A DNA stretch of 64,000 nt from Gammaproteobacteria bacterium (GCA_028870845.1 JAGWOR010000003.1:1-64000), one strand, 5' to 3'. Shown: positions 1-64,000, numbered from the stretch's first letter. The notes: generated by a model from the letters alone, not told the origin. Program-made: numbers and translations.

Positions 1-276
1 CACAAACAGCGCCACCGTGATCAGGAACTTCAGGGCTTCACCCACCAGGATGCGGCTCAGCCACTGTTGCGGACCCACTCCCGGTCCGCCGGCGAACATT
101 TTCAACACCATAAACAGGCTGGCGATCACATTGATCAGGCCGCCGGTGACCGCAGACCAGGCCGCAAGCCGCCCCGCAATCAGGGCCGCCGCCAGCCCCG
201 TTAATGCCGCCACCGCTACCTGCAGGCCGATGAGGAAGTAGGCGCCCTGCCGGGCCTTGGCGAATGAGCCAGCCAT
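1..276 (-). CDS. atpI: ATP synthase protein I (AtpI), 5' part only
   Basis: The minus strand opens at an ATG (274-276) preceded by GGAAG and reads 92 codons to the window edge without a stop. The product is a small hydrophobic protein with at least two membrane spans (residues about 13-33 and 40-60) and a Gly/Pro-rich linker. This matches the AtpI family, the non-essential membrane protein encoded ahead of the F1Fo ATP synthase subunits, which helps assemble the c-ring. The identification rests on hydropathy pattern and position: atpI downstream of parAB is common in gammaproteobacteria. The C-terminus lies outside the window. Confidence 0.75.
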   Translation of the reverse strand, partial: MAGSFAKARQGAYFLIGLQVAVAALTGLAAALIAGRLAAWSAVTGGLINVIASLFMVLKMFAGGPGVGPQQWLSRILVGEALKFLITVALFV

Positions 277-291
277 GTGCCGCGCTTCCTA

Positions 292-326
292 AATACAAAA
301 AATGCCACTTCGTTACCGGGGTGGCA
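292..326 (-). terminator. Probable Rho-independent terminator after parB
   Basis: Read on the minus strand, TGCCAC and GTGGCA (plus 321-326 and 303-308) can form a perfect 6-bp stem with a 12-base loop. It is followed at once by a run of six T and then GTATTT. It lies between the parB stop and the atpI start and would separate the partition operon from the ATP synthase operon. The stem is short, so read-through is possible. Confidence 0.5.
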
Positions 327-443
327 GTTCCACAAGCCCATGCGTCTGTGGTGAGCCGCCTATTTTAACGGGCCGGCGGGGTATCTTCAATGAAATTGGG
401 GCGGAAAGCGCTCAGTTAAGCGGCCACCCCGGAACGATTCGCA

Positions 444-1343
444 TCAGCGAATGCGCGCCAGAATACCATCCAGTTCATCGAGGCTGGTGTAATGAATAAT
501 CAGCCGGCCCTTGCCGCCGGCTCCGGCTTCCACGTTCACCTTGGCGCCTAGTTTCTGGGTCAACTCGGTTTCCAGGTGGCGCACATTGGGATCCACCCGC
601 CGTGCCCCCCTGCTGGATGAGCCGCCATTTTCCTTCAGCAGGCGGCGCACCAGGCTTTCGGTCTCGCGTACCGAAAGATGCCGGGCCACCACCTTGTGTG
701 CGGCATCGGTTTGGGCGGGGCCTTTGAGGGCCAGCAGCGCCCGGGCATGCCCCATTTCCAGGTCGCCGCGCTCCACATGCGCCTTGACCGCGTCAGTGAG
801 CTCCAGCAGCCGCAACAGGTTGGTGACCGCGGCCCGGGAACGGCCCACCGCTTCTGAAGCCTGCTGGTGGGTCATATCGAATTCGCTGATCAATCGCTGC
901 AGGGCCTGGGCTTCTTCCAGCGGATTAAGATTTTCCCGCTGGATGTTTTCGATGAGCGCCATGGCGATGGCGGTGCGGTCGGGAACCTCGCGCACCACTG
1001 CCGGAATCTGGTGCAGACCTGCCATTTGCGCCGCCCGCCAGCGGCGTTCCCCGGCGATGATTTCGTAGCGGCGCGGGCCTTTGGCCGGGCCGGAACTGTC
1101 CTGGGCTTCCACGGGCCGCACCACGATGGGCTGCACCAGGCCCTGGGCCTTGATGGAATCCGCCAGATCCTGCAAGCCGTCGGGATGCATCTGCATACGG
1201 GGCTGGAATTTGCCCGGCTGGATCAGGTCCACCGCGATATCGCGCATCTCCTCGGTGCTGGTTTCCGCATCCAGGGCAGCCGGCAGGGCGCCGCCCAGCA
1301 AGGCATCCAATCCGCGACCCAGGCCCTTGCGTTTCGCCGCCAC
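444..1343 (-). CDS. parB: Chromosome partitioning protein ParB
   Basis: 299 aa ParB/Spo0J protein. It binds parS near the origin, spreads as a CTP-dependent clamp and stimulates ParA. It starts with the typical KRKGLGRGLDALLG segment. A ParB nuclease-like domain follows (about 35-130) with the GERRWRA and ENIQRENLNPLEEA motifs, then a helix-turn-helix region (about 140-200) and a C-terminal dimerisation segment. The start is GTG (1341-1343), two bases after the parA TAA, with a GAGAGAGG ribosome site inside the end of parA, so the two are translationally linked. No parS-like TGTTTCACGTGAAACA site was seen in this window. Confidence 0.97.
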   Translation of the reverse strand: MAAKRKGLGRGLDALLGGALPAALDAETSTEEMRDIAVDLIQPGKFQPRMQMHPDGLQDLADSIKAQGLVQPIVVRPVEAQDSSGPAKGPRRYEIIAGERRWRAAQMAGLHQIPAVVREVPDRTAIAMALIENIQRENLNPLEEAQALQRLISEFDMTHQQASEAVGRSRAAVTNLLRLLELTDAVKAHVERGDLEMGHARALLALKGPAQTDAAHKVVARHLSVRETESLVRRLLKENGGSSSRGARRVDPNVRHLETELTQKLGAKVNVEAGAGGKGRLIIHYTSLDELDGILARIR

Positions 1344-1345
1344 GT

Positions 1346-2164
1346 TTACACCTCTCTCGAAGAGCCGGGGATTGTAGCAGCAACACCGGAACCCGCGCTG
1401 CGCTGTTTTTCCCGGCGCAGCATTTCACCGGCCAGCGCCAGATACGAGAGCGCGCCGCGCGAAGTCTCGTCGTGTTTCAGGGCCGGCAGGCCGAAGCTCG
1501 GGGCTTCCGCCAGGCGTACGTTGCGCGGAATGATGGTGTTGTAAACCTGCTTGCCGAAATGCTGGATAAGCTGTGAGGACACCTCGTTGGCCAGATTATT
1601 TCTGGGATCGAACATGGTGCGCAGCAATCCCTCGATATGCAGGCGCGGATTGACATGCTTCAGACGTTCGATGGTTGCCATCAAGGAAGACAGGCCTTCC
1701 AGTGCGTAGTATTCGCACTGCATGGGGATCAACACGGCGTCGGCGGCCACCAAGGCGTTTACCGTTAGCAGGTTGAGTGACGGCGGACAGTCGATCAGCA
1801 CATAATCAAATTCGTCACGCACTTCCGCGAGTGCTTCCTGCAGGCGGCTGTCGCGGCGCTCCGCGTTCAGCAAGCCTACTTCCGCCGCTGTCAGATCGCT
1901 GTTGGCGGGTAACAGCTTGAAGCCGGCGGTATCCAGGTTCACCAGTGCCTCGCGGAGGCGAGTCTCACCCATCAGCACTTCAAAGCTGCCGTGTGCCAGC
2001 GCGTGCTTGTCTACACCGCAACCCATGGTGGCGTTGCCCTGGGGATCCACGTCCACCAGCAAAACGCGGCGCTTGGTGGCGGCCAGTGACGCCGCGAGAT
2101 TCACGGCGGTGGTGGTCTTACCGACGCCGCCCTTCTGATTGGTGATGGCGATGATTCTGCCCAT
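1346..2164 (-). CDS. parA: Chromosome partitioning ATPase ParA (Soj)
   Basis: 272 aa deviant Walker ATPase that partners ParB in origin segregation. The N-terminus MGRIIAITNQKGGVGKTTTA carries the deviant Walker A motif. DVDPQGNATMG (A' motif) and the Walker B segment YVLIDCPPSLN follow. An ATG 11 codons upstream (2197) would add a low-complexity leader not seen in the family, so the ATG at 2162-2164 is chosen. It lies downstream of rsmG on the same strand and directly upstream of parB. Confidence 0.97.
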   Translation of the reverse strand: MGRIIAITNQKGGVGKTTTAVNLAASLAATKRRVLLVDVDPQGNATMGCGVDKHALAHGSFEVLMGETRLREALVNLDTAGFKLLPANSDLTAAEVGLLNAERRDSRLQEALAEVRDEFDYVLIDCPPSLNLLTVNALVAADAVLIPMQCEYYALEGLSSLMATIERLKHVNPRLHIEGLLRTMFDPRNNLANEVSSQLIQHFGKQVYNTIIPRNVRLAEAPSFGLPALKHDETSRGALSYLALAGEMLRREKQRSAGSGVAATIPGSSREV

Positions 2165-2228
2165 ATCTGTCCAGCAGGAGGGCCTCAATGGCCGCATTCA
2201 AAGCACCCGTGTTGCTGCAGGCGCAGGC

Positions 2229-2858
2229 TTACGATTTTTTGATTTCCACTACGCAACGCTCGGCATCCAGTCCAGGCAGCTTGAGCGCATGGACTACGGC
2301 CGAGTAACCGGCCGGTATCTTGTTGAGCTCATCCACCGGCAGCACGCCTTTCATGGCCAGAAAAGATGCCTGCGGCCCGCCCAGATGGCCGGTGAAGCGC
2401 ACAAAATCATCCAGGGATGCGAAGGCGCGGCTGATAACGGTAGCAAACAGTTCCGCAGGGCGATAGTCCTCGGCGCGTACCTGCATGGCCTGCACGTTGC
2501 GCAGGCCCAGTGCGGCCGCGGCATGGGTAATGAAGCGGGATTTCTTGGCATTGCTGTCCAGCAGCACGAACTCCCTATCCGGACAGGCCAATGCCAGCGG
2601 GATCCCGGGCAGGCCGGCACCGCTGCCTACATCGGCGATCCGCCGGCCCTGTAGATAAGGCAGCACGCTGAGGCTGTCCAGCAGGTGCTTGCTGACCATC
2701 TGCGCGGGCGCACGGATGGCAGTGAGGTTATAGGCGGCGTTCCATTTGGCCAGCAGCTGGATATAGTCCAGTAGCGCCTGCTCCGCCCCAGCCGGCAGAT
2801 GCAACTGCAACTGCGCGCAGCCGCCGGTCAGCTGCGCCTTGAGATCGGCGGAATTCAT
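2229..2858 (-). CDS. rsmG: 16S rRNA (guanine527-N7)-methyltransferase RsmG
   Basis: 209 aa SAM-dependent enzyme, formerly GidB, that methylates G527 of 16S rRNA; loss is classically linked to low-level streptomycin resistance. The family signature ADVGSGAGLPGIPLA (SAM motif I) lies near residue 75, followed by FVLLDSN (motif II). An ATG start at 2856-2858 gives the normal family length. It precedes parA by 64 bases. The usual upstream partner mnmG is not here; its place is taken by a type II/IV secretion ATPase. Confidence 0.96.
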   Translation of the reverse strand: MNSADLKAQLTGGCAQLQLHLPAGAEQALLDYIQLLAKWNAAYNLTAIRAPAQMVSKHLLDSLSVLPYLQGRRIADVGSGAGLPGIPLALACPDREFVLLDSNAKKSRFITHAAAALGLRNVQAMQVRAEDYRPAELFATVISRAFASLDDFVRFTGHLGGPQASFLAMKGVLPVDELNKIPAGYSAVVHALKLPGLDAERCVVEIKKS

Positions 2859-2882
2859 GCTTGGAACCTGCTGGAATGCAGT

Positions 2883-4679
2883 TCAGTATTGCGAAGTGGG
2901 TGGTGGCACCACGCGCAGAACCTCTTCCACCGTGGTCACGCCTTCCGCCACCTTCTGGGCGCCGCGCAATCGCAAGGGCTTCATGCCGGCGCGCATCGCC
3001 TCCTGGCGCAGCGCATCGATATCAAAATCCTTGGTGATCAGCTTTTTGATGGCGGGAGAAAACCCCATCATTTCGTACAGGCCGATGCGGCCTTTGTAAC
3101 CGGTATTGCGGCATTCCAGGCAACCGATGGCGTGATACGCGCGCTTGGGATTGTGGGCCTTCCAGGGCGCCACCAGCGCATTCCATTCATCGTCACTGAG
3201 CTGGCCTTCCTTTTTGCAATTCGGACACAGGGTTCGAACCAGTCGTTGGGCAATGACCGCCAGCAGGGTGGACTGCAGCAGAAACGGAGGTACATCCAGG
3301 TCCAGCAAGCGGCTGACGGAAGACGGCGCATCGTTGGTGTGCAGCGTGGACAGCACCAGATGGCCGGTGAGCGAGGCTTGTACCGCCATTTCTGCGGTTT
3401 CGGCGTCGCGGATTTCACCGATCATGATGATGTCCGGATCCTGGCGCAGCAGGGTGCGCACACCATTGGCGAAGGTCAGGTCGATATTGGGCTGCACCTG
3501 CATCTGGTTGAGGGCCGGATCCACCATTTCGATGGGATCTTCCACCGTGCACACGTTGACATCGGGTTTGGCCAGCTGCCTCAAGGTGGTATACAGGGTG
3601 GTGGTCTTGCCGGAGCCGGTGGGTCCGGTCACCAGGATGATGCCGTGGGGGTTGTCGATCATGGCCTGCCAGAATTTTTCGTCCGGCTCCGAGATTCCCA
3701 ACTCGCGGTAGGAACGCGTCAGCACCGTCGGGTCGAAGATGCGCATCACCAGTTTCTCGCCGAACGCGGTCGGCATGCTGGATATGCGCAGTTCCACTTC
3801 CTGGCCGTTGGGATTGCGGGTCTTGATGCGCCCGTCCTGGGGCCGGCGTTTCTCGGAGATATCCATGCGCGCCAGAATTTTTATGCGGCTGGTGACCGGC
3901 GCCAGCACCGCTACCGGAAACTGGTAAACCTGGTGCAGCACGCCGTCGATGCGGAAGCGGATCAGTCCCGCCTCACGCCGCGGTTCGATATGAATGTCGC
4001 TGGCGCGCTGGTCGAAAGCGTACTGCAGCAGCCAGTCAACGATGCTCACCACATGCTGGTCGTTGACATCCAGCTTGCCGGCGCGGCTCAACTCGATAAG
4101 CTGTTCGAAATTCTGTATGCCGGTAGCTGCGCTGCCGAGATTCTGGCTCTCGGCGCCGATCACTGAACGTGAAATGGAATAAAACTCCACCAGGTAGCGG
4201 GCGATGTCTTCCGGGTTGGAAACCACGCGCTTGATCTTTTTCTGCTGGATCTGGGTGATCTCGCGTTCCCATTCCCGCTCGTAGGGTTCGGCAGTGGCCA
4301 CCACGATCTCATCCGCAGTGACCTCCACCGGCAGTACCTTGAAGCGCGAGGCGTAGCCCTGGGAGATCACCCCGGTGATGCGGCGCATGTCGAGTTTCAG
4401 CGGATCAATGCGGAAATACGGCAGATCCACTTTCTGGGCCAGCCATTGGGTCAGGCTCTCGACGCTCAGCTGGGTATTTGGCTGGCGCGCATCCGGCCAG
4501 CCGCGCTTGCCGATCACAGAAAGCGGGTGCTGGTCATCATAAGCACCGCGTTGCGCCAGCCCGCGCAGCAGCGCGGCGCGTTCCGCGGTGAGCATACCGT
4601 CGGCCTCCAGCCAGGTAAGCACTTCCGGCAACGGCAGCTTGCGGTCAGGCTCGTTTTTGAGCGGGCGTGGACTGGACAT
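2883..4679 (-). CDS. GspE/PilB-family secretion or pilus assembly ATPase
   Basis: About 598 aa from the ATG at 4677-4679; a TTG eight codons upstream is a weaker alternative. The layout is an N-terminal MshEN/GspE_N domain (about 50-180), then the hexameric ATPase core. The core has an Asp box (VEDPIEM), Walker A GPTGSGKTTT (about 352-361), Walker B (PDIIMIGEIRD) and a His box (LSTLHTN). A tetracysteine zinc module (CPNC...CLEC) follows, typical of GspE/PilB and absent from PilT. No other type II secretion or pilus gene is adjacent, so the partner machine is elsewhere. Whether it serves T2SS or type IV pili cannot be read from this sequence. Confidence 0.9.
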   Translation of the reverse strand: MSSPRPLKNEPDRKLPLPEVLTWLEADGMLTAERAALLRGLAQRGAYDDQHPLSVIGKRGWPDARQPNTQLSVESLTQWLAQKVDLPYFRIDPLKLDMRRITGVISQGYASRFKVLPVEVTADEIVVATAEPYEREWEREITQIQQKKIKRVVSNPEDIARYLVEFYSISRSVIGAESQNLGSAATGIQNFEQLIELSRAGKLDVNDQHVVSIVDWLLQYAFDQRASDIHIEPRREAGLIRFRIDGVLHQVYQFPVAVLAPVTSRIKILARMDISEKRRPQDGRIKTRNPNGQEVELRISSMPTAFGEKLVMRIFDPTVLTRSYRELGISEPDEKFWQAMIDNPHGIILVTGPTGSGKTTTLYTTLRQLAKPDVNVCTVEDPIEMVDPALNQMQVQPNIDLTFANGVRTLLRQDPDIIMIGEIRDAETAEMAVQASLTGHLVLSTLHTNDAPSSVSRLLDLDVPPFLLQSTLLAVIAQRLVRTLCPNCKKEGQLSDDEWNALVAPWKAHNPKRAYHAIGCLECRNTGYKGRIGLYEMMGFSPAIKKLITKDFDIDALRQEAMRAGMKPLRLRGAQKVAEGVTTVEEVLRVVPPPTSQY

Positions 4680-4820
4680 GGCTCCAGTGTAGTCAAAAGC
4701 CAAGCAGCCTGCACAGGACTGGCGTGGCGCCCATGGTTACCGGGAGTTTTCAACAACCAGCCCTGATCCAACACGGATTCCCAGACCGGACCCGGGATAA
4801 ACTCAGGACCAAGGGATGAA

Positions 4821-6416
4821 CTAGGGCGGCAGCAGCTTCTGAGGGTCGGTGATCTTCAAACTGGCGAGCCTGCCGGTTTTCAGGTTCAGCACCGCAATGC
4901 GGTTGTGGTCGGTGTCGGCGATGTACAGATTGTCGCCGGCCGCGCTCAAGCCGCCCGGCTCATCGAACTCGTCGTGACCGCCCGCGATCGTGGTAACACG
5001 CCGGGTTTTGGGATCCAGTTTCTTGATCTTGCTGTTGTAGGTATCGGCGATGTACAGCTCACCTTCATGCCAGGCAATGCCCAGGTCATGCTGCAGCCGC
5101 ACGGCATCGCCGACGCCATCCACATCGCCGAAGTCAAACAGCCCGGTGCCCACCAGCGTGCGCACCTGCGCGCCCGGCCCGAACCCCACTTGGCGCACGG
5201 CACTGGCCTCTGGATCGGCAACATATAAGTACCTGCCGTCGGTGGTCAAACCGCTGGACTGGGCGAAACTCGCGTCCAGGAGCGAGCCGTCCTGGATGCC
5301 TTCCTGGCCGCTGCCGGCGTACAGTGAGATGGTGTCGGTGGCCGGATCGTAAGTCCACAGCTGGTGTTGCCCCGCCATGGCGATGTACAGCAAGCCGTCA
5401 TGAACCAGCACCGCCCAAGGGGTGTTCAGTTCAGCCTTGCCCGTCGGCATTGATGTTTCCGTCATATAGGTCTGCTGTCCATTGCCGGCCACGGTGGAGA
5501 CTGTGTGTGTTTGCAGGTTGATTTTGCGGATGGCATTGTTGTCGGTGTCCGCCACGTACAGGATGTCGGCACCCGCCAACGCCATGCCCTGGGGATAGTG
5601 GAACCGGGCATTTGCATAACTGCCATTGCGTAATCCGAGACGTCCGCTGCCAATTACTGCCAGTACTTTGCCGGCGAGTGTGGTCTCCAGGATGCGGTTG
5701 TGGTTGGAATCGGCGATGAACAGCCGGTTGTGATCCGCGTCCGCCAGCACTTTCCCGGGAAACAGCAATGTGGTTTTGGGCATTTCCAGATGAATGCCGC
5801 TGAACCACAGTGGCTTGGGATTGATCAGTCCCTTGGCGCTGAATTCTCTGATCAGCGAACCGATGGCGTTGTTAAGCACGTCATAGTGGCCCTCGCCGGC
5901 TACCTGTCCCACCACCTTGCCGGCCGGATCGATCACCGTGAGCGTGGGCCAGCCTTCGGCGCCGTACTCGTTCCAGATCTGCATGTTCTTATCATTCACT
6001 ACCGGATGATCGATGCCGTAACGCAGCACCACAGCCTCGATGTGCGCGGTCTTGCGCTCGGTGGCAAACTTGGCGGAATGCACCCCGATGATGACCAGCT
6101 TGTTGCCGTAATTCTTCTGCAGCTTGTCCAAGTCCGGAATTACATGGAAACAGTTGATGCAACCATAGGTCCAGAAGTCCAGTAGCACCACTTTGCCGCG
6201 CAGTTCCTTAAGCGTTACCGGCCGGCCGCCGGTGTTGATCCAGTCCAGGCCGGTCGGGAATGCCGGCGCCGGTTGCGTGCCGGCCAGTGACGGCATATCC
6301 GCCGCCATCGATAGCGGCAGCGCACCCAGGCCCGTGGCCCAGCGCAAACCGGCAACCACAACCACGGCCAGCGCCGCCAACACCGCTCCAACCAAAACTC
6401 CACGCAGGATTTTCAC
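4821..6416 (-). CDS. Membrane-anchored thioredoxin-fold protein with NHL beta-propeller
   Basis: 531 aa, GTG start (6414-6416) supported by GGGAG upstream. An N-terminal membrane/signal segment (about 5-28) is followed by a TlpA/AhpC-like thioredoxin fold (about 50-190) with a C-I-N-C redox pair at residues 86-89. NHL repeats (about 210-520) follow, each with LYVADTDNN-type signatures. The arrangement resembles animal NHLRC2 and bacterial homologues. It is probably periplasmic; the propeller is a plausible ligand- or partner-binding platform and the CxxC suggests thiol redox activity. The substrate is unknown. It stands alone, with about 140 bases upstream and 80 downstream to the next genes. 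Confidence 0.85.
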   Translation of the reverse strand: MKILRGVLVGAVLAALAVVVVAGLRWATGLGALPLSMAADMPSLAGTQPAPAFPTGLDWINTGGRPVTLKELRGKVVLLDFWTYGCINCFHVIPDLDKLQKNYGNKLVIIGVHSAKFATERKTAHIEAVVLRYGIDHPVVNDKNMQIWNEYGAEGWPTLTVIDPAGKVVGQVAGEGHYDVLNNAIGSLIREFSAKGLINPKPLWFSGIHLEMPKTTLLFPGKVLADADHNRLFIADSNHNRILETTLAGKVLAVIGSGRLGLRNGSYANARFHYPQGMALAGADILYVADTDNNAIRKINLQTHTVSTVAGNGQQTYMTETSMPTGKAELNTPWAVLVHDGLLYIAMAGQHQLWTYDPATDTISLYAGSGQEGIQDGSLLDASFAQSSGLTTDGRYLYVADPEASAVRQVGFGPGAQVRTLVGTGLFDFGDVDGVGDAVRLQHDLGIAWHEGELYIADTYNSKIKKLDPKTRRVTTIAGGHDEFDEPGGLSAAGDNLYIADTDHNRIAVLNLKTGRLASLKITDPQKLLPP

Positions 6417-6496
6417 TCACGACTCCCGTTGCTTGCATGCCGATGCTTGTTAGACACCCGCCGGAGGGGATTTATTACGCTTCGAAAGAAAATGTT

Positions 6497-7504
6497 TCAG
6501 GCCTGCGGAACCAGCACCGCCGCGCCGTTCAGCTTGCCGGCGCGCAACGCCGCCAGGGCTGCATTGGCATCGGTCAAGGCAAACACCTTGACGGAAGTAT
6601 GCACCGGCCAGCGCGCCAAAGCCCGCATGAATTCAGCGCCGTCAGCACGGGTAAGGTTGGCGACCGAACGCAGTACCCTTTCCCCCCAAAGAATCTCATA
6701 GGGGAATGCCGGAATCTCGCTCATGTGGATGCCGGCGCACACCACCGAGCCGCCCCTGGCAACGGCCCTCAGCGCCGCGGGCACCAATGACCCGACCGGA
6801 GCAAAGATCAGTGCCGCCTCCAGAGACTCGGGCGGCATTTCATCGGCAGCGCCGGCCCATTGTGCCCCCAGCTGTCGTGCGAATTCCTGGCTGGCAGTGT
6901 CGCCCGGGCGGGTGAAGGCATACACACGCCGTCCTTGTGCTACCAGTATCTGCGCCAGTACATGGGCCGCTGCTCCGAACCCATATAGCCCAAGCACAGC
7001 CGCTTCCCCCGCCAGCCGCAGTGCCCGGTAACCGATGAGTCCGGCGCATAGCAGCGGCGCTGCATGCACATCGTCATACTCGGGCGGCAAGCGCAGACAA
7101 TAACGGTAATCGGCGAGAGTGTATTCCGCGTAACCGCCATCGCGGTCATATCCCGTGAAGCGCGCCTGTTCACACAGGTTCTCGCGTCCGCTGCGGCAGT
7201 AGGCGCACTCCCCGCAACTGCCGGCCAGCCACGGCACGCCCAAGCGATCACCGCTTTTGAATCCGCTGACACCGGCGCCCATCTCCGCAACGCTGCCAAC
7301 GATCTCGTGACCGGGTATCAACGGCAATTTGCCGCCACTAAGTTCGCCGTCAATGATGTGCAGATCTGTTCGGCACACGCCGCAGGCCAGCACTTTAAGC
7401 AGCACTTCCCCGGGTCCCGGCCGCGGCACCGGCAGCTGGCGCTGAACCAGCGGTAAACCGCGCCGTTCCAGCACCATGGCAGTCATGTGAGCCGCATTAT
7501 TCAT
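6497..7504 (-). CDS. Zinc-dependent alcohol dehydrogenase (MDR family)
   Basis: 335 aa from the ATG at 7502-7504; a second ATG six codons in is possible, and a longer reading to 7621 looks spurious. It has the GroES-like catalytic zinc region (GVCRTDLH, GHEIVG), the four-cysteine structural zinc site (CGECAYCRSGRENLC) and a Rossmann domain with GLYGFGAAAH. This is the AdhA/YogA-like zinc alcohol dehydrogenase group that oxidises alcohols or reduces aldehydes with NAD(P). The substrate cannot be told. The gene is followed closely by the DUF3175 gene on the same strand. Confidence 0.88.
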   Translation of the reverse strand: MNNAAHMTAMVLERRGLPLVQRQLPVPRPGPGEVLLKVLACGVCRTDLHIIDGELSGGKLPLIPGHEIVGSVAEMGAGVSGFKSGDRLGVPWLAGSCGECAYCRSGRENLCEQARFTGYDRDGGYAEYTLADYRYCLRLPPEYDDVHAAPLLCAGLIGYRALRLAGEAAVLGLYGFGAAAHVLAQILVAQGRRVYAFTRPGDTASQEFARQLGAQWAGAADEMPPESLEAALIFAPVGSLVPAALRAVARGGSVVCAGIHMSEIPAFPYEILWGERVLRSVANLTRADGAEFMRALARWPVHTSVKVFALTDANAALAALRAGKLNGAAVLVPQA

Positions 7505-7523
7505 AGACCAGGCATCCGGACGT

Positions 7524-7835
7524 TTATCGAAGTGTGGATGGCTTGCCGTATAACCTGCGCAATTCCTGCTTGGCTTGTTCCAGCACTGTGCGCTGCCTGC
7601 TATCCAACGGCCTGCCGGCACGATTGATGTAAAAACTCAGCATCGACATGGCTGAATGGTAGGGTGACGACTTGCGCGCACTGCTGGATTCCGCCGAGTG
7701 CCTTAGAGAACGGGCAATGCGTGCTGCATCCTTCCAGGAGAAAACCCCGGCTTCCAGAACCAGCGCATGGGACCTGCGGGTCACCTGGCCTGACCATTTG
7801 CGCACTGCCTTTTTTCTCCCGGCACGCTTCCGCAT
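7524..7835 (-). CDS. DUF3175 family protein
   Basis: 103 aa from the ATG at 7833-7835; an in-frame start at 7871 is also possible. The basic N-terminus is followed by the family pattern KWSGQVTRRS-x-LxLExGVF, IARSLRHSAE, SPYHSAMSMLSFYINRAG and a C-terminal LEQAKQELRRLYG helix. This matches DUF3175 as I know it. The function is unknown. Small basic proteins of this kind are often carried next to metabolic or stress genes; here the neighbours are a PPK2 kinase upstream and an alcohol dehydrogenase downstream. No catalytic motif is visible. Confidence 0.8.
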   Translation of the reverse strand: MRKRAGRKKAVRKWSGQVTRRSHALVLEAGVFSWKDAARIARSLRHSAESSSARKSSPYHSAMSMLSFYINRAGRPLDSRQRTVLEQAKQELRRLYGKPSTLR

Positions 7836-7932
7836 ACAATTCAACCGCACAATCGATTCACAATGCAGCATACGCCGGTTAGGCGGGCGCTGTGTTGACC
7901 TGAGTCAGCGCGTCTGCACCAGGCAGGCCATT

Positions 7933-8808
7933 TCAATCCTGTTTGATCAGTTGCTTGCGGATTTCCTGCAATTCCCGTCGGCGCCGCGCACTGGATTCCG
8001 GGTAGCGCATCTTCAGATTTTCCAATGCGTCAAGAATGGCGCTGGATACAATCAGGCGCGCGTTTTCCTTGTCGTCAGCTGGCACCACATACCATGGCGC
8101 ATACTTGCTGCTGGTAGCGCTCAGGCACTGCTCGTAGGCATGCATGTACTGTTTCCAGAATTTGCGCTCCGTCACATCCGCAAGGCTGAATTTCCAGTTT
8201 TTCTCCGCTGCATCGATACGCTGCAAAAAGCGTTTGCGTTGTTCTTCCTTGGAAATATGCAGGAAAAACTTGATGATGCGTGTGCCGTTGCAATACAGAT
8301 GGCGTTCCAGATCGTTGATGGAACGATAGCGTTCCTTCCAGATCGCCTTAACGTCATGCCGACCGTCTGGGACGCCTTCGCTCAGGAGTATTTCCGGATG
8401 CACGCGTACGATAAGCACTTCTTCATAGTAGGAGCGGTTGAAAATGCCGATGCGGCCGCGCTCTGGCAGGTTGCGGGTGGAACGCCACAGGAAGTCATGT
8501 TGCAGTTCGCTGGCACTGGGATGCTTGAAACTAAAAACCTGGCAGCCCTGGGGATTCACACCGGACATCACGTGCCTGATGATGCCGTCTTTGCCTGCCG
8601 CATCCATAGCCTGGAAAATCAGCAGAATCGCATATTGATTGGATGCATACAGCCGCTGCTGCAGCAAGCTCAGCTGCTCCACATGCTGGGCAAGCATCTC
8701 ATGATAGTGCTCCTTGGACTCGTACACCGGTTTGATCCGCGTCGGCCATTTATCCAGCCTGACACGGTTCCCGGGGCGCACACTAAGGCTTTTATGATGG
8801 AATCTCAT
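7933..8808 (-). CDS. Polyphosphate:nucleotide phosphotransferase (PPK2 family)
   Basis: 291 aa from the ATG at 8806-8808; a longer start at 8841 is less likely. It has the P-loop-like [11 protein letters not shown] (about 66-76) that binds nucleotide phosphates, NRSYYEEVL and the basic [11 protein letters not shown] lid region, all diagnostic of PPK2. These enzymes move phosphate between inorganic polyphosphate and nucleoside mono- or diphosphates. One-domain proteins of this size can be ADP- or AMP-specific, and I cannot tell which here. The C-terminus is highly basic. It stands just outside the pigment cluster and is probably unrelated to it. Confidence 0.92.
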
Positions 8809-8906
8809 ACAATGCCTAGCGTGAACCCGGCGGTATCGCAAGGCTGCGTCGGACTGGCTTCAATTGGCCTGACATACACACACCGCCGCCAGTAACAGCA
8901 GCTCAC

Positions 8907-10136
8907 TCAATTCCAGCGGCGGAAAATCAGGCTGGTATTGATGCCGCCAAAAGCGAAGTTGTTGCTCATCACGTGTTCCACCTCGAGCTCGCGGCCGCCA
9001 CCAGTCAGATAATCCAGTTCCGCGCACTCCGAGTCCAGATTATCAAGGTTTATGGTGGGAGCGAACCAGTTATCCCGCATCATTTCTATGGTCAACCAGG
9101 CCTCCAGTGAACCGCAGGCTCCCAGGGTATGGCCGAAATAGCTCTTGAGCGAGCTGATCGGCATGCGCTTGCCCAGCACTTCCTGGGTGGCGATGGACTC
9201 AGCCACATCCCCGAGTTCGGTTCCTGTTCCATGAGCATTAACATAACCGATCGCCTGCGACGAAAGCGCGGCGTCTTCCAGCGCCAGCTGCATCACCTTG
9301 GCCATGGTGCTGGTTCTCGGCTGGGTGATGTGTGAACCATCGGCGTTGCAGCCGAAACCAACCACTTCTGCGTAGATGGCTGCACCCCGCTGGCGGGCAC
9401 TGTCCATATCCTCAAGGATCAACGTGGCCGCGCCTTCACCCACCACCAGTCCGTCGCGATCGCGGTCGAATGGCCGGGGCGTGGTTTCCGGCGCGTCATT
9501 ACGGGTGCTGGCGGCAAACAGGGTGTCGAATACTGCGGATGGACCCAGGCTCAGTTCTTCGGCGCCGCCAGCGATCATCACCGTTTGTTTGCCGTATTTG
9601 ATGGTCTCGTAAGCGAATCCAATTGCCTGGCTGCCGGAGGTACAAGCGCTGCTGGATGGAATAATCCTGCCGGTGATGCCAAAGAACAGACTGATATTCA
9701 CCGCACCGGTGTGGCTCATCATCTGCATATAGGTGTTGGAGGTCACTCCTCTGAGACTTCCGGTTTTGGCCATATGCCCGAACGCAATGACCGGTTCCGC
9801 GCTGCCGGCGCATGCGCCATAGGCGATGCCGGTAGCGCCGGAGGTGAGCACCGGCTTCCCCAGCAGGCCGGCATCCTGCAAAGCAAGTTCCGTGGCGCGC
9901 GTGGACATGACTGCCACCGGGCCCATGCTGCGCATGGTTTTGCGGGTGTAGTGCTGTGGCAATTCATATGCCGAGACCGGCGCCGCCAGACGCGTGTTGA
10001 TATCGCTAAAACCGGCCCATTCCTGCATGTACTTCACACCGGACCGGCGGGCGCGCAGATTACTGCCAATCGTTTTCCAGTCATGGCCCAGCGCAGTCAG
10101 ACCGCCCATGCCGGTAATCACCACGCGTCGTTGCAC
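8907..10136 (-). CDS. apeR: Beta-ketoacyl-ACP synthase of the aryl-polyene cluster (ApeR-like)
   Basis: 409 aa FabF-type ketosynthase with an intact Cys-His-His triad: C165 (SSACTSGS), H302 (NAHGTGT) and H336 (YFGHTLGACG), plus K331. The GTG start (10134-10136) has a strong GGGAGG six bases upstream. It is the last gene of the minus arm, 142 bases after an ACP. In characterised aryl-polyene systems a KS of this kind (ApeR) works besides the KS/CLF pair, probably in the first condensation; that role here is inferred. The weaker alternative is a primary-metabolism FabF, but the ACP and cluster context argue against it. Confidence 0.88.
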   Translation of the reverse strand: MQRRVVITGMGGLTALGHDWKTIGSNLRARRSGVKYMQEWAGFSDINTRLAAPVSAYELPQHYTRKTMRSMGPVAVMSTRATELALQDAGLLGKPVLTSGATGIAYGACAGSAEPVIAFGHMAKTGSLRGVTSNTYMQMMSHTGAVNISLFFGITGRIIPSSSACTSGSQAIGFAYETIKYGKQTVMIAGGAEELSLGPSAVFDTLFAASTRNDAPETTPRPFDRDRDGLVVGEGAATLILEDMDSARQRGAAIYAEVVGFGCNADGSHITQPRTSTMAKVMQLALEDAALSSQAIGYVNAHGTGTELGDVAESIATQEVLGKRMPISSLKSYFGHTLGACGSLEAWLTIEMMRDNWFAPTINLDNLDSECAELDYLTGGGRELEVEHVMSNNFAFGGINTSLIFRRWN

Positions 10137-10224
10137 TGAATGCCTCCCTATTAAACCGTCCGAGATTGCCTGACGGCGTCATGCGTGAATATGGTGCCAT
10201 ACCGGAAGCATGGCGGACAGGAAC

Positions 10225-10244
10225 GCGGCCCGGCGCGGGGCCGC
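10225..10244. other. GC-rich hairpin between ACP and KS genes
   Basis: A perfect 7-bp inverted repeat (gcggccc/gggccgc) with a 6-base loop lies in the 142-base spacer between the ACP and the KS. No T-run follows on either strand, so it is not a convincing terminator. It could act as an mRNA stabiliser or processing element that sets the ACP:KS expression ratio. Confidence 0.35.
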
Positions 10245-10278
10245 CTCAGCCTATTCAGTCCGTGTATGACAGGGTTAT

Positions 10279-10530
10279 TTAGTGCTTGACACTCAGCATC
10301 TGTTCGATCACCGCCTGCACGTCGGCCACGGTGTGCACCTCCTTGAACTGGTCCGGACTGACCTTGCAACCGGTCATTTCCTGCAGTTTCAGAATCAAGT
10401 CCACCGCATCGATGCTGTCCAGATCCAGATCCTCGGACAATCGCGCTTGCGGCGTGATTTTGCCGGGATCCAGATCGAACTGTTCCACCAGCGTGTTTTT
10501 AAGTGTTTGGTATATCTCCTGATTATCCAT
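10279..10530 (-). CDS. Acyl carrier protein (aryl-polyene cluster, minus arm)
   Basis: 83 aa ACP starting at the ATG 10528-10530, with AGGG upstream. The phosphopantetheine attachment serine is S39 in the DLDSIDAVDL motif (DSI rather than DSL), with acidic helix II typical of the fold. It is one of two ACP genes in the cluster, matching the two ACPs (ApeE/ApeF) of characterised aryl-polyene systems; which one carries the starter and which the growing chain cannot be assigned. The 4'-phosphopantetheine would be added by the transferase encoded at 11537-12283. Confidence 0.93.
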   Translation of the reverse strand: MDNQEIYQTLKNTLVEQFDLDPGKITPQARLSEDLDLDSIDAVDLILKLQEMTGCKVSPDQFKEVHTVADVQAVIEQMLSVKH

Positions 10531-10649
10531 TTGCCCTGGCCCCACAATTTTTCATGTATTTATAAACGCTGACTTTACCTGATCTGTTACATAAATTCCT
10601 GCAGATTCACAGCTAGGCCCAAGTGGGCGCTTCATTGCAAACACATCCA

Positions 10650-11513
10650 TTACTGGCTTACCGGATCAACGCCAGGAATTCGCAACAGATCGGGGACAGT
10701 CGCGCATTGCAGCCCCTTGGACTGAAGACCGTGCAAAATCAGCCGTAGTGCCTGTACGCAATGACTGCGATGCCGTCCCGGCAGGTCGTGCCCATCGTGT
10801 ATCAGTACGATGTCGCCGGCGCGTATTTTTTCAAGTACCCGTGCTGCGATTTTCTCCGGGTTTCGCGAACGTGAATCTCGGCTGTGCAGAGACCAGGCTA
10901 CGAGAATGATATTCTTCCGGAACGCGGCTTTTGCAAGTTCGCAGCTCTTCAAGCCAATCGGCGGCCTGAACATAACGGGAGATGTTCCGCCCAGTTTGTG
11001 GATCAGTTGCTGGCATTTTTCGATTTCACAGGCATGCCTGCGTTTGAAGTAGAAATTCTGCAGACGTGAATGGCTCCAGGAATGATTCGCAAGCACATGA
11101 CCTTGTTCCAAGATGTGTTTTCCCAGTTCCGGGTTGGCATCCAGCCATTTGCCAATCACAAAAAAAGTGGCATGTGCACGATACTCACGTAATAGTTTGA
11201 GTACCTCAGGCGTGACTTCCGGATCCGGGCCGTCATCAAAGGTCAACGCCACATGCCTGCTTGAGCGCGAGCCGTGCGTGACAGTCGGATAAAATAGCTG
11301 TGAGCCAGGACGCGCGATTCCATCAATCTGCAATAGCAGCAGAACTATGGCCGGGAACCCAAGCAGCGTTATCGGCCAATTGAATGCCACGCCGGTGGCA
11401 ATTGCCAGCAGCGCCAGGGCCAGGGTGATGTACTGCAGGTTCCAGCGCAGCGCGCGCAGTCTGATATCCGGCCGCTTGTCAGCAGCTTTTGGCCCGTGAT
11501 ACAGCTCACCCAC
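10650..11513 (-). CDS. Membrane-anchored polysaccharide deacetylase (NodB domain)
   Basis: 287 aa with a GTG start (11511-11513). Two hydrophobic segments (about 27-45 and 47-65) precede a NodB homology domain (about 85-270). The domain has motif 1 TFDDGPD, the metal-binding HSWSH motif, RPPIGL and a late LIHDGHD motif, so the metal triad Asp-His-His and catalytic residues look intact. The family removes N- or O-acetyl groups from carbohydrates such as peptidoglycan, chitin or exopolysaccharide. It sits between the PPTase and an ACP on one strand, so it is probably co-expressed with the pigment genes. I do not know it as a standard aryl-polyene gene. Confidence 0.88.
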   Translation of the reverse strand: MGELYHGPKAADKRPDIRLRALRWNLQYITLALALLAIATGVAFNWPITLLGFPAIVLLLLQIDGIARPGSQLFYPTVTHGSRSSRHVALTFDDGPDPEVTPEVLKLLREYRAHATFFVIGKWLDANPELGKHILEQGHVLANHSWSHSRLQNFYFKRRHACEIEKCQQLIHKLGGTSPVMFRPPIGLKSCELAKAAFRKNIILVAWSLHSRDSRSRNPEKIAARVLEKIRAGDIVLIHDGHDLPGRHRSHCVQALRLILHGLQSKGLQCATVPDLLRIPGVDPVSQ

Positions 11514-11536
11514 TGGCTGCCCTCATGGTGAAAGTC

Positions 11537-12283
11537 CTATTGGGCGCGGCGCGGCGCCGCAGACGGCGTGTACGCCTGTAAATCGGGTTTCAGCCGGTGC
11601 CACTGCCGGTCGGCGCCCCATTGCCGGTACTCGATCCGGTGTGGCCTGCCGTTACCAGCCATCGCCAGGGCCATACGCCAATTCGCTGCTATGGAAGCAG
11701 ACAAGAAATACCAGGTCTCACCGGATACGGATGGTGGTAATTGAAAACTGTGATTTTGCATTTCGAAGCGGACGCCTTGTAGGCATGCCAGCAAAGGCAG
11801 GCGCGTGGCTTTGCATGCGGCTTCCTTCAGGGTCCAGTAGGTGTAAAAAACCACGAGCCGGTCGCTTTCTGTGAGTCTACCCAAATAGCGGTTTTCTGTT
11901 TCGGAAAACACCCCGGTATCCTGGCGGATCAGATTGCGCATCTTCATGTATTCGATATCCACGCCGATCCTGGTATCCGACAGGCTGATCACAAACATGT
12001 GATGGCTGTGGCTCAGGCTGATATAAGTGGGATTGTTTTGCAGGTAAACGCCGCCATCCGGATGGCTGCGTATGGATTCAGGATCACAATGTCCGAATCT
12101 GAATGCCAGCGCGTCGACCAGAAATGCGCGCCCCTTCAACCAAGTATCGCGCCTGAGCGGATTTGTGATCTTTGCATAACGCTCCCTTTGAGATTCATGC
12201 AGCCCCGCCAACAGTTCATGCACATGTGCAGCCGGCGGATAATTCCCGGCATTTGCGATCATAACCTGGGTTGGCTCTGGCAT
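11537..12283 (-). CDS. 4'-phosphopantetheinyl transferase (Sfp/AcpT type)
   Basis: 248 aa from the ATG at 12281-12283; a TTG directly after the fabV stop (12310) and an ATG at 12262 are alternatives. It carries the two signature motifs GVDIEYM (metal-binding Asp/Glu) and WTLKEAACKA (W-x-x-KEA), which transfer phosphopantetheine from CoA to the ACP serine. The lack of space after fabV indicates co-transcription. It presumably activates the two cluster ACPs. Confidence 0.9.
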   Translation of the reverse strand: MPEPTQVMIANAGNYPPAAHVHELLAGLHESQRERYAKITNPLRRDTWLKGRAFLVDALAFRFGHCDPESIRSHPDGGVYLQNNPTYISLSHSHHMFVISLSDTRIGVDIEYMKMRNLIRQDTGVFSETENRYLGRLTESDRLVVFYTYWTLKEAACKATRLPLLACLQGVRFEMQNHSFQLPPSVSGETWYFLSASIAANWRMALAMAGNGRPHRIEYRQWGADRQWHRLKPDLQAYTPSAAPRRAQ

Positions 12284-12310
12284 ATGGAGACTGGCGATTG
12301 GATGTCCCAA

Positions 12311-13513
12311 TCACATTGCTTCGCAAACAAGATTCGCTTCGGCATGCACATCCTGGTCGTAGTCAACATCCTGCCTGCCGAAGCCGAACAGTTTTAAAAA
12401 CTCGCGTTTGTAGCCCGGATAGTCCGTGGCTGTGTTCAGATTTTCATCCGTGATGTCGGCCCAAAGTTCCCGACATTCCTTTTGGACATCTTCTCGCAAT
12501 TCGCGTTCATCCATTCTCAAGCGTCCCTCAGCATCAGTCCGCGGAGGCCGGCAGTCCTTCGAATACAGTTTTTCGTCAAACAGGCGGAACACTTGATCGA
12601 TGATGCCTTCATGTAAACCCTTGCCCTTCATTATGCGGAATGCGATGGAAATATACAGGGGCATTACCGGGATAGCGGCGCTCGCCTGTGTGACCACGGA
12701 CTTCATGACCGCGGTATAAGCTTGCAATTCACTCGCGGCATAGCGGGTGCGCAGCATGTCGATGGTGTTCTCAAGATGCTGTTTTGCGCGGCCAATGGTG
12801 CCATGCCAGTATATCGGCCAGGTGATTTCAGGTCCCAAGTAACTGAATGCTACGGCTTTGGCGCCGTGTTGCAGCAACTTCGCTTCCTGCAAGGCAGCAA
12901 TCCAAAGCTCCAGATCCTCACCGCCCATTACCTTGATGGTGCTGTCGATTTCCTGGGGACTCGCGGGTTCGAGTCTTACGTCGACCAGACGGTCCCGGTC
13001 GGTGTCTATGGATTTGCCGGAGAACTCGGTTCCGATCGGTTTGAGGGAAGTGCGGACAAGTTCCAGGGTATCAGGCAGTTTGCGCACCGGAGATGCCAAT
13101 GAATAAACCACCAGATCAACTGGTCCACCCAGTTTTTTCCCGATTAAGTCGATTACATGCTTACGAGTCTGGTGCGAGAAAGCATCCTCATTGACGGACA
13201 GGCTTTGCAAGCCGTAGGCATCCGCAGCTTCTTGAAATGCAGCCGAGTTGTACCAGCCGGCAGTCGCAGTCTTGACGCCCCGCGCGGGTTTTTCCAGAAA
13301 CACCCCCAGGGTCGCCGCACCGAAGCCAAAAGCCGCGGTAATCCTGGCGGCTAACCCGTAACCCGTTGATGCGCCGATAACCAGCACCCGGGCCGGCGCA
13401 TTCGGCCGCCGTGTCATTTTCCGGGCCACCTCGATCTGTTCAAGCACGTTTTTCGCGCATCCCACGGGGTGCGCATTTGTGCAGATAAAACCCCAGGTTT
13501 TAGGTTTAATCAC
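12311..13513 (-). CDS. fabV: Trans-2-enoyl-ACP/CoA reductase FabV
   Basis: 400 aa NADH-dependent enoyl reductase. The GTG start (13511-13513) gives MIKPKTWGFICTNAHPVGC, which matches the FabV N-terminus; a TTG one codon earlier is possible. It has the Rossmann GASTGYGLA, the WYN segment and the catalytic region FSYLGPEITWPIYW with the active-site Tyr and downstream Lys. FabV reduces the last double bond in each round of fatty acid elongation and confers triclosan tolerance in other bacteria. It heads the minus arm and would be divergently transcribed from the CLF. Its presence in a cluster whose product should keep its double bonds is notable. Confidence 0.95.
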   Translation of the reverse strand: MIKPKTWGFICTNAHPVGCAKNVLEQIEVARKMTRRPNAPARVLVIGASTGYGLAARITAAFGFGAATLGVFLEKPARGVKTATAGWYNSAAFQEAADAYGLQSLSVNEDAFSHQTRKHVIDLIGKKLGGPVDLVVYSLASPVRKLPDTLELVRTSLKPIGTEFSGKSIDTDRDRLVDVRLEPASPQEIDSTIKVMGGEDLELWIAALQEAKLLQHGAKAVAFSYLGPEITWPIYWHGTIGRAKQHLENTIDMLRTRYAASELQAYTAVMKSVVTQASAAIPVMPLYISIAFRIMKGKGLHEGIIDQVFRLFDEKLYSKDCRPPRTDAEGRLRMDERELREDVQKECRELWADITDENLNTATDYPGYKREFLKLFGFGRQDVDYDQDVHAEANLVCEAM

Positions 13514-13555
13514 CAAGCCGGATATCCTCTTGAACGCACCTGTGAATCAATTTAC

Positions 13556-13584
13556 CTTATATATGCGCTTGGGAGCGATGACAA
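13556..13584 (-). promoter_or_regulatory. Candidate sigma70 promoter for the minus arm (fabV side)
   Basis: On the minus strand TTGTCA (plus 13579-13584) and TATAAG (plus 13556-13561) are separated by exactly 17 bases, each five of six matches to consensus. Transcription would start about 35 bases before the fabV GTG. A weaker plus-strand pair (ATGACA at 13578-13583, TTAAAT at 13600-13605) overlaps it and faces the CLF gene, so the two arms may share a control region. Confidence 0.5.
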
Positions 13585-13644
13585 CGGTGATAAAAGCTAT
13601 TAAATGCGCCCAACACGATTTTTCAAGGGTTATGAACCAGCGAA

Positions 13645-14397
13645 GTGAGCATCGCCCAACAATATAACTTTATTGGGGATTTCGGCATCGCCCGTTGGCG
13701 GGCGTGGTCACCGGGGATCAGAACAAATGACGATTGGCTGAAGTGGCTTGATGGGGCGCAGGATACGCCGCCGGATGATCAGCCGGATGTCAGTTTCCTG
13801 CCCGCGCTGCTGCGCCGGCGTCTGGACCGTTACGGGCGCATGGCGCTGCATACTGCCTGGCCTTGCTCACAGGGAGAAACATCTGTGCAGACGGTATTCG
13901 CTTCCCGGCATGGAGCCTTGAATCGCACCATGGAATTGTTGGGCGCACTGGCCAGGGACGAAACCCTGTCTCCTACGCTGTTCACCCTTTCGGTACACAA
14001 CAGCGTCGCCGGCCTTTTGTCCATCGCACGCAAAGACCGGGGGGCGGCCACGGCCATGGCTGCCGGCCCGGACACCTTGATTCTGAGCCTGCTTGAGGGG
14101 GCGACCATGCTGCAAGAGGGCGCCACACGGGTGCTGGTTATATACGTGGATGACTCAATGCCGGAAGTCTATGCGTCGCAGACAGCCTCAGCCCCAAATC
14201 GCGCATTCGCCGTTGCTCTACTGCTTACCCCCGTGGCGGAGTCGCCCCTGCACTGCCGCCTCACGGGGCTGCGTGAAAGCTTGCGGCCGCGACACGCGCC
14301 TGAGGTTGAGTTGATGGAATTCCTGCTGGGCAGGATCGGGTGTGCCGAGTTTGGTGCACACCAAAGCTGGCGACTTGAGCGACGTCATGCTGGCTAG
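13645..14397 (+). CDS. apeC: Chain-length-factor-like ketosynthase, N-terminal domain only (ApeC-like)
   Basis: 250 aa with a GTG start. It matches the short beta-ketoacyl synthase N-terminal family (ketoacyl-synt_2) with the opening RARW-AWSPG pattern. Where a true KS has the nucleophilic Cys, this protein reads SVHNSVAGLLSIA, so it cannot carry an acyl chain on cysteine. In characterised aryl-polyene systems such a protein (ApeC) pairs with the KS ApeO and sets chain length. The partner here would be the KS at 24948-26132. The next gene overlaps its 3' end by 11 bases. Confidence 0.85.
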   Translation: MSIAQQYNFIGDFGIARWRAWSPGIRTNDDWLKWLDGAQDTPPDDQPDVSFLPALLRRRLDRYGRMALHTAWPCSQGETSVQTVFASRHGALNRTMELLGALARDETLSPTLFTLSVHNSVAGLLSIARKDRGAATAMAAGPDTLILSLLEGATMLQEGATRVLVIYVDDSMPEVYASQTASAPNRAFAVALLLTPVAESPLHCRLTGLRESLRPRHAPEVELMEFLLGRIGCAEFGAHQSWRLERRHAG

Positions 14398-15208
14398 CAT
14401 ATATAAGTACTGGCGCGCACTTGGAACCGGCTTGTGCTTCGGAGCCTTCGGCATCTGCAGCATGCTCGCTAACTTCACGGTTCTTCCCATCATGCTGATA
14501 TGGCCGGGCACGCCTGAAAACCGCCAACGCCGGATTCGCATATTTATAAGCCGCTCATTTCGCGCATTGCTGTCAGCAATCGCCGCATTGCGCCTTGGGT
14601 GGGTCGATGTAGAAGGCAAGCAATGGTTTGCCCAGGCTGGCGGCAAGCTGGTGCTTGCGACCCACCCAATGTACCTGGATGTCGTCGCCTTGATCGCCGT
14701 GCTGCCCACCGCTGATTGCGTGGTGAAAAAAGCAACCTTACGCAACCCATTTACCCGATTCTTCGCCAAGGCCGCGGGTTATTACAGCAACGAAGATTCT
14801 GTTGAATTTTTGGATACTTGTATCCACGCCCTGCGCAACGGGCATACGCTGATCATATTCCCACAGGGCACTCGCACGCTCCCAGGTGAAACTTTGCATT
14901 TCAAACGCGGTGCCGCCCAGGTGGCAGTGCGCAGCAATTGCTGGATTCTGCCGGTCATGATCCACTGCTCACCTCCCGCACTGGTGAAGAACACCATGTG
15001 GTATCAGGTACCGGAGCGGCCGTGGCGACTGCTGGTGAAAGCATATCCCCCGTATAATCCCGCAGCTTCGCCCCAAGAAAACGCTTTACCAAATGCAATC
15101 GTTGCCCGTCGGCTGACGCGGCAGCTTGAAGTTTTCTTCAACCAAGAGCTCTCCGGACATGAATACCCTGGTGCAGGAACTGAAACAGCTCATAATCGAT
15201 TCGCTTGA
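14387..15208 (+). CDS. 1-acylglycerol-3-phosphate-type acyltransferase (PlsC fold)
   Basis: 273 aa from the ATG at 14387; an in-frame GTG at 14342 would add 15 residues inside the CLF gene. An N-terminal hydrophobic segment (about 12-40) is followed by the LPLAT catalytic H-x4-D motif (THPMYLD) and FPQGTRT, the phosphate-binding motif of PlsC enzymes. It probably transfers an acyl or aryl-polyenoyl chain to a lipid-like acceptor at the inner membrane. It overlaps the CLF by 11 bases at its start and the ACP gene by 50 bases at its end. Small lysophospholipid-acyltransferase-like proteins are a regular part of aryl-polyene loci. Confidence 0.85.
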   Translation: MLASIYKYWRALGTGLCFGAFGICSMLANFTVLPIMLIWPGTPENRQRRIRIFISRSFRALLSAIAALRLGWVDVEGKQWFAQAGGKLVLATHPMYLDVVALIAVLPTADCVVKKATLRNPFTRFFAKAAGYYSNEDSVEFLDTCIHALRNGHTLIIFPQGTRTLPGETLHFKRGAAQVAVRSNCWILPVMIHCSPPALVKNTMWYQVPERPWRLLVKAYPPYNPAASPQENALPNAIVARRLTRQLEVFFNQELSGHEYPGAGTETAHNRFA

Positions 15209-15416
15209 TCTCGAGGATATCGGGCCTGATGATATCGATCCTCAAGCGCCATTGTTCGGCGCCGGCCTGGGACTGGATTCGATCGATGCACTGGAACTCG
15301 GTGTAGCCATACAGAAACGTTTCCACATCAAGCTGGACAATGATCCCGCGGCGACGCGCCAGCACTTCCAGTCAGTCACCAGCCTGGCAAGATTCATCGA
15401 ATCAAAGGCCAAGTAA
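15159..15416 (+). CDS. Acyl carrier protein (aryl-polyene cluster, plus arm)
   Basis: 85 aa ACP starting at ATG 15159 within the acyltransferase gene; an in-frame TTG at 15126 is not needed. The attachment serine is S41 in GLGLDSIDALELG. The helix II DSID pattern is shared with the other cluster ACP, and the two differ elsewhere. The 50-base overlap with the preceding gene suggests coupled translation. A 135-base spacer follows before the next gene. Confidence 0.93.
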   Translation: MNTLVQELKQLIIDSLDLEDIGPDDIDPQAPLFGAGLGLDSIDALELGVAIQKRFHIKLDNDPAATRQHFQSVTSLARFIESKAK

Positions 15417-15551
15417 CGGACTTTAAATCGAAACACATGGATCGCCGCCAATACAGGGGAAACATCTCTGCGCCCGGGACAAGGGAACATGACCAAACAC
15501 CGGCTGGCCGGCAAGTGACCCGGACATCCGGCTAAAACTCATGGAACGCTG

Positions 15552-16133
15552 ATGATGCAAAATTCAATCACGCTGGCACTATTCGGGGCACTTTCCATTT
15601 ACCCGGTGGTGATATATTTTTTCGAAGACCACCTTTCCCCAAGCCAATTGCTATCCGGATTGTTATTACTGGTCTGCGCCAGATTACTGGTGTTGACTTG
15701 GCGCAAACCAAAGTACCGGGCGAGATACGCCATATTGGCATGCGCAATATTTTTTGCCGCAATTTTTATACCTTCCTATATGCCGCATCTCCAATTGCTG
15801 TACTTGCGATTTTATCCCGCGCTTTTTTCCTTGGTCGCGTTTTCGGTGTTTTTTATCTCATTGTTTACAAAAATGCCGCTGGTCGAGCGTTTAGCACGTA
15901 TTCAATACCCCAACTTGTCGCAACACGCGGTACTTTACACCTACAGAGTCACGCTTATCTGGTGCTGCGTTTTGTTCTTGAACGTGGCTGTCTCAATGTA
16001 TACCGCCGTGGCAACCAGCTTGGCTGCCTGGTCCTTTTACAACGGCTTGCTCATATATTTCATCTTGGGCGGGGTATACACCTGCGAGTACCTGATCCGC
16101 CTGTATCTGTTTCGGAAATGGGCGGTTGCATGA
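15552..16133 (+). CDS. Predicted integral membrane protein of the aryl-polyene cluster
   Basis: 193 aa with six or so hydrophobic segments and no catalytic motif. The pattern resembles COG4648 membrane proteins found in aryl-polyene loci just before the AMP-ligase gene, which is also its position here. An ATG at 15555 is an equal start. Its stop overlaps the AMP-ligase start as ATGA. Its base composition looks more AT-rich than the flanking genes. It may help anchor or export the polyene; no direct evidence is visible. Confidence 0.75.
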   Translation: MMQNSITLALFGALSIYPVVIYFFEDHLSPSQLLSGLLLLVCARLLVLTWRKPKYRARYAILACAIFFAAIFIPSYMPHLQLLYLRFYPALFSLVAFSVFFISLFTKMPLVERLARIQYPNLSQHAVLYTYRVTLIWCCVLFLNVAVSMYTAVATSLAAWSFYNGLLIYFILGGVYTCEYLIRLYLFRKWAVA

Positions 16134-17482
16134 AAACTGGCCAACGGAATACCTCCAAAGTTCATGACGATGTGGCGATTTTCAGCGCCGGCACCCTGGA
16201 TCGCGCTACATTCTGGAACCGGGTACACGGCTTGAAAAACGTCATACAAGGGCATTCCGGGCGCAGATGGGCCTTGTTATGCGAGGACAGCAGTTGGTTT
16301 GCCGCCGGCTTCATGGCGCTGGCCAATTGCAGACGCCTGATTGTGCTGCCGCAATCGAGCCTCGCCGGGGCTGTCGGCAAAGATCATGAATTTGACCTGA
16401 TACTCAGCGATCACCCGGAAAACTATCCCGGCTTACATTGCATAAACATTCAGGCAACCGGCACCATCGCGGACGGCATGGCCTGCTTTCCAGACGACGA
16501 TGTCCGCGTCGAGTTCCACACATCCGGATCCACCGGCAGCCCAAAGTGCGTGCCCAAGGCATTTGCACAGCTGCGCAACGAAGTGCAAACCCTGGAAAAT
16601 CAATGGGGCGCTTCCCTGGGTCAGGCCGTAATCATCAGTACGGTTCCACATCATCACCTGTATGGACTGCTGTTCAGGGTACTCTGGCCGCTGCTGTCCG
16701 GCCGCCCTTTCCTTGCCTCTGTATGCCTGCATCCGGATGGCTTACGCAATCTGCCAGTTCAGCTGCCAAAGATCATCGTCAGCAGCCCGGCGTTTCTGAG
16801 CCGAATTGATAACTTTTCGGAGTTGCCGCCGGCTGCCGAGGTAGCCGCAGTCTTCAGTTCCGGCGCGCCGTTGCCGGACGAGACTGCCATGAAGTTCGTC
16901 AAAATCTGGGGCCGGAGCGTGACTGAAGTCTACGGCAGTACCGAAACCGGCGGTATCGCCTGGAGGGCCGCATCAGTCGACGGTAAACGCCGGCCATGGC
17001 GGGCTTTTTCAGGCGTAGAACTTGATTTACGCCAGGAGCCGTCCGGCGACAGACTCTGGGTCAAATCACCCTGTACCTGGCAGTCCGGATGGATGGCTAC
17101 CGGCGATCTGGCGCGTATCCATGCGGATGGCGGGCTCGAACTTCTGGGGCGTAGCGACGACGTGATCAAGATCGCCGACAAACGCGTATCCCTCGGTGAA
17201 ATCCGCATTCAGCTGGCCGCTCACACCATGGTGGCTGATGCGCGACTGGTGCTGGTTGCGGGGCGCCGGTCCATTATCGGTGCGGTTGTGATCCTGAATG
17301 CTTCCGGCCAAAGTTTGCTGAAATCCAGCGGAAAAAAGGCGGTGTGTGATGCATTGCGCGCCTGGCTGCGCGAGCGTTATGAACCGGTAATGATTCCCAA
17401 GAAGTGGCGTTTCGTCGACGCCTTTCCCGGCACCGATATGGGCAAGATTGAAAACCAGCGCATGCTGCAATTGTTCACATAG
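16130..17482 (+). CDS. apeH: Acyl-ACP/CoA synthetase (AMP-ligase, ApeH-like)
   Basis: 450 aa member of the adenylate-forming family, starting at the ATG overlapping the previous stop; the open frame continues upstream to 15698 but is shadow. Core motifs are TSGSTGSPK (about 131-139), EVYGSTETGG, TGDLA and GRSDDVIKIADKRVSL. The last places a Lys-containing hinge before a short C-terminal domain. In aryl-polyene synthesis this enzyme activates the aromatic starter acid and loads it on an ACP. The starter should come from the ammonia-lyase at 19528-21075. Confidence 0.88.
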   Translation: MKTGQRNTSKVHDDVAIFSAGTLDRATFWNRVHGLKNVIQGHSGRRWALLCEDSSWFAAGFMALANCRRLIVLPQSSLAGAVGKDHEFDLILSDHPENYPGLHCINIQATGTIADGMACFPDDDVRVEFHTSGSTGSPKCVPKAFAQLRNEVQTLENQWGASLGQAVIISTVPHHHLYGLLFRVLWPLLSGRPFLASVCLHPDGLRNLPVQLPKIIVSSPAFLSRIDNFSELPPAAEVAAVFSSGAPLPDETAMKFVKIWGRSVTEVYGSTETGGIAWRAASVDGKRRPWRAFSGVELDLRQEPSGDRLWVKSPCTWQSGWMATGDLARIHADGGLELLGRSDDVIKIADKRVSLGEIRIQLAAHTMVADARLVLVAGRRSIIGAVVILNASGQSLLKSSGKKAVCDALRAWLRERYEPVMIPKKWRFVDAFPGTDMGKIENQRMLQLFT

Positions 17483-17487
17483 CAGCC

Positions 17488-17838
17488 ATGTTCCAGCCGC
17501 CAACCGTCATCGCCAGGCGTACCAATCAAGATGCTTATGAGCTGGATTTCTTGATTGCGGCCGATCACACCTGCTTTGCCGGCCATTTTCCCGAGCATCC
17601 CATCTTGCCGGGCGTGGTGCAGGTAGGCTGGGCAGTGAACTGCGCTGAAGAACTGCACGGATTCGCCGCGGGCTTGGAAAAGCTCGAGCGCGTTAAATTC
17701 ATGCGTCCGATACTCCCCGGAATGCACGTCACCCTGCGTTTGAGCGTCGATGCCGAGAGCAAAAAAGTGCGTTATGAATACCGGGATGCTACAACCCGTT
17801 ATGCAAGCGGCACGCTGTGTTTCAGGATGACGCCATGA
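17488..17838 (+). CDS. apeI: 3-hydroxyacyl-ACP dehydratase, hot-dog fold (ApeI-like)
   Basis: 116 aa FabZ/FabA-like hot-dog protein. The active-site region AGHFPEHPILPGV includes H33 and is a close match to the FabZ catalytic segment. It would dehydrate the beta-hydroxyacyl-ACP formed by the ketoreductase. In known systems it works with a partner dehydratase (ApeP), which is found here at 26129-26572. Its stop overlaps the next gene as ATGA. Confidence 0.85.
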   Translation: MFQPPTVIARRTNQDAYELDFLIAADHTCFAGHFPEHPILPGVVQVGWAVNCAEELHGFAAGLEKLERVKFMRPILPGMHVTLRLSVDAESKKVRYEYRDATTRYASGTLCFRMTP

Positions 17839-19589
17839 AAGTCAGGGCCTGTGCCGTCATACCTGTTTTCGATCATCATGCATATCTAGAACAGATTGTG
17901 TGCGCCCTGCTCGCTGAGCGTCTCCCCTGCATCCTGGTGGACGACGGAAGCTGTATAACAACCAAACGGGTACTGGTGTCCATCCAGCAACATCACCCGC
18001 AGGTAGATCTGCTCACGCTCCCGGCAAACCAGGGAAAGGGCGCCGCCGTACTCACCGGCCTGGCGCGCGCCGCTGAGTGCGGGTACAGCCATGCATTGCA
18101 GATTGATGCGGATGGTCAGCACAACCTTGCCGACATACCCGCCATTCTGCAACTGGCGCGCCGGCATCCACACTGCCTGATTTCGGGTCTACCGGTGTTT
18201 GACGATTCGATTCCCGCGGTGCGGCTTCATGGGCGCCGCCTGACGAATGCCTTGGCCAAGCTGGAGACACTATCGCTTAAGTTGCGTGACGCCATGTGCG
18301 GTTTCAGGGTGTACCCCGTGGAAGCCATGCTGGCATTGGATCAGCGGGTAAAAATCGGGCGGCGCATGGATTTCGATACCGACTGCATGGTGCGTCTGTA
18401 TTGGGCGGGCATCGAAAGCGAGTTCCTGCCCACCAAAGTGGGCTATCCAAAGGACGGGACGTCGCATTTCCGCATGTTTTCCGACAACACCCGGATGACA
18501 TGGCTGCACATACGCCTGGTGACCGGCATGTTGCTGCGCATGCCGAAGCTGTTGCGCGCGAAAAAATCAACCAAGCAACGGCGCGGCTGGCCGCATATAG
18601 GCGAACGCGGCAGCCTGCTGGGATTGCGGTTTATTGGATTTATTGACCGCACGTTCGGACGCTACGCGAGCCTTTTGGTGCTGTATCCCGTGACCGCGTA
18701 TTTCTTTGTCACGCATCCGCGTGCCAGGCGGGCGTCGCGGCAATTTTTAATTGCGGCTGGTGCTAAAACTTCGCTAGCAAACCGGTTCCGGCATTTCATG
18801 GGTTTTTCCGTCTCCATCCTCGACAAGGTCGCGAGCTGGCACAACCCGAAACGCATCAAGGTGGAGTTCCCGGACCGTGACATCCTGCTTGCCGGCACTG
18901 CACATAAACGGGGCGTGTTATTGCTCACCGCCCACCTTGGAAACATGGAAGTGGCGCGCGCCATATCCGAAATCGACCCGTTATTTCGCTGCACTGCTTT
19001 GGTCTACACAGTCAATTCCCGGAAAGTCAGCGCCATGCTGGAATCGACCAACCCCGCATTCCGGAGACGCATGCTGCAGGTACAAACCATCGGCCCAGAT
19101 ACCGCATTGCTGCTGCGCGAACTGATCGCTGCGGGCGAGGCGGTGGTGTGCATGGGCGACCGTACACCGGTGTCCGCGGACAGTCCGGTTGTCACAGCGG
19201 AATTCCTGGGCCGGCCGGCGGAGTTCGCCATCGGGCCCTACGTGCTGGCACATGTCCTAGAGTGCCCTGTTTACCTGTTCTTCTGTTTGCATCAAGCAGG
19301 CGGCTATCGTATATATTTGGAACCTTTTGCAGATCGCATACGCCTGCCGCGTAACGGCCGATTCGAGGCTGCGGCAATGTGGGCCGGCCGTTTTGCGGGT
19401 CGGCTTGAGCATTATGCAATTCGATTTCCGCTGCAGTGGTACAACTTCTATGATTTCTGGGCGGAAAACGTGACATCATACGATTCACAGCCGAATGCCT
19501 CGCAAACGCGCACAGCCGGGACGCAAGATGGCAAAAGACGGGCCGGAAAAGCACATAACCATCGGTGGACGGAACCTCACCCTGATTGA
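17835..19589 (+). CDS. Glycosyltransferase family 2 / LPLAT acyltransferase fusion
   Basis: 584 aa bifunctional protein. The N-terminal GT2 domain (about 1-230) has CAVIPVFDHH, VDDGS (metal/nucleotide-sugar binding) and QIDADGQH. The C-terminal domain (about 290-560) resembles lipid A type acyltransferases (HtrB/LpxL-like, COG4261) with LTAHLGNMEVAR and GDRTPVSADSP. Together they could glycosylate a lipid anchor and attach an acyl or polyene chain, fitting reports that aryl polyenes are bound to the outer membrane through a sugar-lipid. It overlaps the ammonia-lyase gene at its 3' end by about 60 bases. Confidence 0.87.
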   Translation: MKVRACAVIPVFDHHAYLEQIVCALLAERLPCILVDDGSCITTKRVLVSIQQHHPQVDLLTLPANQGKGAAVLTGLARAAECGYSHALQIDADGQHNLADIPAILQLARRHPHCLISGLPVFDDSIPAVRLHGRRLTNALAKLETLSLKLRDAMCGFRVYPVEAMLALDQRVKIGRRMDFDTDCMVRLYWAGIESEFLPTKVGYPKDGTSHFRMFSDNTRMTWLHIRLVTGMLLRMPKLLRAKKSTKQRRGWPHIGERGSLLGLRFIGFIDRTFGRYASLLVLYPVTAYFFVTHPRARRASRQFLIAAGAKTSLANRFRHFMGFSVSILDKVASWHNPKRIKVEFPDRDILLAGTAHKRGVLLLTAHLGNMEVARAISEIDPLFRCTALVYTVNSRKVSAMLESTNPAFRRRMLQVQTIGPDTALLLRELIAAGEAVVCMGDRTPVSADSPVVTAEFLGRPAEFAIGPYVLAHVLECPVYLFFCLHQAGGYRIYLEPFADRIRLPRNGRFEAAAMWAGRFAGRLEHYAIRFPLQWYNFYDFWAENVTSYDSQPNASQTRTAGTQDGKRRAGKAHNHRWTEPHPD

Positions 19590-21075
19590 GGTGGGCGGAA
19601 TATCCCGTGGCGCGCCATTCAAACTGAACGCTAGTACGGATTTCCGGAAGCGCATCCAGCGTGGCGCCGCATCCCTAACGCAACTAATCGCCGCGGGGCG
19701 GCCGGTATACGGCGTCACCACCGGCTACGGCGATTCCTGCACGGTATCCATTCCCGGCAACGTACTCGAACATTTGCCGGAACACCTGGTGCGTTACCAC
19801 GGCTGCGGCTTGGGCGCATATTTTGACGAGCCCACGACCATTGCGATCATGGCTACACGCCTGAATTGCCTGGCACTGGGCTATTCCGGCGTGCGCATGG
19901 AATTGCTCGAACAGCTGGAAGCGCTGATCCAGCAGCGGGTAATTCCGCTGGTGCCGGAAGAAGGCTCAGTCGGCGCCAGCGGCGACTTGACGCCGCTGTC
20001 TTACGTGGCAGCGGCGATGATCGGTGAACGCGAAGTGCAATATCAAGGACGCGTGATGTCCGCGCGTGCGGCGTTGCAGGCAATCGCACGCGAACCCATC
20101 ACACTCAAGCCCAAGGAAGGCCTGGCCATGATGAATGGCACATCGGTGATGACCGCCCTGGCGTGCCTGGCGTGGGAACGTGCCGAATATCTGGTGCGTC
20201 TGGCTTCACGGATTACCGCCATGTCATGCCTGGCGCTGGGCGGCAATCCCGAACATTTCGAAGCAGGACTGTTTGCGGCAAAACCGCACCGCGGGCCGCA
20301 ACAGGTTGCGGCCTGGATAGCCGCGGACATGCGCGCTTCTGGTCACGAGGATCTGAACCGCATCCAGGATCGCTATTCGATCCGCTGTGCGCCCCACGTG
20401 ATCGGCGTGCTCTCCGATGCGCTCGAGTGGATGCAGCGTGACATCGAGAATGAACTGAACAGCGCTAACGACAACCCGATCATCGATCCCGACACCGGCA
20501 GGCTTTATCACGGCGGCCACTTCTACGGCGGACACATGGCCTTTGTCGCTGACAGCATGAAAACCGCGGTAGCCAATATTGCAGACTTGCTTGACCGGCA
20601 GCTGGCGCTGTTGGTGGACCCACGCTTCAACAACGGCTTGCCGAGCAACCTATCCGCCGCCACCGGCGATCGCGCCAGCTTGAATCACGGTTTCAAGGCC
20701 GTGCAAATCGCGGTGTCCGCGTGGACCGCGGAAGCCTTGAAGCTGACCATGCCCGCGAGCGTGTTTTCACGCTCCACCGAATGCCACAACCAGGACAAAG
20801 TCAGCATGGGGACCATCTCGGCGCGCGATGCCGTGCGCGTACTGGACCTGGTTGAACAGGTGGCGGCAGCCTGCCTTGCCGCCGCATCCCAGGCCCTGGA
20901 AATACGCCGCCGCCAGCATGAACTTCCGGCTGCCGCAACAACCGGTGAGGTCGCGATTATGCGCAACGATGTACTCGGCATCTGCGCGTGCGTGGAGGAA
21001 GACCGTCCGCTGGAACAGGATTTGCGTCACTTATGCGCCGCTTTGAGGCAGCGGCGCTGGAAGCTGTACACCTGA
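19528..21075 (+). CDS. Aromatic amino acid ammonia-lyase (HAL/TAL family, MIO enzyme)
   Basis: 515 aa from the ATG at 19528 with GGGAC upstream; an ATG at 19495 is also in frame. The Ala-Ser-Gly triplet that cyclises to the MIO cofactor is A150-S151-G152 (VGASGDLTPLS), and the catalytic Tyr lies in YGVTTGYG (Y61). The selectivity pair that is Ser-His in HutH reads Y90-H91 here. The enzyme probably deaminates tyrosine (or phenylalanine/histidine) to the cinnamic-type acid used as polyene starter. The hut pathway genes are absent, which supports the biosynthetic role. Confidence 0.88.
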   Translation: MAKDGPEKHITIGGRNLTLIEVGGISRGAPFKLNASTDFRKRIQRGAASLTQLIAAGRPVYGVTTGYGDSCTVSIPGNVLEHLPEHLVRYHGCGLGAYFDEPTTIAIMATRLNCLALGYSGVRMELLEQLEALIQQRVIPLVPEEGSVGASGDLTPLSYVAAAMIGEREVQYQGRVMSARAALQAIAREPITLKPKEGLAMMNGTSVMTALACLAWERAEYLVRLASRITAMSCLALGGNPEHFEAGLFAAKPHRGPQQVAAWIAADMRASGHEDLNRIQDRYSIRCAPHVIGVLSDALEWMQRDIENELNSANDNPIIDPDTGRLYHGGHFYGGHMAFVADSMKTAVANIADLLDRQLALLVDPRFNNGLPSNLSAATGDRASLNHGFKAVQIAVSAWTAEALKLTMPASVFSRSTECHNQDKVSMGTISARDAVRVLDLVEQVAAACLAAASQALEIRRRQHELPAAATTGEVAIMRNDVLGICACVEEDRPLEQDLRHLCAALRQRRWKLYT

Positions 21076-21078
21076 ATC

Positions 21079-21498
21079 ATGAGCAAAGCGCTGCTGACCG
21101 CTGAGGCCACCCTGGAAGTGCCTTTCCAGGACATTGATGCCATGCAAGTTGCATGGCACGGAAATTATCTGCGATATTTTGAAACGGCCCGCACCACGCT
21201 GCTGCGCAGCATAGATTACGATTACCCGCAAATGCTGGCCTCGAATTACCTATGGCCCATCATCGAGGCGCACCTGCGCTTCATAAAACCTTTGCGCTAT
21301 GGGCAGCGCATCCAGGTGAGCGCAGAACTCGTGGAATGGGAAAATCGCATGAAAATCGACTACACAATTCTCGATGCCGGCAGCGGTGACCGCCATACCA
21401 AGGGCTACACCATTCAGTGTGCCCTGGATATGCGCACCCAAGAGTTGCAGCTTGTGAGTCCGGGCGCATTGCGCGATCGGCTCAAGGCCTATTTATGA
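21079..21498 (+). CDS. Acyl-CoA/ACP thioesterase, hot-dog fold (4HBT; ApeK-like)
   Basis: 139 aa with the 4-hydroxybenzoyl-CoA thioesterase pattern DIDAMQVAWHGNYLRYFETAR, where D and H line the active site. It would release or proofread ACP-bound chains. Its stop overlaps the following gene as ATGA, and it starts three bases after the ammonia-lyase stop. A single-domain thioesterase at this position is regular in aryl-polyene clusters. Confidence 0.85.
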   Translation: MSKALLTAEATLEVPFQDIDAMQVAWHGNYLRYFETARTTLLRSIDYDYPQMLASNYLWPIIEAHLRFIKPLRYGQRIQVSAELVEWENRMKIDYTILDAGSGDRHTKGYTIQCALDMRTQELQLVSPGALRDRLKAYL

Positions 21499-22061
21499 AA
21501 CCCCTTGGGTTTGCAGCCGGCGCCCTGTTGGCATGCACTGCGTTGAGCGTGGCGGCGGGGACAGCGATGACTGCCTTGCCCGGTAAATTCAACTCGGCTT
21601 TCATGCAAACCCGCAGCATTCCGGGATTTAAGACCCCGCTGGTCAGTTACGGTATCGTGCATGTGGACGGAGTTCACGGTTTCCGCTGGCAAGTGAATTC
21701 CCCATACCACTATGTATTCCTCATGCAAGGCGACAAGGCCGAGGAACTGCAGCCGGATGGCAGCGTGCGTGAACTCAAGGCTGAAAACACCCCATGGCTG
21801 GAAGCAGTCCAGCATATCTTCATGGCCGCCGTGGCCGGCGACTTGTCGGAATTGCAAAATTACTTCCACCTGGAAATAACCCGGCTCGCAAGCGGACAGC
21901 AAATCAGCATGACCCCCAGAACCAGCGCCATGGCGGCAGCCATCGAAAGCATCCAGTTGATTGAGACCACGCCAGGCCAGCCAAAACAGCTGTTGATCAG
22001 GGAAAAATCCGGCGGCCGCATTGACATTCGCTTTCACCCTGAAAAGCGCAGCGGAACCTGA
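21495..22061 (+). CDS. LolA-like periplasmic carrier protein
   Basis: 188 aa with an N-terminal signal peptide ending near AGTAMA-like residues (about 20-25). The rest is an outer-membrane lipoprotein carrier (LolA/COG2834) like fold, with FMQTRSIPGFKTPLVSYGIV and GFRWQVNSPYHYVFLM. The cluster copy is probably dedicated to moving the lipid-bound polyene across the periplasm rather than bulk lipoproteins. It starts in an ATGA overlap with the thioesterase, and the MMPL gene begins two bases after its stop. Confidence 0.82.
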   Translation: MKPLGFAAGALLACTALSVAAGTAMTALPGKFNSAFMQTRSIPGFKTPLVSYGIVHVDGVHGFRWQVNSPYHYVFLMQGDKAEELQPDGSVRELKAENTPWLEAVQHIFMAAVAGDLSELQNYFHLEITRLASGQQISMTPRTSAMAAAIESIQLIETTPGQPKQLLIREKSGGRIDIRFHPEKRSGT

Positions 22062-22063
22062 CT

Positions 22064-24376
22064 GTGCCGCTGTCCACCGCCGCCAGATGGGCGATCTGGC
22101 TCGCAATCCTGGCGGCAGTTTGCATCCTCGCCTGGATACGCCTGGATGCACGGCAACCGGTCAATACGGACATACTGGCGCTGCTGCCAAAAGCACAGCA
22201 ATCCCCATTAATTGAGGCTGCGAACAGCCGCAGCCGGGAACTATACGCGGATCAGCTGCTGATACTCGTCAGTGGCGCGGATACGCCCGTTACCCGTGAC
22301 GCAGCGCTCGCTGCCGGCAAAGCCGCGTCGGCAGCCGGCCTGCACATGGAAGATACAGGTAAGACCTTTAACCGTCTGCTTCGAGCCTACCAGAAACACC
22401 ATTTTGCCCTGCTGGATGCAGCTCAAATCAATCGCCTGCGGCAGGGGGGCGAAACCGCGTTTGCCAGTGACGTGGCGGCATCCCTGGCAAGCCCGGCAGA
22501 TTTTGCCGGCACCATGCGCAACGACCCAGGCGGCTATCTGGGCCGTTACATCCGGTCATTACCCGGCGCGGGTGCTGGATTCCTGCCGGACGGGCCATTT
22601 CTGACGGCCATGCGCGGCACACAGCGCTACTACCTGCTGCGTTTCAGGCTCACGGGATCCGCATTTTCCCAGGGCACTTCCACCCAGGCCGCAAATGCCG
22701 TGCAGGCAGCCAGGATTGCCGCTGACAACACCTGCAGCAGCTGCGTATTTCTGGCCACCGGCACCGCACTGTACGCAAACGCTTCGCGCATCGAAGCCCA
22801 AAGGGAAATTCAATGGCTGACCCTGGTCTCCACGCTGCTGATCATGGGGATTATTGCGTATGTATTCCGCAGCCTGGCGCCGCACATACTGGCGGCATTG
22901 CAACTGCTCGCCAGTGTGGCCGTGGCCAGCGCGGCGGTAATCATCTGCTTTGGTTCAATACACATTCTGACTCTGGTGGCGGGCACCACCCTGCTGGGTA
23001 TCGCGATTGATTACGCATTTCTGTATTTCGCGGAATACTGGTTTGGCGGGGACACCCCAAAAAACGTCATGCGGCACATGGGTTCGGGCCTGTACCTGGG
23101 ATTGCTGACCGGTATTCTGGGTTTTGCCTTCATGCTGTTCACCGGTTTTCCGGCGCTGGATCAGATCGCGGTATTTTCCATCGCCGGAATGCTGGAAGCT
23201 GGCCTGGTGGTGGTGTTGATCTATCCGGTCACACTCACGAATACCCCCAAAGTCGCGCCGCATGCACTGGTATATTGGCCGCAACGCTTCATACACATGG
23301 CATGCCGGCCCTCCCGCTGGCGATTTTGGCTGCCATTGGTGCTGCTGTTGCTGGCCATGCCCGGATGGCTGCGTTTGCGCGCCAGCGATGATGTCCGCGG
23401 CCTGCAGCACCTGCCACCGCAGCTGGCACAGACCGAGCGTAGCATTCATGAAATTCTGGGTGAATCGCAGCCTTCCGGCTTTTACCTGGTAACCGCCGGA
23501 AACCTGGAAGGGGCACTGATAAAGGAGGAACAGCTGTTCAGCAACATGCGCTCCGCAGATCCAGGTGCAATACCCCTGGGGCTCTCCCGGTTCCTGCCCT
23601 CCATGTCACTGCAAAGGTCAAGCCTTGCGGTATGGAATACTATTCTGGGAAATTCACCGGCGTTATATGCCGCATTTTTACATTATGGCCTGCCGCAGCA
23701 ACTGGCGACGCTGGCGGTAAACGATTGGCATCGCAATCCGCGTCTGCCCTTGACTGCCAACTCCGTTTTTGCTGCCGCACCCGAACTGAGAGATTTCGTA
23801 ATCCCGGCCGGCGGCAATACCGCCTTGATGGCGACCGTCGCCGGGGACACATCCAGTCTCACTCCCGCAATTCTGCAAAAAATTTCCGGTTCGGTTGCCG
23901 GAGTTAGCTATATCCAGCCATTGCAGCAAATCGCAAGCATTTTTCGCAGCATCCGGCTGCGCGCCACCTGGCTCGTGGTGCTTGGTTATCTGCTGATTTC
24001 AATGTTATTGATACTGCGTTATGGACGCCGCGAGGCGATACGTATGCTGTACGCGCCGCTATTTGCACTGGCTGTGACTCTGGGCACTCTCGGTTGGCTG
24101 CATGTACCAGTCACCATTTTCGTGGTGGTCGCGCTGATCTTGATACTCGGGCTGGGACGCGATTATGCAGTGTTTCTGCGCGAAGGCGGGATGCGAAGGA
24201 CCACCGCACTTGCCGTCACGCTGTCCGCCCTCACCACCCTGTGTTCATTCGGGTTGTTGAGCCTGAGCCATATCCCCGCCCTGCACGCCTTTGGTTTAAC
24301 AGCCTTGATCGGCATATTGGCCAGTTATTTAAGTTCGCCGTTGTCCCTGCCTGTTCTCAGTGAGGCTTCGACATGA
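22064..24376 (+). CDS. MMPL-family (RND superfamily) exporter
   Basis: 770 aa with a GTG start two bases after the lolA-like stop. There are two homologous halves, each with one N-terminal span, a large periplasmic domain (about 30-240 and 400-600) and five clustered spans. The pattern GIAIDYAFLYFAEYW is the MMPL TM4-like motif. These proton-driven proteins export lipids and polyketide-lipids (MmpL/COG4258). Sitting between LolA-like and lipoprotein genes, it is the likely inner-membrane exporter of the pigment. Its stop overlaps the next gene as ATGA. Confidence 0.9.
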   Translation: MPLSTAARWAIWLAILAAVCILAWIRLDARQPVNTDILALLPKAQQSPLIEAANSRSRELYADQLLILVSGADTPVTRDAALAAGKAASAAGLHMEDTGKTFNRLLRAYQKHHFALLDAAQINRLRQGGETAFASDVAASLASPADFAGTMRNDPGGYLGRYIRSLPGAGAGFLPDGPFLTAMRGTQRYYLLRFRLTGSAFSQGTSTQAANAVQAARIAADNTCSSCVFLATGTALYANASRIEAQREIQWLTLVSTLLIMGIIAYVFRSLAPHILAALQLLASVAVASAAVIICFGSIHILTLVAGTTLLGIAIDYAFLYFAEYWFGGDTPKNVMRHMGSGLYLGLLTGILGFAFMLFTGFPALDQIAVFSIAGMLEAGLVVVLIYPVTLTNTPKVAPHALVYWPQRFIHMACRPSRWRFWLPLVLLLLAMPGWLRLRASDDVRGLQHLPPQLAQTERSIHEILGESQPSGFYLVTAGNLEGALIKEEQLFSNMRSADPGAIPLGLSRFLPSMSLQRSSLAVWNTILGNSPALYAAFLHYGLPQQLATLAVNDWHRNPRLPLTANSVFAAAPELRDFVIPAGGNTALMATVAGDTSSLTPAILQKISGSVAGVSYIQPLQQIASIFRSIRLRATWLVVLGYLLISMLLILRYGRREAIRMLYAPLFALAVTLGTLGWLHVPVTIFVVVALILILGLGRDYAVFLREGGMRRTTALAVTLSALTTLCSFGLLSLSHIPALHAFGLTALIGILASYLSSPLSLPVLSEAST

Positions 24377-24951
24377 AGCCCGGAATTATCTGTGTGCTGT
24401 TATGCCTGCAGTTAGTGTGCGTCGGCTGCGCTTCTTTGCCTGAAAAAAACTGCCTCTCCATCGGCCGGAACGGAAAATTCTGCCCGCTGGCGCCCGCAGA
24501 ACTCCCCCCGATTCAAGTCGTGGACATGATTGAAATCCGCCACGGCGGACACCAGGAGGTGCTTCTTGGACAGCTACAGACGGATGCCGACGAAATGCGC
24601 TTCGCCGCCACCACCCTGTTTGGCACCAGCCTGTTTTCCATAATTTACGATGGCAAACAAATACGCAGTCTGCCGCCGGATGCCAGCCTGCATGCGGACT
24701 TGCTGGTGGCAATGTTGGAACTGTCACTGGCACCACCCGGAATACTCGAATCTCATCTGTATAATCTTTCACTGCAGGTCCACGCGGACGCCAACAGCCA
24801 GGTCCGTGAACTCTACGAGCAGGGACGACTGGTTGCCCGCATTGCGCTGTCCGGGACCGCCCCCGAGAACATGCATGTAGATGTGCGGCTGACGCCGGAA
24901 AACATCTCGATAAACGTAATACCGGTTTCCGAAAGCAAACGGCAACTATGA
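24373..24951 (+). CDS. DUF3261-type lipoprotein
   Basis: 192 aa with a lipoprotein-like signal peptide: hydrophobic residues 5-18, then VCVGC as an imperfect lipobox. The small beta-rich C-terminal part resembles the DUF3261 lipoproteins that accompany LolA and MMPL genes in aryl-polyene loci. It may accept the polyene-lipid at the outer membrane, by analogy with LolB. It overlaps both neighbours by four bases. Confidence 0.75.
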   Translation: MKPGIICVLLCLQLVCVGCASLPEKNCLSIGRNGKFCPLAPAELPPIQVVDMIEIRHGGHQEVLLGQLQTDADEMRFAATTLFGTSLFSIIYDGKQIRSLPPDASLHADLLVAMLELSLAPPGILESHLYNLSLQVHADANSQVRELYEQGRLVARIALSGTAPENMHVDVRLTPENISINVIPVSESKRQL

Positions 24952-26132
24952 ATCGGACATATATTCATGCTCTCGGCATCGTCAATGCACTCGGCGATGA
25001 TGTAAACAGTGTCCGCACCGGCCTGTTGAATGGCAGCATGTCCGGCATCCGGATCCGCAACGACCTGATCAGCGGACGAACCGTGCATGTCGGCGAGGTA
25101 ATCTGCGAATTGCCGGAACTGGAGTCCGAATTTGCCGCCTACGCATCGCGTAACAACCGCATGTTGACGGCCGCGGTATTACAGATCCATGCACAGATCC
25201 AAGCAGTGACTGCGCGTTACGGCAAACACCGAATCGGCATCGTGCTCGGCACCAGCACTTCGGGCATTGCCGAAGGCGAGCGCGGCTTGGAGCAGTACCT
25301 GCGCACCGGAAAGTTTCCCGCCGACTTCGATTATCAGCAGCAGCAGGAAATCAGCAGCCCCAGCCAATATCTGCGTCATTTTCTGGGCGTCGGCGGCCCG
25401 GCATGGACTGTTTCCACCGCCTGCACTTCCAGCGCCAAGGCATTTTCATCGGCCCGACGCCTGCTCAACTCCGGGGCCTGTGATGCGGTAGTGGTTGGCG
25501 GAGTGGATACTTTGTGCCGCTTGACCCTGAATGGATTTGGGGTGCTTGAATCGCTGTCTGATGGCCGCTGTAATCCTTTCAGCGCCCATCGCGACGGCAT
25601 CAATATCGGGGAAGGTGCGGCGATATTCCTGGTAAGCCGCGATCCCGGCCCGGTTTGTCTGCTGGGGATCGGCGAAACTTCCGACGCATTTCACATCTCC
25701 GGCCCCGATCCCGAGGGGGTGGGGGCCGAGCTCGCCATGCGCAAAGCGCTGGCGGATGCCGGAATTGCTGCCGGCGACGTCGATTACCTGAATTTGCACG
25801 GTACGGCCACCGTCGACAATGATCAGATGGAAAGCCACGCGGTCGAGCGTGTGTTTGGCGCTTCTGTTCCCTGCAGCTCAACCAAACCCATGGTTGGCCA
25901 CATGCTGGGAGCCGCCGGCGCCACGGAACTGGCGTTCTGCTGGATGCTGTTAAGCTCCTCTCGGCCGACTAAACTTCCGCCACATATCTGGGATCAGGCG
26001 CGCGACCCTGGATTGTCGCAATTGAATTTATATCCAGGCGATGGATCCGAGCGCGAATGCCGTTTGACAGCCAGCAACTCATTTGCTTTCGGCGGTAACA
26101 ATATCAGCATCATCCTGGGCCGGGAATCATGA
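24948..26132 (+). CDS. apeO: Beta-ketoacyl-ACP synthase, KS of the KS/CLF pair (ApeO-like)
   Basis: 394 aa ketosynthase with an intact triad: C159 (STACTSSAKAF), H284 (NLHGTATVDND) and H318 (VGHMLGAAG). In aryl-polyene systems ApeO forms a heterodimer with ApeC, and the Cys-less protein at 13645-14397 is the partner here. It overlaps the preceding lipoprotein and the following dehydratase by four bases each. It differs clearly from the other KS in the cluster (8907-10136), so this is not a recent duplicate. Confidence 0.88.
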   Translation: MNRTYIHALGIVNALGDDVNSVRTGLLNGSMSGIRIRNDLISGRTVHVGEVICELPELESEFAAYASRNNRMLTAAVLQIHAQIQAVTARYGKHRIGIVLGTSTSGIAEGERGLEQYLRTGKFPADFDYQQQQEISSPSQYLRHFLGVGGPAWTVSTACTSSAKAFSSARRLLNSGACDAVVVGGVDTLCRLTLNGFGVLESLSDGRCNPFSAHRDGINIGEGAAIFLVSRDPGPVCLLGIGETSDAFHISGPDPEGVGAELAMRKALADAGIAAGDVDYLNLHGTATVDNDQMESHAVERVFGASVPCSSTKPMVGHMLGAAGATELAFCWMLLSSSRPTKLPPHIWDQARDPGLSQLNLYPGDGSERECRLTASNSFAFGGNNISIILGRES

Positions 26133-26572
26133 ACCAGGCATTTCCGCCTATCCAGGAACTTCTCCCACACCGGGGACCCGCGATTCTGATCGATGAAGTA
26201 CTGTCGGATTCAGAAGACAGCATCCGCGTGGCCGCAAACATCAACCGTAATCACCCGTATTTCATGCTAGGCCGCGGCGTTCCCAGCTGGGTAGGCATCG
26301 AATTGATGGCACAAGCCGTCGCCGCACACGCAGGGCTGGCAAACCGGCGTACAAATACCGCCCCACGCATCGGCATGCTTCTGGGGGTACGCAGCTTCAA
26401 CACCGAAACACGCTACTTTCATGAGGGCGAGTTGCTGGAAATAACTTCAATCAGTCAATTCGGCGAGAGCGGCGATATTGCCGCCTGCGCCTGTACTATT
26501 CAATGCGGAGGGAAAATAGTTGCGCAGGGTACCCTGATTATCATGCAAACCGAAAAGCAGGCCCGATTGTGA
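26129..26572 (+). CDS. apeP: 3-hydroxylacyl-ACP dehydratase partner, hot-dog fold (ApeP-like)
   Basis: 147 aa, FabA/FabZ-like hot-dog protein with [14 protein letters not shown] near the start and [19 protein letters not shown] forming the central helix. It lacks the GHFP motif of ApeI, consistent with a heteromeric dehydratase in which ApeP supplies part of the active site. It overlaps ApeO upstream (ATGA) and the ketoreductase downstream (GTGA). Confidence 0.82.
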
Positions 26573-27300
26573 GCGAACCCAAAAGGGTCCTGGTCACGGG
26601 CGCAAGTGGTGCTATCGGCGGGGCCATTGCAAACCAGCTGGCGCTTGCGGGGTTCCATGTATGCCTGCATTACCACCGCAACCGGGTGAAAGTGGAAACC
26701 TTGAATGCGCAAATCCAGGCATGCGGCGGCATTTCCCATGTAATTCAATTCGATCTCGCCGACCGGGAAAACAGCGAACGCATATTGCAGGCGGATTTGG
26801 ATTCCGGAGGTGCTTATTGGGGCGTGGTGTGCAATGCGGGAATCACCGCGGACAATACCTTTGCTGCCCTGTCGGGCGACGATTGGGACCGGGTAATCGG
26901 CCTCGATCTGGGAGGCTTCTATAATTTGTTGCACCCACTGATCATGCCCATGATCCGCTTGCGCGACGGGGGGCGCATTGTAACCATTGCTTCCCTGTCC
27001 GGTGTAATGGGCAACCGCGGGCAAACCAATTACAGCGCGGCCAAGGCGGGTATAATCGGGGCCAGCAAGGCACTTGCCGTGGAGCTTGCCAGCCGGCAAA
27101 TCACCGTCAACTGTATCGCGCCCGGGCTGATCGAAACCGGGATGATTAATGGTCTGCCATTGGATGACATTATCAGGCAAATCCCCATGGGACGGCTGGG
27201 GCGTCCGGAAGAGGTTGCGGCTCTCGTGGCTTTTCTGTTCAGCGACTCAGCGGGTTACATCACGCGTCAGGTTTTCCAGGTCAACGGCGGTATGCTTTAA
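26569..27300 (+). CDS. apeQ: 3-ketoacyl-ACP reductase, SDR family (ApeQ/FabG-like)
   Basis: 243 aa short-chain dehydrogenase starting at the GTG in the GTGA overlap with Ape[10 protein letters not shown] (about 10-18) binds NADPH, and the catalytic triad is S142, Y155 and K159 in NYSAAKAG. It reduces the beta-keto chain in each extension round. It ends the biosynthetic part of the plus arm; the next gene starts 47 bases downstream. Confidence 0.9.
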
Positions 27301-27347
27301 CTTGCGGCGTGTAACTTTTCTGCATGCAAATTACGGAGCACCTCACT

Positions 27348-27905
27348 ATGGACAAGAAATACAAGGCAATAATTCTCCTTGCATTCACTGCCGGAATGCT
27401 CGGCTGCTCCTCAGACAACGTCAAGATCGCTGATGGCGAATATCTGCGTCCCTACATACCCATTGCAGTGCTGCAGGGCGGACAGGACGGCGTGCCGCTG
27501 GTGGATCTTCACAACGGCGAGTACTACTGGACCTACCTGACACCGGGTATCTATCAATTCACAGGCATGTTTGACTATTCCGGCGACTATCGCGGAAACG
27601 GTATCCCGTCCAGGCCGATGCAAATGCAGGCCGGCCAAACCTATTACTTTCAGGTAACGCAACGACCTGCGCGTGCAATTCAGGACATCGCCATCATGCA
27701 ACGCGCGGATTTCAGCGATATGGCGGCGTATACATCCACACAGGGTCTACCGCCGAAGAATAACCAGATGTCGCTGGTATATTTCTTCTACAAGCTGCCA
27801 TACAGTTTCAGCCCCCAAAAACCGGGCGGTACAAAAGCCGCGAACAGCCTGCAGAAGCAATTGGGCTGTAGCGACCAGGAAATGCGCGACGGCACCTGTC
27901 AGTAA
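27348..27905 (+). CDS. Small DUF2846-like lipoprotein
   Basis: 185 aa from the ATG at 27348 with GGAG upstream. The hydrophobic N-terminus ends in a good lipobox (MLGC), giving a mature lipoprotein from about Cys20. The mature part has the DUF2846-like pattern of a basic YLRPYIP segment, NGEYYW-TYLTPGIYQF and a late Tyr-rich stretch. The function is unknown. It follows the pigment operon on the same strand and may be its last gene; no terminator is visible before it. Confidence 0.75.
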   Translation: MDKKYKAIILLAFTAGMLGCSSDNVKIADGEYLRPYIPIAVLQGGQDGVPLVDLHNGEYYWTYLTPGIYQFTGMFDYSGDYRGNGIPSRPMQMQAGQTYYFQVTQRPARAIQDIAIMQRADFSDMAAYTSTQGLPPKNNQMSLVYFFYKLPYSFSPQKPGGTKAANSLQKQLGCSDQEMRDGTCQ

Positions 27906-27938
27906 GCACCGGCTTTTCAGCGGGACACGGGCAGCTGG

Positions 27939-28715
27939 TTACAGGAATCCGCCGGCCTTGACGCCGGCCATATAGACCAGGGTCTCGTTGCGTTGGCTCG
28001 ACGGCGGCACGCGGCGCAAGTGCAGCAATTGCATGAATCCGTCCAGCGTGGTCCTGCTCCACCAGTAATACGGCATTAATACGTTGCGTGCTCCGAATAC
28101 AAATCCCGCGTTACGGATCTTCGCCAGATACTCATCCGCGCTGCATTGCACCTGCATGGGATGCCGGAACAGCAACCGGATCAACCAGGTGTCGATATAG
28201 GCGCGGGTTGATTCCGCAAACAGCAGGATGCCGCCGGATTTGAGCACCCGATAAAACTCGGACATGGCCTTGTCCTGCCGGACCAGATGGTGGAAGGTCT
28301 GATGGCAGAACACCAGGTCAACACTGCCGTCATCCAACGGAATGGCGGCGCAATCCGCTTTCAATAACTGCACCTCAAGATCCGGGATCAGTGCGCGTCG
28401 TTGGGCGTGCCTCAATGCCTGGTGCTCGGCGTCCAGCCCGATAATCCGGCGCGGATGAAAACTGGAGCGCAACAGCTGGAATGCCCGGCCCTGGCCGCAA
28501 CCTGCGTCCAGGATTACCGGGTAGGATTGTGCCGGCGCATCCATCAGCTTGATCAGGTCGCCGAGCGAAATCTGTATGACGTGGCGTTCCCACAGGTGGG
28601 TTCCCAAAAACCAGAACCCGAACCTGGATTCGGGTACAAAGCCAAGTTTGTTTGGTTCGCACTTTTTGGTATCTGACAACACGCCATCCGACATCGCAGT
28701 TTCATCCGTATTCAT
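27939..28715 (-). CDS. Class I SAM-dependent methyltransferase
   Basis: 258 aa from the ATG at 28713-28715; a TTG three codons earlier is less likely. SAM motif I is VILDAGCGQGRAF (about 65-75), followed by acidic motif II (GLDAE), then DLVFCHQTFHHL (motif IV) and a core Rossmann fold. The C-terminal half is Arg/Trp-rich and lacks a metal- or nucleic-acid-binding signature, so the acceptor is unknown. It converges on the pigment operon with only 33 bases between stops. E. coli aryl polyenes are methylated by a cluster enzyme, so a tailoring role is possible but unproven. Confidence 0.8.
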   Translation of the reverse strand: MNTDETAMSDGVLSDTKKCEPNKLGFVPESRFGFWFLGTHLWERHVIQISLGDLIKLMDAPAQSYPVILDAGCGQGRAFQLLRSSFHPRRIIGLDAEHQALRHAQRRALIPDLEVQLLKADCAAIPLDDGSVDLVFCHQTFHHLVRQDKAMSEFYRVLKSGGILLFAESTRAYIDTWLIRLLFRHPMQVQCSADEYLAKIRNAGFVFGARNVLMPYYWWSRTTLDGFMQLLHLRRVPPSSQRNETLVYMAGVKAGGFL

Positions 28716-28748
28716 TATTATCAATTGCTAGCTAACCGTGATTATGCA

Positions 28749-29513
28749 TTACACCGGGAATATCAAGCTGCAACAGGTCACACCACCCTCAGCCTTGGCC
28801 AGTTCCGAAGCATCCACGGTGCACACATTGAGATCCTGAGCCTCCAACCGGTCTCGGGTTCTGATGAAAGCATCAGGATAAATTACCGTATCGACAATGC
28901 GCAGAGCATTGGCTGCAAAAGGCTCTGACTCGTGCACCTCTACCAGCCGCATGGAACTAAATACACGGGCATCCACCCAATGCCGGTTGACCAGGAGCAT
29001 ATCTTCGGCCACCTGTGTAACGGCCGATTTCAGATGCAGACAGTCACGAAGGTCTACCGGCACAACGGAGTATCCATTCGGTGAAACCAGTCTTCGCAGC
29101 TGGTCTATGCCATCAGTGTTGCTGCGTGCGGACCGGCCCACATACAGAGAATTACCCACCCGCAGCACGTCGCCGCCATCCAGCGTGCCGGGCGCACGAA
29201 TGTAAACCAGCCGGCGATACGGCGTAAGCGCCTGGGCCACCGAATCAGTTTCCGCTCTGCGCGACTCCACACCGGGACGAGTGATGATCCCTATCTCGTC
29301 CAGCACGATGGCGGTATCTTCCACGAACACCGAATCCGGCAAATCGGGATCGGCTGTCAGCTGAATCAGCTGACAGCCGGCCTCTTTTAGCCGTTGCTCA
29401 TACTGGCGGTGTTGTAACCGGGCGCGATGCAGATCGATGGTTTCGCGCGCCATATGCGTCAGTTCGCAGTTACCGATAGCCGGACTCACGTCGCGTGTGA
29501 TGGCAAACAGCAT
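28749..29513 (-). CDS. Dimethylarginine dimethylaminohydrolase (DDAH, amidinotransferase fold)
   Basis: 254 aa hydrolase of the arginine-modifying fold that splits N(G),N(G)-dimethylarginine to citrulline and dimethylamine. It has PDSVFVEDTAIV (substrate-binding acids), GTLDGGDVLRVG, DCLHLKSAVTQ (catalytic His) and the C-terminal GGVTCCS with the nucleophilic Cys (about residue 248). The length fits the bacterial DDAH/ADI-like family. No arginine transport or deiminase genes are near. It may allow use of methylated arginine as a nitrogen source; citrulline-forming alternatives in the fold cannot be excluded. Confidence 0.85.
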   Translation of the reverse strand: MLFAITRDVSPAIGNCELTHMARETIDLHRARLQHRQYEQRLKEAGCQLIQLTADPDLPDSVFVEDTAIVLDEIGIITRPGVESRRAETDSVAQALTPYRRLVYIRAPGTLDGGDVLRVGNSLYVGRSARSNTDGIDQLRRLVSPNGYSVVPVDLRDCLHLKSAVTQVAEDMLLVNRHWVDARVFSSMRLVEVHESEPFAANALRIVDTVIYPDAFIRTRDRLEAQDLNVCTVDASELAKAEGGVTCCSLIFPV

Positions 29514-29629
29514 ATTTATCTTAACTAAGTAAACGTTTTCAGGATATCCAACCTGGCAATCTCAGTCTTCAGCGCATGCGCGGATGATAATATGCTCGCG
29601 AGATAAACAATAACCTCTGGTATTGAAAC

Positions 29630-30124
29630 ATGGTTTCGATCCCATGTCCCGGTTGTGGTGGTCTTTTTGAGGACATCCAGGGACCTACCCACCGCTACCT
29701 GGAATCCTGTCCCGGCTGCTGGGCAGCCTATGGCGAAGTGCTGGTGCGCGAGTACAGCGATCCCGCCTACTACAGCATCCACCGGCTCACGGTGGACTCC
29801 TATGCGGTCCAGCACCCCGGCCAACCCTCGCCGCAGAGCATCCAGTCTGTGGCTGTGCACCTGATCAGCCTGTGCCTGGTGCTGGAACACAACGTGGATG
29901 TGCAGCGCGCCACCGCCGCCATGCAGATGGCTGTCAAAACCAAGGGGCGCTTTGTGTGGCTGACGCCTCCTGCTTCACTGGGTACGGTCACGGTCGCCGA
30001 GGTGCGCGCGGCGCAAAATGCAGAGCAGCACAAACAACAGGTATATGCCTGGACAAAATCCGCCTGGCTGGCCTGGGCCCCGCATCATGCCACTATCCAC
30101 AGCTGGCTTCCGGAGGGTTTCTGA
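29630..30124 (+). CDS. DUF5946 family protein
   Basis: 164 aa with an N-terminal CPGCGG...SCPGCW pair of CxxC motifs (residues about 6-31) suggesting a small zinc ribbon, and a His-rich region (HRLTVDSYAVQHPG). This matches DUF5946 as I know it. The function is unknown. It is divergent from the DDAH gene, separated by about 116 bases, and converges on the Rieske gene. Confidence 0.75.
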   Translation: MVSIPCPGCGGLFEDIQGPTHRYLESCPGCWAAYGEVLVREYSDPAYYSIHRLTVDSYAVQHPGQPSPQSIQSVAVHLISLCLVLEHNVDVQRATAAMQMAVKTKGRFVWLTPPASLGTVTVAEVRAAQNAEQHKQQVYAWTKSAWLAWAPHHATIHSWLPEGF

Positions 30125-30138
30125 CCCGTTATGGCCGC

Positions 30139-31257
30139 TTACTTTCCGCTGACAACCTGGCGGTAGCGGCGGCGCACCAGCTCCTGGAAATGATGCACGC
30201 CCGCTTCACGCCTGGGTGACAGGCGGCCAGCGGTATAACTGCCGGATTCCAGTCCCTGTTGCACCCGTTCACAGATACCGATGTCTTCTTTCTGCACTTC
30301 GTCGCTGAAACGCAGATCCTCTTCGATCATCTTGCGCACCGCGGCCGATTCGATATCCGCGTAATAATAGTCGAACAGCACCCTGCACTGCCGCTGCGAA
30401 ACCGGCAACACCCGGTTGATCTGCAGCCTGCCGGGCAGGATATTGAGCATCAGGTTGGGAAACACGAAATAATAATGAGCCTCGCCCGCGGCATAAGGCC
30501 CCGGGGATCCATCCAGCGGACTGTGCTGCCAGGAATACCATTCCGCCGTGTGCGTGGAGTAACTGCGGTAATCCAGCAGCCGGTTCAGCCCAGGGTGCAC
30601 ATGCGGCAGATGGTAACCCTCCAGGTAATTGTCCACGTACACTTTCCAGTTGCACTCCAGGTCGTAAGCCACCTGGCTGTGGAATTCCATCTGTCCCAAT
30701 TCGATGGGCGCGAAGCGTTCGGTTATACCCGCCAGCAGATTTTCCAGCGGCACCGGAGGTTGTTGCACGGCGGCGAATATCAGGCCCTGCCACACGCCTG
30801 TAGATATTGGATCCAGGTGTATGCAAGCGATGTCAAAATCCTTGGCTTCCTGCATCTCGTGGACGGCGCGCAGTTGTCCTTCCAGAGTGTAGCTCCAGCC
30901 GTGATACTTGCATTGCAACTGGCGGGCGTTGCCGTCCGTAAGTGCCAGCGGCCCGGCCCGATGCTTGCAGACATTGAAAAACCCGCGCAGCATGCCGTCA
31001 TTGCCGCGTACCAGAATCACGGGCCGGCCAGCGCACTCGGCCACCACGTGGTCGCCGGTCTTGTCCAACTGGCCGGCGCGCGCCAGCAGTTGCCAGCTCG
31101 CGGCAAAAACATGCTGCCGTTCGAAAGCATGGAACGCCGGATCCGCATAGGCACAGGCGGGCAGTGTCTTGGCTTCGGATAGCGGCAACGCTGCCATGTC
31201 TTCCGGACGCAGACTGGCGGGCACGCGCATGCCGGTAGCTGAAGATTTGAGGTTCAT
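30139..31257 (-). CDS. Rieske non-heme iron oxygenase, alpha subunit
   Basis: 372 aa from the ATG at 31255-31257; the frame extends upstream but only through the DUF924 gene. The [2Fe-2S] Rieske site is C97-x-H99 and C116-x2-H119. The mononuclear iron site has DNYLEGYHLPHVH with H216 and H221, with a late acidic residue as third ligand. The closest pattern I recognise is the choline/glycine-betaine monooxygenase group (CMO, GbcA-like), but the substrate is not fixed by the sequence. The reductase partner is not adjacent, so an electron donor must be encoded elsewhere. Confidence 0.85.
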   Translation of the reverse strand: MNLKSSATGMRVPASLRPEDMAALPLSEAKTLPACAYADPAFHAFERQHVFAASWQLLARAGQLDKTGDHVVAECAGRPVILVRGNDGMLRGFFNVCKHRAGPLALTDGNARQLQCKYHGWSYTLEGQLRAVHEMQEAKDFDIACIHLDPISTGVWQGLIFAAVQQPPVPLENLLAGITERFAPIELGQMEFHSQVAYDLECNWKVYVDNYLEGYHLPHVHPGLNRLLDYRSYSTHTAEWYSWQHSPLDGSPGPYAAGEAHYYFVFPNLMLNILPGRLQINRVLPVSQRQCRVLFDYYYADIESAAVRKMIEEDLRFSDEVQKEDIGICERVQQGLESGSYTAGRLSPRREAGVHHFQELVRRRYRQVVSGK

Positions 31258-31297
31258 TGAGGCAGCATAGCAGCCTGCATGCGTCTGCGGCAGAATT

Positions 31298-31837
31298 TCA
31301 AAAACCCGAATCCGGCTGGGACAGGAATGCGGTTTCCTCGGGAGTAGAGCTTCTGCCCAGCGCTGCGTTGCGGTGGGGGAACCGCCCAAAACGTTCAATG
31401 ATGGCTTTATGCTTGCGCTCAAACTCCAGGTTGAATTCCAGGCCCGGCTGGCTGAACAGCCGCACAGCGATTTCGTGGATGGCGGATGATTCGCTGTGCA
31501 TGTAGGGCATATAGAGGAAAGCCCTGGGTTTCACCGCAAGCTGCCGGTCGGCGCCAGTGCGCACCCCTTCCTGGGCCAGTACTAAAGACATGCCATCCCA
31601 AGCGAAGGCCTCCGCCCGATTGCGGAACAGATTGCGTGAGAACTGGTCCAGCACGATGATTTCCGCCAGCCGCCCCTCCGGTGTGTCCCGCCAGTAAAAC
31701 AGTTCACCGCGGACGGCCGCACGATGAACGCCGGAAAAGCGTTCACGAATCAGCGCATCGAGCTTCTCATCCTTGGCAAAGTGCTGCTTGTCAGAAAGCT
31801 CATTGAACCAGAAATCCAGAATCTCCTTGGCTTGCAT
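31298..31837 (-). CDS. DUF924 family protein
   Basis: 179 aa, TPR-like helical protein of the DUF924 (COG3803) family, with ILDFWFNEL, LAEIIVLDQFSRNLFR and PFMHSE-type (YMPYMHSESSA) motifs. The function is unknown. It lies 40 bases upstream of the Rieske gene on the same strand and could be co-transcribed with it. Confidence 0.88.
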   Translation of the reverse strand: MQAKEILDFWFNELSDKQHFAKDEKLDALIRERFSGVHRAAVRGELFYWRDTPEGRLAEIIVLDQFSRNLFRNRAEAFAWDGMSLVLAQEGVRTGADRQLAVKPRAFLYMPYMHSESSAIHEIAVRLFSQPGLEFNLEFERKHKAIIERFGRFPHRNAALGRSSTPEETAFLSQPDSGF

Positions 31838-31893
31838 GCTGCGTCAGCTAACCCCGTGATCGTGATCCCGTTTCAGAGTTTTGGAACCGTGAT

Positions 31894-32733
31894 TCAGCGT
31901 TTTGTTTTTACGCGAAACGATTCGGCAATCAGTTGGTTGTCAAAACCTTCCGGCGCCTTGCCGTCCGTGGCATAGCGATAGATCGCCACTTGATAGATGG
32001 TCTGCAGTGTGGATTGCACCAGCGCCAGGGCGATCAGATAAATGACCACCAGCGGTAGTATCACGACCAAGGCCACCGGGACGATGATTGCGCTCAACAG
32101 GACCGCAATGGCCACCGGTACGATGCCCAGCAACAAGAAGACCAGGCCGAAACTCACGTTGCCGATGATCTGTTCACCCCAGGTGCGCTTGAACATGGCG
32201 ACCGACTGTTGGTAAGCCTCGATCGGACCCTTGCCTTCGGCCACCAGCACCGGCACCACCAGGAAAGAGGTGATCGACCATGCCATTCCCAGAAGGCCGA
32301 CGACAATGCGTCCAATGAACCCGACGCGTTCCTCGATGAGCCGTAATATGAATCCAACGCTGCTGGTGAGCAGCGCCCAGCCGAAAATCTGCGGCAGCCT
32401 CTGCCAGGCAAAATGCAAGCCGTAGCCAAGACCGGGTTCCCCTCCTTCCATTTGCCTCAGCACACAGGCTATCAGTGCTGAATTGAAAAAAATCAGTACA
32501 AAGTAGTTCACAAAATAGAACAGAAACAGGCCGATATAGAAATTGGCATCATGCTGTTTCGCCGCATTCAGGTAGGTTTGCGCACCAGTGGCGAATATCG
32601 GTACGGCAAACGATGCAATCACCAGCGCCAGTACCAGCCCCGAGAGCAGCGGGTATACCACCAGTCTCTTGTCCTGCTTGAGCAGGCGCCATGATGCCCC
32701 CATGAGTTGCCAGGTTCTTGAAAATTTCCCCAT
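31894..32733 (-). CDS. Polytopic membrane protein, DUF6159-like
   Basis: 279 aa with about five hydrophobic segments (roughly 28-48, 68-92, 118-165 and 185-235). It resembles the glycerophosphoryl diester phosphodiesterase membrane-domain-like / DUF6159 family. No catalytic residue is evident. A cytoplasmic N-terminus (MGKFSRTWQLMGASWRLLK) and charged C-terminus are consistent with an inner-membrane helper or stress protein. It lies between the S9 peptidase and DUF924 genes. Confidence 0.7.
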   Translation of the reverse strand: MGKFSRTWQLMGASWRLLKQDKRLVVYPLLSGLVLALVIASFAVPIFATGAQTYLNAAKQHDANFYIGLFLFYFVNYFVLIFFNSALIACVLRQMEGGEPGLGYGLHFAWQRLPQIFGWALLTSSVGFILRLIEERVGFIGRIVVGLLGMAWSITSFLVVPVLVAEGKGPIEAYQQSVAMFKRTWGEQIIGNVSFGLVFLLLGIVPVAIAVLLSAIIVPVALVVILPLVVIYLIALALVQSTLQTIYQVAIYRYATDGKAPEGFDNQLIAESFRVKTKR

Positions 32734-32814
32734 GGCCCGGTCTCCTATGATGACTTGGCTGCTTTAACTATAGGCCAGAAACAGGGCCGGGCAGCCTGGA
32801 GCGGAATGTAACCG

Positions 32815-34797
32815 CTATTTCAAATACTTAACCATCCACCCCACCCAACGACGGTAAACATCAGTGGTCTGGACGATATCCTGCGGGAAATGGGTGGTTT
32901 CCGGATAGGCATAGAATTCCACCGGCACACCATTGTCGCGCAGACCGTGATACCACTCTTCGGCGTTCACGAACGGCACGTTGGCGTCGTCCACGTCGCT
33001 CATGAGCAGCGTCGGCGCCCTGACATTGCGCACATAGGTGATGGGCGACTGGGCGCGCCAGATTTTCCAGCCGGCATCGGTCCACGGCGAGGAGCCGAAG
33101 AAATACCGGTCGCCGGTCTGATAGTAGGCGATGGTGTAGTCCATCACCCAGTCCGTCAGGGGAGCGCCGGCCACCGCGGCTTTCCAAACGTTGTAATGAC
33201 CGCTGAGCCAGGTGGTCATGTAGCCGCCGTAAGACCAGCCGGTGACGCCGATATTGTTCTTGTCCACAATGCCGAGCTTCTCGACCGCCGCGAGACCCGC
33301 CATCACATCCTTGCCGGGACCTTTGCCGGTATCGCGGTAAATCGCGTGCTGGTACTGGTCGCCTAAATTGATGCTGCCGCGGTAGTTGGGCTGGAACACC
33401 AGGAACCCGGCGGCCGCCAGCAGTTGTGTCAGCGGCGAAAAGCCCACTGTGGACGCGCCTTCCGGCCCGCCATGAATCACCAGCACCAGCGGATACTTGT
33501 GGCCTGGCTCGTAGCCGACCGGGTAAGTCAGCACCCCGTCCTCGTGAAATCCGTTGGGACCACGCCACTCGATGGATTCAGTACGGCCGAGACTCAGGCC
33601 ATCCACAAACGCGTTCACGTCGGTGAGCCGCCGCGACTGGGCATGCACCGAATCCATGACGTACAACTCGCCGGGATGCGTGGCGGTGCTGCCGATGAAC
33701 GCGAGGGAACCGGTTTTGGAAACGCTCAAGGCACCATCGGCATTCACGTCACCCAGATCCAGCAAGCTTGCGTTTCCGGATAGCGGCTGCCGCCACAGCA
33801 CCGAGCGCGTGCCGAGTTCACCCTGCATGACCAGCGCCTTGCCGTCCGGCAGCCAGTGAAAGAAATTGAAGTTGCGCGCCAGTGCAGCGCTGGCATCGTA
33901 GATTTTGCCATTGAAGCTGACATACACGGCATTGCCGTTGTTCTCGTCGCCGTGGCGCGGACGCTGAAACGCAAAGTCCTCGCTGTCCGGCGCATACGCG
34001 CCGCTGACTGCACCTTGATCTGCCACCAGTACGGCGGGGGTGCCGCCGCTTACGCCCACCTCGGCGATTACCGAGTGGAATGACGGACCCCAATAGGGAC
34101 TCGGAAATTTCGTGAATGCGATGCGCCGGCCGTCACGGCTCCAGGCCGGCGGCGTGGCTCCGCCCTGATCGGTATCCAGACTGAACGCGCCTTCGGTCAG
34201 TTGCTTGGCCTGGCCGCCCGCCGCCGGCACCACCCAAAGCTGCCACGGCGCCACGGCTTCTTTCAGAAGAAAATTGCCGTCGGTTACTTGGAAAACCTTG
34301 TCGTGCTGCTTGATGGCCTTCTCGCTGAGCGGCGGGTCCTGGGCGATAAACGCGATGTGCCTGCCGTCCGGGCTCCAGGAATAGGTGTCCACACCCTGCT
34401 TATCGTCGGTGATGCACTTGGCATCTCCGCCGTTCATGGGCATGACAAAGATTTGCGGTTTTTTGGTCTGCGGATCCTCGGCCAGGAATGCCAGCCGCGT
34501 ACCGTCCGGTGACCATCTCACGGCGGATACCTCTTCCCGGTCCCAGGTGAGCGCGCGTCGCGTGCCGCTGGCGGTATCCACCAGATCGAGCTCCTGCTTG
34601 GGTTTGTCGGTTTCCCAGTCAGGGGTGGACACGATCACGGCGATCTGCCTGCCGTCCGGGGAAATCTGCGGTTCGCTGAGACTCACCAGTTTCTGCACAT
34701 CACTCAGTTGAAATGCCGGCGCCGGTGCCGAAACGGCTGCAATCGGCCACGCTGTCAACAGCGAAAACAGAAACAATGCACTGGCAAGTGATTTCAT
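32815..34797 (-). CDS. Secreted S9 family prolyl oligopeptidase-like peptidase
   Basis: 660 aa. It has a signal peptide (about 1-23), a WD40/TolB-like propeller of six or seven blades (about 30-370) with repeated SPDGR-type turns, then an alpha/beta-hydrolase domain. The nucleophile Ser is in GWSYGGYMT, the Asp in DVDDANVP and the His in ETTHFP. This is the S9C/DPP-like group that removes or cleaves dipeptides and acylated peptides. The signal peptide places it in the periplasm or outside. Confidence 0.92.
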   Translation of the reverse strand: MKSLASALFLFSLLTAWPIAAVSAPAPAFQLSDVQKLVSLSEPQISPDGRQIAVIVSTPDWETDKPKQELDLVDTASGTRRALTWDREEVSAVRWSPDGTRLAFLAEDPQTKKPQIFVMPMNGGDAKCITDDKQGVDTYSWSPDGRHIAFIAQDPPLSEKAIKQHDKVFQVTDGNFLLKEAVAPWQLWVVPAAGGQAKQLTEGAFSLDTDQGGATPPAWSRDGRRIAFTKFPSPYWGPSFHSVIAEVGVSGGTPAVLVADQGAVSGAYAPDSEDFAFQRPRHGDENNGNAVYVSFNGKIYDASAALARNFNFFHWLPDGKALVMQGELGTRSVLWRQPLSGNASLLDLGDVNADGALSVSKTGSLAFIGSTATHPGELYVMDSVHAQSRRLTDVNAFVDGLSLGRTESIEWRGPNGFHEDGVLTYPVGYEPGHKYPLVLVIHGGPEGASTVGFSPLTQLLAAAGFLVFQPNYRGSINLGDQYQHAIYRDTGKGPGKDVMAGLAAVEKLGIVDKNNIGVTGWSYGGYMTTWLSGHYNVWKAAVAGAPLTDWVMDYTIAYYQTGDRYFFGSSPWTDAGWKIWRAQSPITYVRNVRAPTLLMSDVDDANVPFVNAEEWYHGLRDNGVPVEFYAYPETTHFPQDIVQTTDVYRRWVGWMVKYLK

Positions 34798-34815
34798 GTA
34801 CCGCCTCCAATTAAG

Positions 34816-35163
34816 TCAAACTGTTCGCGCGATGCCCACGTTCAGACACGGCACCCAGCCGGTTCCCCCGGTGGATTTTCGTGCCCAGTAAAAACCGCTT
34901 TGCTTCAATACGATATCCAGGATTTCACCCGGCTGAATCGTCAATTCAAGGGCATTGAAATCCCGGGTAATGCGCCATACTTCGCCGGCGCGTTGCATCC
35001 AGCCCCTGGGGGTCCAGCCCGAGCGCCCGTCTTCTGCCGTGCACCCTACCCAGCCGTCAATATCGGTTTGCTTTGCAAAGTCCGGATGCAGCGTATCACC
35101 GGCCTTCACCACGATAGGGTCGGAATACGGCCGCCGGTAAGGCTTCAGGACAACAGCATTCAT
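34816..35163 (-). CDS. Small SH3-domain protein
   Basis: 115 aa with two SH3-like segments: WVGCTAEDGRSGWTPRGWM and the second half ending FYWARKSTGGTGWVP. It has no signal peptide. It lies 18 bases upstream of the S9 peptidase start on the same strand. The exact ligand is unknown; bacterial SH3 variants often bind peptides or cell-wall pieces. Confidence 0.75.
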   Translation of the reverse strand: MNAVVLKPYRRPYSDPIVVKAGDTLHPDFAKQTDIDGWVGCTAEDGRSGWTPRGWMQRAGEVWRITRDFNALELTIQPGEILDIVLKQSGFYWARKSTGGTGWVPCLNVGIARTV

Positions 35164-35197
35164 GCGTTAGCTTTGCCGGATAATTGCTGTCGGGTTC

Positions 35198-36646
35198 TCA
35201 TACCACCCACAACTGCATGAAATCCGTGACCGGCGTAGCCGCCAGTTTTGCGTGATCCGCGCATAGCATATTGATGGCTGCACTCTGTCCGGCAGGTAAG
35301 CGACCGGCAACGGCTTTTTCAAATTTTTTCACCAGCACCGGAATGCCTTCGGCGCGGCGTTTGCGGTGGCCGATGGGAAATTCCACCTGCACCCGCGGAG
35401 TCTTGCTGCCGTCCCTGAAAAACACCTGCACCGCGTTGCCGATATAGCGTTTTTCAGAATCATAGTAATCTTTGGTGAATTGCGGATTTTCGCGCACCTG
35501 CATACGTGCGCGCAGCGCATCGATGCGCGGGTCGGCGGCTGCTTTATCCTCGTAGTCCTCTGCCGTGAGGCGTCCGAAGATCAGCGGGATCGCGGTCATG
35601 TACTGGATGCAGTGGTCGCGGTCGGCCGGATTGTCGAGCGGGCCGGTTTTGTCAATGATGCGCACCCCCGGCTCCTGGGTTTCGATCACCACTTTCTCGA
35701 CCTGTTCGAGCCTGTCCTTGACCCGGGCATGCAGCTGCATGGCGCATTCCACCGCAGTCTGGGCGTGGAACTCGGCAGGGAAACTGATTTTGAACAGCAC
35801 GTTTTCCATCACGTAGCTGCCGTAGGCTCGCTGGAACTTGAATGGCTGGCCCTTGAACAGCACGTCGTAAAATCCCCAGGTTTTGGCGGACAGCGCCGTG
35901 GGATAACCCATCTCGCCGGTCATTGCCATCAAGGCCAGCCGCACGGCACGGCTGGTGGCATCGCCGGCCGCCCAGCTCTTGCGCGAACCGGTGTTGGGCG
36001 CGTGCCGGTAAGTGCGCAGCGCGCCGCCGTCGATGAACGCCTGGGACACGGCATTGATGATCTGCTCACGCGTGCCACCCAGCATGCGGGTGACGACCGC
36101 GGCGGTCGCAACGCGCACCAGCAGCACATGATCCAGTCCCACGCGGTTGAAGGAATTCTCCAGCGCCAGCACCCCCTGGATTTCATGCGCCTTGATCATG
36201 GCGGTGAGCACATCGCGCATCGACAGGGCTGCTTTGCCTCCGGCCAGGCTGCGTCGCGACAGGTAATCCGCGGTTGCCAGGATTCCTCCCAGATTGTCCG
36301 AGGGATGTCCCCACTCCGCCGCCAGCCAGGTGTCGTTGAAATCCAGCCAGCGGATCATGGCGCCGATGTTGAACGCCGCCTGCACCGGATCCAGTTCGTA
36401 GTTAGTTCCCGGCACGCGCGCGCCATGCTTGAAGGTCGCGCCCGGCACCACCGGGCCCAACAGCTTGGTGCAGGCCGGATAGTTGAGCGCCAGCATGCCA
36501 CAGGCCAGGGTGTCCATGAGGCAATAATGCGCGGTCTCAAAGGCATCGCGGTTCGAGATGGGGTAATCCAGCACATAATCTGCGATGTCGGTGAGAACCT
36601 TCTCGGGTTCGGGGCGTTTGGCGGACTTCACATCATGGCTGGTCAT
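35198..36646 (-). CDS. prpD: 2-methylcitrate dehydratase PrpD (MmgE/PrpD family)
   Basis: 482 aa, standard PrpD length. It converts 2-methylcitrate to 2-methyl-cis-aconitate in propionate catabolism. The opening region [23 protein letters not shown] and [19 protein letters not shown] are family signatures. It overlaps the GNAT gene by 14 bases, and the prpC and prpB genes lie upstream on the same strand. No AcnD/PrpF pair is present, so this locus relies on the PrpD type of dehydratase plus a host aconitase. Confidence 0.93.
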
Positions 36647-37112
36647 GGCTGGTTTCCTCGGTTTCCATTGTCACTGCCTGTTTGTACATACATACGGCGT
36701 TCGCCGGGCACAGCAGCCTGAATTCCGAAGTGGCAGCAATTTCCGGCGGCACCCGCCGACGCTCATATCGCTGGTAGCCGCGCGCCGTGAAAAATCCCTC
36801 TGCGGTAGTGGTCAGTAAATACAGGGTTTCCACCCCCAGGTCCCTGGCATAGCGTTCCAAGCGCCGGGTCAATTCCGCCCCCAGCCCCTGGCGGCGGGCT
36901 TCCGCATGCACTGCCAGGGAGCGCAGCAAGCCGTGTCTGCCGAATGATTCAAGGCCGACGATTCCGGCCAGCATGCCATCGGCGGTATGCGCGGCAAGAA
37001 ACCGGGTGTGCAGCGGTTCCATCAGGTCATCGCCTGGCAGGCCGGATTCAGCCAACAGTTTGCGGATCGCAGCAATCTCCACCGCATCGGCTGCGCTGAT
37101 GCGCATCAACAT
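36633..37112 (-). CDS. GNAT acetyltransferase, ArsN2-like
   Basis: 159 aa with the acetyl-CoA binding motif A ([19 protein letters not shown], then [20 protein letters not shown]). The residue pattern is close to the ArsN2-like GNATs, but no ars gene is nearby, so arsenic resistance is not supported. It is embedded between prpC and prpD and overlaps the prpD start, which implies co-expression with the propionate operon; a role in acylation of propionyl or related metabolites is only a guess. Confidence 0.8.
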
Positions 37113-37175
37113 GCCGGGGCAATTCGCATCATGTTTTTGGATTTTTCCGGTTGTCAGCAGCGGGTTGGCCCGCGA

Positions 37176-38327
37176 TCACTCCCTTTTACCCAGGGGGATG
37201 AATTTGCGGTTTTCCGGTCCGGTGTAGTTGGCGCTCGGACGGATGATCTTGCCGTCGGCGCGCTGCTCGATGACATGCGCGCTCCAGCCGGTGATGCGCG
37301 CGATCACGAACAACGGTGTGAACATGGCGGTGGGCACGCCCATCATGTGGTAGGAGACCGCCGAGAACCAGTCCAGGTTCGGGAACATGTTCTTTACATC
37401 ATGCATGACTTTTTCCAGGCGCGCGGCCACGTTGTACAGCAGCATGTCACCAGCCTCCTTCGACAGGCTTTGCGCGATGGCTTTGATCACCTGGTTGCGC
37501 GGGTCGCTGATGGTGTAGACCGGGTGCCCGAACCCGATAATGATCTCCTTGGCCTCGATCCGGCGCCGGATATCCGCTTCCGCTGCATCCGGTGTCGGGT
37601 AACGGCTCTGGATCTCGTAAGCCACCTCGTTGGCGCCGCCGTGCTTGGGCCCGCGCAGCGCGCCGATGGCACCGGTGATGCACGAATACATGTCGGAACC
37701 AGTGCCGGCAATGACGCGCGCCGTGAAGGTGGAGGCATTGAACTCATGTTCCGCGTACAGAATCAATGAGGTGTGCATGGCACGCACCCAGGCATCCGAT
37801 GGCTCGCGGCCGTGCAGCATGTGCAGGAAATGTCCGCCAACGGAGTCATCATGGGTTTCCACTTCGATCCTGCGGCCGTTGTGGCTCCAGTGATACCAGT
37901 AGCAAAGCATGGAGCCCAATGAAGCCAGCAGGCGGTCGGCGATGTCACGTGCGCCAGCCGCGTTGTGGTTGGGCTGTTCCGGCAGCATGCAGCCAAGCGC
38001 CGACACGCCGCTGCGCATCACGTCCATGGGATGGGCCGAGGCCGGCAGCTGTTCCAGTATCAGGCGCACGCCCTCCGGCAGACCGCGCAGTTCCTTGAGC
38101 TTGGACTTATAGGCGCGCAATTCCGCGCGGTTCGGCAGCTTGCCGTGGATCAGCAGGTAGGCAACTTCCTCGAAGTCACATTTCGCGGCGATGTCGAGAA
38201 TGTCGTAACCGCGGTAGTGCAGGTCGTTGCCGCTGCGGCCCACGGTGGACAGCGCAGTGTTGCCGGCTGCTACCCCGGACAGGGCCACGGATTTTTTCGG
38301 CTTGAAACCCGGATTGCTTTCATTCAT
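37176..38327 (-). CDS. prpC: 2-methylcitrate synthase (PrpC; citrate synthase family)
   Basis: 383 aa. The shorter, PrpC-type citrate synthase condenses propionyl-CoA with oxaloacetate. It carries the catalytic pattern [26 protein letters not shown] and [15 protein letters not shown] with the active-site His and Asp. The start [19 protein letters not shown] is typical of PrpC rather than GltA. It lies between prpB and the GNAT gene. Confidence 0.95.
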
Positions 38328-38405
38328 GTTCGGACTCCTGATGCAGGATGAGCGATGTGACCCTCATCTGTGCCGCCTGGCAGGCTTGGAAAAGTTGCTG
38401 CACGG

Positions 38406-39284
38406 CTAATGTTTGAACAGCTCATCGAGCTTGTTTTCGTAACTCAGATAATCCAGCACCTCATATAATTCGCTTCGGCTTTGCATCTGGCCCAGCAGCG
38501 ACTGCTGCGTGCCCTGTTGCCGCAGCACCGTGTAAATGTTTTCCGCCGCCTTGCTCATGGCGCGGAACGCGGACAGGGGATACAGCGCCATGCGTACGCC
38601 GGCATCCGCCAGTTCCGTGGTGGTAAACAGCGGCGTCTTGCCGAATTCGGTGATGTTGGCAAGCACCGGCACTTTAACCGCATGGGCAAATTGCCGGTAT
38701 TCATCCAATGTAGTCAGGGCTTCGGCGAATATCATGTCGGCACCCGCAGATACATAGCGTAATGCGCGATCCAAAGCCGCCTGTTGGCCCTCGACTGCGT
38801 GCGCGTCGGTGCGCGCCATGATCACGAACTTGTCGTCACTGCGTCCGTCGACGGCGGACTTGATGCGATCGCACATCTCATCCGCGCTTACCAGCTCTTT
38901 GCCGGGACGGTGACCGCAGCGCTTGGCCGACACCTGGTCTTCAATGTGCAGGCCCGCAGCACCGGCGCGCAGCATCTCCTTGACGGTGCGCTGGATGTTG
39001 AAGGCGCTGCCCCAGCCGGTATCTGCGTCCACCAACAATGGCAGCGGACAGGCACCGGTGATGCGACGGATGTCTTCGCACACCTCATTGAGGCTGGTAA
39101 TGCCAAGGTCCGGCAGGCCGAAGGAAGCGTTGGCGACGCCGGCTCCGGACAGGTACAGCGCCCGGAAGCCGGCACGTTTCGCCAGCAACGCGCTGTAGGC
39201 ATTGATGGTGCCGACAACCTGCAACGGACGCTCGTGTTCGAGCGCTGACCAGAATCTGGCGCCGGCGGAACTGGGCACTGCCAT
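38406..39284 (-). CDS. prpB: 2-methylisocitrate lyase PrpB
   Basis: 292 aa isocitrate-lyase-family enzyme that splits 2-methylisocitrate to pyruvate and succinate. The catalytic motif is [12 protein letters not shown] with the KRCGH Cys. The opening [20 protein letters not shown] and [10 protein letters not shown] fit PrpB. It lies 78 bases upstream of prpC and 82 bases downstream of acuI. Confidence 0.95.
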
Positions 39285-39366
39285 GGACGTCCCGGAATTG
39301 TGCTTGATGGTGACCGGCTATTTTAACGGTTTGCCGGGAGTGCTGCTAACCAGACTGCGGCGGCGA

Positions 39367-40359
39367 TCAGGCGATCTTCACCACGATCCGGCCAAGCTGG
39401 CGGCCCTGCAGCAATTTGGGGAATGCGGCAGGCAGCCCATCAAGCGGTATGACGGTGGCAGCGATTGACTTCAGCTTGGCGGGCTTGAGGTCGGTGGCCA
39501 GCCGCTTCCATATCTTGAGCCGCAAGCGGCGTGGTGTGGCTACGGAATTGATGCCCAGCAGGTTGATGCCGCGCAGTATGAACGGCATGACCGTGGTATG
39601 CAGTTCATGTCCGCCGGTCAGGCCGATGCTGGCGATGCTGCCCCACCAGCCGGTAGTGCGCGTGAGCCAGGCAAGCATTGCACCACCCACGTTGTCCACT
39701 GCGCCCTGCCATTGGGCGCGTTCCAGCGGCTTGCTGCCGTAGTCGATCTCGCTGCGCAGCAGTATCGAGCCTGCTCCCAGGCTTTTGAGGTACCCCTGGG
39801 CCTCGGGTTTGCCGGTAATGGCAACCACTTCATAACCGCGCTGCGCTAGCATGTTGACGGCCAGACCGCCGACACCGCCGCCGGCGCCGGTGACCACCAC
39901 CGGACCGCCCGCAGGATGCAGCCCATTGTGTTCCAGACGGTGGATGGCAAGTGCCGCGGTAAAACCTGCGGTACCCAGCATCATGCAGGAAAGTGTGGTC
40001 ATGCCTTTTGGCAACGGGATCACCCACTGGCCCTTGAGGCGTGCATATTCGGCGTAACCGCCATCGTGTTCTTCGCTGAGACCACAGCCGGTCACCAGCA
40101 CCCGCTGGCCTTTGCGGAAACGGCGGTCGCCCGATGACACCACCGTTCCGGCCACATCAATTCCGCCCACCAGCGGAAACCGCTTCAGGATCCTGCCCTT
40201 GCCGGTGGCCGCAAGCGCGTCCTTGTAGTTGATGTCCGAATATTCGGCCTTGATAACCACGTCACCGTCCGACAGGTCATGCAAGCCGATCTGCTCGAAG
40301 CGGGCAACCACCTGGCTGCCCTCCTGGTGTATTCGGTATGCGGTGAAATTGGCTTGCAA
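39367..40359 (-). CDS. acuI: Acryloyl-CoA reductase (AcuI/YhdH type, MDR family)
   Basis: 330 aa, NADPH-dependent medium-chain reductase without zinc ligands. It has FPLVGGIDVAGTVVSSGD, GYAEYARLKGQWVIPLP and the nucleotide site TGAGGGVGGLAVNMLA. This is the YhdH/AcuI group, which reduces acryloyl-CoA to propionyl-CoA. The start is a TTG (40357-40359). Its position at the head of the prpBCD operon fits: its product is the substrate of PrpC. Confidence 0.88.
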   Translation of the reverse strand: MQANFTAYRIHQEGSQVVARFEQIGLHDLSDGDVVIKAEYSDINYKDALAATGKGRILKRFPLVGGIDVAGTVVSSGDRRFRKGQRVLVTGCGLSEEHDGGYAEYARLKGQWVIPLPKGMTTLSCMMLGTAGFTAALAIHRLEHNGLHPAGGPVVVTGAGGGVGGLAVNMLAQRGYEVVAITGKPEAQGYLKSLGAGSILLRSEIDYGSKPLERAQWQGAVDNVGGAMLAWLTRTTGWWGSIASIGLTGGHELHTTVMPFILRGINLLGINSVATPRRLRLKIWKRLATDLKPAKLKSIAATVIPLDGLPAAFPKLLQGRQLGRIVVKIA

Positions 40360-40404
40360 GGTGCTCAGGCTCGTGCAGTACTACAGTCCAATGTCGGACC
40401 GGGC

Positions 40405-41049
40405 TTAGAAGATTTCCTGAAAATACCAGCGCGCTGTCAGCATCAGCAGGCTGGAGCTGGACTGGTTGCTGCGTGCATAGTTCAGCTGCATGGCGAACTG
40501 GTCGGTGAAATTGTAAACGGTGCCTATCGAACCCACAGTTTCCGAATTATTTTGGTCATGACTGAGGAGCCCCACATCATCTTGGGCAAGATAGGCGTTG
40601 AGTTCCCAGTTGTCCGTCGCCATGGCGCGCACCCCGATACTTACGTCATAACCGGTCTTGGTATTGCTGCTGGAGACCGTGAATCCGGGAAACAGGTTGG
40701 TGCTGGGTCCCTGCTTCCAATGGTCGTCGGCATAGGCCACCCGCCCGACCAAATCCATGGAATCAGTCAGGGGCATGTGGGCGCCAAGCGATATGGTGTA
40801 ATCCGTAGTGAAAAAACCACCAGTCAAGTAACCTCCGTCATAACTGTTGTGGTAATAGTCGAAACCAAAAAACCAGTTGGGATAAAACTCGTAGTTACCG
40901 CCGAAAATATAGCCCTTGCCACCGCTGTAGCTGCTGACGCTGCCCTTTGCGTATCCCGCATACATCAAGTTATACGACGGACCATCCGCGATCGCGGCCA
41001 TTGGCAACAAAGCCGCGATGATGACCACAGCAATGCAAGTTCTTTTCAT
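40405..41049 (-). CDS. Outer-membrane beta-barrel protein
   Basis: 214 aa from the ATG at 41047-41049, with a signal peptide (MKRTCIAVVIIAALLPMAAIA). The mature part alternates hydrophobic and Tyr/Gly/Ser-rich strands and ends in F (ARWYFQEIF), the terminal aromatic typical of barrels recognised by BamA. Repeats such as SYSGGKGYIFGGNYEFYPN suggest about eight strands. The function is unknown. It stands alone with a 136-base upstream gap. Confidence 0.8.
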   Translation of the reverse strand: MKRTCIAVVIIAALLPMAAIADGPSYNLMYAGYAKGSVSSYSGGKGYIFGGNYEFYPNWFFGFDYYHNSYDGGYLTGGFFTTDYTISLGAHMPLTDSMDLVGRVAYADDHWKQGPSTNLFPGFTVSSSNTKTGYDVSIGVRAMATDNWELNAYLAQDDVGLLSHDQNNSETVGSIGTVYNFTDQFAMQLNYARSNQSSSSLLMLTARWYFQEIF

Positions 41050-41185
41050 GGATTCAATCTCCGCATTAGTTTTTGAATATTCAGGCAGGGTGTTTACGGC
41101 GTGCGCAGTAATAAACGTAAGCATACTTCAACTGAAGACCACAAACATAGCCAGCACACCGGCCAAGCGCACTTGGGCCGCATTT

Positions 41186-43678
41186 TTAACCGGTACGCTT
41201 GACGTTGTTGCGGCTCATACGTATGGCGCTTGCGAACTCCATACCGGTCTGGAACCTGGCCTCCGAATCTTTCTGTAAGGCGCGTTCCACCACCTCTTTG
41301 AGGCGCACCGGGATATCCGGCCGCAGGAATGTCACGTCAGGAGGTGCGGCATTGGAAATCTTGAACATCAGTCCGGTCAGGGATGGCGCATCAAATGGCA
41401 ATTCGCCACGCAGCAGCTGATAGAGAGTCACGCCAAGGGAATACAGGTCGCTGCGTCCGTCCACTTTTTTGCCGGCCACCTGTTCCGGCGACATGTAGGA
41501 CGGGCTGCCCAAAATGGTTCCGGAACGCGTGCGCGCAGCGTTGATGAGGGAGGCCACGCCGAAATCAGTGATTTTGAGCTGACCGGTCCTGCGGTCATAC
41601 ATGATATTCGCGGGCTTGATGTCGCGATGCACCACCTGGCGGCTGTGGGCGTATTCCAGGGCTTCCGCGATCTTCACGGTCACGGCCATGACTTCTTCCA
41701 CAGGCAATAGATTTCCAGTGGTTGTGTAGTGCTCCAGCGATTCACCAGTCAGGTAATCCATGGCTATGTATGCCAACTCCTGGTCCTCGCCCACGTCATA
41801 GATGGTGACGATGTTCGGGTGGTTGAGCCGCCCCGCGGTCTCCGCCTCGCGGAAAAAACGCTGCGAAACCTGCTGCTGGAGCTCGCCCTGGAATTCATCC
41901 TTGATGGACAGGGTCTTGATGGCAACGGTACGGTTGATTTTCTGGTCCCTGCCCAGATACACCACGCTCATGGCGCCGCGTCCCAGTTCCCGAAGCAGTT
42001 CATAACGACCCAATACGGGTTTTTGCAGCCCGTTTTCCGGCAATGAAATCTGCGATCCGCGGCGCCGGGTGATGGTCGTCTGGCCGTCCAGGGCCTGTAA
42101 TTTCAGCAGGCGGTCTTCCACATCGCCGAAGCCCGGCACCAAGCGTTTCATTTCGGTATACACCTCGATGGCAGATGCGTAGCGCCGGTGCCGTTCGTGT
42201 TCGTGGCCCAACTGCAGAAGATTTTTGTACAAATCGCCGGACGGCGTGCACTTGACGTATTGCGCCAGCGCCTCGTCGAAGCGACCCAGCGCCTGATAGG
42301 CCAAGGCCAGTTGCCGGCTGGTCTCGGAAAATTCCTCCCGCGAAACTCCATGACGGTCAATTAGATAACGCTCGGCAAGTATCAACGCGTGACCGGCAAT
42401 CAGAAACAGCGCCGGCAGGGTCAAGGGCAGCCATAGCCCGCGGGCAATCAGCGGAATAAACTCGCCGTTTACCAGCGCCACCAGCAGCAGCACACTGGCG
42501 GCGGCCCCCAGCCAGACACGCATGCGTGGGACCGCCAGCAACAAATAAGCCCCCAGGAGCAGCACCAGCAACGCGCGCAGCCACCAAGCCCAAAATGGCG
42601 TGGCTATGAGGTCGCCGTTGAGGATACTTGAAACCATACCGGCTGCATCCAGTGTCCGCGCTTTTGCGATGCCGGTGGTCAACCCCACGATTACAGCCTT
42701 GCCGGTGAGGTTTTCACCTGGAACCCTGTCTACGAGCACGTCATCCACCGGATATACGGGAATGGCATCGTGATTGCGTCCGACCGCGTATCTGCGCGGT
42801 CGCACCTGCATATACTGGTCCGTGAACAGATAATCATCCCCCAGGCGGATACCGCCGGTAGCCTGCGGAATGATGTCACTGCGTTTCAGTCCCAGATCAC
42901 GCGCCGCCACCAACAAAGCGAAACTGGGAAACAGCTGGCTGCCTTCACTGACGATCAACGATTCGGCGCCATTCGCGGAAGCTGACGGCAGAAAGCCGAT
43001 GCCCTGGGCCGCCTGCCCAAGACTGGCGAGTGGTGCGCGCATCCGCACCCGAACAGGATTGAAAAAAATATTGGCAATGCTGGTCTGATCCGGCTGCGCC
43101 AAGTTCATCTTGAATACCAGCCACGCCGGCAGCACGTCGGCCTCGGAGCTGGTGCCGGCGCCACCGCCAGCGGACAAGATCACATTCCCGGCATTGCGGA
43201 TGCTGTCCGCGAAAGCCGCGTCCGTTGCCAGCGAAGTCTGAGATTGGGTGAGCAATGCCTTGGCTTCGGAATCCCTGGTGAGCGCGCGCAGCATGGAAAG
43301 GCGTTGCAAGTAATCCAAGGCGGTGGAATTCTGTGGGTTGTCGAACGACGGCACGAAGGCAATGACACGGGCCTTGTCGGCAGCCAGCCGTGCAGTCAAA
43401 TCCGCCAGCAGATTGCGCTGCCAGGGCCAGGCGCCGTGTTTATCCAGGGCGACGGCATCGATTCCCACCACTGCCACGTCGGCATTTGGAGTATGCGGCG
43501 GCATCAGCCACATGCCTGCTTCGTAGGTCGACTGTTCCAGTCCCTGACCGGACCGCATAACGGCCGCAGCCGCCAGCAACAGCGTGATCAGAATGCCGAC
43601 TAGCCACGTTATCCGGGTACGTGCCACGTTATACCTGCATAGAAAACTGGCCGCGGGCCCCGCCGCCGGCAGCGACAT
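41186..43678 (-). CDS. CHASE2 sensor - TPR - Ser/Thr protein kinase
   Basis: 830 aa. An N-terminal span (about 22-42) leads a periplasmic CHASE2 domain (about 50-360). Three closely spaced spans (about 365-440) and a TPR-like stretch (about 445-530) follow, then a Hanks-type kinase domain (about 555-825). Kinase motifs are GRGAMSVVYLG (P-loop), VAIKTL (Lys), HRDIKPANIM and DFGVA, so it looks active. It probably senses a small ligand outside and phosphorylates intracellular Ser/Thr targets. The kinase lies at the C-terminus; many CHASE2 kinases have it N-terminal. No paired phosphatase is nearby. Confidence 0.88.
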   Translation of the reverse strand: MSLPAAGPAASFLCRYNVARTRITWLVGILITLLLAAAAVMRSGQGLEQSTYEAGMWLMPPHTPNADVAVVGIDAVALDKHGAWPWQRNLLADLTARLAADKARVIAFVPSFDNPQNSTALDYLQRLSMLRALTRDSEAKALLTQSQTSLATDAAFADSIRNAGNVILSAGGGAGTSSEADVLPAWLVFKMNLAQPDQTSIANIFFNPVRVRMRAPLASLGQAAQGIGFLPSASANGAESLIVSEGSQLFPSFALLVAARDLGLKRSDIIPQATGGIRLGDDYLFTDQYMQVRPRRYAVGRNHDAIPVYPVDDVLVDRVPGENLTGKAVIVGLTTGIAKARTLDAAGMVSSILNGDLIATPFWAWWLRALLVLLLGAYLLLAVPRMRVWLGAAASVLLLVALVNGEFIPLIARGLWLPLTLPALFLIAGHALILAERYLIDRHGVSREEFSETSRQLALAYQALGRFDEALAQYVKCTPSGDLYKNLLQLGHEHERHRRYASAIEVYTEMKRLVPGFGDVEDRLLKLQALDGQTTITRRRGSQISLPENGLQKPVLGRYELLRELGRGAMSVVYLGRDQKINRTVAIKTLSIKDEFQGELQQQVSQRFFREAETAGRLNHPNIVTIYDVGEDQELAYIAMDYLTGESLEHYTTTGNLLPVEEVMAVTVKIAEALEYAHSRQVVHRDIKPANIMYDRRTGQLKITDFGVASLINAARTRSGTILGSPSYMSPEQVAGKKVDGRSDLYSLGVTLYQLLRGELPFDAPSLTGLMFKISNAAPPDVTFLRPDIPVRLKEVVERALQKDSEARFQTGMEFASAIRMSRNNVKRTG

Positions 43679-43744
43679 GATGGATCATATTATATGTTAA
43701 CTACTGACGGGAACCCGTCTTCCAAACATGGCGCCGTCAGGCTA

Positions 43745-44188
43745 TCAACGCCGGGCTTCGGCGCGTTTTTTGAGGGCCCGATTGAATTCCGCGAATTCAT
43801 CCTCGCTTGGCAGTGAAAACCAGCGTTGCAATAAAAACGCGAGGGTCCCGCCGATTTCCTCGGATTGGCGGATGCGGGTATGGCCGCCGAACAGGTATTC
43901 CAGCATGAAGCCGTGTTCACGGTCGAACAATCCCGGCACCAGCGTCTGTTCCAGCCAGCGAAACACTGTAGGCGGCGTCACCTGTAACACCTCCGGACTG
44001 CATACCCGCAGGTTGCCGTCAGCGGATTTTTGCACGATCTGCAACTTAGAACCCGGTACTGCTATGCCTTCAATGGTAATCAGGTAGCTGCTCCACTTTG
44101 GATAGCTGCTGAAATCCATGAGCACATCCCAGACGGTTTCCGGAGGTGCAAGAATGTCGATACTCGCCTTGACGCTGCGTTTCATCAT
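43745..44188 (-). CDS. SRPBCC family protein (polyketide cyclase/START-like fold)
   Basis: 147 aa starting at the ATG (44186-44188) in a four-base overlap with the upstream gene. It has the SRPBCC pattern VWDVLMDFSSYPKWSSYL with a hydrophobic ligand pocket. The C-terminus reads RGW-like WFSLPSEDEFAEFNRALK. Such proteins bind lipids or aromatic ligands; the ligand is unknown. It is translationally coupled to two small membrane protein genes upstream. Confidence 0.8.
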   Translation of the reverse strand: MMKRSVKASIDILAPPETVWDVLMDFSSYPKWSSYLITIEGIAVPGSKLQIVQKSADGNLRVCSPEVLQVTPPTVFRWLEQTLVPGLFDREHGFMLEYLFGGHTRIRQSEEIGGTLAFLLQRWFSLPSEDEFAEFNRALKKRAEARR

Positions 44189-44625
44189 TTGCGTGCATCC
44201 ATGTGAGGCTGCATGAGGCAGCTTATCCAATTCCGCAGATTGCGCCCTGCATTCACCGCCAGTACCAGGGCAAAACCGGCGAAATTGTCAAAATTGCCGC
44301 TGATACCGGTTACTGCCATCACCACGATGGTCAGCACAACCGGCACCCCCAGATTGAACCATACCGCAGCTGATCTGGCCGGGTATGCATGCGCCGGCTC
44401 CAACTCCATGCGCCGCGGGGCCAGTGCGATGAAGACCGCGGCAAGCAACGGCACGAATGCCAGCAATAACAGTATTGCCGGGTTTGCGTGGACCCTGGGC
44501 AGCCACCAGCGGGCCTGCAGAATCACCAACGCCGTGCCCATGATTCCCAACACAGCTGCCAGCAGTTCCAGTCTCACGGCAGAGATTTGCACGCCGGATT
44601 TGCCGGCTGCAGATCGCGCGTTCAT
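44185..44625 (-). CDS. Small membrane protein, unknown function
   Basis: 146 aa with four or so hydrophobic segments (about 17-38, 50-70, 88-110, 115-130). No known domain is recognised. It starts at ATG 44623-44625, overlapping the previous gene's stop as ATGA, and its own stop overlaps the SRPBCC start. The three genes form a tight unit. Confidence 0.65.
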   Translation of the reverse strand: MNARSAAGKSGVQISAVRLELLAAVLGIMGTALVILQARWWLPRVHANPAILLLLAFVPLLAAVFIALAPRRMELEPAHAYPARSAAVWFNLGVPVVLTIVVMAVTGISGNFDNFAGFALVLAVNAGRNLRNWISCLMQPHMDARK

Positions 44626-44969
44626 AAGTGAAAGTAGCCGTAGCCAAGGAGTGCCAGTGCTACGAGTGCAAACCCCGCATGCAGCACCACCACCGGCCCC
44701 GGCAGCGGCTGGCGGCCGGCGCGGAACCCGAACAGCAGCAGCCCACCGGTGGCGGTGAGCAGCAACACAACGGTGGCGGCATTCACCGGCATGTTGTGTG
44801 GGTAGTGCAAATCATGCGCCACCAGCAGCGCCACCAACGTGATGCCGGCGATGCCATGCAGGCTGCTGACTATCAGGGGCAGCTTGCGGCCGCGCATTCC
44901 CAAAGTCGCGAACAGCAGCCCAGCGAGCATCACCAGGATCAGGAGGAGCAACAACGCTGCAAGCATCAT
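44622..44969 (-). CDS. Small membrane protein, unknown function
   Basis: About 115 aa from the ATG at 44967-44969; an in-frame TTG at 45020 gives 17 more residues. Four hydrophobic segments (about 1-20, 30-48, 58-76, 88-108) are connected by short loops with basic residues. No domain is recognised. It leads the three-gene unit with the SRPBCC protein. Confidence 0.6.
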   Translation of the reverse strand: MMLAALLLLLILVMLAGLLFATLGMRGRKLPLIVSSLHGIAGITLVALLVAHDLHYPHNMPVNAATVVLLLTATGGLLLFGFRAGRQPLPGPVVVLHAGFALVALALLGYGYFHL

Positions 44970-45026
44970 GCAGACACCATCGAGGTGCGCCCATGATAGC
45001 GGCCCGTTTTCTGGCTGCAAACCGTT

Positions 45027-46301
45027 TCAGGTGCCTTTTTTAAAGACCACGCGCCAGACACGTCCATGCTGACTGTCACCTATATAGAGTGCGCCCCCGG
45101 GACCCTCGGCCAATCCCATGGGACGGAAACGCGCGCTGCGGGGTGACGGGATGATTTTTTCGCCGGCGAAACCGTCCGCGAACACCTGATATCCGCCGGC
45201 CGGCCGTGCGCCCGTGAACGGCACGAACACCACCTTGTACCCGGCTTGCGGCAGCGGCGCCCGGTTCCAGGAGCCATGGAAACTCACGAATGCACCGTTG
45301 CGATATGCCGCGGGAAACGCATCGCCGTTGTAGAACAACACTGCCTCCGGCGCCCAATGCCCTGGAAACGCCAGAATCGGCTGGCCATAACGGGCGCAAT
45401 CGCCGGTTTCTTTGCCATCGCCGCCGTATTCCGGCTCCAGCAACAGTTTTTTCTGCAGCTGGTCGTAGTAACAGTAGGGCCAGCCGAAATTCTCACCGCG
45501 CTTCACCAGCATGAATTCTTCCGCCGGCAATTCAGCGCTCTGCGCTTCGCTGTAGAGTTTCGGCCAGTTGCCGTACAGCTGGTCGCGGCCCATCTGCAAT
45601 GCATACAGGAAACCGGCCTGTTTGTTCCAGGTGATGGCCACCGCATTGCGGATGCCGGTGGCATAACGGCCGCCGTCCTTGCCGAACACCTGGTTGAGCT
45701 TGTCCGCATCGAACTCCCAGATACCGCCGTGCTGGGCCAGCAGCGGACAGGGATTGATGCCAGGAGATCCCGCCACCCGGTCCTGATGCTGGCAGGCGTT
45801 GGAGGGCGCACCCACGTTCACGAACAGGTGGCCGCTTTGGTCGAAAGCCATGGTTTTGGCGGAATGCTCGTGCTGTACCGGGAAACCACTGACCACCACC
45901 TGGGGCTTCGGATCCGGCAGCAGCCGGCCAGGCACCAGCTTGTACCGCAGAATTTCGGTATCACTGGCAAAGTACAGGTAGCCATCGTGAATGCCGATGC
46001 CGGTGCCCACATCGGCGCCGAAATATTTAATCACGTCCGCGTGGCCCTTATGCTTGGTGTCGCGCAGTGCCGCGATGCCACTTCCGTCATGCAGCGACTG
46101 CAGGGCCACGTATACATCGCCATTACTGTTGACCGCCAGATGCCGGGCCACGCCCAGATTATCGGCGAATACCGTGGCACAGAAACCCGCCGGCAAATGG
46201 ATGCCGCCGTTGCCGGCATCGCATGTGGCAGCAACAGCCGCATGTGGCCAACAAAAATTCAAGGCCACCAGCATCAATGTGCTCAACCAAATAGTGCGCA
46301 T
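45027..46301 (-). CDS. Secreted PQQ-dependent sugar dehydrogenase-like (sorbosone dehydrogenase family)
   Basis: 424 aa with a signal peptide (about 1-24) and a six-bladed propeller: GVARHLAVNSNGDVYVAL, GNGVGAPSN-like, GIRNAVAITWN and SRNRAPLPQAGYKVVFVPF. It matches the glucose/sorbosone dehydrogenase (GSDH) fold. A PQQ-ligand pattern was not checked in detail, so the cofactor is inferred from the family. It is probably periplasmic. It ends about 50 bases before the small membrane gene start, on the same strand. Confidence 0.82.
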   Translation of the reverse strand: MRTIWLSTLMLVALNFCWPHAAVAATCDAGNGGIHLPAGFCATVFADNLGVARHLAVNSNGDVYVALQSLHDGSGIAALRDTKHKGHADVIKYFGADVGTGIGIHDGYLYFASDTEILRYKLVPGRLLPDPKPQVVVSGFPVQHEHSAKTMAFDQSGHLFVNVGAPSNACQHQDRVAGSPGINPCPLLAQHGGIWEFDADKLNQVFGKDGGRYATGIRNAVAITWNKQAGFLYALQMGRDQLYGNWPKLYSEAQSAELPAEEFMLVKRGENFGWPYCYYDQLQKKLLLEPEYGGDGKETGDCARYGQPILAFPGHWAPEAVLFYNGDAFPAAYRNGAFVSFHGSWNRAPLPQAGYKVVFVPFTGARPAGGYQVFADGFAGEKIIPSPRSARFRPMGLAEGPGGALYIGDSQHGRVWRVVFKKGT

Positions 46302-46384
46302 GGATCACCTGTTAATTAATGATTCAGCTATAAGGTTTGGCTAATCTACAGCTCGTCACAGCCGACACAAACTGAATCTGGAAA

Positions 46385-46960
46385 TCACTGGATGGTGAAC
46401 GATACCAGAGTGGATCGAAGTTCCGCTGGTGAGAGCTCAGCTGGCTTAAAGCTGGTCGACATGCAATTGGTGATGTCCGGGTCTTGCAACGAAGTGCTGT
46501 TATAGCAAACGATTCCGCCCACGACTTCGTAATTACCTGTTGGCACCAGTTGGTTATTAGAGTCAAGCTGATCCCACCCAATAGTGAAATTTGCTGAACC
46601 AGGCGCGAAGTTTTGCAGTGATACGCCAACTATATTGCAATGATACCCAGATGATGCCCACAAGAGATTGGCGACCGGTGTTGAGGTCCCCGCCTTGACC
46701 ACCACGAAGGCAGCTTGGTTGATGCATGTTTGCATGTATAACGGCTGGTTAGTACTCGTGCGGTTGCGCACCGTAAGCACAAACTGAATGGCTTCACTCT
46801 GTGAAAACGTTGTGGCGGGATTGCCGTTGGCATCCTCCACAGCAAGGGTGGTGACAAAGGCCGGTGATGTGGAGCTGCTGCTACTGTTCTGGCACTGGCT
46901 GTTGCCCAGCAGCAGAATGGCGGCAAGAACCAGCGCTGCCACACGCATGAGCTTGCCCAT
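46385..46960 (-). CDS. BsuPI-domain secreted protein, paralogue 1
   Basis: 191 aa. A signal peptide (about 1-20) ends at NSQCQN; this is not a canonical lipobox because Gln precedes Cys. A Ser-run and a BsuPI/intracellular proteinase inhibitor-like domain follow: FVTTLAVEDANGNPATTF, LTVRNRTS-NQPLYM, WDQLDSNNQLVPTGNYEVVGGI. It ends in VSFTIQ. It lies next to a clear paralogue (47044-47646) on the same strand, with the same QCQN junction. Confidence 0.78.
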   Translation of the reverse strand: MGKLMRVAALVLAAILLLGNSQCQNSSSSSTSPAFVTTLAVEDANGNPATTFSQSEAIQFVLTVRNRTSTNQPLYMQTCINQAAFVVVKAGTSTPVANLLWASSGYHCNIVGVSLQNFAPGSANFTIGWDQLDSNNQLVPTGNYEVVGGIVCYNSTSLQDPDITNCMSTSFKPAELSPAELRSTLVSFTIQ

Positions 46961-47043
46961 AAAGCACCCCCTCGATGCAGATAAAGGCTATTACTAACAG
47001 TATAGTACGGATAACCGGGTGGGGGATGTCCGGGGAGATCAGC

Positions 47044-47646
47044 TTACTGAATGGTGAACGGCTCCAGGGTGGAGACGAAGACAGTCGGCACCAGTTGGTC
47101 TGAACTCAGGCTGCCGGCGGGCATGCAGTTGGTGGCCGAGGTTGAACTGGAGGAACTGGAAGAACTGCTGGAGCTGCTGTTGTTGCAGGTCAGTCCGCCG
47201 ATCACCTCATAGGATCCCGTGGGTACCTGCTGGCCGCTGTCATTCGACTGGTTCCAGGTGACGGTGAACGTCTGGGTCTGGCCGGCATTGATGGTGAGAG
47301 TGGTTGTGTTTTGGGAAAACTGCTGCTGGTTTACCGACCAGGTCCAGACTTCGTTGGCGGTGCCGCTCTGCACCACTTCGAAGTTGTATTGCTGTCCCGT
47401 GCTGAAGGAAATCGTCTGGTTTGATGTGCTGCGGTTGCGTACGCTCAACACGAATTGAATGTTTGTGGCCGACAAGAAAGTGCTGGTGGGATTGCCGTTG
47501 GCATCCTCCACCGCCACGGATGTGACAAACACCGGCCCGTCGGAACCAATGCCATTGGTGGTGCTGGTGTTTTGGCACTGGGTAGCGCCCAACAGCAGCC
47601 AGGTGCAGACACCGATGCCGGTAACGCGCGTGAACAGCTTCAACAT
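47044..47646 (-). CDS. BsuPI-domain secreted protein, paralogue 2
   Basis: 200 aa from the ATG at 47644-47646; the frame extends to 47688 without support. Signal peptide, QCQN junction and BsuPI domain match paralogue 1. A run of about twelve serines (NNSSSSSSSSSSSSTSATNC) interrupts the region where paralogue 1 has STSLQDPDITNC. Both end in FTIQ. The Ser-run is coded by mixed codons, so it is not a simple DNA slippage tract. A perfect -10 TATAAT lies upstream at 47691-47696 on the minus strand. Confidence 0.8.
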   Translation of the reverse strand: MLKLFTRVTGIGVCTWLLLGATQCQNTSTTNGIGSDGPVFVTSVAVEDANGNPTSTFLSATNIQFVLSVRNRSTSNQTISFSTGQQYNFEVVQSGTANEVWTWSVNQQQFSQNTTTLTINAGQTQTFTVTWNQSNDSGQQVPTGSYEVIGGLTCNNSSSSSSSSSSSSTSATNCMPAGSLSSDQLVPTVFVSTLEPFTIQ

Positions 47647-47802
47647 GGAATGTGGTCCTGCACGCCGGTGCATGCCGGCATAATGCACAGATTATAAACC
47701 TCCGGTTTGCGCTCCGATGTGCCGCCGGATACGCAAAATCCGTTATTTGACAAGCCATTCCACACGATCCGGTAAGATGGGCAGCCAGGGAGACGCCTTG
47801 CC

Positions 47803-49827
47803 ATGGAATACACCACCCTACGTTCCATTCTGATCCTGCTGGCTGTTGCGGTGCTGGTGGTGGCGGCGCTTAAACGCGTGAAGCTGCCCACCATCATCGC
47901 CTACCTGGCCACGGGTTTTTTGGTTGGGCCCCACGGTCTTGGCTGGATCTCAGATACCGCAAACACCCGGGCGCTGGCGGAATTCGGCGTGGTGTTCCTG
48001 CTGTTTACCCTGGGCCTGGAATTCTCCCTGCCGCGGCTCATCGTCATGCGCAAGGCGGTGTTCGTGCTGGGCGGGCTGCAGGTATTGCTCACCACCGCCG
48101 GTACCGCGCTCATCGCCTGGCTGTTCGGTGCCCGCTTGCCAATGGCAATCGTAATCGGCGGTGCCTTTGCCCTGTCTTCCACCGCCATTGTGGTGAAACA
48201 GCTGGCCGAACAGAACGAAATCAACCTGCAGCACGGAAGACTGGCCATTGCTGTACTGCTGTTCCAGGACCTGGCGGTCATTCCCTTCCTGATCCTGATT
48301 CCGGGCCTGGCCCATGGAATCGACACGCACTTCGCCACCCAATTGGTGTGGGCCTTCGCCAAGGGCATGCTGGCGGTGATCATTATCCTGGCTTTCGGCC
48401 GTTGGCTGTTGCGGCCCTTGTTCCACCAGATTGCCACTACCCGTTCCGCGGAACTGTTCACCCTGGCGGTGCTGCTGTTCACGCTGGCGGCCGCCTGGAG
48501 CACGGCGGCACTGGGGTTGTCACTGGCACTGGGGGCTTTCCTGGCGGGAATGATGCTGGCCGAGACCGAGTACCGTCACCAGGTGGAAGCCGACATCCGC
48601 CCGTTCCGCGATATCCTGCTGGGCTTGTTTTTCGTCACCGTCGGCATGCTGCTCAATCCCCAAACCATGATGAACCATGGCTGGTTGCTGATCGCAAGCG
48701 TGATTGCACTGATGCTGTTCAAGACCGTCTTGGTCACGCTGCTGGCGTGCTTTCTGGGCAGCGACCGTGCAAGCGCGCTGCGCACCGGCATGGCACTTAA
48801 CCAGGGCGGCGAATTCGGTTTTGCCTTGCTGGCGCTGGGGCTGTCGCAAGGCGTGATCCGCCCGGCGCACGCGGAATTCGGTTTGGCGGTGATCGTGATC
48901 AGCATGCTGGCAAGTCCCTTGTGCCTGCGCTATAGCGGTGTTTTGGCTGCGCGCCTGTTTCCCCGGGATGAATCCGCGTCCGAACATGACCGGCTGCAGC
49001 ACGATATCGGCCAGCAGCAGTTGCAGTTGGAAAACCATGTACTGCTCATCGGCTATGGACGCGTCGGGCAGAACGTGGCGCGCTTCCTGGAGCCCGCGGG
49101 TTTCCAGTTCGTGGCCCTGGATCTGGACCCGGTGCGAGTCAAACATGCCCGTGAAGCCGGCGACCCGGTGTATTACGGCGACGGCACCAATCCGGCGGTG
49201 CTCAAGGCCGCAGGCTTGGAACACGCACGCATCGTGGTGATCACTTACTTCAGCATCCCGGTGGCATTGAAAATACTCGCACACGTGAAAAAGATGCGGC
49301 CCGACATTCCGGTGCTGGTTCGTACCCGCGACGATGCGGAACTGGAAAAGCTCATGCAGGCGGGCGCCACCGAAGTGATTCCCGAGACCATGGAATCGAG
49401 CCTGATGGTGGCTTCACACCTGTTGCACCTGCTGGGTATGCCCATGCGCGAGATCCTGCACAAAGTCCAGGAGGTACGCAGCCACCGTTACAGCCTGCTG
49501 CGCAGCGTATTTCGCGGACAGGATGCCCTGCCCATCGACCCCAGCCATGCATTCCGCGAACAGTTGTTCACCATCACGCTCACTCCCGGCGCTTATGCCA
49601 TCGGTAAAAGCATCGGCGAACTGAACCTCAGAGCCGCCAAAGTGGTGGTGACGGCATTGCGGCGCGAAGGCGTGGTCGGGCGCCAGCCGCCTGCGGATAC
49701 CGTTCTCAAGGAGGAGGACGTGATGGTACTCTGGGGCCGGCCCGAGGACCTGGAAAACGCCGAGGAAATCCTGTTGCGCGGCGCGGGCTCCAAACCACGT
49801 GCCTTGAAAGACAAAGAAACGGCATGA
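47803..49827 (+). CDS. Kef-type K+/H+ antiporter with RCK (TrkA) domains
   Basis: 674 aa. Twelve or so membrane spans (about 1-390) form a CPA2 exchanger core. The cytoplasmic part has a TrkA_N RCK domain with [12 protein letters not shown] (GxGxxG) at about 410 and a TrkA_C domain (about 570-660). It is a KefB/KefC/YbaL-like potassium-proton antiporter gated by nucleotide. The exact subfamily is not fixed. It overlaps purT by four bases. Confidence 0.9.
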
Positions 49828-51005
49828 TCGATATCGGTACACCACTTACAGCCAATGCCACTCGCCTGCTGCTGCTGGGTTCGGGCGAACTCGGCAAGGA
49901 AGTGGCCATCGAGGCCCAGCGCCTGGGCCTGGAAGTCATCGCCGTTGACCGCTACGCGCATGCGCCTGCCATGCAGGTAGCGCACCGCGCGCATGTCATC
50001 AACATGCTGGATGGCGGCGAGTTGCGGCGCGTGGTGGAATTGGAGAAGCCCCAATACATCGTGCCCGAACTGGAGGCCATCGCCACCCCCAGCTTGCTGG
50101 AACTGGAAAAACAAGGCTGGAACGTGATCCCAACGGCGCGCGCCACGCGCCTCACCATGGACCGGGAGGGCATCCGGCGTCTGGCGGCCGAGGAACTGAA
50201 GCTCAAGACTTCGCCTTACCGGTTTGCGGGAAATTTTGCTGAATTTGAAACCGCCATCGGCCAGATTGGCCTGCCTTGCGTGGTCAAACCGGTGATGAGC
50301 TCGTCAGGCAAAGGCCAGAGCGTGATTGAGCACGAAACAGGCATGGCGGAAGCCTGGAAGTATGCCCAGGAAGGTGGTCGCAGCGGCCAGGGACGCGTGA
50401 TCGTGGAGGGCTTCGTGGATTTTGACTACGAAATCACCCTGCTGACGGTGCGCCACGCGGGCGGCACCAGTTTCTGCGAACCCATCGGCCACCGCCAGGA
50501 ACAGGGCGATTACCGTGAATCCTGGCAGCCACAGCCGATGGCGCCGAAGGCGCTGGCCGATGCCCGGCGTATCGCCGCGGCCGTGACCGGCAATCTCGGC
50601 GGCCGCGGGATTTTCGGCGTGGAACTGTTCGTCAAAGGCGAGACGGTCTGGTTCAGCGAGGTCTCGCCGCGCCCGCACGATACCGGAATGGTGACGCTGA
50701 TCTCCCAGGATCTGTCCGAATTCGCACTGCACGTACGCGCGATACTCGGTCTGCCGATTCCCGTGATCCGCCAGTTCGGCGCCTCGGCATCCGCGGTCAT
50801 CCTGCCGCATGGTGATTCCGATGGCCCACGGTTTGGCAATCTGGATGGGGCATTGGCGGAACCGGACACCATGCTGCGGCTGTTCGGCAAGCCGCAGATC
50901 CGCGGCCATCGGCGCATGGGCGTGGCCCTGGCGCGCGCCGACAGCATAGAGTCGGCCCGCGAAAAAGCCCGGCGCGTGTCCGCGGCAATCAAAGTCAGCT
51001 TGTAA
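49824..51005 (+). CDS. purT: Phosphoribosylglycinamide formyltransferase 2 (PurT)
   Basis: 393 aa ATP-grasp enzyme. It uses formate and ATP to formylate GAR in purine synthesis. It has [32 protein letters not shown] and [12 protein letters not shown] (ATP-binding loop), then [17 protein letters not shown] with metal-binding Glu. It is translated from the ATGA overlap with the Kef antiporter gene. yajQ follows 95 bases downstream. Confidence 0.97.
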
Positions 51006-51100
51006 TGTGAATCAACGTGCTCACGCGGTACCTGCCGGTACGCAGTTGTTGCCGGGTCTAATCCTGCAAACCTCAAACCGATAACACGCAAGGAGCTTCC

Positions 51101-51586
51101 ATGCCCTCATTCGACATCGTTTCCAAAGTTGACCCGGCAGAACTGGCCAATGCCGTGGATCAGGTAAGCCGCGAAATCGGTACGCGCTATGATTTCAAGG
51201 GCACCAGCGCCAACATCGAGCGTACTGAAAACCTGCTGACGCTGTATGCCGACAGTGAATTCCAGCTCAAGCAGGTTCAGGACATCCTGTATCAGCGGGC
51301 TGCGAAACGTGGCATCGACGTGGCCAGCTTCGATCCCCAGAAAATCGAGACCATCGGCGGCGACCGGGCCAAACAGGTGATCAACGTGAAACAGGGGATT
51401 GACCGGGAACTGGCAAAAAAAATCGTCAGGCTCGTCAAAGACAGTGCGCTCAAGGTGCAAGCTGCAGTCCAGGGCGAAGAGCTGCGTATCACCGGCAAGA
51501 AGCGCGATGACCTGCAGGCAGTAATCGCACTGTTGCGCTCAGCCAAGCTGGAACAGCCGCTGCAGTTCGTGAATTTCCGCGACTAG
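51101..51586 (+). CDS. yajQ: YajQ family cyclic-di-GMP-binding protein
   Basis: 161 aa, standard length. It starts MPSFDIVSKVDPAELANAVDQ and has RYDFKGTSA, the ISVI-like INVKQGIDRE and LRITGKKRDDLQAVI. YajQ proteins bind cyclic-di-GMP or nucleic acids in other gammaproteobacteria. Its end overlaps the GST gene on the other strand by four bases. AAGGAG lies upstream of the ATG. Confidence 0.95.
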   Translation: MPSFDIVSKVDPAELANAVDQVSREIGTRYDFKGTSANIERTENLLTLYADSEFQLKQVQDILYQRAAKRGIDVASFDPQKIETIGGDRAKQVINVKQGIDRELAKKIVRLVKDSALKVQAAVQGEELRITGKKRDDLQAVIALLRSAKLEQPLQFVNFRD

Positions 51587-52194
51587 GCCTTCGGTACTGT
51601 ACTGGCGAAGGATGGCCGCTGTGACAGCCGCTGGTAATGCCGAACTAGGCTGGGATGGTCTGCACGCCAATCCAGGTCGGGTAAACGGAAATCAAGCCAG
51701 CCGAGCCCACAGCCCAGAGCAATGTCGGCCAGGGTAATACGCGCTGCAACACACCATTCGCGCCCACCGAGGTCGCTTTCCATCACCCCGAGCCCGGCCA
51801 AAACCTTTCCTCTCTGACGCGCCAGCCATTTTTCACTGCGCTGAGCAGGCTCGCGCTGAGTATGCTCAAGACGTATCAGCACGGCGGCATCCAGGATGCC
51901 GTCGGCCAGCGATTCCCAGCGCCGTACCTGGATCCTTTGTGGGAACTCCTCAGGTATCAGGCTGTTGGCAGGCGACAGATGATCCAGGTATTCGCAGATG
52001 ACCCGGGAATCATATAACTGGCTGCCGTCGTCCAGAATCAGGCAAGGCACCTTGCCAAGTGGGTTACTGGCTTGGATTTTAGTATCCGCGGCCCACACAT
52101 CTTCCGGCAGAAGCTTACAGGCAATGCCCTTTTCCGCCAGCACCATCCGCACTTTGCGCACATAGGGGCTCGAATAGGAACCGATGAGTTTCAT
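51583..52194 (-). CDS. Glutathione S-transferase family protein
   Basis: 203 aa. Thioredoxin-like N-terminal domain (MKLIGSYSSPYVRKVRMVLAE, then the cis-Pro region NPLGKVPCL and DGSQLYDSRVICEYL), followed by an all-helical C-terminal domain (about 90-200). It is a YfcF/GstB-like general GST. It converges on yajQ, and the two stops overlap. Confidence 0.92.
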   Translation of the reverse strand: MKLIGSYSSPYVRKVRMVLAEKGIACKLLPEDVWAADTKIQASNPLGKVPCLILDDGSQLYDSRVICEYLDHLSPANSLIPEEFPQRIQVRRWESLADGILDAAVLIRLEHTQREPAQRSEKWLARQRGKVLAGLGVMESDLGGREWCVAARITLADIALGCGLGWLDFRLPDLDWRADHPSLVRHYQRLSQRPSFASTVPKA

Positions 52195-52287
52195 GTTCGC
52201 GGCCTTGATTAGCTATGCGGGGTATATCAAACTCACTCGATAGACAAATCATATTCCTCGCAACGGAAACGCGTCCCACTTTAATCT

Positions 52288-53016
52288 CTATGGCTTGCCT
52301 GACGATTGCCGGGCAGCGGCTTTAACGTGCAAATCCACTTCGCCGATATTCACACTCAGGCGCATGCTGTCGGAGCCAGAGCCGTTCCAGTCAATACTGC
52401 GGCCCAGCCCTTGATGGTGGCCGGTGGTATGACTCAGATTTTTGCCACTCATAAACAGAGCGGCTTCGCCGATGTTACTGGACAAGCTGATGTTGCCCGG
52501 TCGGTCTGTAGCTGTGATGACGCTGATCTGACCCACGTTGACCCGGGCATTCAGGCTGCCATGCGGTACATCCATGGTCAGTTCGCCAACATCCAGTTGG
52601 GTCCGCACGCCACCACTTACCCCGTTGATTGACACCTCGCCCACTTTCATATTCAGATTCAGAGCCAGATCAACTGGCATCTGCACATACCATTTCTGCT
52701 TGACGTCGTTACTGTCCATCTTGCCCATATTGCTCAATGAAAGTTCCAAGCGCTGTCCATCCCGCTGCTGGAAAATTTGCGCCGCCAGTATTTGCTGCTC
52801 GCTGGCATGGCTTTGCCAGTGGAAAAACCAAAGAAACTCGTTGGATTTCTGTTCCAGTATCACGCGCACGTGCACAGTGTCATCGCTGGATGGCGTGATG
52901 TGCACTTCGCCTACTCCCGCAGTGATCACCAGATTGTTAATACCGTTGGCGGGTATCGCGGCTTGCATCACATGCGGTGCGGCCAGCAATAGGCCCAGAG
53001 TAATGATGCGTTTCAT
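52288..53016 (-). CDS. Secreted beta-helix-like protein (DUF4097-type)
   Basis: 242 aa from the ATG at 53014-53016, eight bases after GAGGAGG; a GTG two codons earlier is possible. It has a signal peptide and repeated VGEVSI/VGELTM/VGQISV/IGEAAL/IGEVDL strands, spaced about 15-20 residues, as in DUF4097/GIN-like adhesin folds. The function is unknown. It is the last gene of the GntR/ABC operon. Confidence 0.78.
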   Translation of the reverse strand: MKRIITLGLLLAAPHVMQAAIPANGINNLVITAGVGEVHITPSSDDTVHVRVILEQKSNEFLWFFHWQSHASEQQILAAQIFQQRDGQRLELSLSNMGKMDSNDVKQKWYVQMPVDLALNLNMKVGEVSINGVSGGVRTQLDVGELTMDVPHGSLNARVNVGQISVITATDRPGNISLSSNIGEAALFMSGKNLSHTTGHHQGLGRSIDWNGSGSDSMRLSVNIGEVDLHVKAAARQSSGKP

Positions 53017-53057
53017 GATCACGCCCTCCTCACAGCGGGATCCAATCCACAGGATAC

Positions 53058-53951
53058 TCAGATTTCGGAACGGTTACGCCGCAGCCAGACGGCTCCAATG
53101 GTGAATACCACGCCGATGATCACTCCGATCCACATTTCTGGGCGCACCAGATAACTCAGGACTGATGATAGAGTCATCAGCTGGCCATGCTGGTCAATAC
53201 CGGATTGTCCCACAACAAATTCCGCCTGATTGGAGTGCAGCATCCCAAACCATCGGGCCAGGTGACCCAGAATCATTTTGGATATGTAATGAGTGTGGAA
53301 TACCACCAATTCCGCTAGCATCATGGCCAGTGGCACCATCACGGTCCAGGCGAGCGGTAACTTGCGGGCCCACGCGGAACACAGCAGGAACCAGCCGTAA
53401 TAGGGCAATAACCACAGCGATTGCACCAAAAAAGCGACTGCCAGCGTGAACCAGCCCAGTAATACAGCAGCTGCGTGGTAATTGGAAAGCAAGCCGATAC
53501 CGGTAACCGCACCGGCCGCGCCAACAATCAATCCTGCCGCAATCTCGAATCCAACCACCACTACGAAGGCAATGGCGGGCGCCGTCACCATGGCGGTAAA
53601 CAGCTTGGATAGCACCATGGCAGTGTCGGATACCGGCATGGATCGCCAGAACATCACGCTGCGGTCCTTGCGGTCTGAATACAGGCAATCCATCAGGTAG
53701 AAGCAGGCCGTCAGCACCAGGGCGAAGTTGAACACCACTGCCCCGGCAATCACCGAGGCTTGCGCATCGCCCATGCTGACGGCGGAATTACCCTGTAAAA
53801 AACCATGGGCGTGGCTCCAAATCAGGGCTCCCATCCCCCACAGCGTGGCCAGCAGCAGGATACCGGCAACCACCAGCTGTACGATCCACAATGAGCGGTG
53901 CTCCCACAGCTCGCGTCTCGCCATTGTCGTGTAGGCCTTCATGGTGTTCAT
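53058..53951 (-). CDS. ABC transporter permease
   Basis: 297 aa with about six spans, no conserved catalytic motif, resembling ABC-2 type permeases of YtrC/D systems. It overlaps the ATPase gene by four bases (ATGA). It forms the membrane part of the exporter or sensor of the YtrA-type operon. The substrate is unknown. Confidence 0.82.
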   Translation of the reverse strand: MNTMKAYTTMARRELWEHRSLWIVQLVVAGILLLATLWGMGALIWSHAHGFLQGNSAVSMGDAQASVIAGAVVFNFALVLTACFYLMDCLYSDRKDRSVMFWRSMPVSDTAMVLSKLFTAMVTAPAIAFVVVVGFEIAAGLIVGAAGAVTGIGLLSNYHAAAVLLGWFTLAVAFLVQSLWLLPYYGWFLLCSAWARKLPLAWTVMVPLAMMLAELVVFHTHYISKMILGHLARWFGMLHSNQAEFVVGQSGIDQHGQLMTLSSVLSYLVRPEMWIGVIIGVVFTIGAVWLRRNRSEI

Positions 53952-54805
53952 TGCGCTGCTCCCGTCATCTTGGCCACAAACAGGTCGGCGACGCTGGGAG
54001 TATGCAACTCCCCAAGTCCGGCCAGTTGTTCGCGGCTCACGCCTTCGAATAAATACAGTTTCTTGCCGAAGATCTCCCGCTCGTGGATGGGTTTCAACTC
54101 CTGGGCTGCAGCAGCTTTATCTGGAGCCACCAGCACCTCGGTATAGGTTTCGGCCACCGCATCCATGGACTCATTGAGCACCAGGCGGCCGTTGTTGATG
54201 AACATCAGATCGGTCAGCAGTTTTTCAACTTCCTCCACCTGATGGGTGGTGACCAAAATGGTGCGCTTGTCATCAAAATAGTCGTTCAAGAGATTTGAAT
54301 AAAATTCCTTGCGGTAAAGGATATCGAGACCCAAGGTTGGTTCGTCCAGGATCAACAGTCTTGCATCGATCGCCATGATCAACGCCAAGTGCAATTGGGT
54401 AACCATACCTTTGGAGAGCTGGCCTACCCGGCTGTTCTGTGAAATCTTGGTGCGTTCCAGGAAACGCAGTGCGCGTTCACGGCTGAATCTTGGATGCACG
54501 GCGTCCACATACTCAATGGCGTGCTTTACCCGCAGCCAGCGCGGCAAAACCGCCACATCGGCGATGAAACACACATCCTGCATCAGCCGGCTGCGGCCCA
54601 TGCGGGGGTCATGGCCCAGCACGTCCAGCTCGCCATCGAAGCTGATCAATCCGAGGATGGCCTTGAGCGCCGTGGTCTTGCCGGCGCCATTGGGGCCGAT
54701 CAGCCCCACAATGCGGCCTTCCTCGATGTCAAAATCCACCTTGTCGAGGGCACGCAGGCCTTTATAGTTTTTACTAAGTCCGCGCGCCTGTACCAGCATG
54801 CTCAT
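53948..54805 (-). CDS. ABC transporter ATP-binding protein
   Basis: 285 aa. Walker A is GPNGAGKTTALKAI, signature QLSKGMVTQ (variant of LSGGQ), Walker B LLILDEPTLGLD, and H-loop TTHQVEE. It overlaps both neighbours by four bases. It is the ATPase of the YtrBC-like transporter. Confidence 0.93.
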   Translation of the reverse strand: MSMLVQARGLSKNYKGLRALDKVDFDIEEGRIVGLIGPNGAGKTTALKAILGLISFDGELDVLGHDPRMGRSRLMQDVCFIADVAVLPRWLRVKHAIEYVDAVHPRFSRERALRFLERTKISQNSRVGQLSKGMVTQLHLALIMAIDARLLILDEPTLGLDILYRKEFYSNLLNDYFDDKRTILVTTHQVEEVEKLLTDLMFINNGRLVLNESMDAVAETYTEVLVAPDKAAAAQELKPIHEREIFGKKLYLFEGVSREQLAGLGELHTPSVADLFVAKMTGAAQ

Positions 54806-55176
54806 GATTTGCTCCGTTTGCCGTCATCCACGGCTTTCAACAATTCCTTCACGTCCAGGTCCAAGCGACCGATGCGTTGCACGATTTGCGGCCACTCAGT
54901 CTTCAGGAAAACCTCGCGTTCATTTTTCATGAGGGAGCGGCTGGCGCCGGTCTTTACAAACATGCCCAAGCCCCGGCGCTTCTCCACCAGTTCCTCATCC
55001 ACCAGCGCCTGGTAGCCCTTGAGCACGGTCAGCGGATTGATCTGATAATCCGCGGCCACCGCCCTGACTGAAGGCAGGGGATCACCTTCCTTGAGTGTGC
55101 CCTCCAGAATCATGGCGACCACCCGGTCCCGCAGTTGGCGGTAGATCGGCGAGCTGTCACTCCACTTATAATCCAT
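54802..55176 (-). CDS. GntR-family transcriptional regulator, YtrA type
   Basis: 124 aa. It has the short GntR winged helix (about 10-78): SSPIYRQLRDRVVAMILEGTLKEGDPLPSVRAVAADYQINPLTV, then a short C-terminal tail without an effector domain. This is the YtrA subgroup, usually repressor of its own ABC operon. Candidate operators are the dyads at 55193-55210 and 55762-55783. Confidence 0.9.
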   Translation of the reverse strand: MDYKWSDSSPIYRQLRDRVVAMILEGTLKEGDPLPSVRAVAADYQINPLTVLKGYQALVDEELVEKRRGLGMFVKTGASRSLMKNEREVFLKTEWPQIVQRIGRLDLDVKELLKAVDDGKRSKS

Positions 55177-55192
55177 GGTTGTTTTCCTCGCT

Positions 55193-55210
55193 GCTCTAGC
55201 CTTGTAGAGC
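55193..55210. promoter_or_regulatory. Candidate GntR operator (dyad)
   Basis: A perfect inverted repeat GCTCTA-N6-TAGAGC lies 17 bases upstream of the gntR start. On the minus strand it contains CTCTACAA, also present in the dyad at 55762-55783. It could instead be an RNA hairpin, but no T-run follows. Confidence 0.4.
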
Positions 55211-55226
55211 GCTAAGTCGCACTACC

Positions 55227-55709
55227 TTAACCGCCGAAATGCCCAAACACCAGCGAATCCAATACGCGCAGCGTCGAGGCGTTCAATAGGGTTCTGCTAG
55301 GGGAAATAGACTCCAGCGCTTCAATCAGAGAGACGCCGGCCACAGCTTCCGCCTTGTCTTTCACCGCCGCGGGCGCCGGATACTTGGGCATGGCATCCGC
55401 CAGCTCCGCCAATTGCCCGACGGTTGGTTTTACTACGATGGTGCCGAGCGCGATGCTTGCAGCAACCGGGCGTTGCACGCCACGCGCTTCCGCAAAACGC
55501 CAGTCATCTTCGCTGGGGGTAACCACAATGGTGCCCAGATTTGCCTGCAGGTTTTCAGCATCCGCCGGGGTTACAACCACGGTGCCAAGCTGGATGGTCT
55601 CAGTCTGACCAATGGCATGCTGTTTCAGGGCTACGCCGGTCACCGCGGCGACAGCGGCGATGTTCAGGGCCAGGGCGACTGCGAATACTGTTTTGCTGAT
55701 AGTGTTCAT
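55227..55709 (-). CDS. Secreted protein with three LGTxVVxP repeats
   Basis: 160 aa from the ATG at 55707-55709. A signal-like hydrophobic segment (about 8-28) is followed by three short repeats: LGTVVVTPADAENL, LGTIVVTPSEDDW and LGTIVVKPTVGQL (about residues 40-95). No known domain is recognised. It is the first gene of the unit with the YtrA-type GntR regulator (50 bases downstream) and ABC transporter. The frame continues upstream to 55850 but this lies in the promoter region. Confidence 0.72.
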   Translation of the reverse strand: MNTISKTVFAVALALNIAAVAAVTGVALKQHAIGQTETIQLGTVVVTPADAENLQANLGTIVVTPSEDDWRFAEARGVQRPVAASIALGTIVVKPTVGQLAELADAMPKYPAPAAVKDKAEAVAGVSLIEALESISPSRTLLNASTLRVLDSLVFGHFGG

Positions 55710-55761
55710 GTTGCTACTCCTCACTTTCCATGTAACGGCCGTTGGGGTCATTTCAGTAACG

Positions 55762-55783
55762 GTGTTGTAGAGAACTATAACAC
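55762..55783. promoter_or_regulatory. Operator dyad overlapping the -10 box
   Basis: Arms GTGTTGTAG and CTATAACAC (8 of 9 complementary) flank AGAA. The right arm covers most of the -10 box of the promoter at 55774-55801, so a bound protein would block it. The YtrA-type regulator encoded just downstream is the natural candidate. Confidence 0.5.
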
Positions 55784-55801
55784 TAGAATAAGAAAAAGCA
55801 A
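55774..55801 (-). promoter_or_regulatory. Candidate sigma70 promoter for the repeat protein/GntR/ABC operon
   Basis: Minus-strand TTGCTT (plus 55796-55801) and TATAGT (plus 55774-55779) are spaced by 16 bases in an AT-rich region. Transcription would start about 60 bases upstream of the 55709 start codon. Confidence 0.5.
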
Positions 55802-55971
55802 GCCCTACAAAGAAAATCTCTTTATATTTATATATATTCAATAATATCAATAAGTTGTGAACAATCTACCCTGAATATCCCCACGCCCGCCGCTGCTACC
55901 CATATGCCGGTAATCGCGGTGGCCCGCAGGCGCTCTGGCATACTGCGATTTCATCCTGGCGGAATCCGTGC

Positions 55972-57015
55972 ATGCTGATCTACGGCGCAAACGGCTATAC
56001 CGGCACACTGATAACGGAATTGGCCCTGGAACAGGGCTTGCGCCCGCACCTGGCGGGTCGTAACCCCGAAAAGCTCAAAATCATGGGAGAACGCTACGGC
56101 CTGCCCTGCAGCGCTTTTGACCTGGAGGATTCCGCGGTCTTGGACCGGAATTTCAAAGATCAACGCCTGGTTATCAACTGCGCCGGCCCCTTCTCGCATA
56201 CCTTTCGCCAAGTGGCTGCCGCCTGCCTGCGCCAGCGGATTCACTACCTGGACATTACCGGTGAAATCCAGGTATTCGAGGGGCTTGCTGCTATGCACCA
56301 TGATGCAGTCCAGGCCGGCGTGATGTTGCTGCCCGGCGTGGGTTTCGACGTCGTGCCCACAGACTGCCTGGCCATGCACCTCAAAGACCGCATGCCCACG
56401 GCAACCCGTCTGGTGTTGGCGTTTCGCAGTAGTGGCGGGTTGTCGCATGGCACCCGCCGCACCATGCTGGAAGGGCTTGGTCGAGACGGCGCCATCCGCC
56501 GCGATGGGCGAATCGTGCCGGTGGAAGCCGCCTGGAAAACCCGTATGGTGGATTTTGGCGACGGCCGTGCGTACAGCGTGGTGAGCATTCCCTGGGGCGA
56601 TGTCTCCACTGCCTGGTACAGCACCGGTATCCCCAATATAGAAACCTATGTGGCCATGAAGCCGTCGCAGATTCGGAGCTTGCGGTTGAGCCGCCACTTT
56701 GGCTGGTTGTTGCGTAGCAAGCTGGTGCAATGGCCGCTGCAGCGACGAATTGCAGCCACACCACCCGGACCCGATGCTGCCACACGCCACCGGACGGAGA
56801 CCCTTGTCTGGGGTGAAGTGTGTGACGCCAACGGCCAGTGTGTCTACAGCCGGCTGCGTTGCGGAAATGGTTATAGTTTAACTTCGCGTTCCGCAGTCGC
56901 GGCCGCCAAACGCGTGCTCAACGGCGACATTAAACCCGGTTTTCAAACCCCCTCACGCGCATTTGGCATCGGCTTTGTGCTGGCATTGGGCGCAAGGATT
57001 TCAGACCAGTCATGA
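55972..57015 (+). CDS. Saccharopine-dehydrogenase-like NAD(P)-binding protein
   Basis: 347 aa. It starts MLIYGANGYTGTLITELA, a Rossmann fold with GxxGxxG, then the Sacchrp_dh_NADP fold. The C-terminal half has no recognisable active site. Members of this group include trans-acting enoyl reductases and uncharacterised reductases. Its role is unknown; it is divergent from the repeat protein and lies 105 bases upstream of mdh. Confidence 0.8.
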   Translation: MLIYGANGYTGTLITELALEQGLRPHLAGRNPEKLKIMGERYGLPCSAFDLEDSAVLDRNFKDQRLVINCAGPFSHTFRQVAAACLRQRIHYLDITGEIQVFEGLAAMHHDAVQAGVMLLPGVGFDVVPTDCLAMHLKDRMPTATRLVLAFRSSGGLSHGTRRTMLEGLGRDGAIRRDGRIVPVEAAWKTRMVDFGDGRAYSVVSIPWGDVSTAWYSTGIPNIETYVAMKPSQIRSLRLSRHFGWLLRSKLVQWPLQRRIAATPPGPDAATRHRTETLVWGEVCDANGQCVYSRLRCGNGYSLTSRSAVAAAKRVLNGDIKPGFQTPSRAFGIGFVLALGARISDQS

Positions 57016-57120
57016 CATGATTGTAATTGTGCTGCGGGTGTAAAATAGGCGTTCTGCTTCGCGAGCATTGCACATCTCGCAGCAGCGCCTGTCCGATCAA
57101 CCCAGGGAGCTTGAATCATC

Positions 57121-58107
57121 ATGGCAAACAACAAGCCTGTACGCATAGCGGTTACCGGTGCCGCCGGCCAGATCGGTTACCAGCTGATATTCCGCATCGC
57201 GGCCGGCGATCTGTTCGGTTCGCAACAGCCGATTATCCTGCAGCTTTTGGAAATCACTCCGGCCCTGGGAGCCCTCAATGGCGTGGTCATGGAATTGAAC
57301 GACTGCGCATTCCCCGCCCTGGCCGGCATCGTGGCCACCGACAACCCGGAGGTGGCTTTCAAGGATGCGGATTTTGCCTTTCTGGTGGGCGCCAAACCCC
57401 GCGGGCCGGGCATGGAACGCAAGGATCTGCTGCTGGAAAACGCCAAAATTTTTTCCACCCAGGGGAAAGCCATCAACCAAGTGGCGAAAAAGAACATCAA
57501 GGTGCTGGTGGTGGGAAATCCCGCCAACACCAATGCCCTGATCACCGCCGCCAATGCGCCGCGCATCAACAAACAGAACATCACCTCCATGATGCGCCTG
57601 GACCACAACCGCGCGGCTTCTCAGCTTGCCGCCAAAACCGGCGCACATGCGAGCGCTGTGAAAAGGCTGGTAATCTGGGGTAATCACTCCACCACCCAGT
57701 ATCCGGACATCCATCAAGCCACCGTCAAAGGCAAAGCGGCGCTGAAACTGGTGGATGAGGAATGGGTAAAAAACGAATTCATACCCACGGTGCAGCAGCG
57801 TGGTGCCGCCATCATCAAAGCCCGCGGCGCCTCATCCGCTGCTTCCGCCGCCTCCGCCGCCATCGACCACATGCGTGATTGGGTCCTGGGCAGCAAAAGC
57901 CAGTGGGTCAGCATGGGCGTGCCGTCGGACGGCAGTTACGGCATTCAAAAAGGCATTATCTACGGCTTCCCGGTGGTGTGTGCCAAAGGCCAATACAAGA
58001 TTGTAAAAGGCCTCAAACCCGGGCCGTTCTCGCAACAACGCATGCAAGCCAGTGAGGCGGAATTACGGGAGGAACGTAACGGGGTTAAAGACCTGTTGGG
58101 CGCTTAA
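57121..58107 (+). CDS. mdh: Malate dehydrogenase
   Basis: 328 aa, NAD-dependent malate dehydrogenase of the TCA cycle, of the cytoplasmic-like type with TGAAGQIGY at the start, [13 protein letters not shown] (substrate Arg), NPANTNA and the catalytic His in [11 protein letters not shown]. The stretch with repeated Ala/Ser ([11 protein letters not shown]) is normal in this family. A terminator follows the gene. Confidence 0.96.
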
Positions 58108-58129
58108 CGCATTCCGGACGAAAACAAAC

Positions 58130-58163
58130 AGGGCCGCAGTGATGCACTGCGGCCCTTTAATTT
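58130..58163 (+). terminator. Bidirectional Rho-independent terminator
   Basis: An 11-bp perfect stem (agggccgcagt / actgcggccct) with a 5-base loop is followed by TTTAATTT on the plus strand. On the minus strand it is followed by TGTTTGTTTT. It separates the convergent mdh and S10 peptidase genes. Confidence 0.9.
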
Positions 58164-58200
58164 GCCCGGCTTGCATTAACCGGGCCAGCACTCTTGGCCC

Positions 58201-59757
58201 TTATTTATGGGTCGATTCGATGAACTTGGCGGTGTTGTCGTGTATGGCCTTCAGCGAAGGTATATGCGCATACACCATGTGGCCGGAGTTGTAAAACGCA
58301 TACTGGATGTTGCTCTGCAGCTTGTCCGGCATCGGCAGATGATGCATGGTGAATACAGCCGCATAGAACGGCGTGGCCAGGTCAAAGTAACCGGAATTCA
58401 GCAACACCTTGAGATCCGGGTTGTAGATCATGGCGGAAGCCAGGTCCGGCATGACGTTGGGCGTGAACGGCAAGGCAAACGGTGCGCCCGGTTGTTGGTG
58501 TTTGAAATCCCATTCCGGGAATACGTTGATTTCCGGCCGGTAACGCATGCCTTCACCGAACTTCAGATCCTTGCGCACATAGTCATTGAAAGCCGCCACA
58601 TAGGCCGAACTGATGGCGGCGGACTGTGGATCGTATTCTGAAGCCTGGCTGAGTGGATCCATGACCGGGCCTGAAAAGCGGCTGTCCAGGCGTCCGGTAA
58701 CCTCATCCGAATCCAGCAACAGCTCATGTTCGAACTCGGGAGCGGTCACACGCAGATTGGCCCTGAGCAGATAGCTCACCGGCAGGCCGGTGTAATTATG
58801 CAACTGCTCAGCCATGTGCTGCTTGGCGGTTGGGTCCAGAGTCGACCCCGCCTGCAGCGCCTTGGCGTAGTCGTTCACGGCGAACTGCTCCACCTGCTGC
58901 AGCAATGGCTGCAATTCCGCAGGCTGGTTGGGCAGTTTGTGGTGGTACCAGGCGGTGGCAGTGAAGGTTGGCAGCATCAATTCATAGGGTAGATCAACCC
59001 CGGGATTGATCTCGGGGAAATCCGCGTTGATGTTGAAATTGAGGATCTCCGAGAGCAGCACAACCCCGTTCAGATCCACATCATCATCGGTTTCCAGGTC
59101 ATTGGCCAGCACCGCCGAACGGGTGGTGCCGTAGCTCTCGCCGAACAGGTACTTGGGCGAGTTCCAACGGCCGTATTTGGACAGGAATTCAGTGATGAAC
59201 TGGGCAAATGAGCGGCCATCCGCATCCACCCCGTAAAAGTCCTTGGGCGTGCCCACGCCGCCCTGGTCCTTGCCAAGGATGCGGCTGAATCCGGTACCCA
59301 TGGCGTCGATGAATACTTCGTCAGTGGCATCCAGCAGGCTGTAGTCGTTGTTTACCAGCTGATAAGGCGCGGCTGGGGTATGGGTGTGATCCTCGGTCAC
59401 CACCCGACGGGGCCCGAAAGCGCCCATATGCAACCAAACGGTGGAGGAGCCGGGGCCGCCGTTATAAAAGAAAGTGACCGGCCGGTGTGCGGGATCAGCG
59501 CCATCCTTCAGGTAGGCCACATAGAACATGCTGCCCGTGGGCTTGCCCTCCTTGTTCTTCAGGATCAGGGTGCCGGCGATGGCTTTATAGTCGATGCGGT
59601 GGCCTTCCACCGTGACAGAACCCTGGGTGGCGGTTTCCTGCGGGGTCGCGGATGCCGCAGACCCAGCCGCTGGCTTGGCGCTGGGTTTATCCGCTGCAAA
59701 CGCCGGTAAGGCCAAAACACTCAGCGCCAGTGATAGATAAAGGACTAATTTATTCAC
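58201..59757 (-). CDS. Secreted S10 family serine carboxypeptidase
   Basis: 518 aa with a GTG start (59755-59757) preceded by AAGGAG at good spacing and a signal peptide (about 1-21). Family motifs are NGGPGSSTVWLHMGAFGPR, the nucleophile in GESYGTTRS, the Asp in LNSGYFDLATPF and the His in NSGHMVY. It acts in the periplasm or outside. It is the second secreted peptidase of the window, together with the S9 enzyme. Confidence 0.93.
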   Translation of the reverse strand: MNKLVLYLSLALSVLALPAFAADKPSAKPAAGSAASATPQETATQGSVTVEGHRIDYKAIAGTLILKNKEGKPTGSMFYVAYLKDGADPAHRPVTFFYNGGPGSSTVWLHMGAFGPRRVVTEDHTHTPAAPYQLVNNDYSLLDATDEVFIDAMGTGFSRILGKDQGGVGTPKDFYGVDADGRSFAQFITEFLSKYGRWNSPKYLFGESYGTTRSAVLANDLETDDDVDLNGVVLLSEILNFNINADFPEINPGVDLPYELMLPTFTATAWYHHKLPNQPAELQPLLQQVEQFAVNDYAKALQAGSTLDPTAKQHMAEQLHNYTGLPVSYLLRANLRVTAPEFEHELLLDSDEVTGRLDSRFSGPVMDPLSQASEYDPQSAAISSAYVAAFNDYVRKDLKFGEGMRYRPEINVFPEWDFKHQQPGAPFALPFTPNVMPDLASAMIYNPDLKVLLNSGYFDLATPFYAAVFTMHHLPMPDKLQSNIQYAFYNSGHMVYAHIPSLKAIHDNTAKFIESTHK

Positions 59758-59969
59758 GGACTTCTCCTTAAGAATTATTGTTGCCGGGCTTCAAATGTCA
59801 CGCCGGCGCACCGGTGCTAAAAACCCCAAATCCACCGGATCTTCGAATTCCACAAACAAAAGCTGGCTTTGGCCTCAATATAACCTATTACCCATCCGCC
59901 TTAAACGGGAGCTTTCACCACCAGTCAAATTACCGCAAGCAACCACTTCGTGTAGCCGGCTGTCTCAAC

Positions 59970-60019
59970 CCAAACGCAATAGGTGCAAGCTGGATAGGCC
60001 AGTAGTAAATTGCGTTTGG
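59970..60019. repeat. 11-bp inverted repeat in the leader of the 60041 gene
   Basis: ccaaacgcaat (59970-59980) and attgcgtttgg (60009-60019) are perfect complements, spaced by 28 bases, ending 22 bases before the start codon. In mRNA they could form a long stem near the ribosome site; as DNA they could be a regulator-binding site. Confidence 0.6.
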
Positions 60020-60040
60020 ATTAAATACCGGAGTTTTGTC

Positions 60041-61798
60041 ATGAGACGCCGTTTGTGGGTATCCGCATTGCTGACCGTGGTTGGTGTCGCTGCTTATATC
60101 CAACTGGTGCTCACCCCGCAGCTCCCCGGTGTGGCCCTGAGTATCAGCCCTTACGGCGCATCCGATTACGTGATTTCGCCGATAGCCGACCTGCCCCTGC
60201 CTGTGGGTCTTAACAAAGGAGACATACTGGAAATGAACCGGATGTCTCCGGCCACGCGCGCAGCATTGCTGTTGGGACAGCCCATCACCCCTGGAACCCG
60301 TGTCGAGATCGTGATTCGCCGTGCTGAGCGCGTGCTGTCAGTGCCCGTGACAAGTCAGTTCTTGCCAAACACATTTATTTCCAGGTATTCCGTGGTTTTG
60401 CTGTTAAGGAACGGCTTGTTTCTCGTGATATTGGCATTGGGCATCCTCTCAATCTGGCGTGGACGCGATCTCGCGGCTTCCGGTCTGGGGTTGTTCGCAC
60501 TGGCGGTAATCGTATCAGCCAGCCTGCGTTCCATAGCCGTATCTCCCGCCTGGGCCGTATGGATGCAGCTTCTCAGTGAAATCGGGGTTGTGCCGTTCAT
60601 ATTTGTCGGTTTGTTCCTGGTGGCCTACTCAGTATCCGGAAGTAGCCTGGGTACACGCTCCAGAAAAGGCTTCACTGGCGCCTTCATGCTGAGCTACCTG
60701 CTGCTGGTCATCCTCACCATCAGCAGTCTGCTCGGCAAGGTGTATTTCCTGTCACATGGTCTGCCCACCCCGGTACTTCCCACAGTCGTGTGTGTATTGG
60801 CGTTGATACCGCTGATGATTCTGGTCTTGGGATACGCCCAGGCAGGTCCGGAGCAGCGCCTGCGCATCCGCTGGATCCTGTGCAGCACAGGGGTGTTTTT
60901 CCTGGCATTGATATTTGAAGCACTGGCAACCACTTCAAGCGACATGACCAGACAACTGGAATTTACTTATATTCTGGAATTGCTGCTGATACTTGCAGTA
61001 AGCGGCTATACCTATGCTGTGCTGCGTCACCGTCTGGTAGACGTGCGTGTAGTCATCAATCGAACCCTGGTTTATGCAGTGATCACCGCACTGGTGGTTG
61101 GAATTTTTGCCGCCATCAGCAGTTTTACGGAGCGCGCCGCACTCGGCCGCAGTACCAGCCTGTTGCTGGAATTGATCGTACCATTGGCACTAGGCATCGT
61201 GCTCAGCACCCTGCGCAAGTACATAGATACTTACGTCAACCGCTTTTTGTTCCATCGCAAATATGCCGCAGAAAAGGCCCTTAATGATTTCGCGCGCACC
61301 TGTGATTTCATCGAGCAACCCGAGCGGCTTCTGGACCAGACCGTACAGCAGGTATTCAAGCATACCCATGCTGTAAACGTTGCCTTGTATGAGCGTGACG
61401 CGCGTGGTTATCGGCGCGTACGGCAACAGGGCAATATGGAAATGCCAGAACATGTGGAAGCGGATGATCCGGCTTTCGTACGCCTGCGCGCCGGTGAACA
61501 CGAAATCGACATGCACGGCACAGAAAGCGCCCTAGGCAGGCAAGGTTATGCGTTCCCCATGTCCGTGCGCGGACGCTTGATCGGAGCCCTGGCATGCGGC
61601 CCGCGGCCCGCCGAGCAGTACACCGTGGACGAGCGCCAATTGCTGGCACACGTGGCACGGCAAGTTGGAGCGGCGATACATACCTTGCGCAGCCTGGAGC
61701 ACGAGAAGTTCGTGGATTCCGTAGCCAATGGCGAGCTGAACGCAGCCAGCGCCAGGGAACACGCCCGCCGGCTGCAAAACCTCTGGCAAACAACCTAA
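60041..61798 (+). CDS. Multi-span membrane protein with PDZ-like and GAF-like domains
   Basis: 585 aa from the ATG at 60041; the open frame runs upstream to 59795 but that part lacks support. One span (about 6-23) leads a PDZ-like segment (about 35-105). About eight spans follow (about 115-390), then a cytoplasmic GAF-like domain (about 430-560). The layout resembles the N-terminal half of membrane histidine kinases, but no HisKA/HATPase domain follows. It may be a sensor that acts through a partner. GGAG lies upstream of the start. Confidence 0.75.
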   Translation: MRRRLWVSALLTVVGVAAYIQLVLTPQLPGVALSISPYGASDYVISPIADLPLPVGLNKGDILEMNRMSPATRAALLLGQPITPGTRVEIVIRRAERVLSVPVTSQFLPNTFISRYSVVLLLRNGLFLVILALGILSIWRGRDLAASGLGLFALAVIVSASLRSIAVSPAWAVWMQLLSEIGVVPFIFVGLFLVAYSVSGSSLGTRSRKGFTGAFMLSYLLLVILTISSLLGKVYFLSHGLPTPVLPTVVCVLALIPLMILVLGYAQAGPEQRLRIRWILCSTGVFFLALIFEALATTSSDMTRQLEFTYILELLLILAVSGYTYAVLRHRLVDVRVVINRTLVYAVITALVVGIFAAISSFTERAALGRSTSLLLELIVPLALGIVLSTLRKYIDTYVNRFLFHRKYAAEKALNDFARTCDFIEQPERLLDQTVQQVFKHTHAVNVALYERDARGYRRVRQQGNMEMPEHVEADDPAFVRLRAGEHEIDMHGTESALGRQGYAFPMSVRGRLIGALACGPRPAEQYTVDERQLLAHVARQVGAAIHTLRSLEHEKFVDSVANGELNAASAREHARRLQNLWQTT

Positions 61799-61845
61799 TG
61801 ATCAGGCTCTGGACCATGTACCATTCGAATCATAGGGAGTAAATA

Positions 61846-62277
61846 ATGCCGCGTGTCAAATTGGAGCTACCGGAAAAATTCCAATTCAGCACTGAGCTGC
61901 GGGTGCGGGTCGGAGATCTGAACTACGGCAATCATCTGGGCAACGACCGGGTGTTAACGCTGATCCACGAGGCGCGACGGCGATTTCTGGAATCCCTGGG
62001 GTTGCAGGAAATCGGTTCGGACGGCATGGGCTTTGTGATCGCCGATGCCGCAGTCGTTTACCGCGCGCAGGCATTCTACGGCGACCTGCTGCATATTGAG
62101 GTGGCCGCCGTTGACTTCAGCAGCCGCGGCTGCGATTTCTATTACCGTATCAGCCAACCCGATCAGCGAGTGGTGGCGGAAGCCAAAACCGGAACGCTGT
62201 ATTTCGATTTCCGTGCGCAAAAAACCCTGGGTTTACCGGCTGGGGTATTGGCTAAACTGCGTAACACGATGGTTTAG
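61846..62277 (+). CDS. Acyl-CoA thioesterase (hot-dog, 4HBT)
   Basis: 143 aa. It has VRVGDLNYGNHLGNDRVLTLIHEARRRFLESLG, where the Asp and His belong to the 4HBT active site. It resembles YbgC/FcbC enzymes. GGGAG lies seven bases before the ATG. It precedes fadE, so a role in fatty acid turnover is plausible. Confidence 0.88.
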   Translation: MPRVKLELPEKFQFSTELRVRVGDLNYGNHLGNDRVLTLIHEARRRFLESLGLQEIGSDGMGFVIADAAVVYRAQAFYGDLLHIEVAAVDFSSRGCDFYYRISQPDQRVVAEAKTGTLYFDFRAQKTLGLPAGVLAKLRNTMV

Positions 62278-62392
62278 AAACGCATGCTTAACGGCAAACA
62301 TGCCCTGGAGTATAGTTTTAGCGGTTTATACCGGCAGTCAGTCAAGTACCGGGCACTGATCTGTATTTAAATAACAAGCAAGGATCATTCCA

Positions 62393-64000
62393 GTGTTAAC
62401 TTTCATCGCCTTTCTGTGGATCCTGGCCTTCATCATCGGCAGCCTGGCGCTTACATACCGGCACCTGTCGTTGCTTGCATCGACCGCCGCCTACGGCGTG
62501 TTTGTGTTGCTCTACAGCCTGTGGGCCATCTATGGCAAAGGCACCGACTGGCTGGCACTGCTGTTCTGGATCATTTTCCTGGCCATCGCCATACCCCTCA
62601 ATATCAAGGAATTGAGGCGCCACTGGATCAGCAAACCGTTGCTGGATGTCTTCCGCCGTGTGCTGCCGGAAATGTCCGAAACTGAAGCCGCCGCCCTGGA
62701 AGCCGGCAGCGTATGGTGGGATGGCGAGTTGTTCAGCGGCAAGCCGGATTGGAAAAAACTGCTGAACACACCGGCACCGAAACTCAGTGACGAAGAACAG
62801 GCATTCCTGGACGGCCCGGTGGAAGAGCTGTGCGGCATGCTCGACGAATGGAAAATCACCCACGAATGGGGTGATCTGCCGCCACAGGTGTGGGAATTTC
62901 TCAAAAGCAAGGGGTTTTTTGCCTACATCATCCCCAAGGAATACGGCGGCAAACAATTCTCGGCGCTGATGAACTCTGAAACCCTGGCAAAAGTGGCCAC
63001 CTGCAGCGCCACCGCTGCCTCCATTATGGCGGTGCCCAATTCACTCGGCCCCTCCGAACTGCTGCTGCGCTACGGTACCGAAGAGCAAAAAAACCATTAC
63101 CTGCCGCGCTTGGCATCCGGGGAGGAAGTGCCGTGCTTTGCCTTGACCTCGCCGACCGCGGGTTCAGATGCCGGCGCCATCAATGACCACGGCGTGGTCT
63201 GCAAAGGCATGTGGGAAGGCAAGCAAATCACCGGCATCCGCCTCAGCTGGGACAAGCGTTACATTACCCTGGCCCCCATCGCCACATTGATCGGACTGGC
63301 GTTCAAACTCTACGATCCCGAACATCTGGTGGGTACCAAGGATGAATACGGCATTACCTGTGCTCTGATACCGCACAATCTTCCCGGCATCCGCATCGGC
63401 CGGCGGCATTACCCGTTGAACATACCGTTCCAGAATGGCCCGCTGCAGGGCAAAGATGTGTTCGTGCCCATCGACGCCATCATCGGCGGCATGAACATGG
63501 CCGGCAAGGGCTGGCGCATGCTGATGGAATGCCTGGGTGCAGGCCGAGCCATTTCCCTGCCATCGAATACCACCGGCGGTGCGCGCCTGGCGGTCTACAC
63601 CAGCGGCGCCTATACGCGTGTGCGCCGGCAATTCAACATGCCGATCGCCAAATTCGAAGGCATCGATGAAGTGCTGGGACGCATGGGCGGCCTGCTGTAT
63701 TCCATGGAAGCGGTGCGCACCATGACCGCAGCAGCCATCGATCAAGGTGAAGAGCCGGCGGTGTGTGCCGCCATCTCCAAATACCACGTGACCGAAATGG
63801 CGCGCATGGTCGGTAACGATGCCATGGACGTGCACGGTGGCAAGGGCATCCAGCTGGGTCCGCGCAATTATCTGGCGCGCGGCTATGAATCCATTCCTAT
63901 CGCCATCACCGTGGAAGGCGCCAACATCCTGACGCGCAACCTGATGATCTACGGCCAGGGCGCGATCCGCTGCCACCCCTACGTGCTCAAGGAAATGCGG
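62393..64000 (+). CDS. fadE: Acyl-CoA dehydrogenase FadE, N-terminal part (runs off window)
   Basis: 536 codons without a stop to the window edge, from a GTG with AAGGA nine bases upstream. The N-terminus has two or three membrane-associated hydrophobic segments (about 1-22, 28-45, 52-68), typical of the large gammaproteobacterial FadE. An acyl-CoA dehydrogenase core follows, with [14 protein letters not shown] and [17 protein letters not shown]. FadE performs the first step of beta-oxidation. The full protein is usually about 800 aa, so about a third is missing here. Confidence 0.93.

Follow-up and report, generated by a model that had tools for sequence, protein, structure and literature searches.

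Aryl polyenes (APEs) are well-known yellow membrane pigments of many bacteria. As a reference for the genes that make them we used the E. coli CFT073 cluster apeA-apeR (c1204-c1186), taking the gene names from the table in PMC8253772 and comparing its eighteen proteins by BLAST with those of the DNA analysed here. Aryl-acid loading by ApeH, elongation by the ketosynthase (KS)/chain-length factor (CLF) pair and formation of the polyene have been demonstrated in vitro for homologous proteins (PMC8253772, PMC8358021). Most APE clusters place ApeE next to ApeF, and ApeR after ApeQ.

Here we describe a locus with a different arrangement, found in a stretch of 64,000 nucleotides (the window) from a Gammaproteobacteria bacterium (GCA_028870845.1, JAGWOR010000003.1:1-64000). 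Region 8907-27905 of the window is almost certainly an APE biosynthesis and export cluster of the type that carries an ammonia-lyase. The cluster is complete and of a kind already known, and its layout is rearranged and lineage-specific. From the gene content we infer that the source organism forms the pigment.

Gene content of the cluster

ORFs were listed over window positions 5000-32000, and the proteins of 8907-27905 were searched against Pfam, ten of them also against NCBIfam. The source genome is 87.6% complete, so that absent genes may sit in gaps. The genes are given below, with identities and Ape names referring to the E. coli cluster.

8907-10136, minus: ApeR-type ketosynthase (initiating/short-chain KS); 58.6% to E. 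coli ApeR over 406 aa; PRK09116, 687 bits (cut-off 470)
10279-10545, minus, start 10545 (GTG) or 10530 (ATG): ApeF-type ACP; 54% to ApeF, E 4e-27; PRK05350, 107.5 bits (cut-off 65)
10650-11513, minus: NodB-like polysaccharide deacetylase with a likely membrane segment; PF01522, 1.4e-32; TFDDGP and HSWSH
11537-12310, minus: Sfp/AcpT-type 4'-phosphopantetheinyl transferase (PPTase); PF01648, 3.6e-10; best NCBIfam model AcpT, under its cut-off
12311-13516, minus, start 13516 (TTG) or 13513 (GTG): FabV enoyl reductase, which opens the left arm; NF043048, 593 bits (cut-off 400)
13645-14397, plus: ApeC chain-length factor without the active-site Cys; PF13723, 2.4e-56; best PDB match 6qsp_B; 33% to ApeC
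14387-15208, plus: ApeD lysophospholipid-type acyltransferase; PF01553; 39% to ApeD
15159-15416, plus: ApeE-type ACP; 55% to ApeE; PRK09184, 88.7 bits (cut-off 70)
15552-16133, plus: ApeG-type membrane protein (COG4648); 38% to ApeG, E 2e-25
16130-17482, plus, start 16118 or 16130: ApeH acyl-ACP synthetase (AMP ligase); PF00501, 2e-20; 32% to ApeH over 422 aa, E 2e-56
17488-17838, plus: ApeI dehydratase subunit; PF22818, 1.3e-11; 31% to ApeI
17835-19589, plus: ApeJ glycosyltransferase/acyltransferase fusion; PF00535 and PF03279; 44% to ApeJ over 551 aa
19528-21075, plus, start 19495 or 19528: APE-type aromatic amino acid ammonia-lyase; PF00221, 9e-160; ASG, YH, HNQDKVSMG
21079-21498, plus: ApeK thioesterase; 51% to ApeK; PF13279
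21495-22061, plus: ApeL LolA-like carrier; 24% to ApeL, E 8e-8; PF19574
22064-24376, plus: ApeM MMPL/RND-type exporter; 25% to ApeM over 748 aa, E 9e-42; PF03176
24373-24951, plus: ApeN, DUF3261, LolB-like; PF11659, 1.6e-16; E 1e-5 to ApeN
24948-26132, plus: ApeO elongating ketosynthase; 48% to ApeO; PDB 6qsp_A, E 1.7e-104; PRK09185, 516 bits (cut-off 407)
26129-26572, plus: ApeP dehydratase subunit; PF22817, 2.9e-18; best PDB match 6qsr_B
26569-27300, plus: ApeQ ketoreductase; 59% to ApeQ
27348-27905, plus: DUF2846-like putative lipoprotein, last gene of the right arm; PF11008, E 1.7e-5, under the Pfam cut-off; LGC lipobox-like motif
27939-28724, minus: class I SAM methyltransferase, an uncertain member lying outside 8907-27905; PF08241, 4.5e-24

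An earlier, sequence-only reading of this DNA had listed most of these genes, and ORF listing, Pfam and NCBIfam recover all that it named at, or very near, the positions it assigned to them: two KS, a Cys-less CLF, two ACPs, an AMP ligase, ApeI-like and ApeP-like dehydratases, an SDR ketoreductase, a MIO ammonia-lyase, a 4HBT thioesterase, a PPTase, a PlsC-type acyltransferase, the glycosyltransferase/acyltransferase fusion, and LolA-like, MMPL and DUF3261 genes. The list holds as far as it goes, and it passed over FabV, the NodB-like deacetylase and ApeG, all inside the span. The statement that the genes mostly join by four-base overlaps was too strong: such overlaps occur at six, possibly seven, of the 15 right-arm junctions and at none in the left arm.

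The likeness to the characterised APE set, likewise proposed in that reading, is borne out by BLAST, with the expected E. coli CFT073 partner being the best match for all 16 of the functions ApeC-ApeR. Searches against the E. coli cluster alone gave E-values of 0 (ApeR), 1e-158 (ApeJ), 5e-119 (ApeO) and 4e-96 (ApeQ), and identities run from 59% (ApeR, ApeQ) through 48% (ApeO) and 44% (ApeJ) to roughly 25% in ApeL, ApeM and ApeN, the export proteins. The match of the gene set to APE clusters is far beyond chance. ApeH, both ACPs, ApeQ and ApeR are assigned to the APE set by this comparison, and the ApeF-type ACP keeps its serine site (LDSIDAVD). Both halves of the ApeI/ApeP dehydratase pair (PF22818 and PF22817) score over their Pfam cut-offs, and the lipid attachment and export set ApeD, ApeJ, ApeL, ApeM and ApeN is present, ApeL and ApeN being recognised through weak but specific matches.

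Ketosynthases and chain-length factor

The KS/CLF pair, on whose family the APE assignment turns, finds its best solved structures in the ApeO:ApeC complexes 6qsp (Xenorhabdus doucetiae) and 7f28. Cys-His-His is kept in both KS proteins (8907-10136, minus; 24948-26132, plus), and the half-size CLF of about 250 residues has AAGPDT at the place where a KS has ACTS; E. coli ApeC likewise lacks the cysteine. In a phylogenetic tree one KS groups with ApeR and the other with ApeO, both clades having 100/100 support and standing apart from the FabF/FabB-like KS of the same genome. Grouping of the pair with other type II systems, which the earlier reading had named as evidence that would count against it, was thus not seen. 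General KS, ACP and ketoreductase similarity is all that speaks for a different type II system (dialkylresorcinol, PUFA or aromatic polyketide synthase) that happens to resemble an APE cluster; it is opposed by the full Ape-specific family set and the trees, by a score of 23 bits against a cut-off of 550 on the DarB model, and by the failure to find a DarA/DarB-like gene among the cluster genes scanned, and we consider it highly improbable.

Additional KS genes were seen near related clusters. One family member (G004) carries a gene 70% identical to the window ApeR about 1.3 kb from FabV (L167:14375-15754, contig C125). This is a different contig from that of its main APE cluster, which seems to have a KS of its own, and the gene is possibly a second ApeR copy. 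Two genomes from another family of the order have a further KS on the opposite strand just upstream of the APE cluster (L130, about 10326; L132, about 9462-9949), in one case along with an ACP.

The ammonia-lyase and the starter unit

The window lyase has the MIO triad ASG together with YH and HNQD motifs. Of the APE-type lyases, 93 could be read at the first motif, and every one has FH or YH where HutH has SH; HNQD is present in all APE-type lyases at the place where nearly all HutH proteins have QED. APE-cluster lyases score best or nearly best on histidine ammonia-lyase models, and it is the YH/FH plus HNQD signature that tells them from true HutH. The window protein reaches 407 bits on the HutH model against a cut-off of 539, whereas the HutH that the genome encodes on contig C71 exceeds it with 634 bits; on the FlxA equivalog model the window protein scores 315 bits against 700. 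The QED glutamate binds histidine in HutH, and histidine is therefore an unlikely substrate for the window lyase, which has no QED. The substrate of such lyases is not predictable from sequence alone (PMC3992019), and the most likely reaction here is formation of 4-coumarate from L-tyrosine as the starter unit; the cluster would then likely bring its own starter, as the sequence-only reading had it. A Chitinophaga pinensis lyase with mixed motifs is a tyrosine ammonia-lyase that starts flexirubin (PMC3992019).

The starter could instead be 4-hydroxybenzoate supplied by UbiC, as in E. coli, with the lyase serving another purpose or an accessory route. The genome does contain UbiC, a lyase is absent from the E. 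coli cluster, and either starter would give the same aryl-polyene skeleton, so that product structure alone could not tell them apart. Against this, the lyase lies mid-operon in the family and in about 67 long named clusters (a biased sample, being found through the lyase), and flexirubin clusters begin from tyrosine by way of a lyase (PMC3992019). We regard the UbiC route as unlikely, if worth keeping in view, and retain tyrosine-derived 4-coumarate as the preferred starter.

Idiomarina aquatica and Photobacterium chitinilyticum (L101, L059) have APE-type lyases of 56-59% identity in unmasked sequence with few or no other APE genes nearby, and this lyase type is perhaps put to a different use there.

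The divergent arm and FabV

The left arm is a divergent operon of FabV, PPTase, NodB-like deacetylase, ApeF and ApeR. The PPTase-deacetylase-ApeR arrangement recurs in three other genomes of the window's family (G002, G003 and G009), with ApeF detected between deacetylase and ApeR in the first two. G011 has the same left-arm genes placed behind ApeQ, G004 carries the PPTase and deacetylase, and G007, G008 and G010 retain the canonical ApeE-ApeF order. Given these layouts, the split arm is a derived state in part of the family, and the two-armed description in the earlier reading, itself right, can be placed accordingly. Deacetylase and PPTase occur together in five further genomes of the family, and in the window the deacetylase keeps its metal-binding motifs TFDDGP and HSWSH intact.

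The window FabV is well above the FabV equivalog cut-off (593 versus 400 bits) and has an intact active site with the Y-x8-K motif YWHGTIGRAK. In each of the ten genomes of the family that show both FabV and APE genes, the two are linked: FabV lies on the contig of the main cluster in seven (G000, G002, G003, G005, G007, G008, G011), and in the other three (G004, G009, G010) it shares a contig with genes of an APE arm. Its position varies: it heads the left arm, lies downstream of ApeQ, or stands upstream on the opposite strand. Searches of other families of the order detected no FabV. The retention of linkage through rearrangement hints at a functional tie between FabV and the APE genes; mere neighbourhood or co-transfer explains it equally well.

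FabV might be a working part of the pathway, removing one or more polyene double bonds or saturating the acyl chain of the lipid anchor, with a partly reduced APE relative as the product. Besides its intact active site, what favours this is its place beside APE genes in those ten genomes in at least three layouts, its position, in the window and in one sister genome, at the head of the operon that also holds the PPTase, the deacetylase and ApeR, and the presence of FabI in each, so that FabV is not the only enoyl reductase. However, FabV is nearby in only two of 69 long named APE loci, one of the two from the same genus, and is therefore not needed for APE formation; it is also a common stand-alone fatty-acid enzyme found in other families of the class, and the linkage may be no more than neighbourhood. 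We consider such a role quite unlikely. A broader version, in which the family recruited both FabV and the NodB-like deacetylase into the pathway, so that its polyene is partly reduced or its sugar-lipid anchor differs from those of known APE lipids, appears improbable. Whether the linked FabV and deacetylase alter the pigment product is nonetheless a point of some interest. The preferred reading remains that FabV accompanies an APE cluster of an ordinary kind.

FabV as the sole enoyl reductase of the cell was considered and rejected, because FabI is found elsewhere in every family member having FabV; in the window's genome it lies on C44, where the FabI models are the best matches, each under its own cut-off. 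The only APE-FabV linkage seen outside the family is in Photobacterium lipolyticum, with FabV close downstream of ApeR (L084:19508-20677). In G001 (L166 and L187; contig C16 from about 280000) the sequence directly beside the FabV-MipA-flavoprotein genes reads N. Loss of the APE genes with retention of FabV in this genome was accordingly dropped, since absence is unreadable there and may only reflect masking.

Lipoprotein, methyltransferase and flanking genes

The DUF2846-like lipoprotein (27348-27905) may take the part of ApeA. BLAST gave no support for E. coli ApeA and ApeB as counterparts of this lipoprotein and the adjacent methyltransferase, and found no ApeB counterpart in the window. 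The methyltransferase (27939-28724) shares 53-55% identity with genes found within APE clusters of Pseudomonas, yet in most of the family its homologue is sited away from the APE genes, which leaves its membership uncertain; it is possibly a head-group methyltransferase. A methyltransferase match adjoining ApeR in G011 (L117) turned out to be UbiE and was not counted as an APE gene.

A halogenase-like flavoprotein is a common APE component, with matches in 64 loci (e.g. L125:7564-8961, in G008). Whole-genome searches found it in six family members and detected none in the window's genome (87.6% complete), G002, G003 or G005. The stretch adjoining the cluster (28749-31422) codes for an arginine deiminase/DDAH-like protein, a DUF5946 protein and a Rieske ring-hydroxylating oxygenase, and has no sign of cluster membership.

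Proposed pathway

By analogy with homologues, the lyase would deaminate an aromatic amino acid, the most likely case being the conversion of L-tyrosine to 4-coumarate, and ApeH would adenylate the resulting acid and load it onto a PPTase-activated ACP. ApeR and ApeO:ApeC are predicted to extend this starter with malonyl units, ApeQ to reduce each beta-keto group, and ApeI:ApeP to dehydrate without enoyl reduction, giving the conjugated polyene. ApeK would assist release, ApeD and ApeJ would attach the acid to lipid, and ApeL, ApeM and ApeN would carry the product to the outer membrane. More tentatively, sugar trimming on the lipid anchor may fall to the deacetylase, and FabV most likely serves as a second enoyl-ACP reductase that travels with these genes.

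Comparison with known clusters

The window shares with E. coli CFT073 the order C, D, E, G, H, I, J, K, L, M, N, O, P, Q. It differs in having the ammonia-lyase between ApeJ and ApeK, a PPTase, FabV and deacetylase of its own, and ApeF and ApeR in a divergent arm, and in having no BLAST counterpart of ApeA or ApeB.

With the flexirubin cluster of Chitinophaga pinensis (PMC3992019) it has in common the lyase start and a polysaccharide deacetylase, acyltransferase, LolA, glycosyltransferase and exporter. Unlike that cluster, no dialkylresorcinol genes were found among the window genes scanned, and the window lyase stays far under the FlxA cut-off.

The core order, lyase included, is shared with the lyase-bearing APE clusters of Vibrio, Aliivibrio, Photobacterium, Shewanella, Herbaspirillum and Pseudomonas (L038-L115), whose lyases are 56-62% identical to that of the window. 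In contrast to the window, these clusters have ApeE and ApeF adjacent and ApeR after ApeQ, and most have the halogenase-like flavoprotein that the window's genome lacks. More widely, a search with the lyase brought up 80 named loci, 69 of them at least 20 kb long; this sample is biased by the query and says nothing about clusters without a lyase. Nearly all the core genes are each present in 65-69 of the 69 long loci, in one order. LolA was detected in 30 and DUF3261 in 8 of them, which fits fast divergence of both. The order is conserved in Vibrio, Aliivibrio, Photobacterium, Shewanella, Pseudoalteromonas, Pseudomonas, Herbaspirillum, Chromobacterium and Pseudoxanthomonas. Thus, the window's gene order is matched by dozens of named Proteobacteria, and a rearranged APE layout is now documented in a little-studied gammaproteobacterial family.
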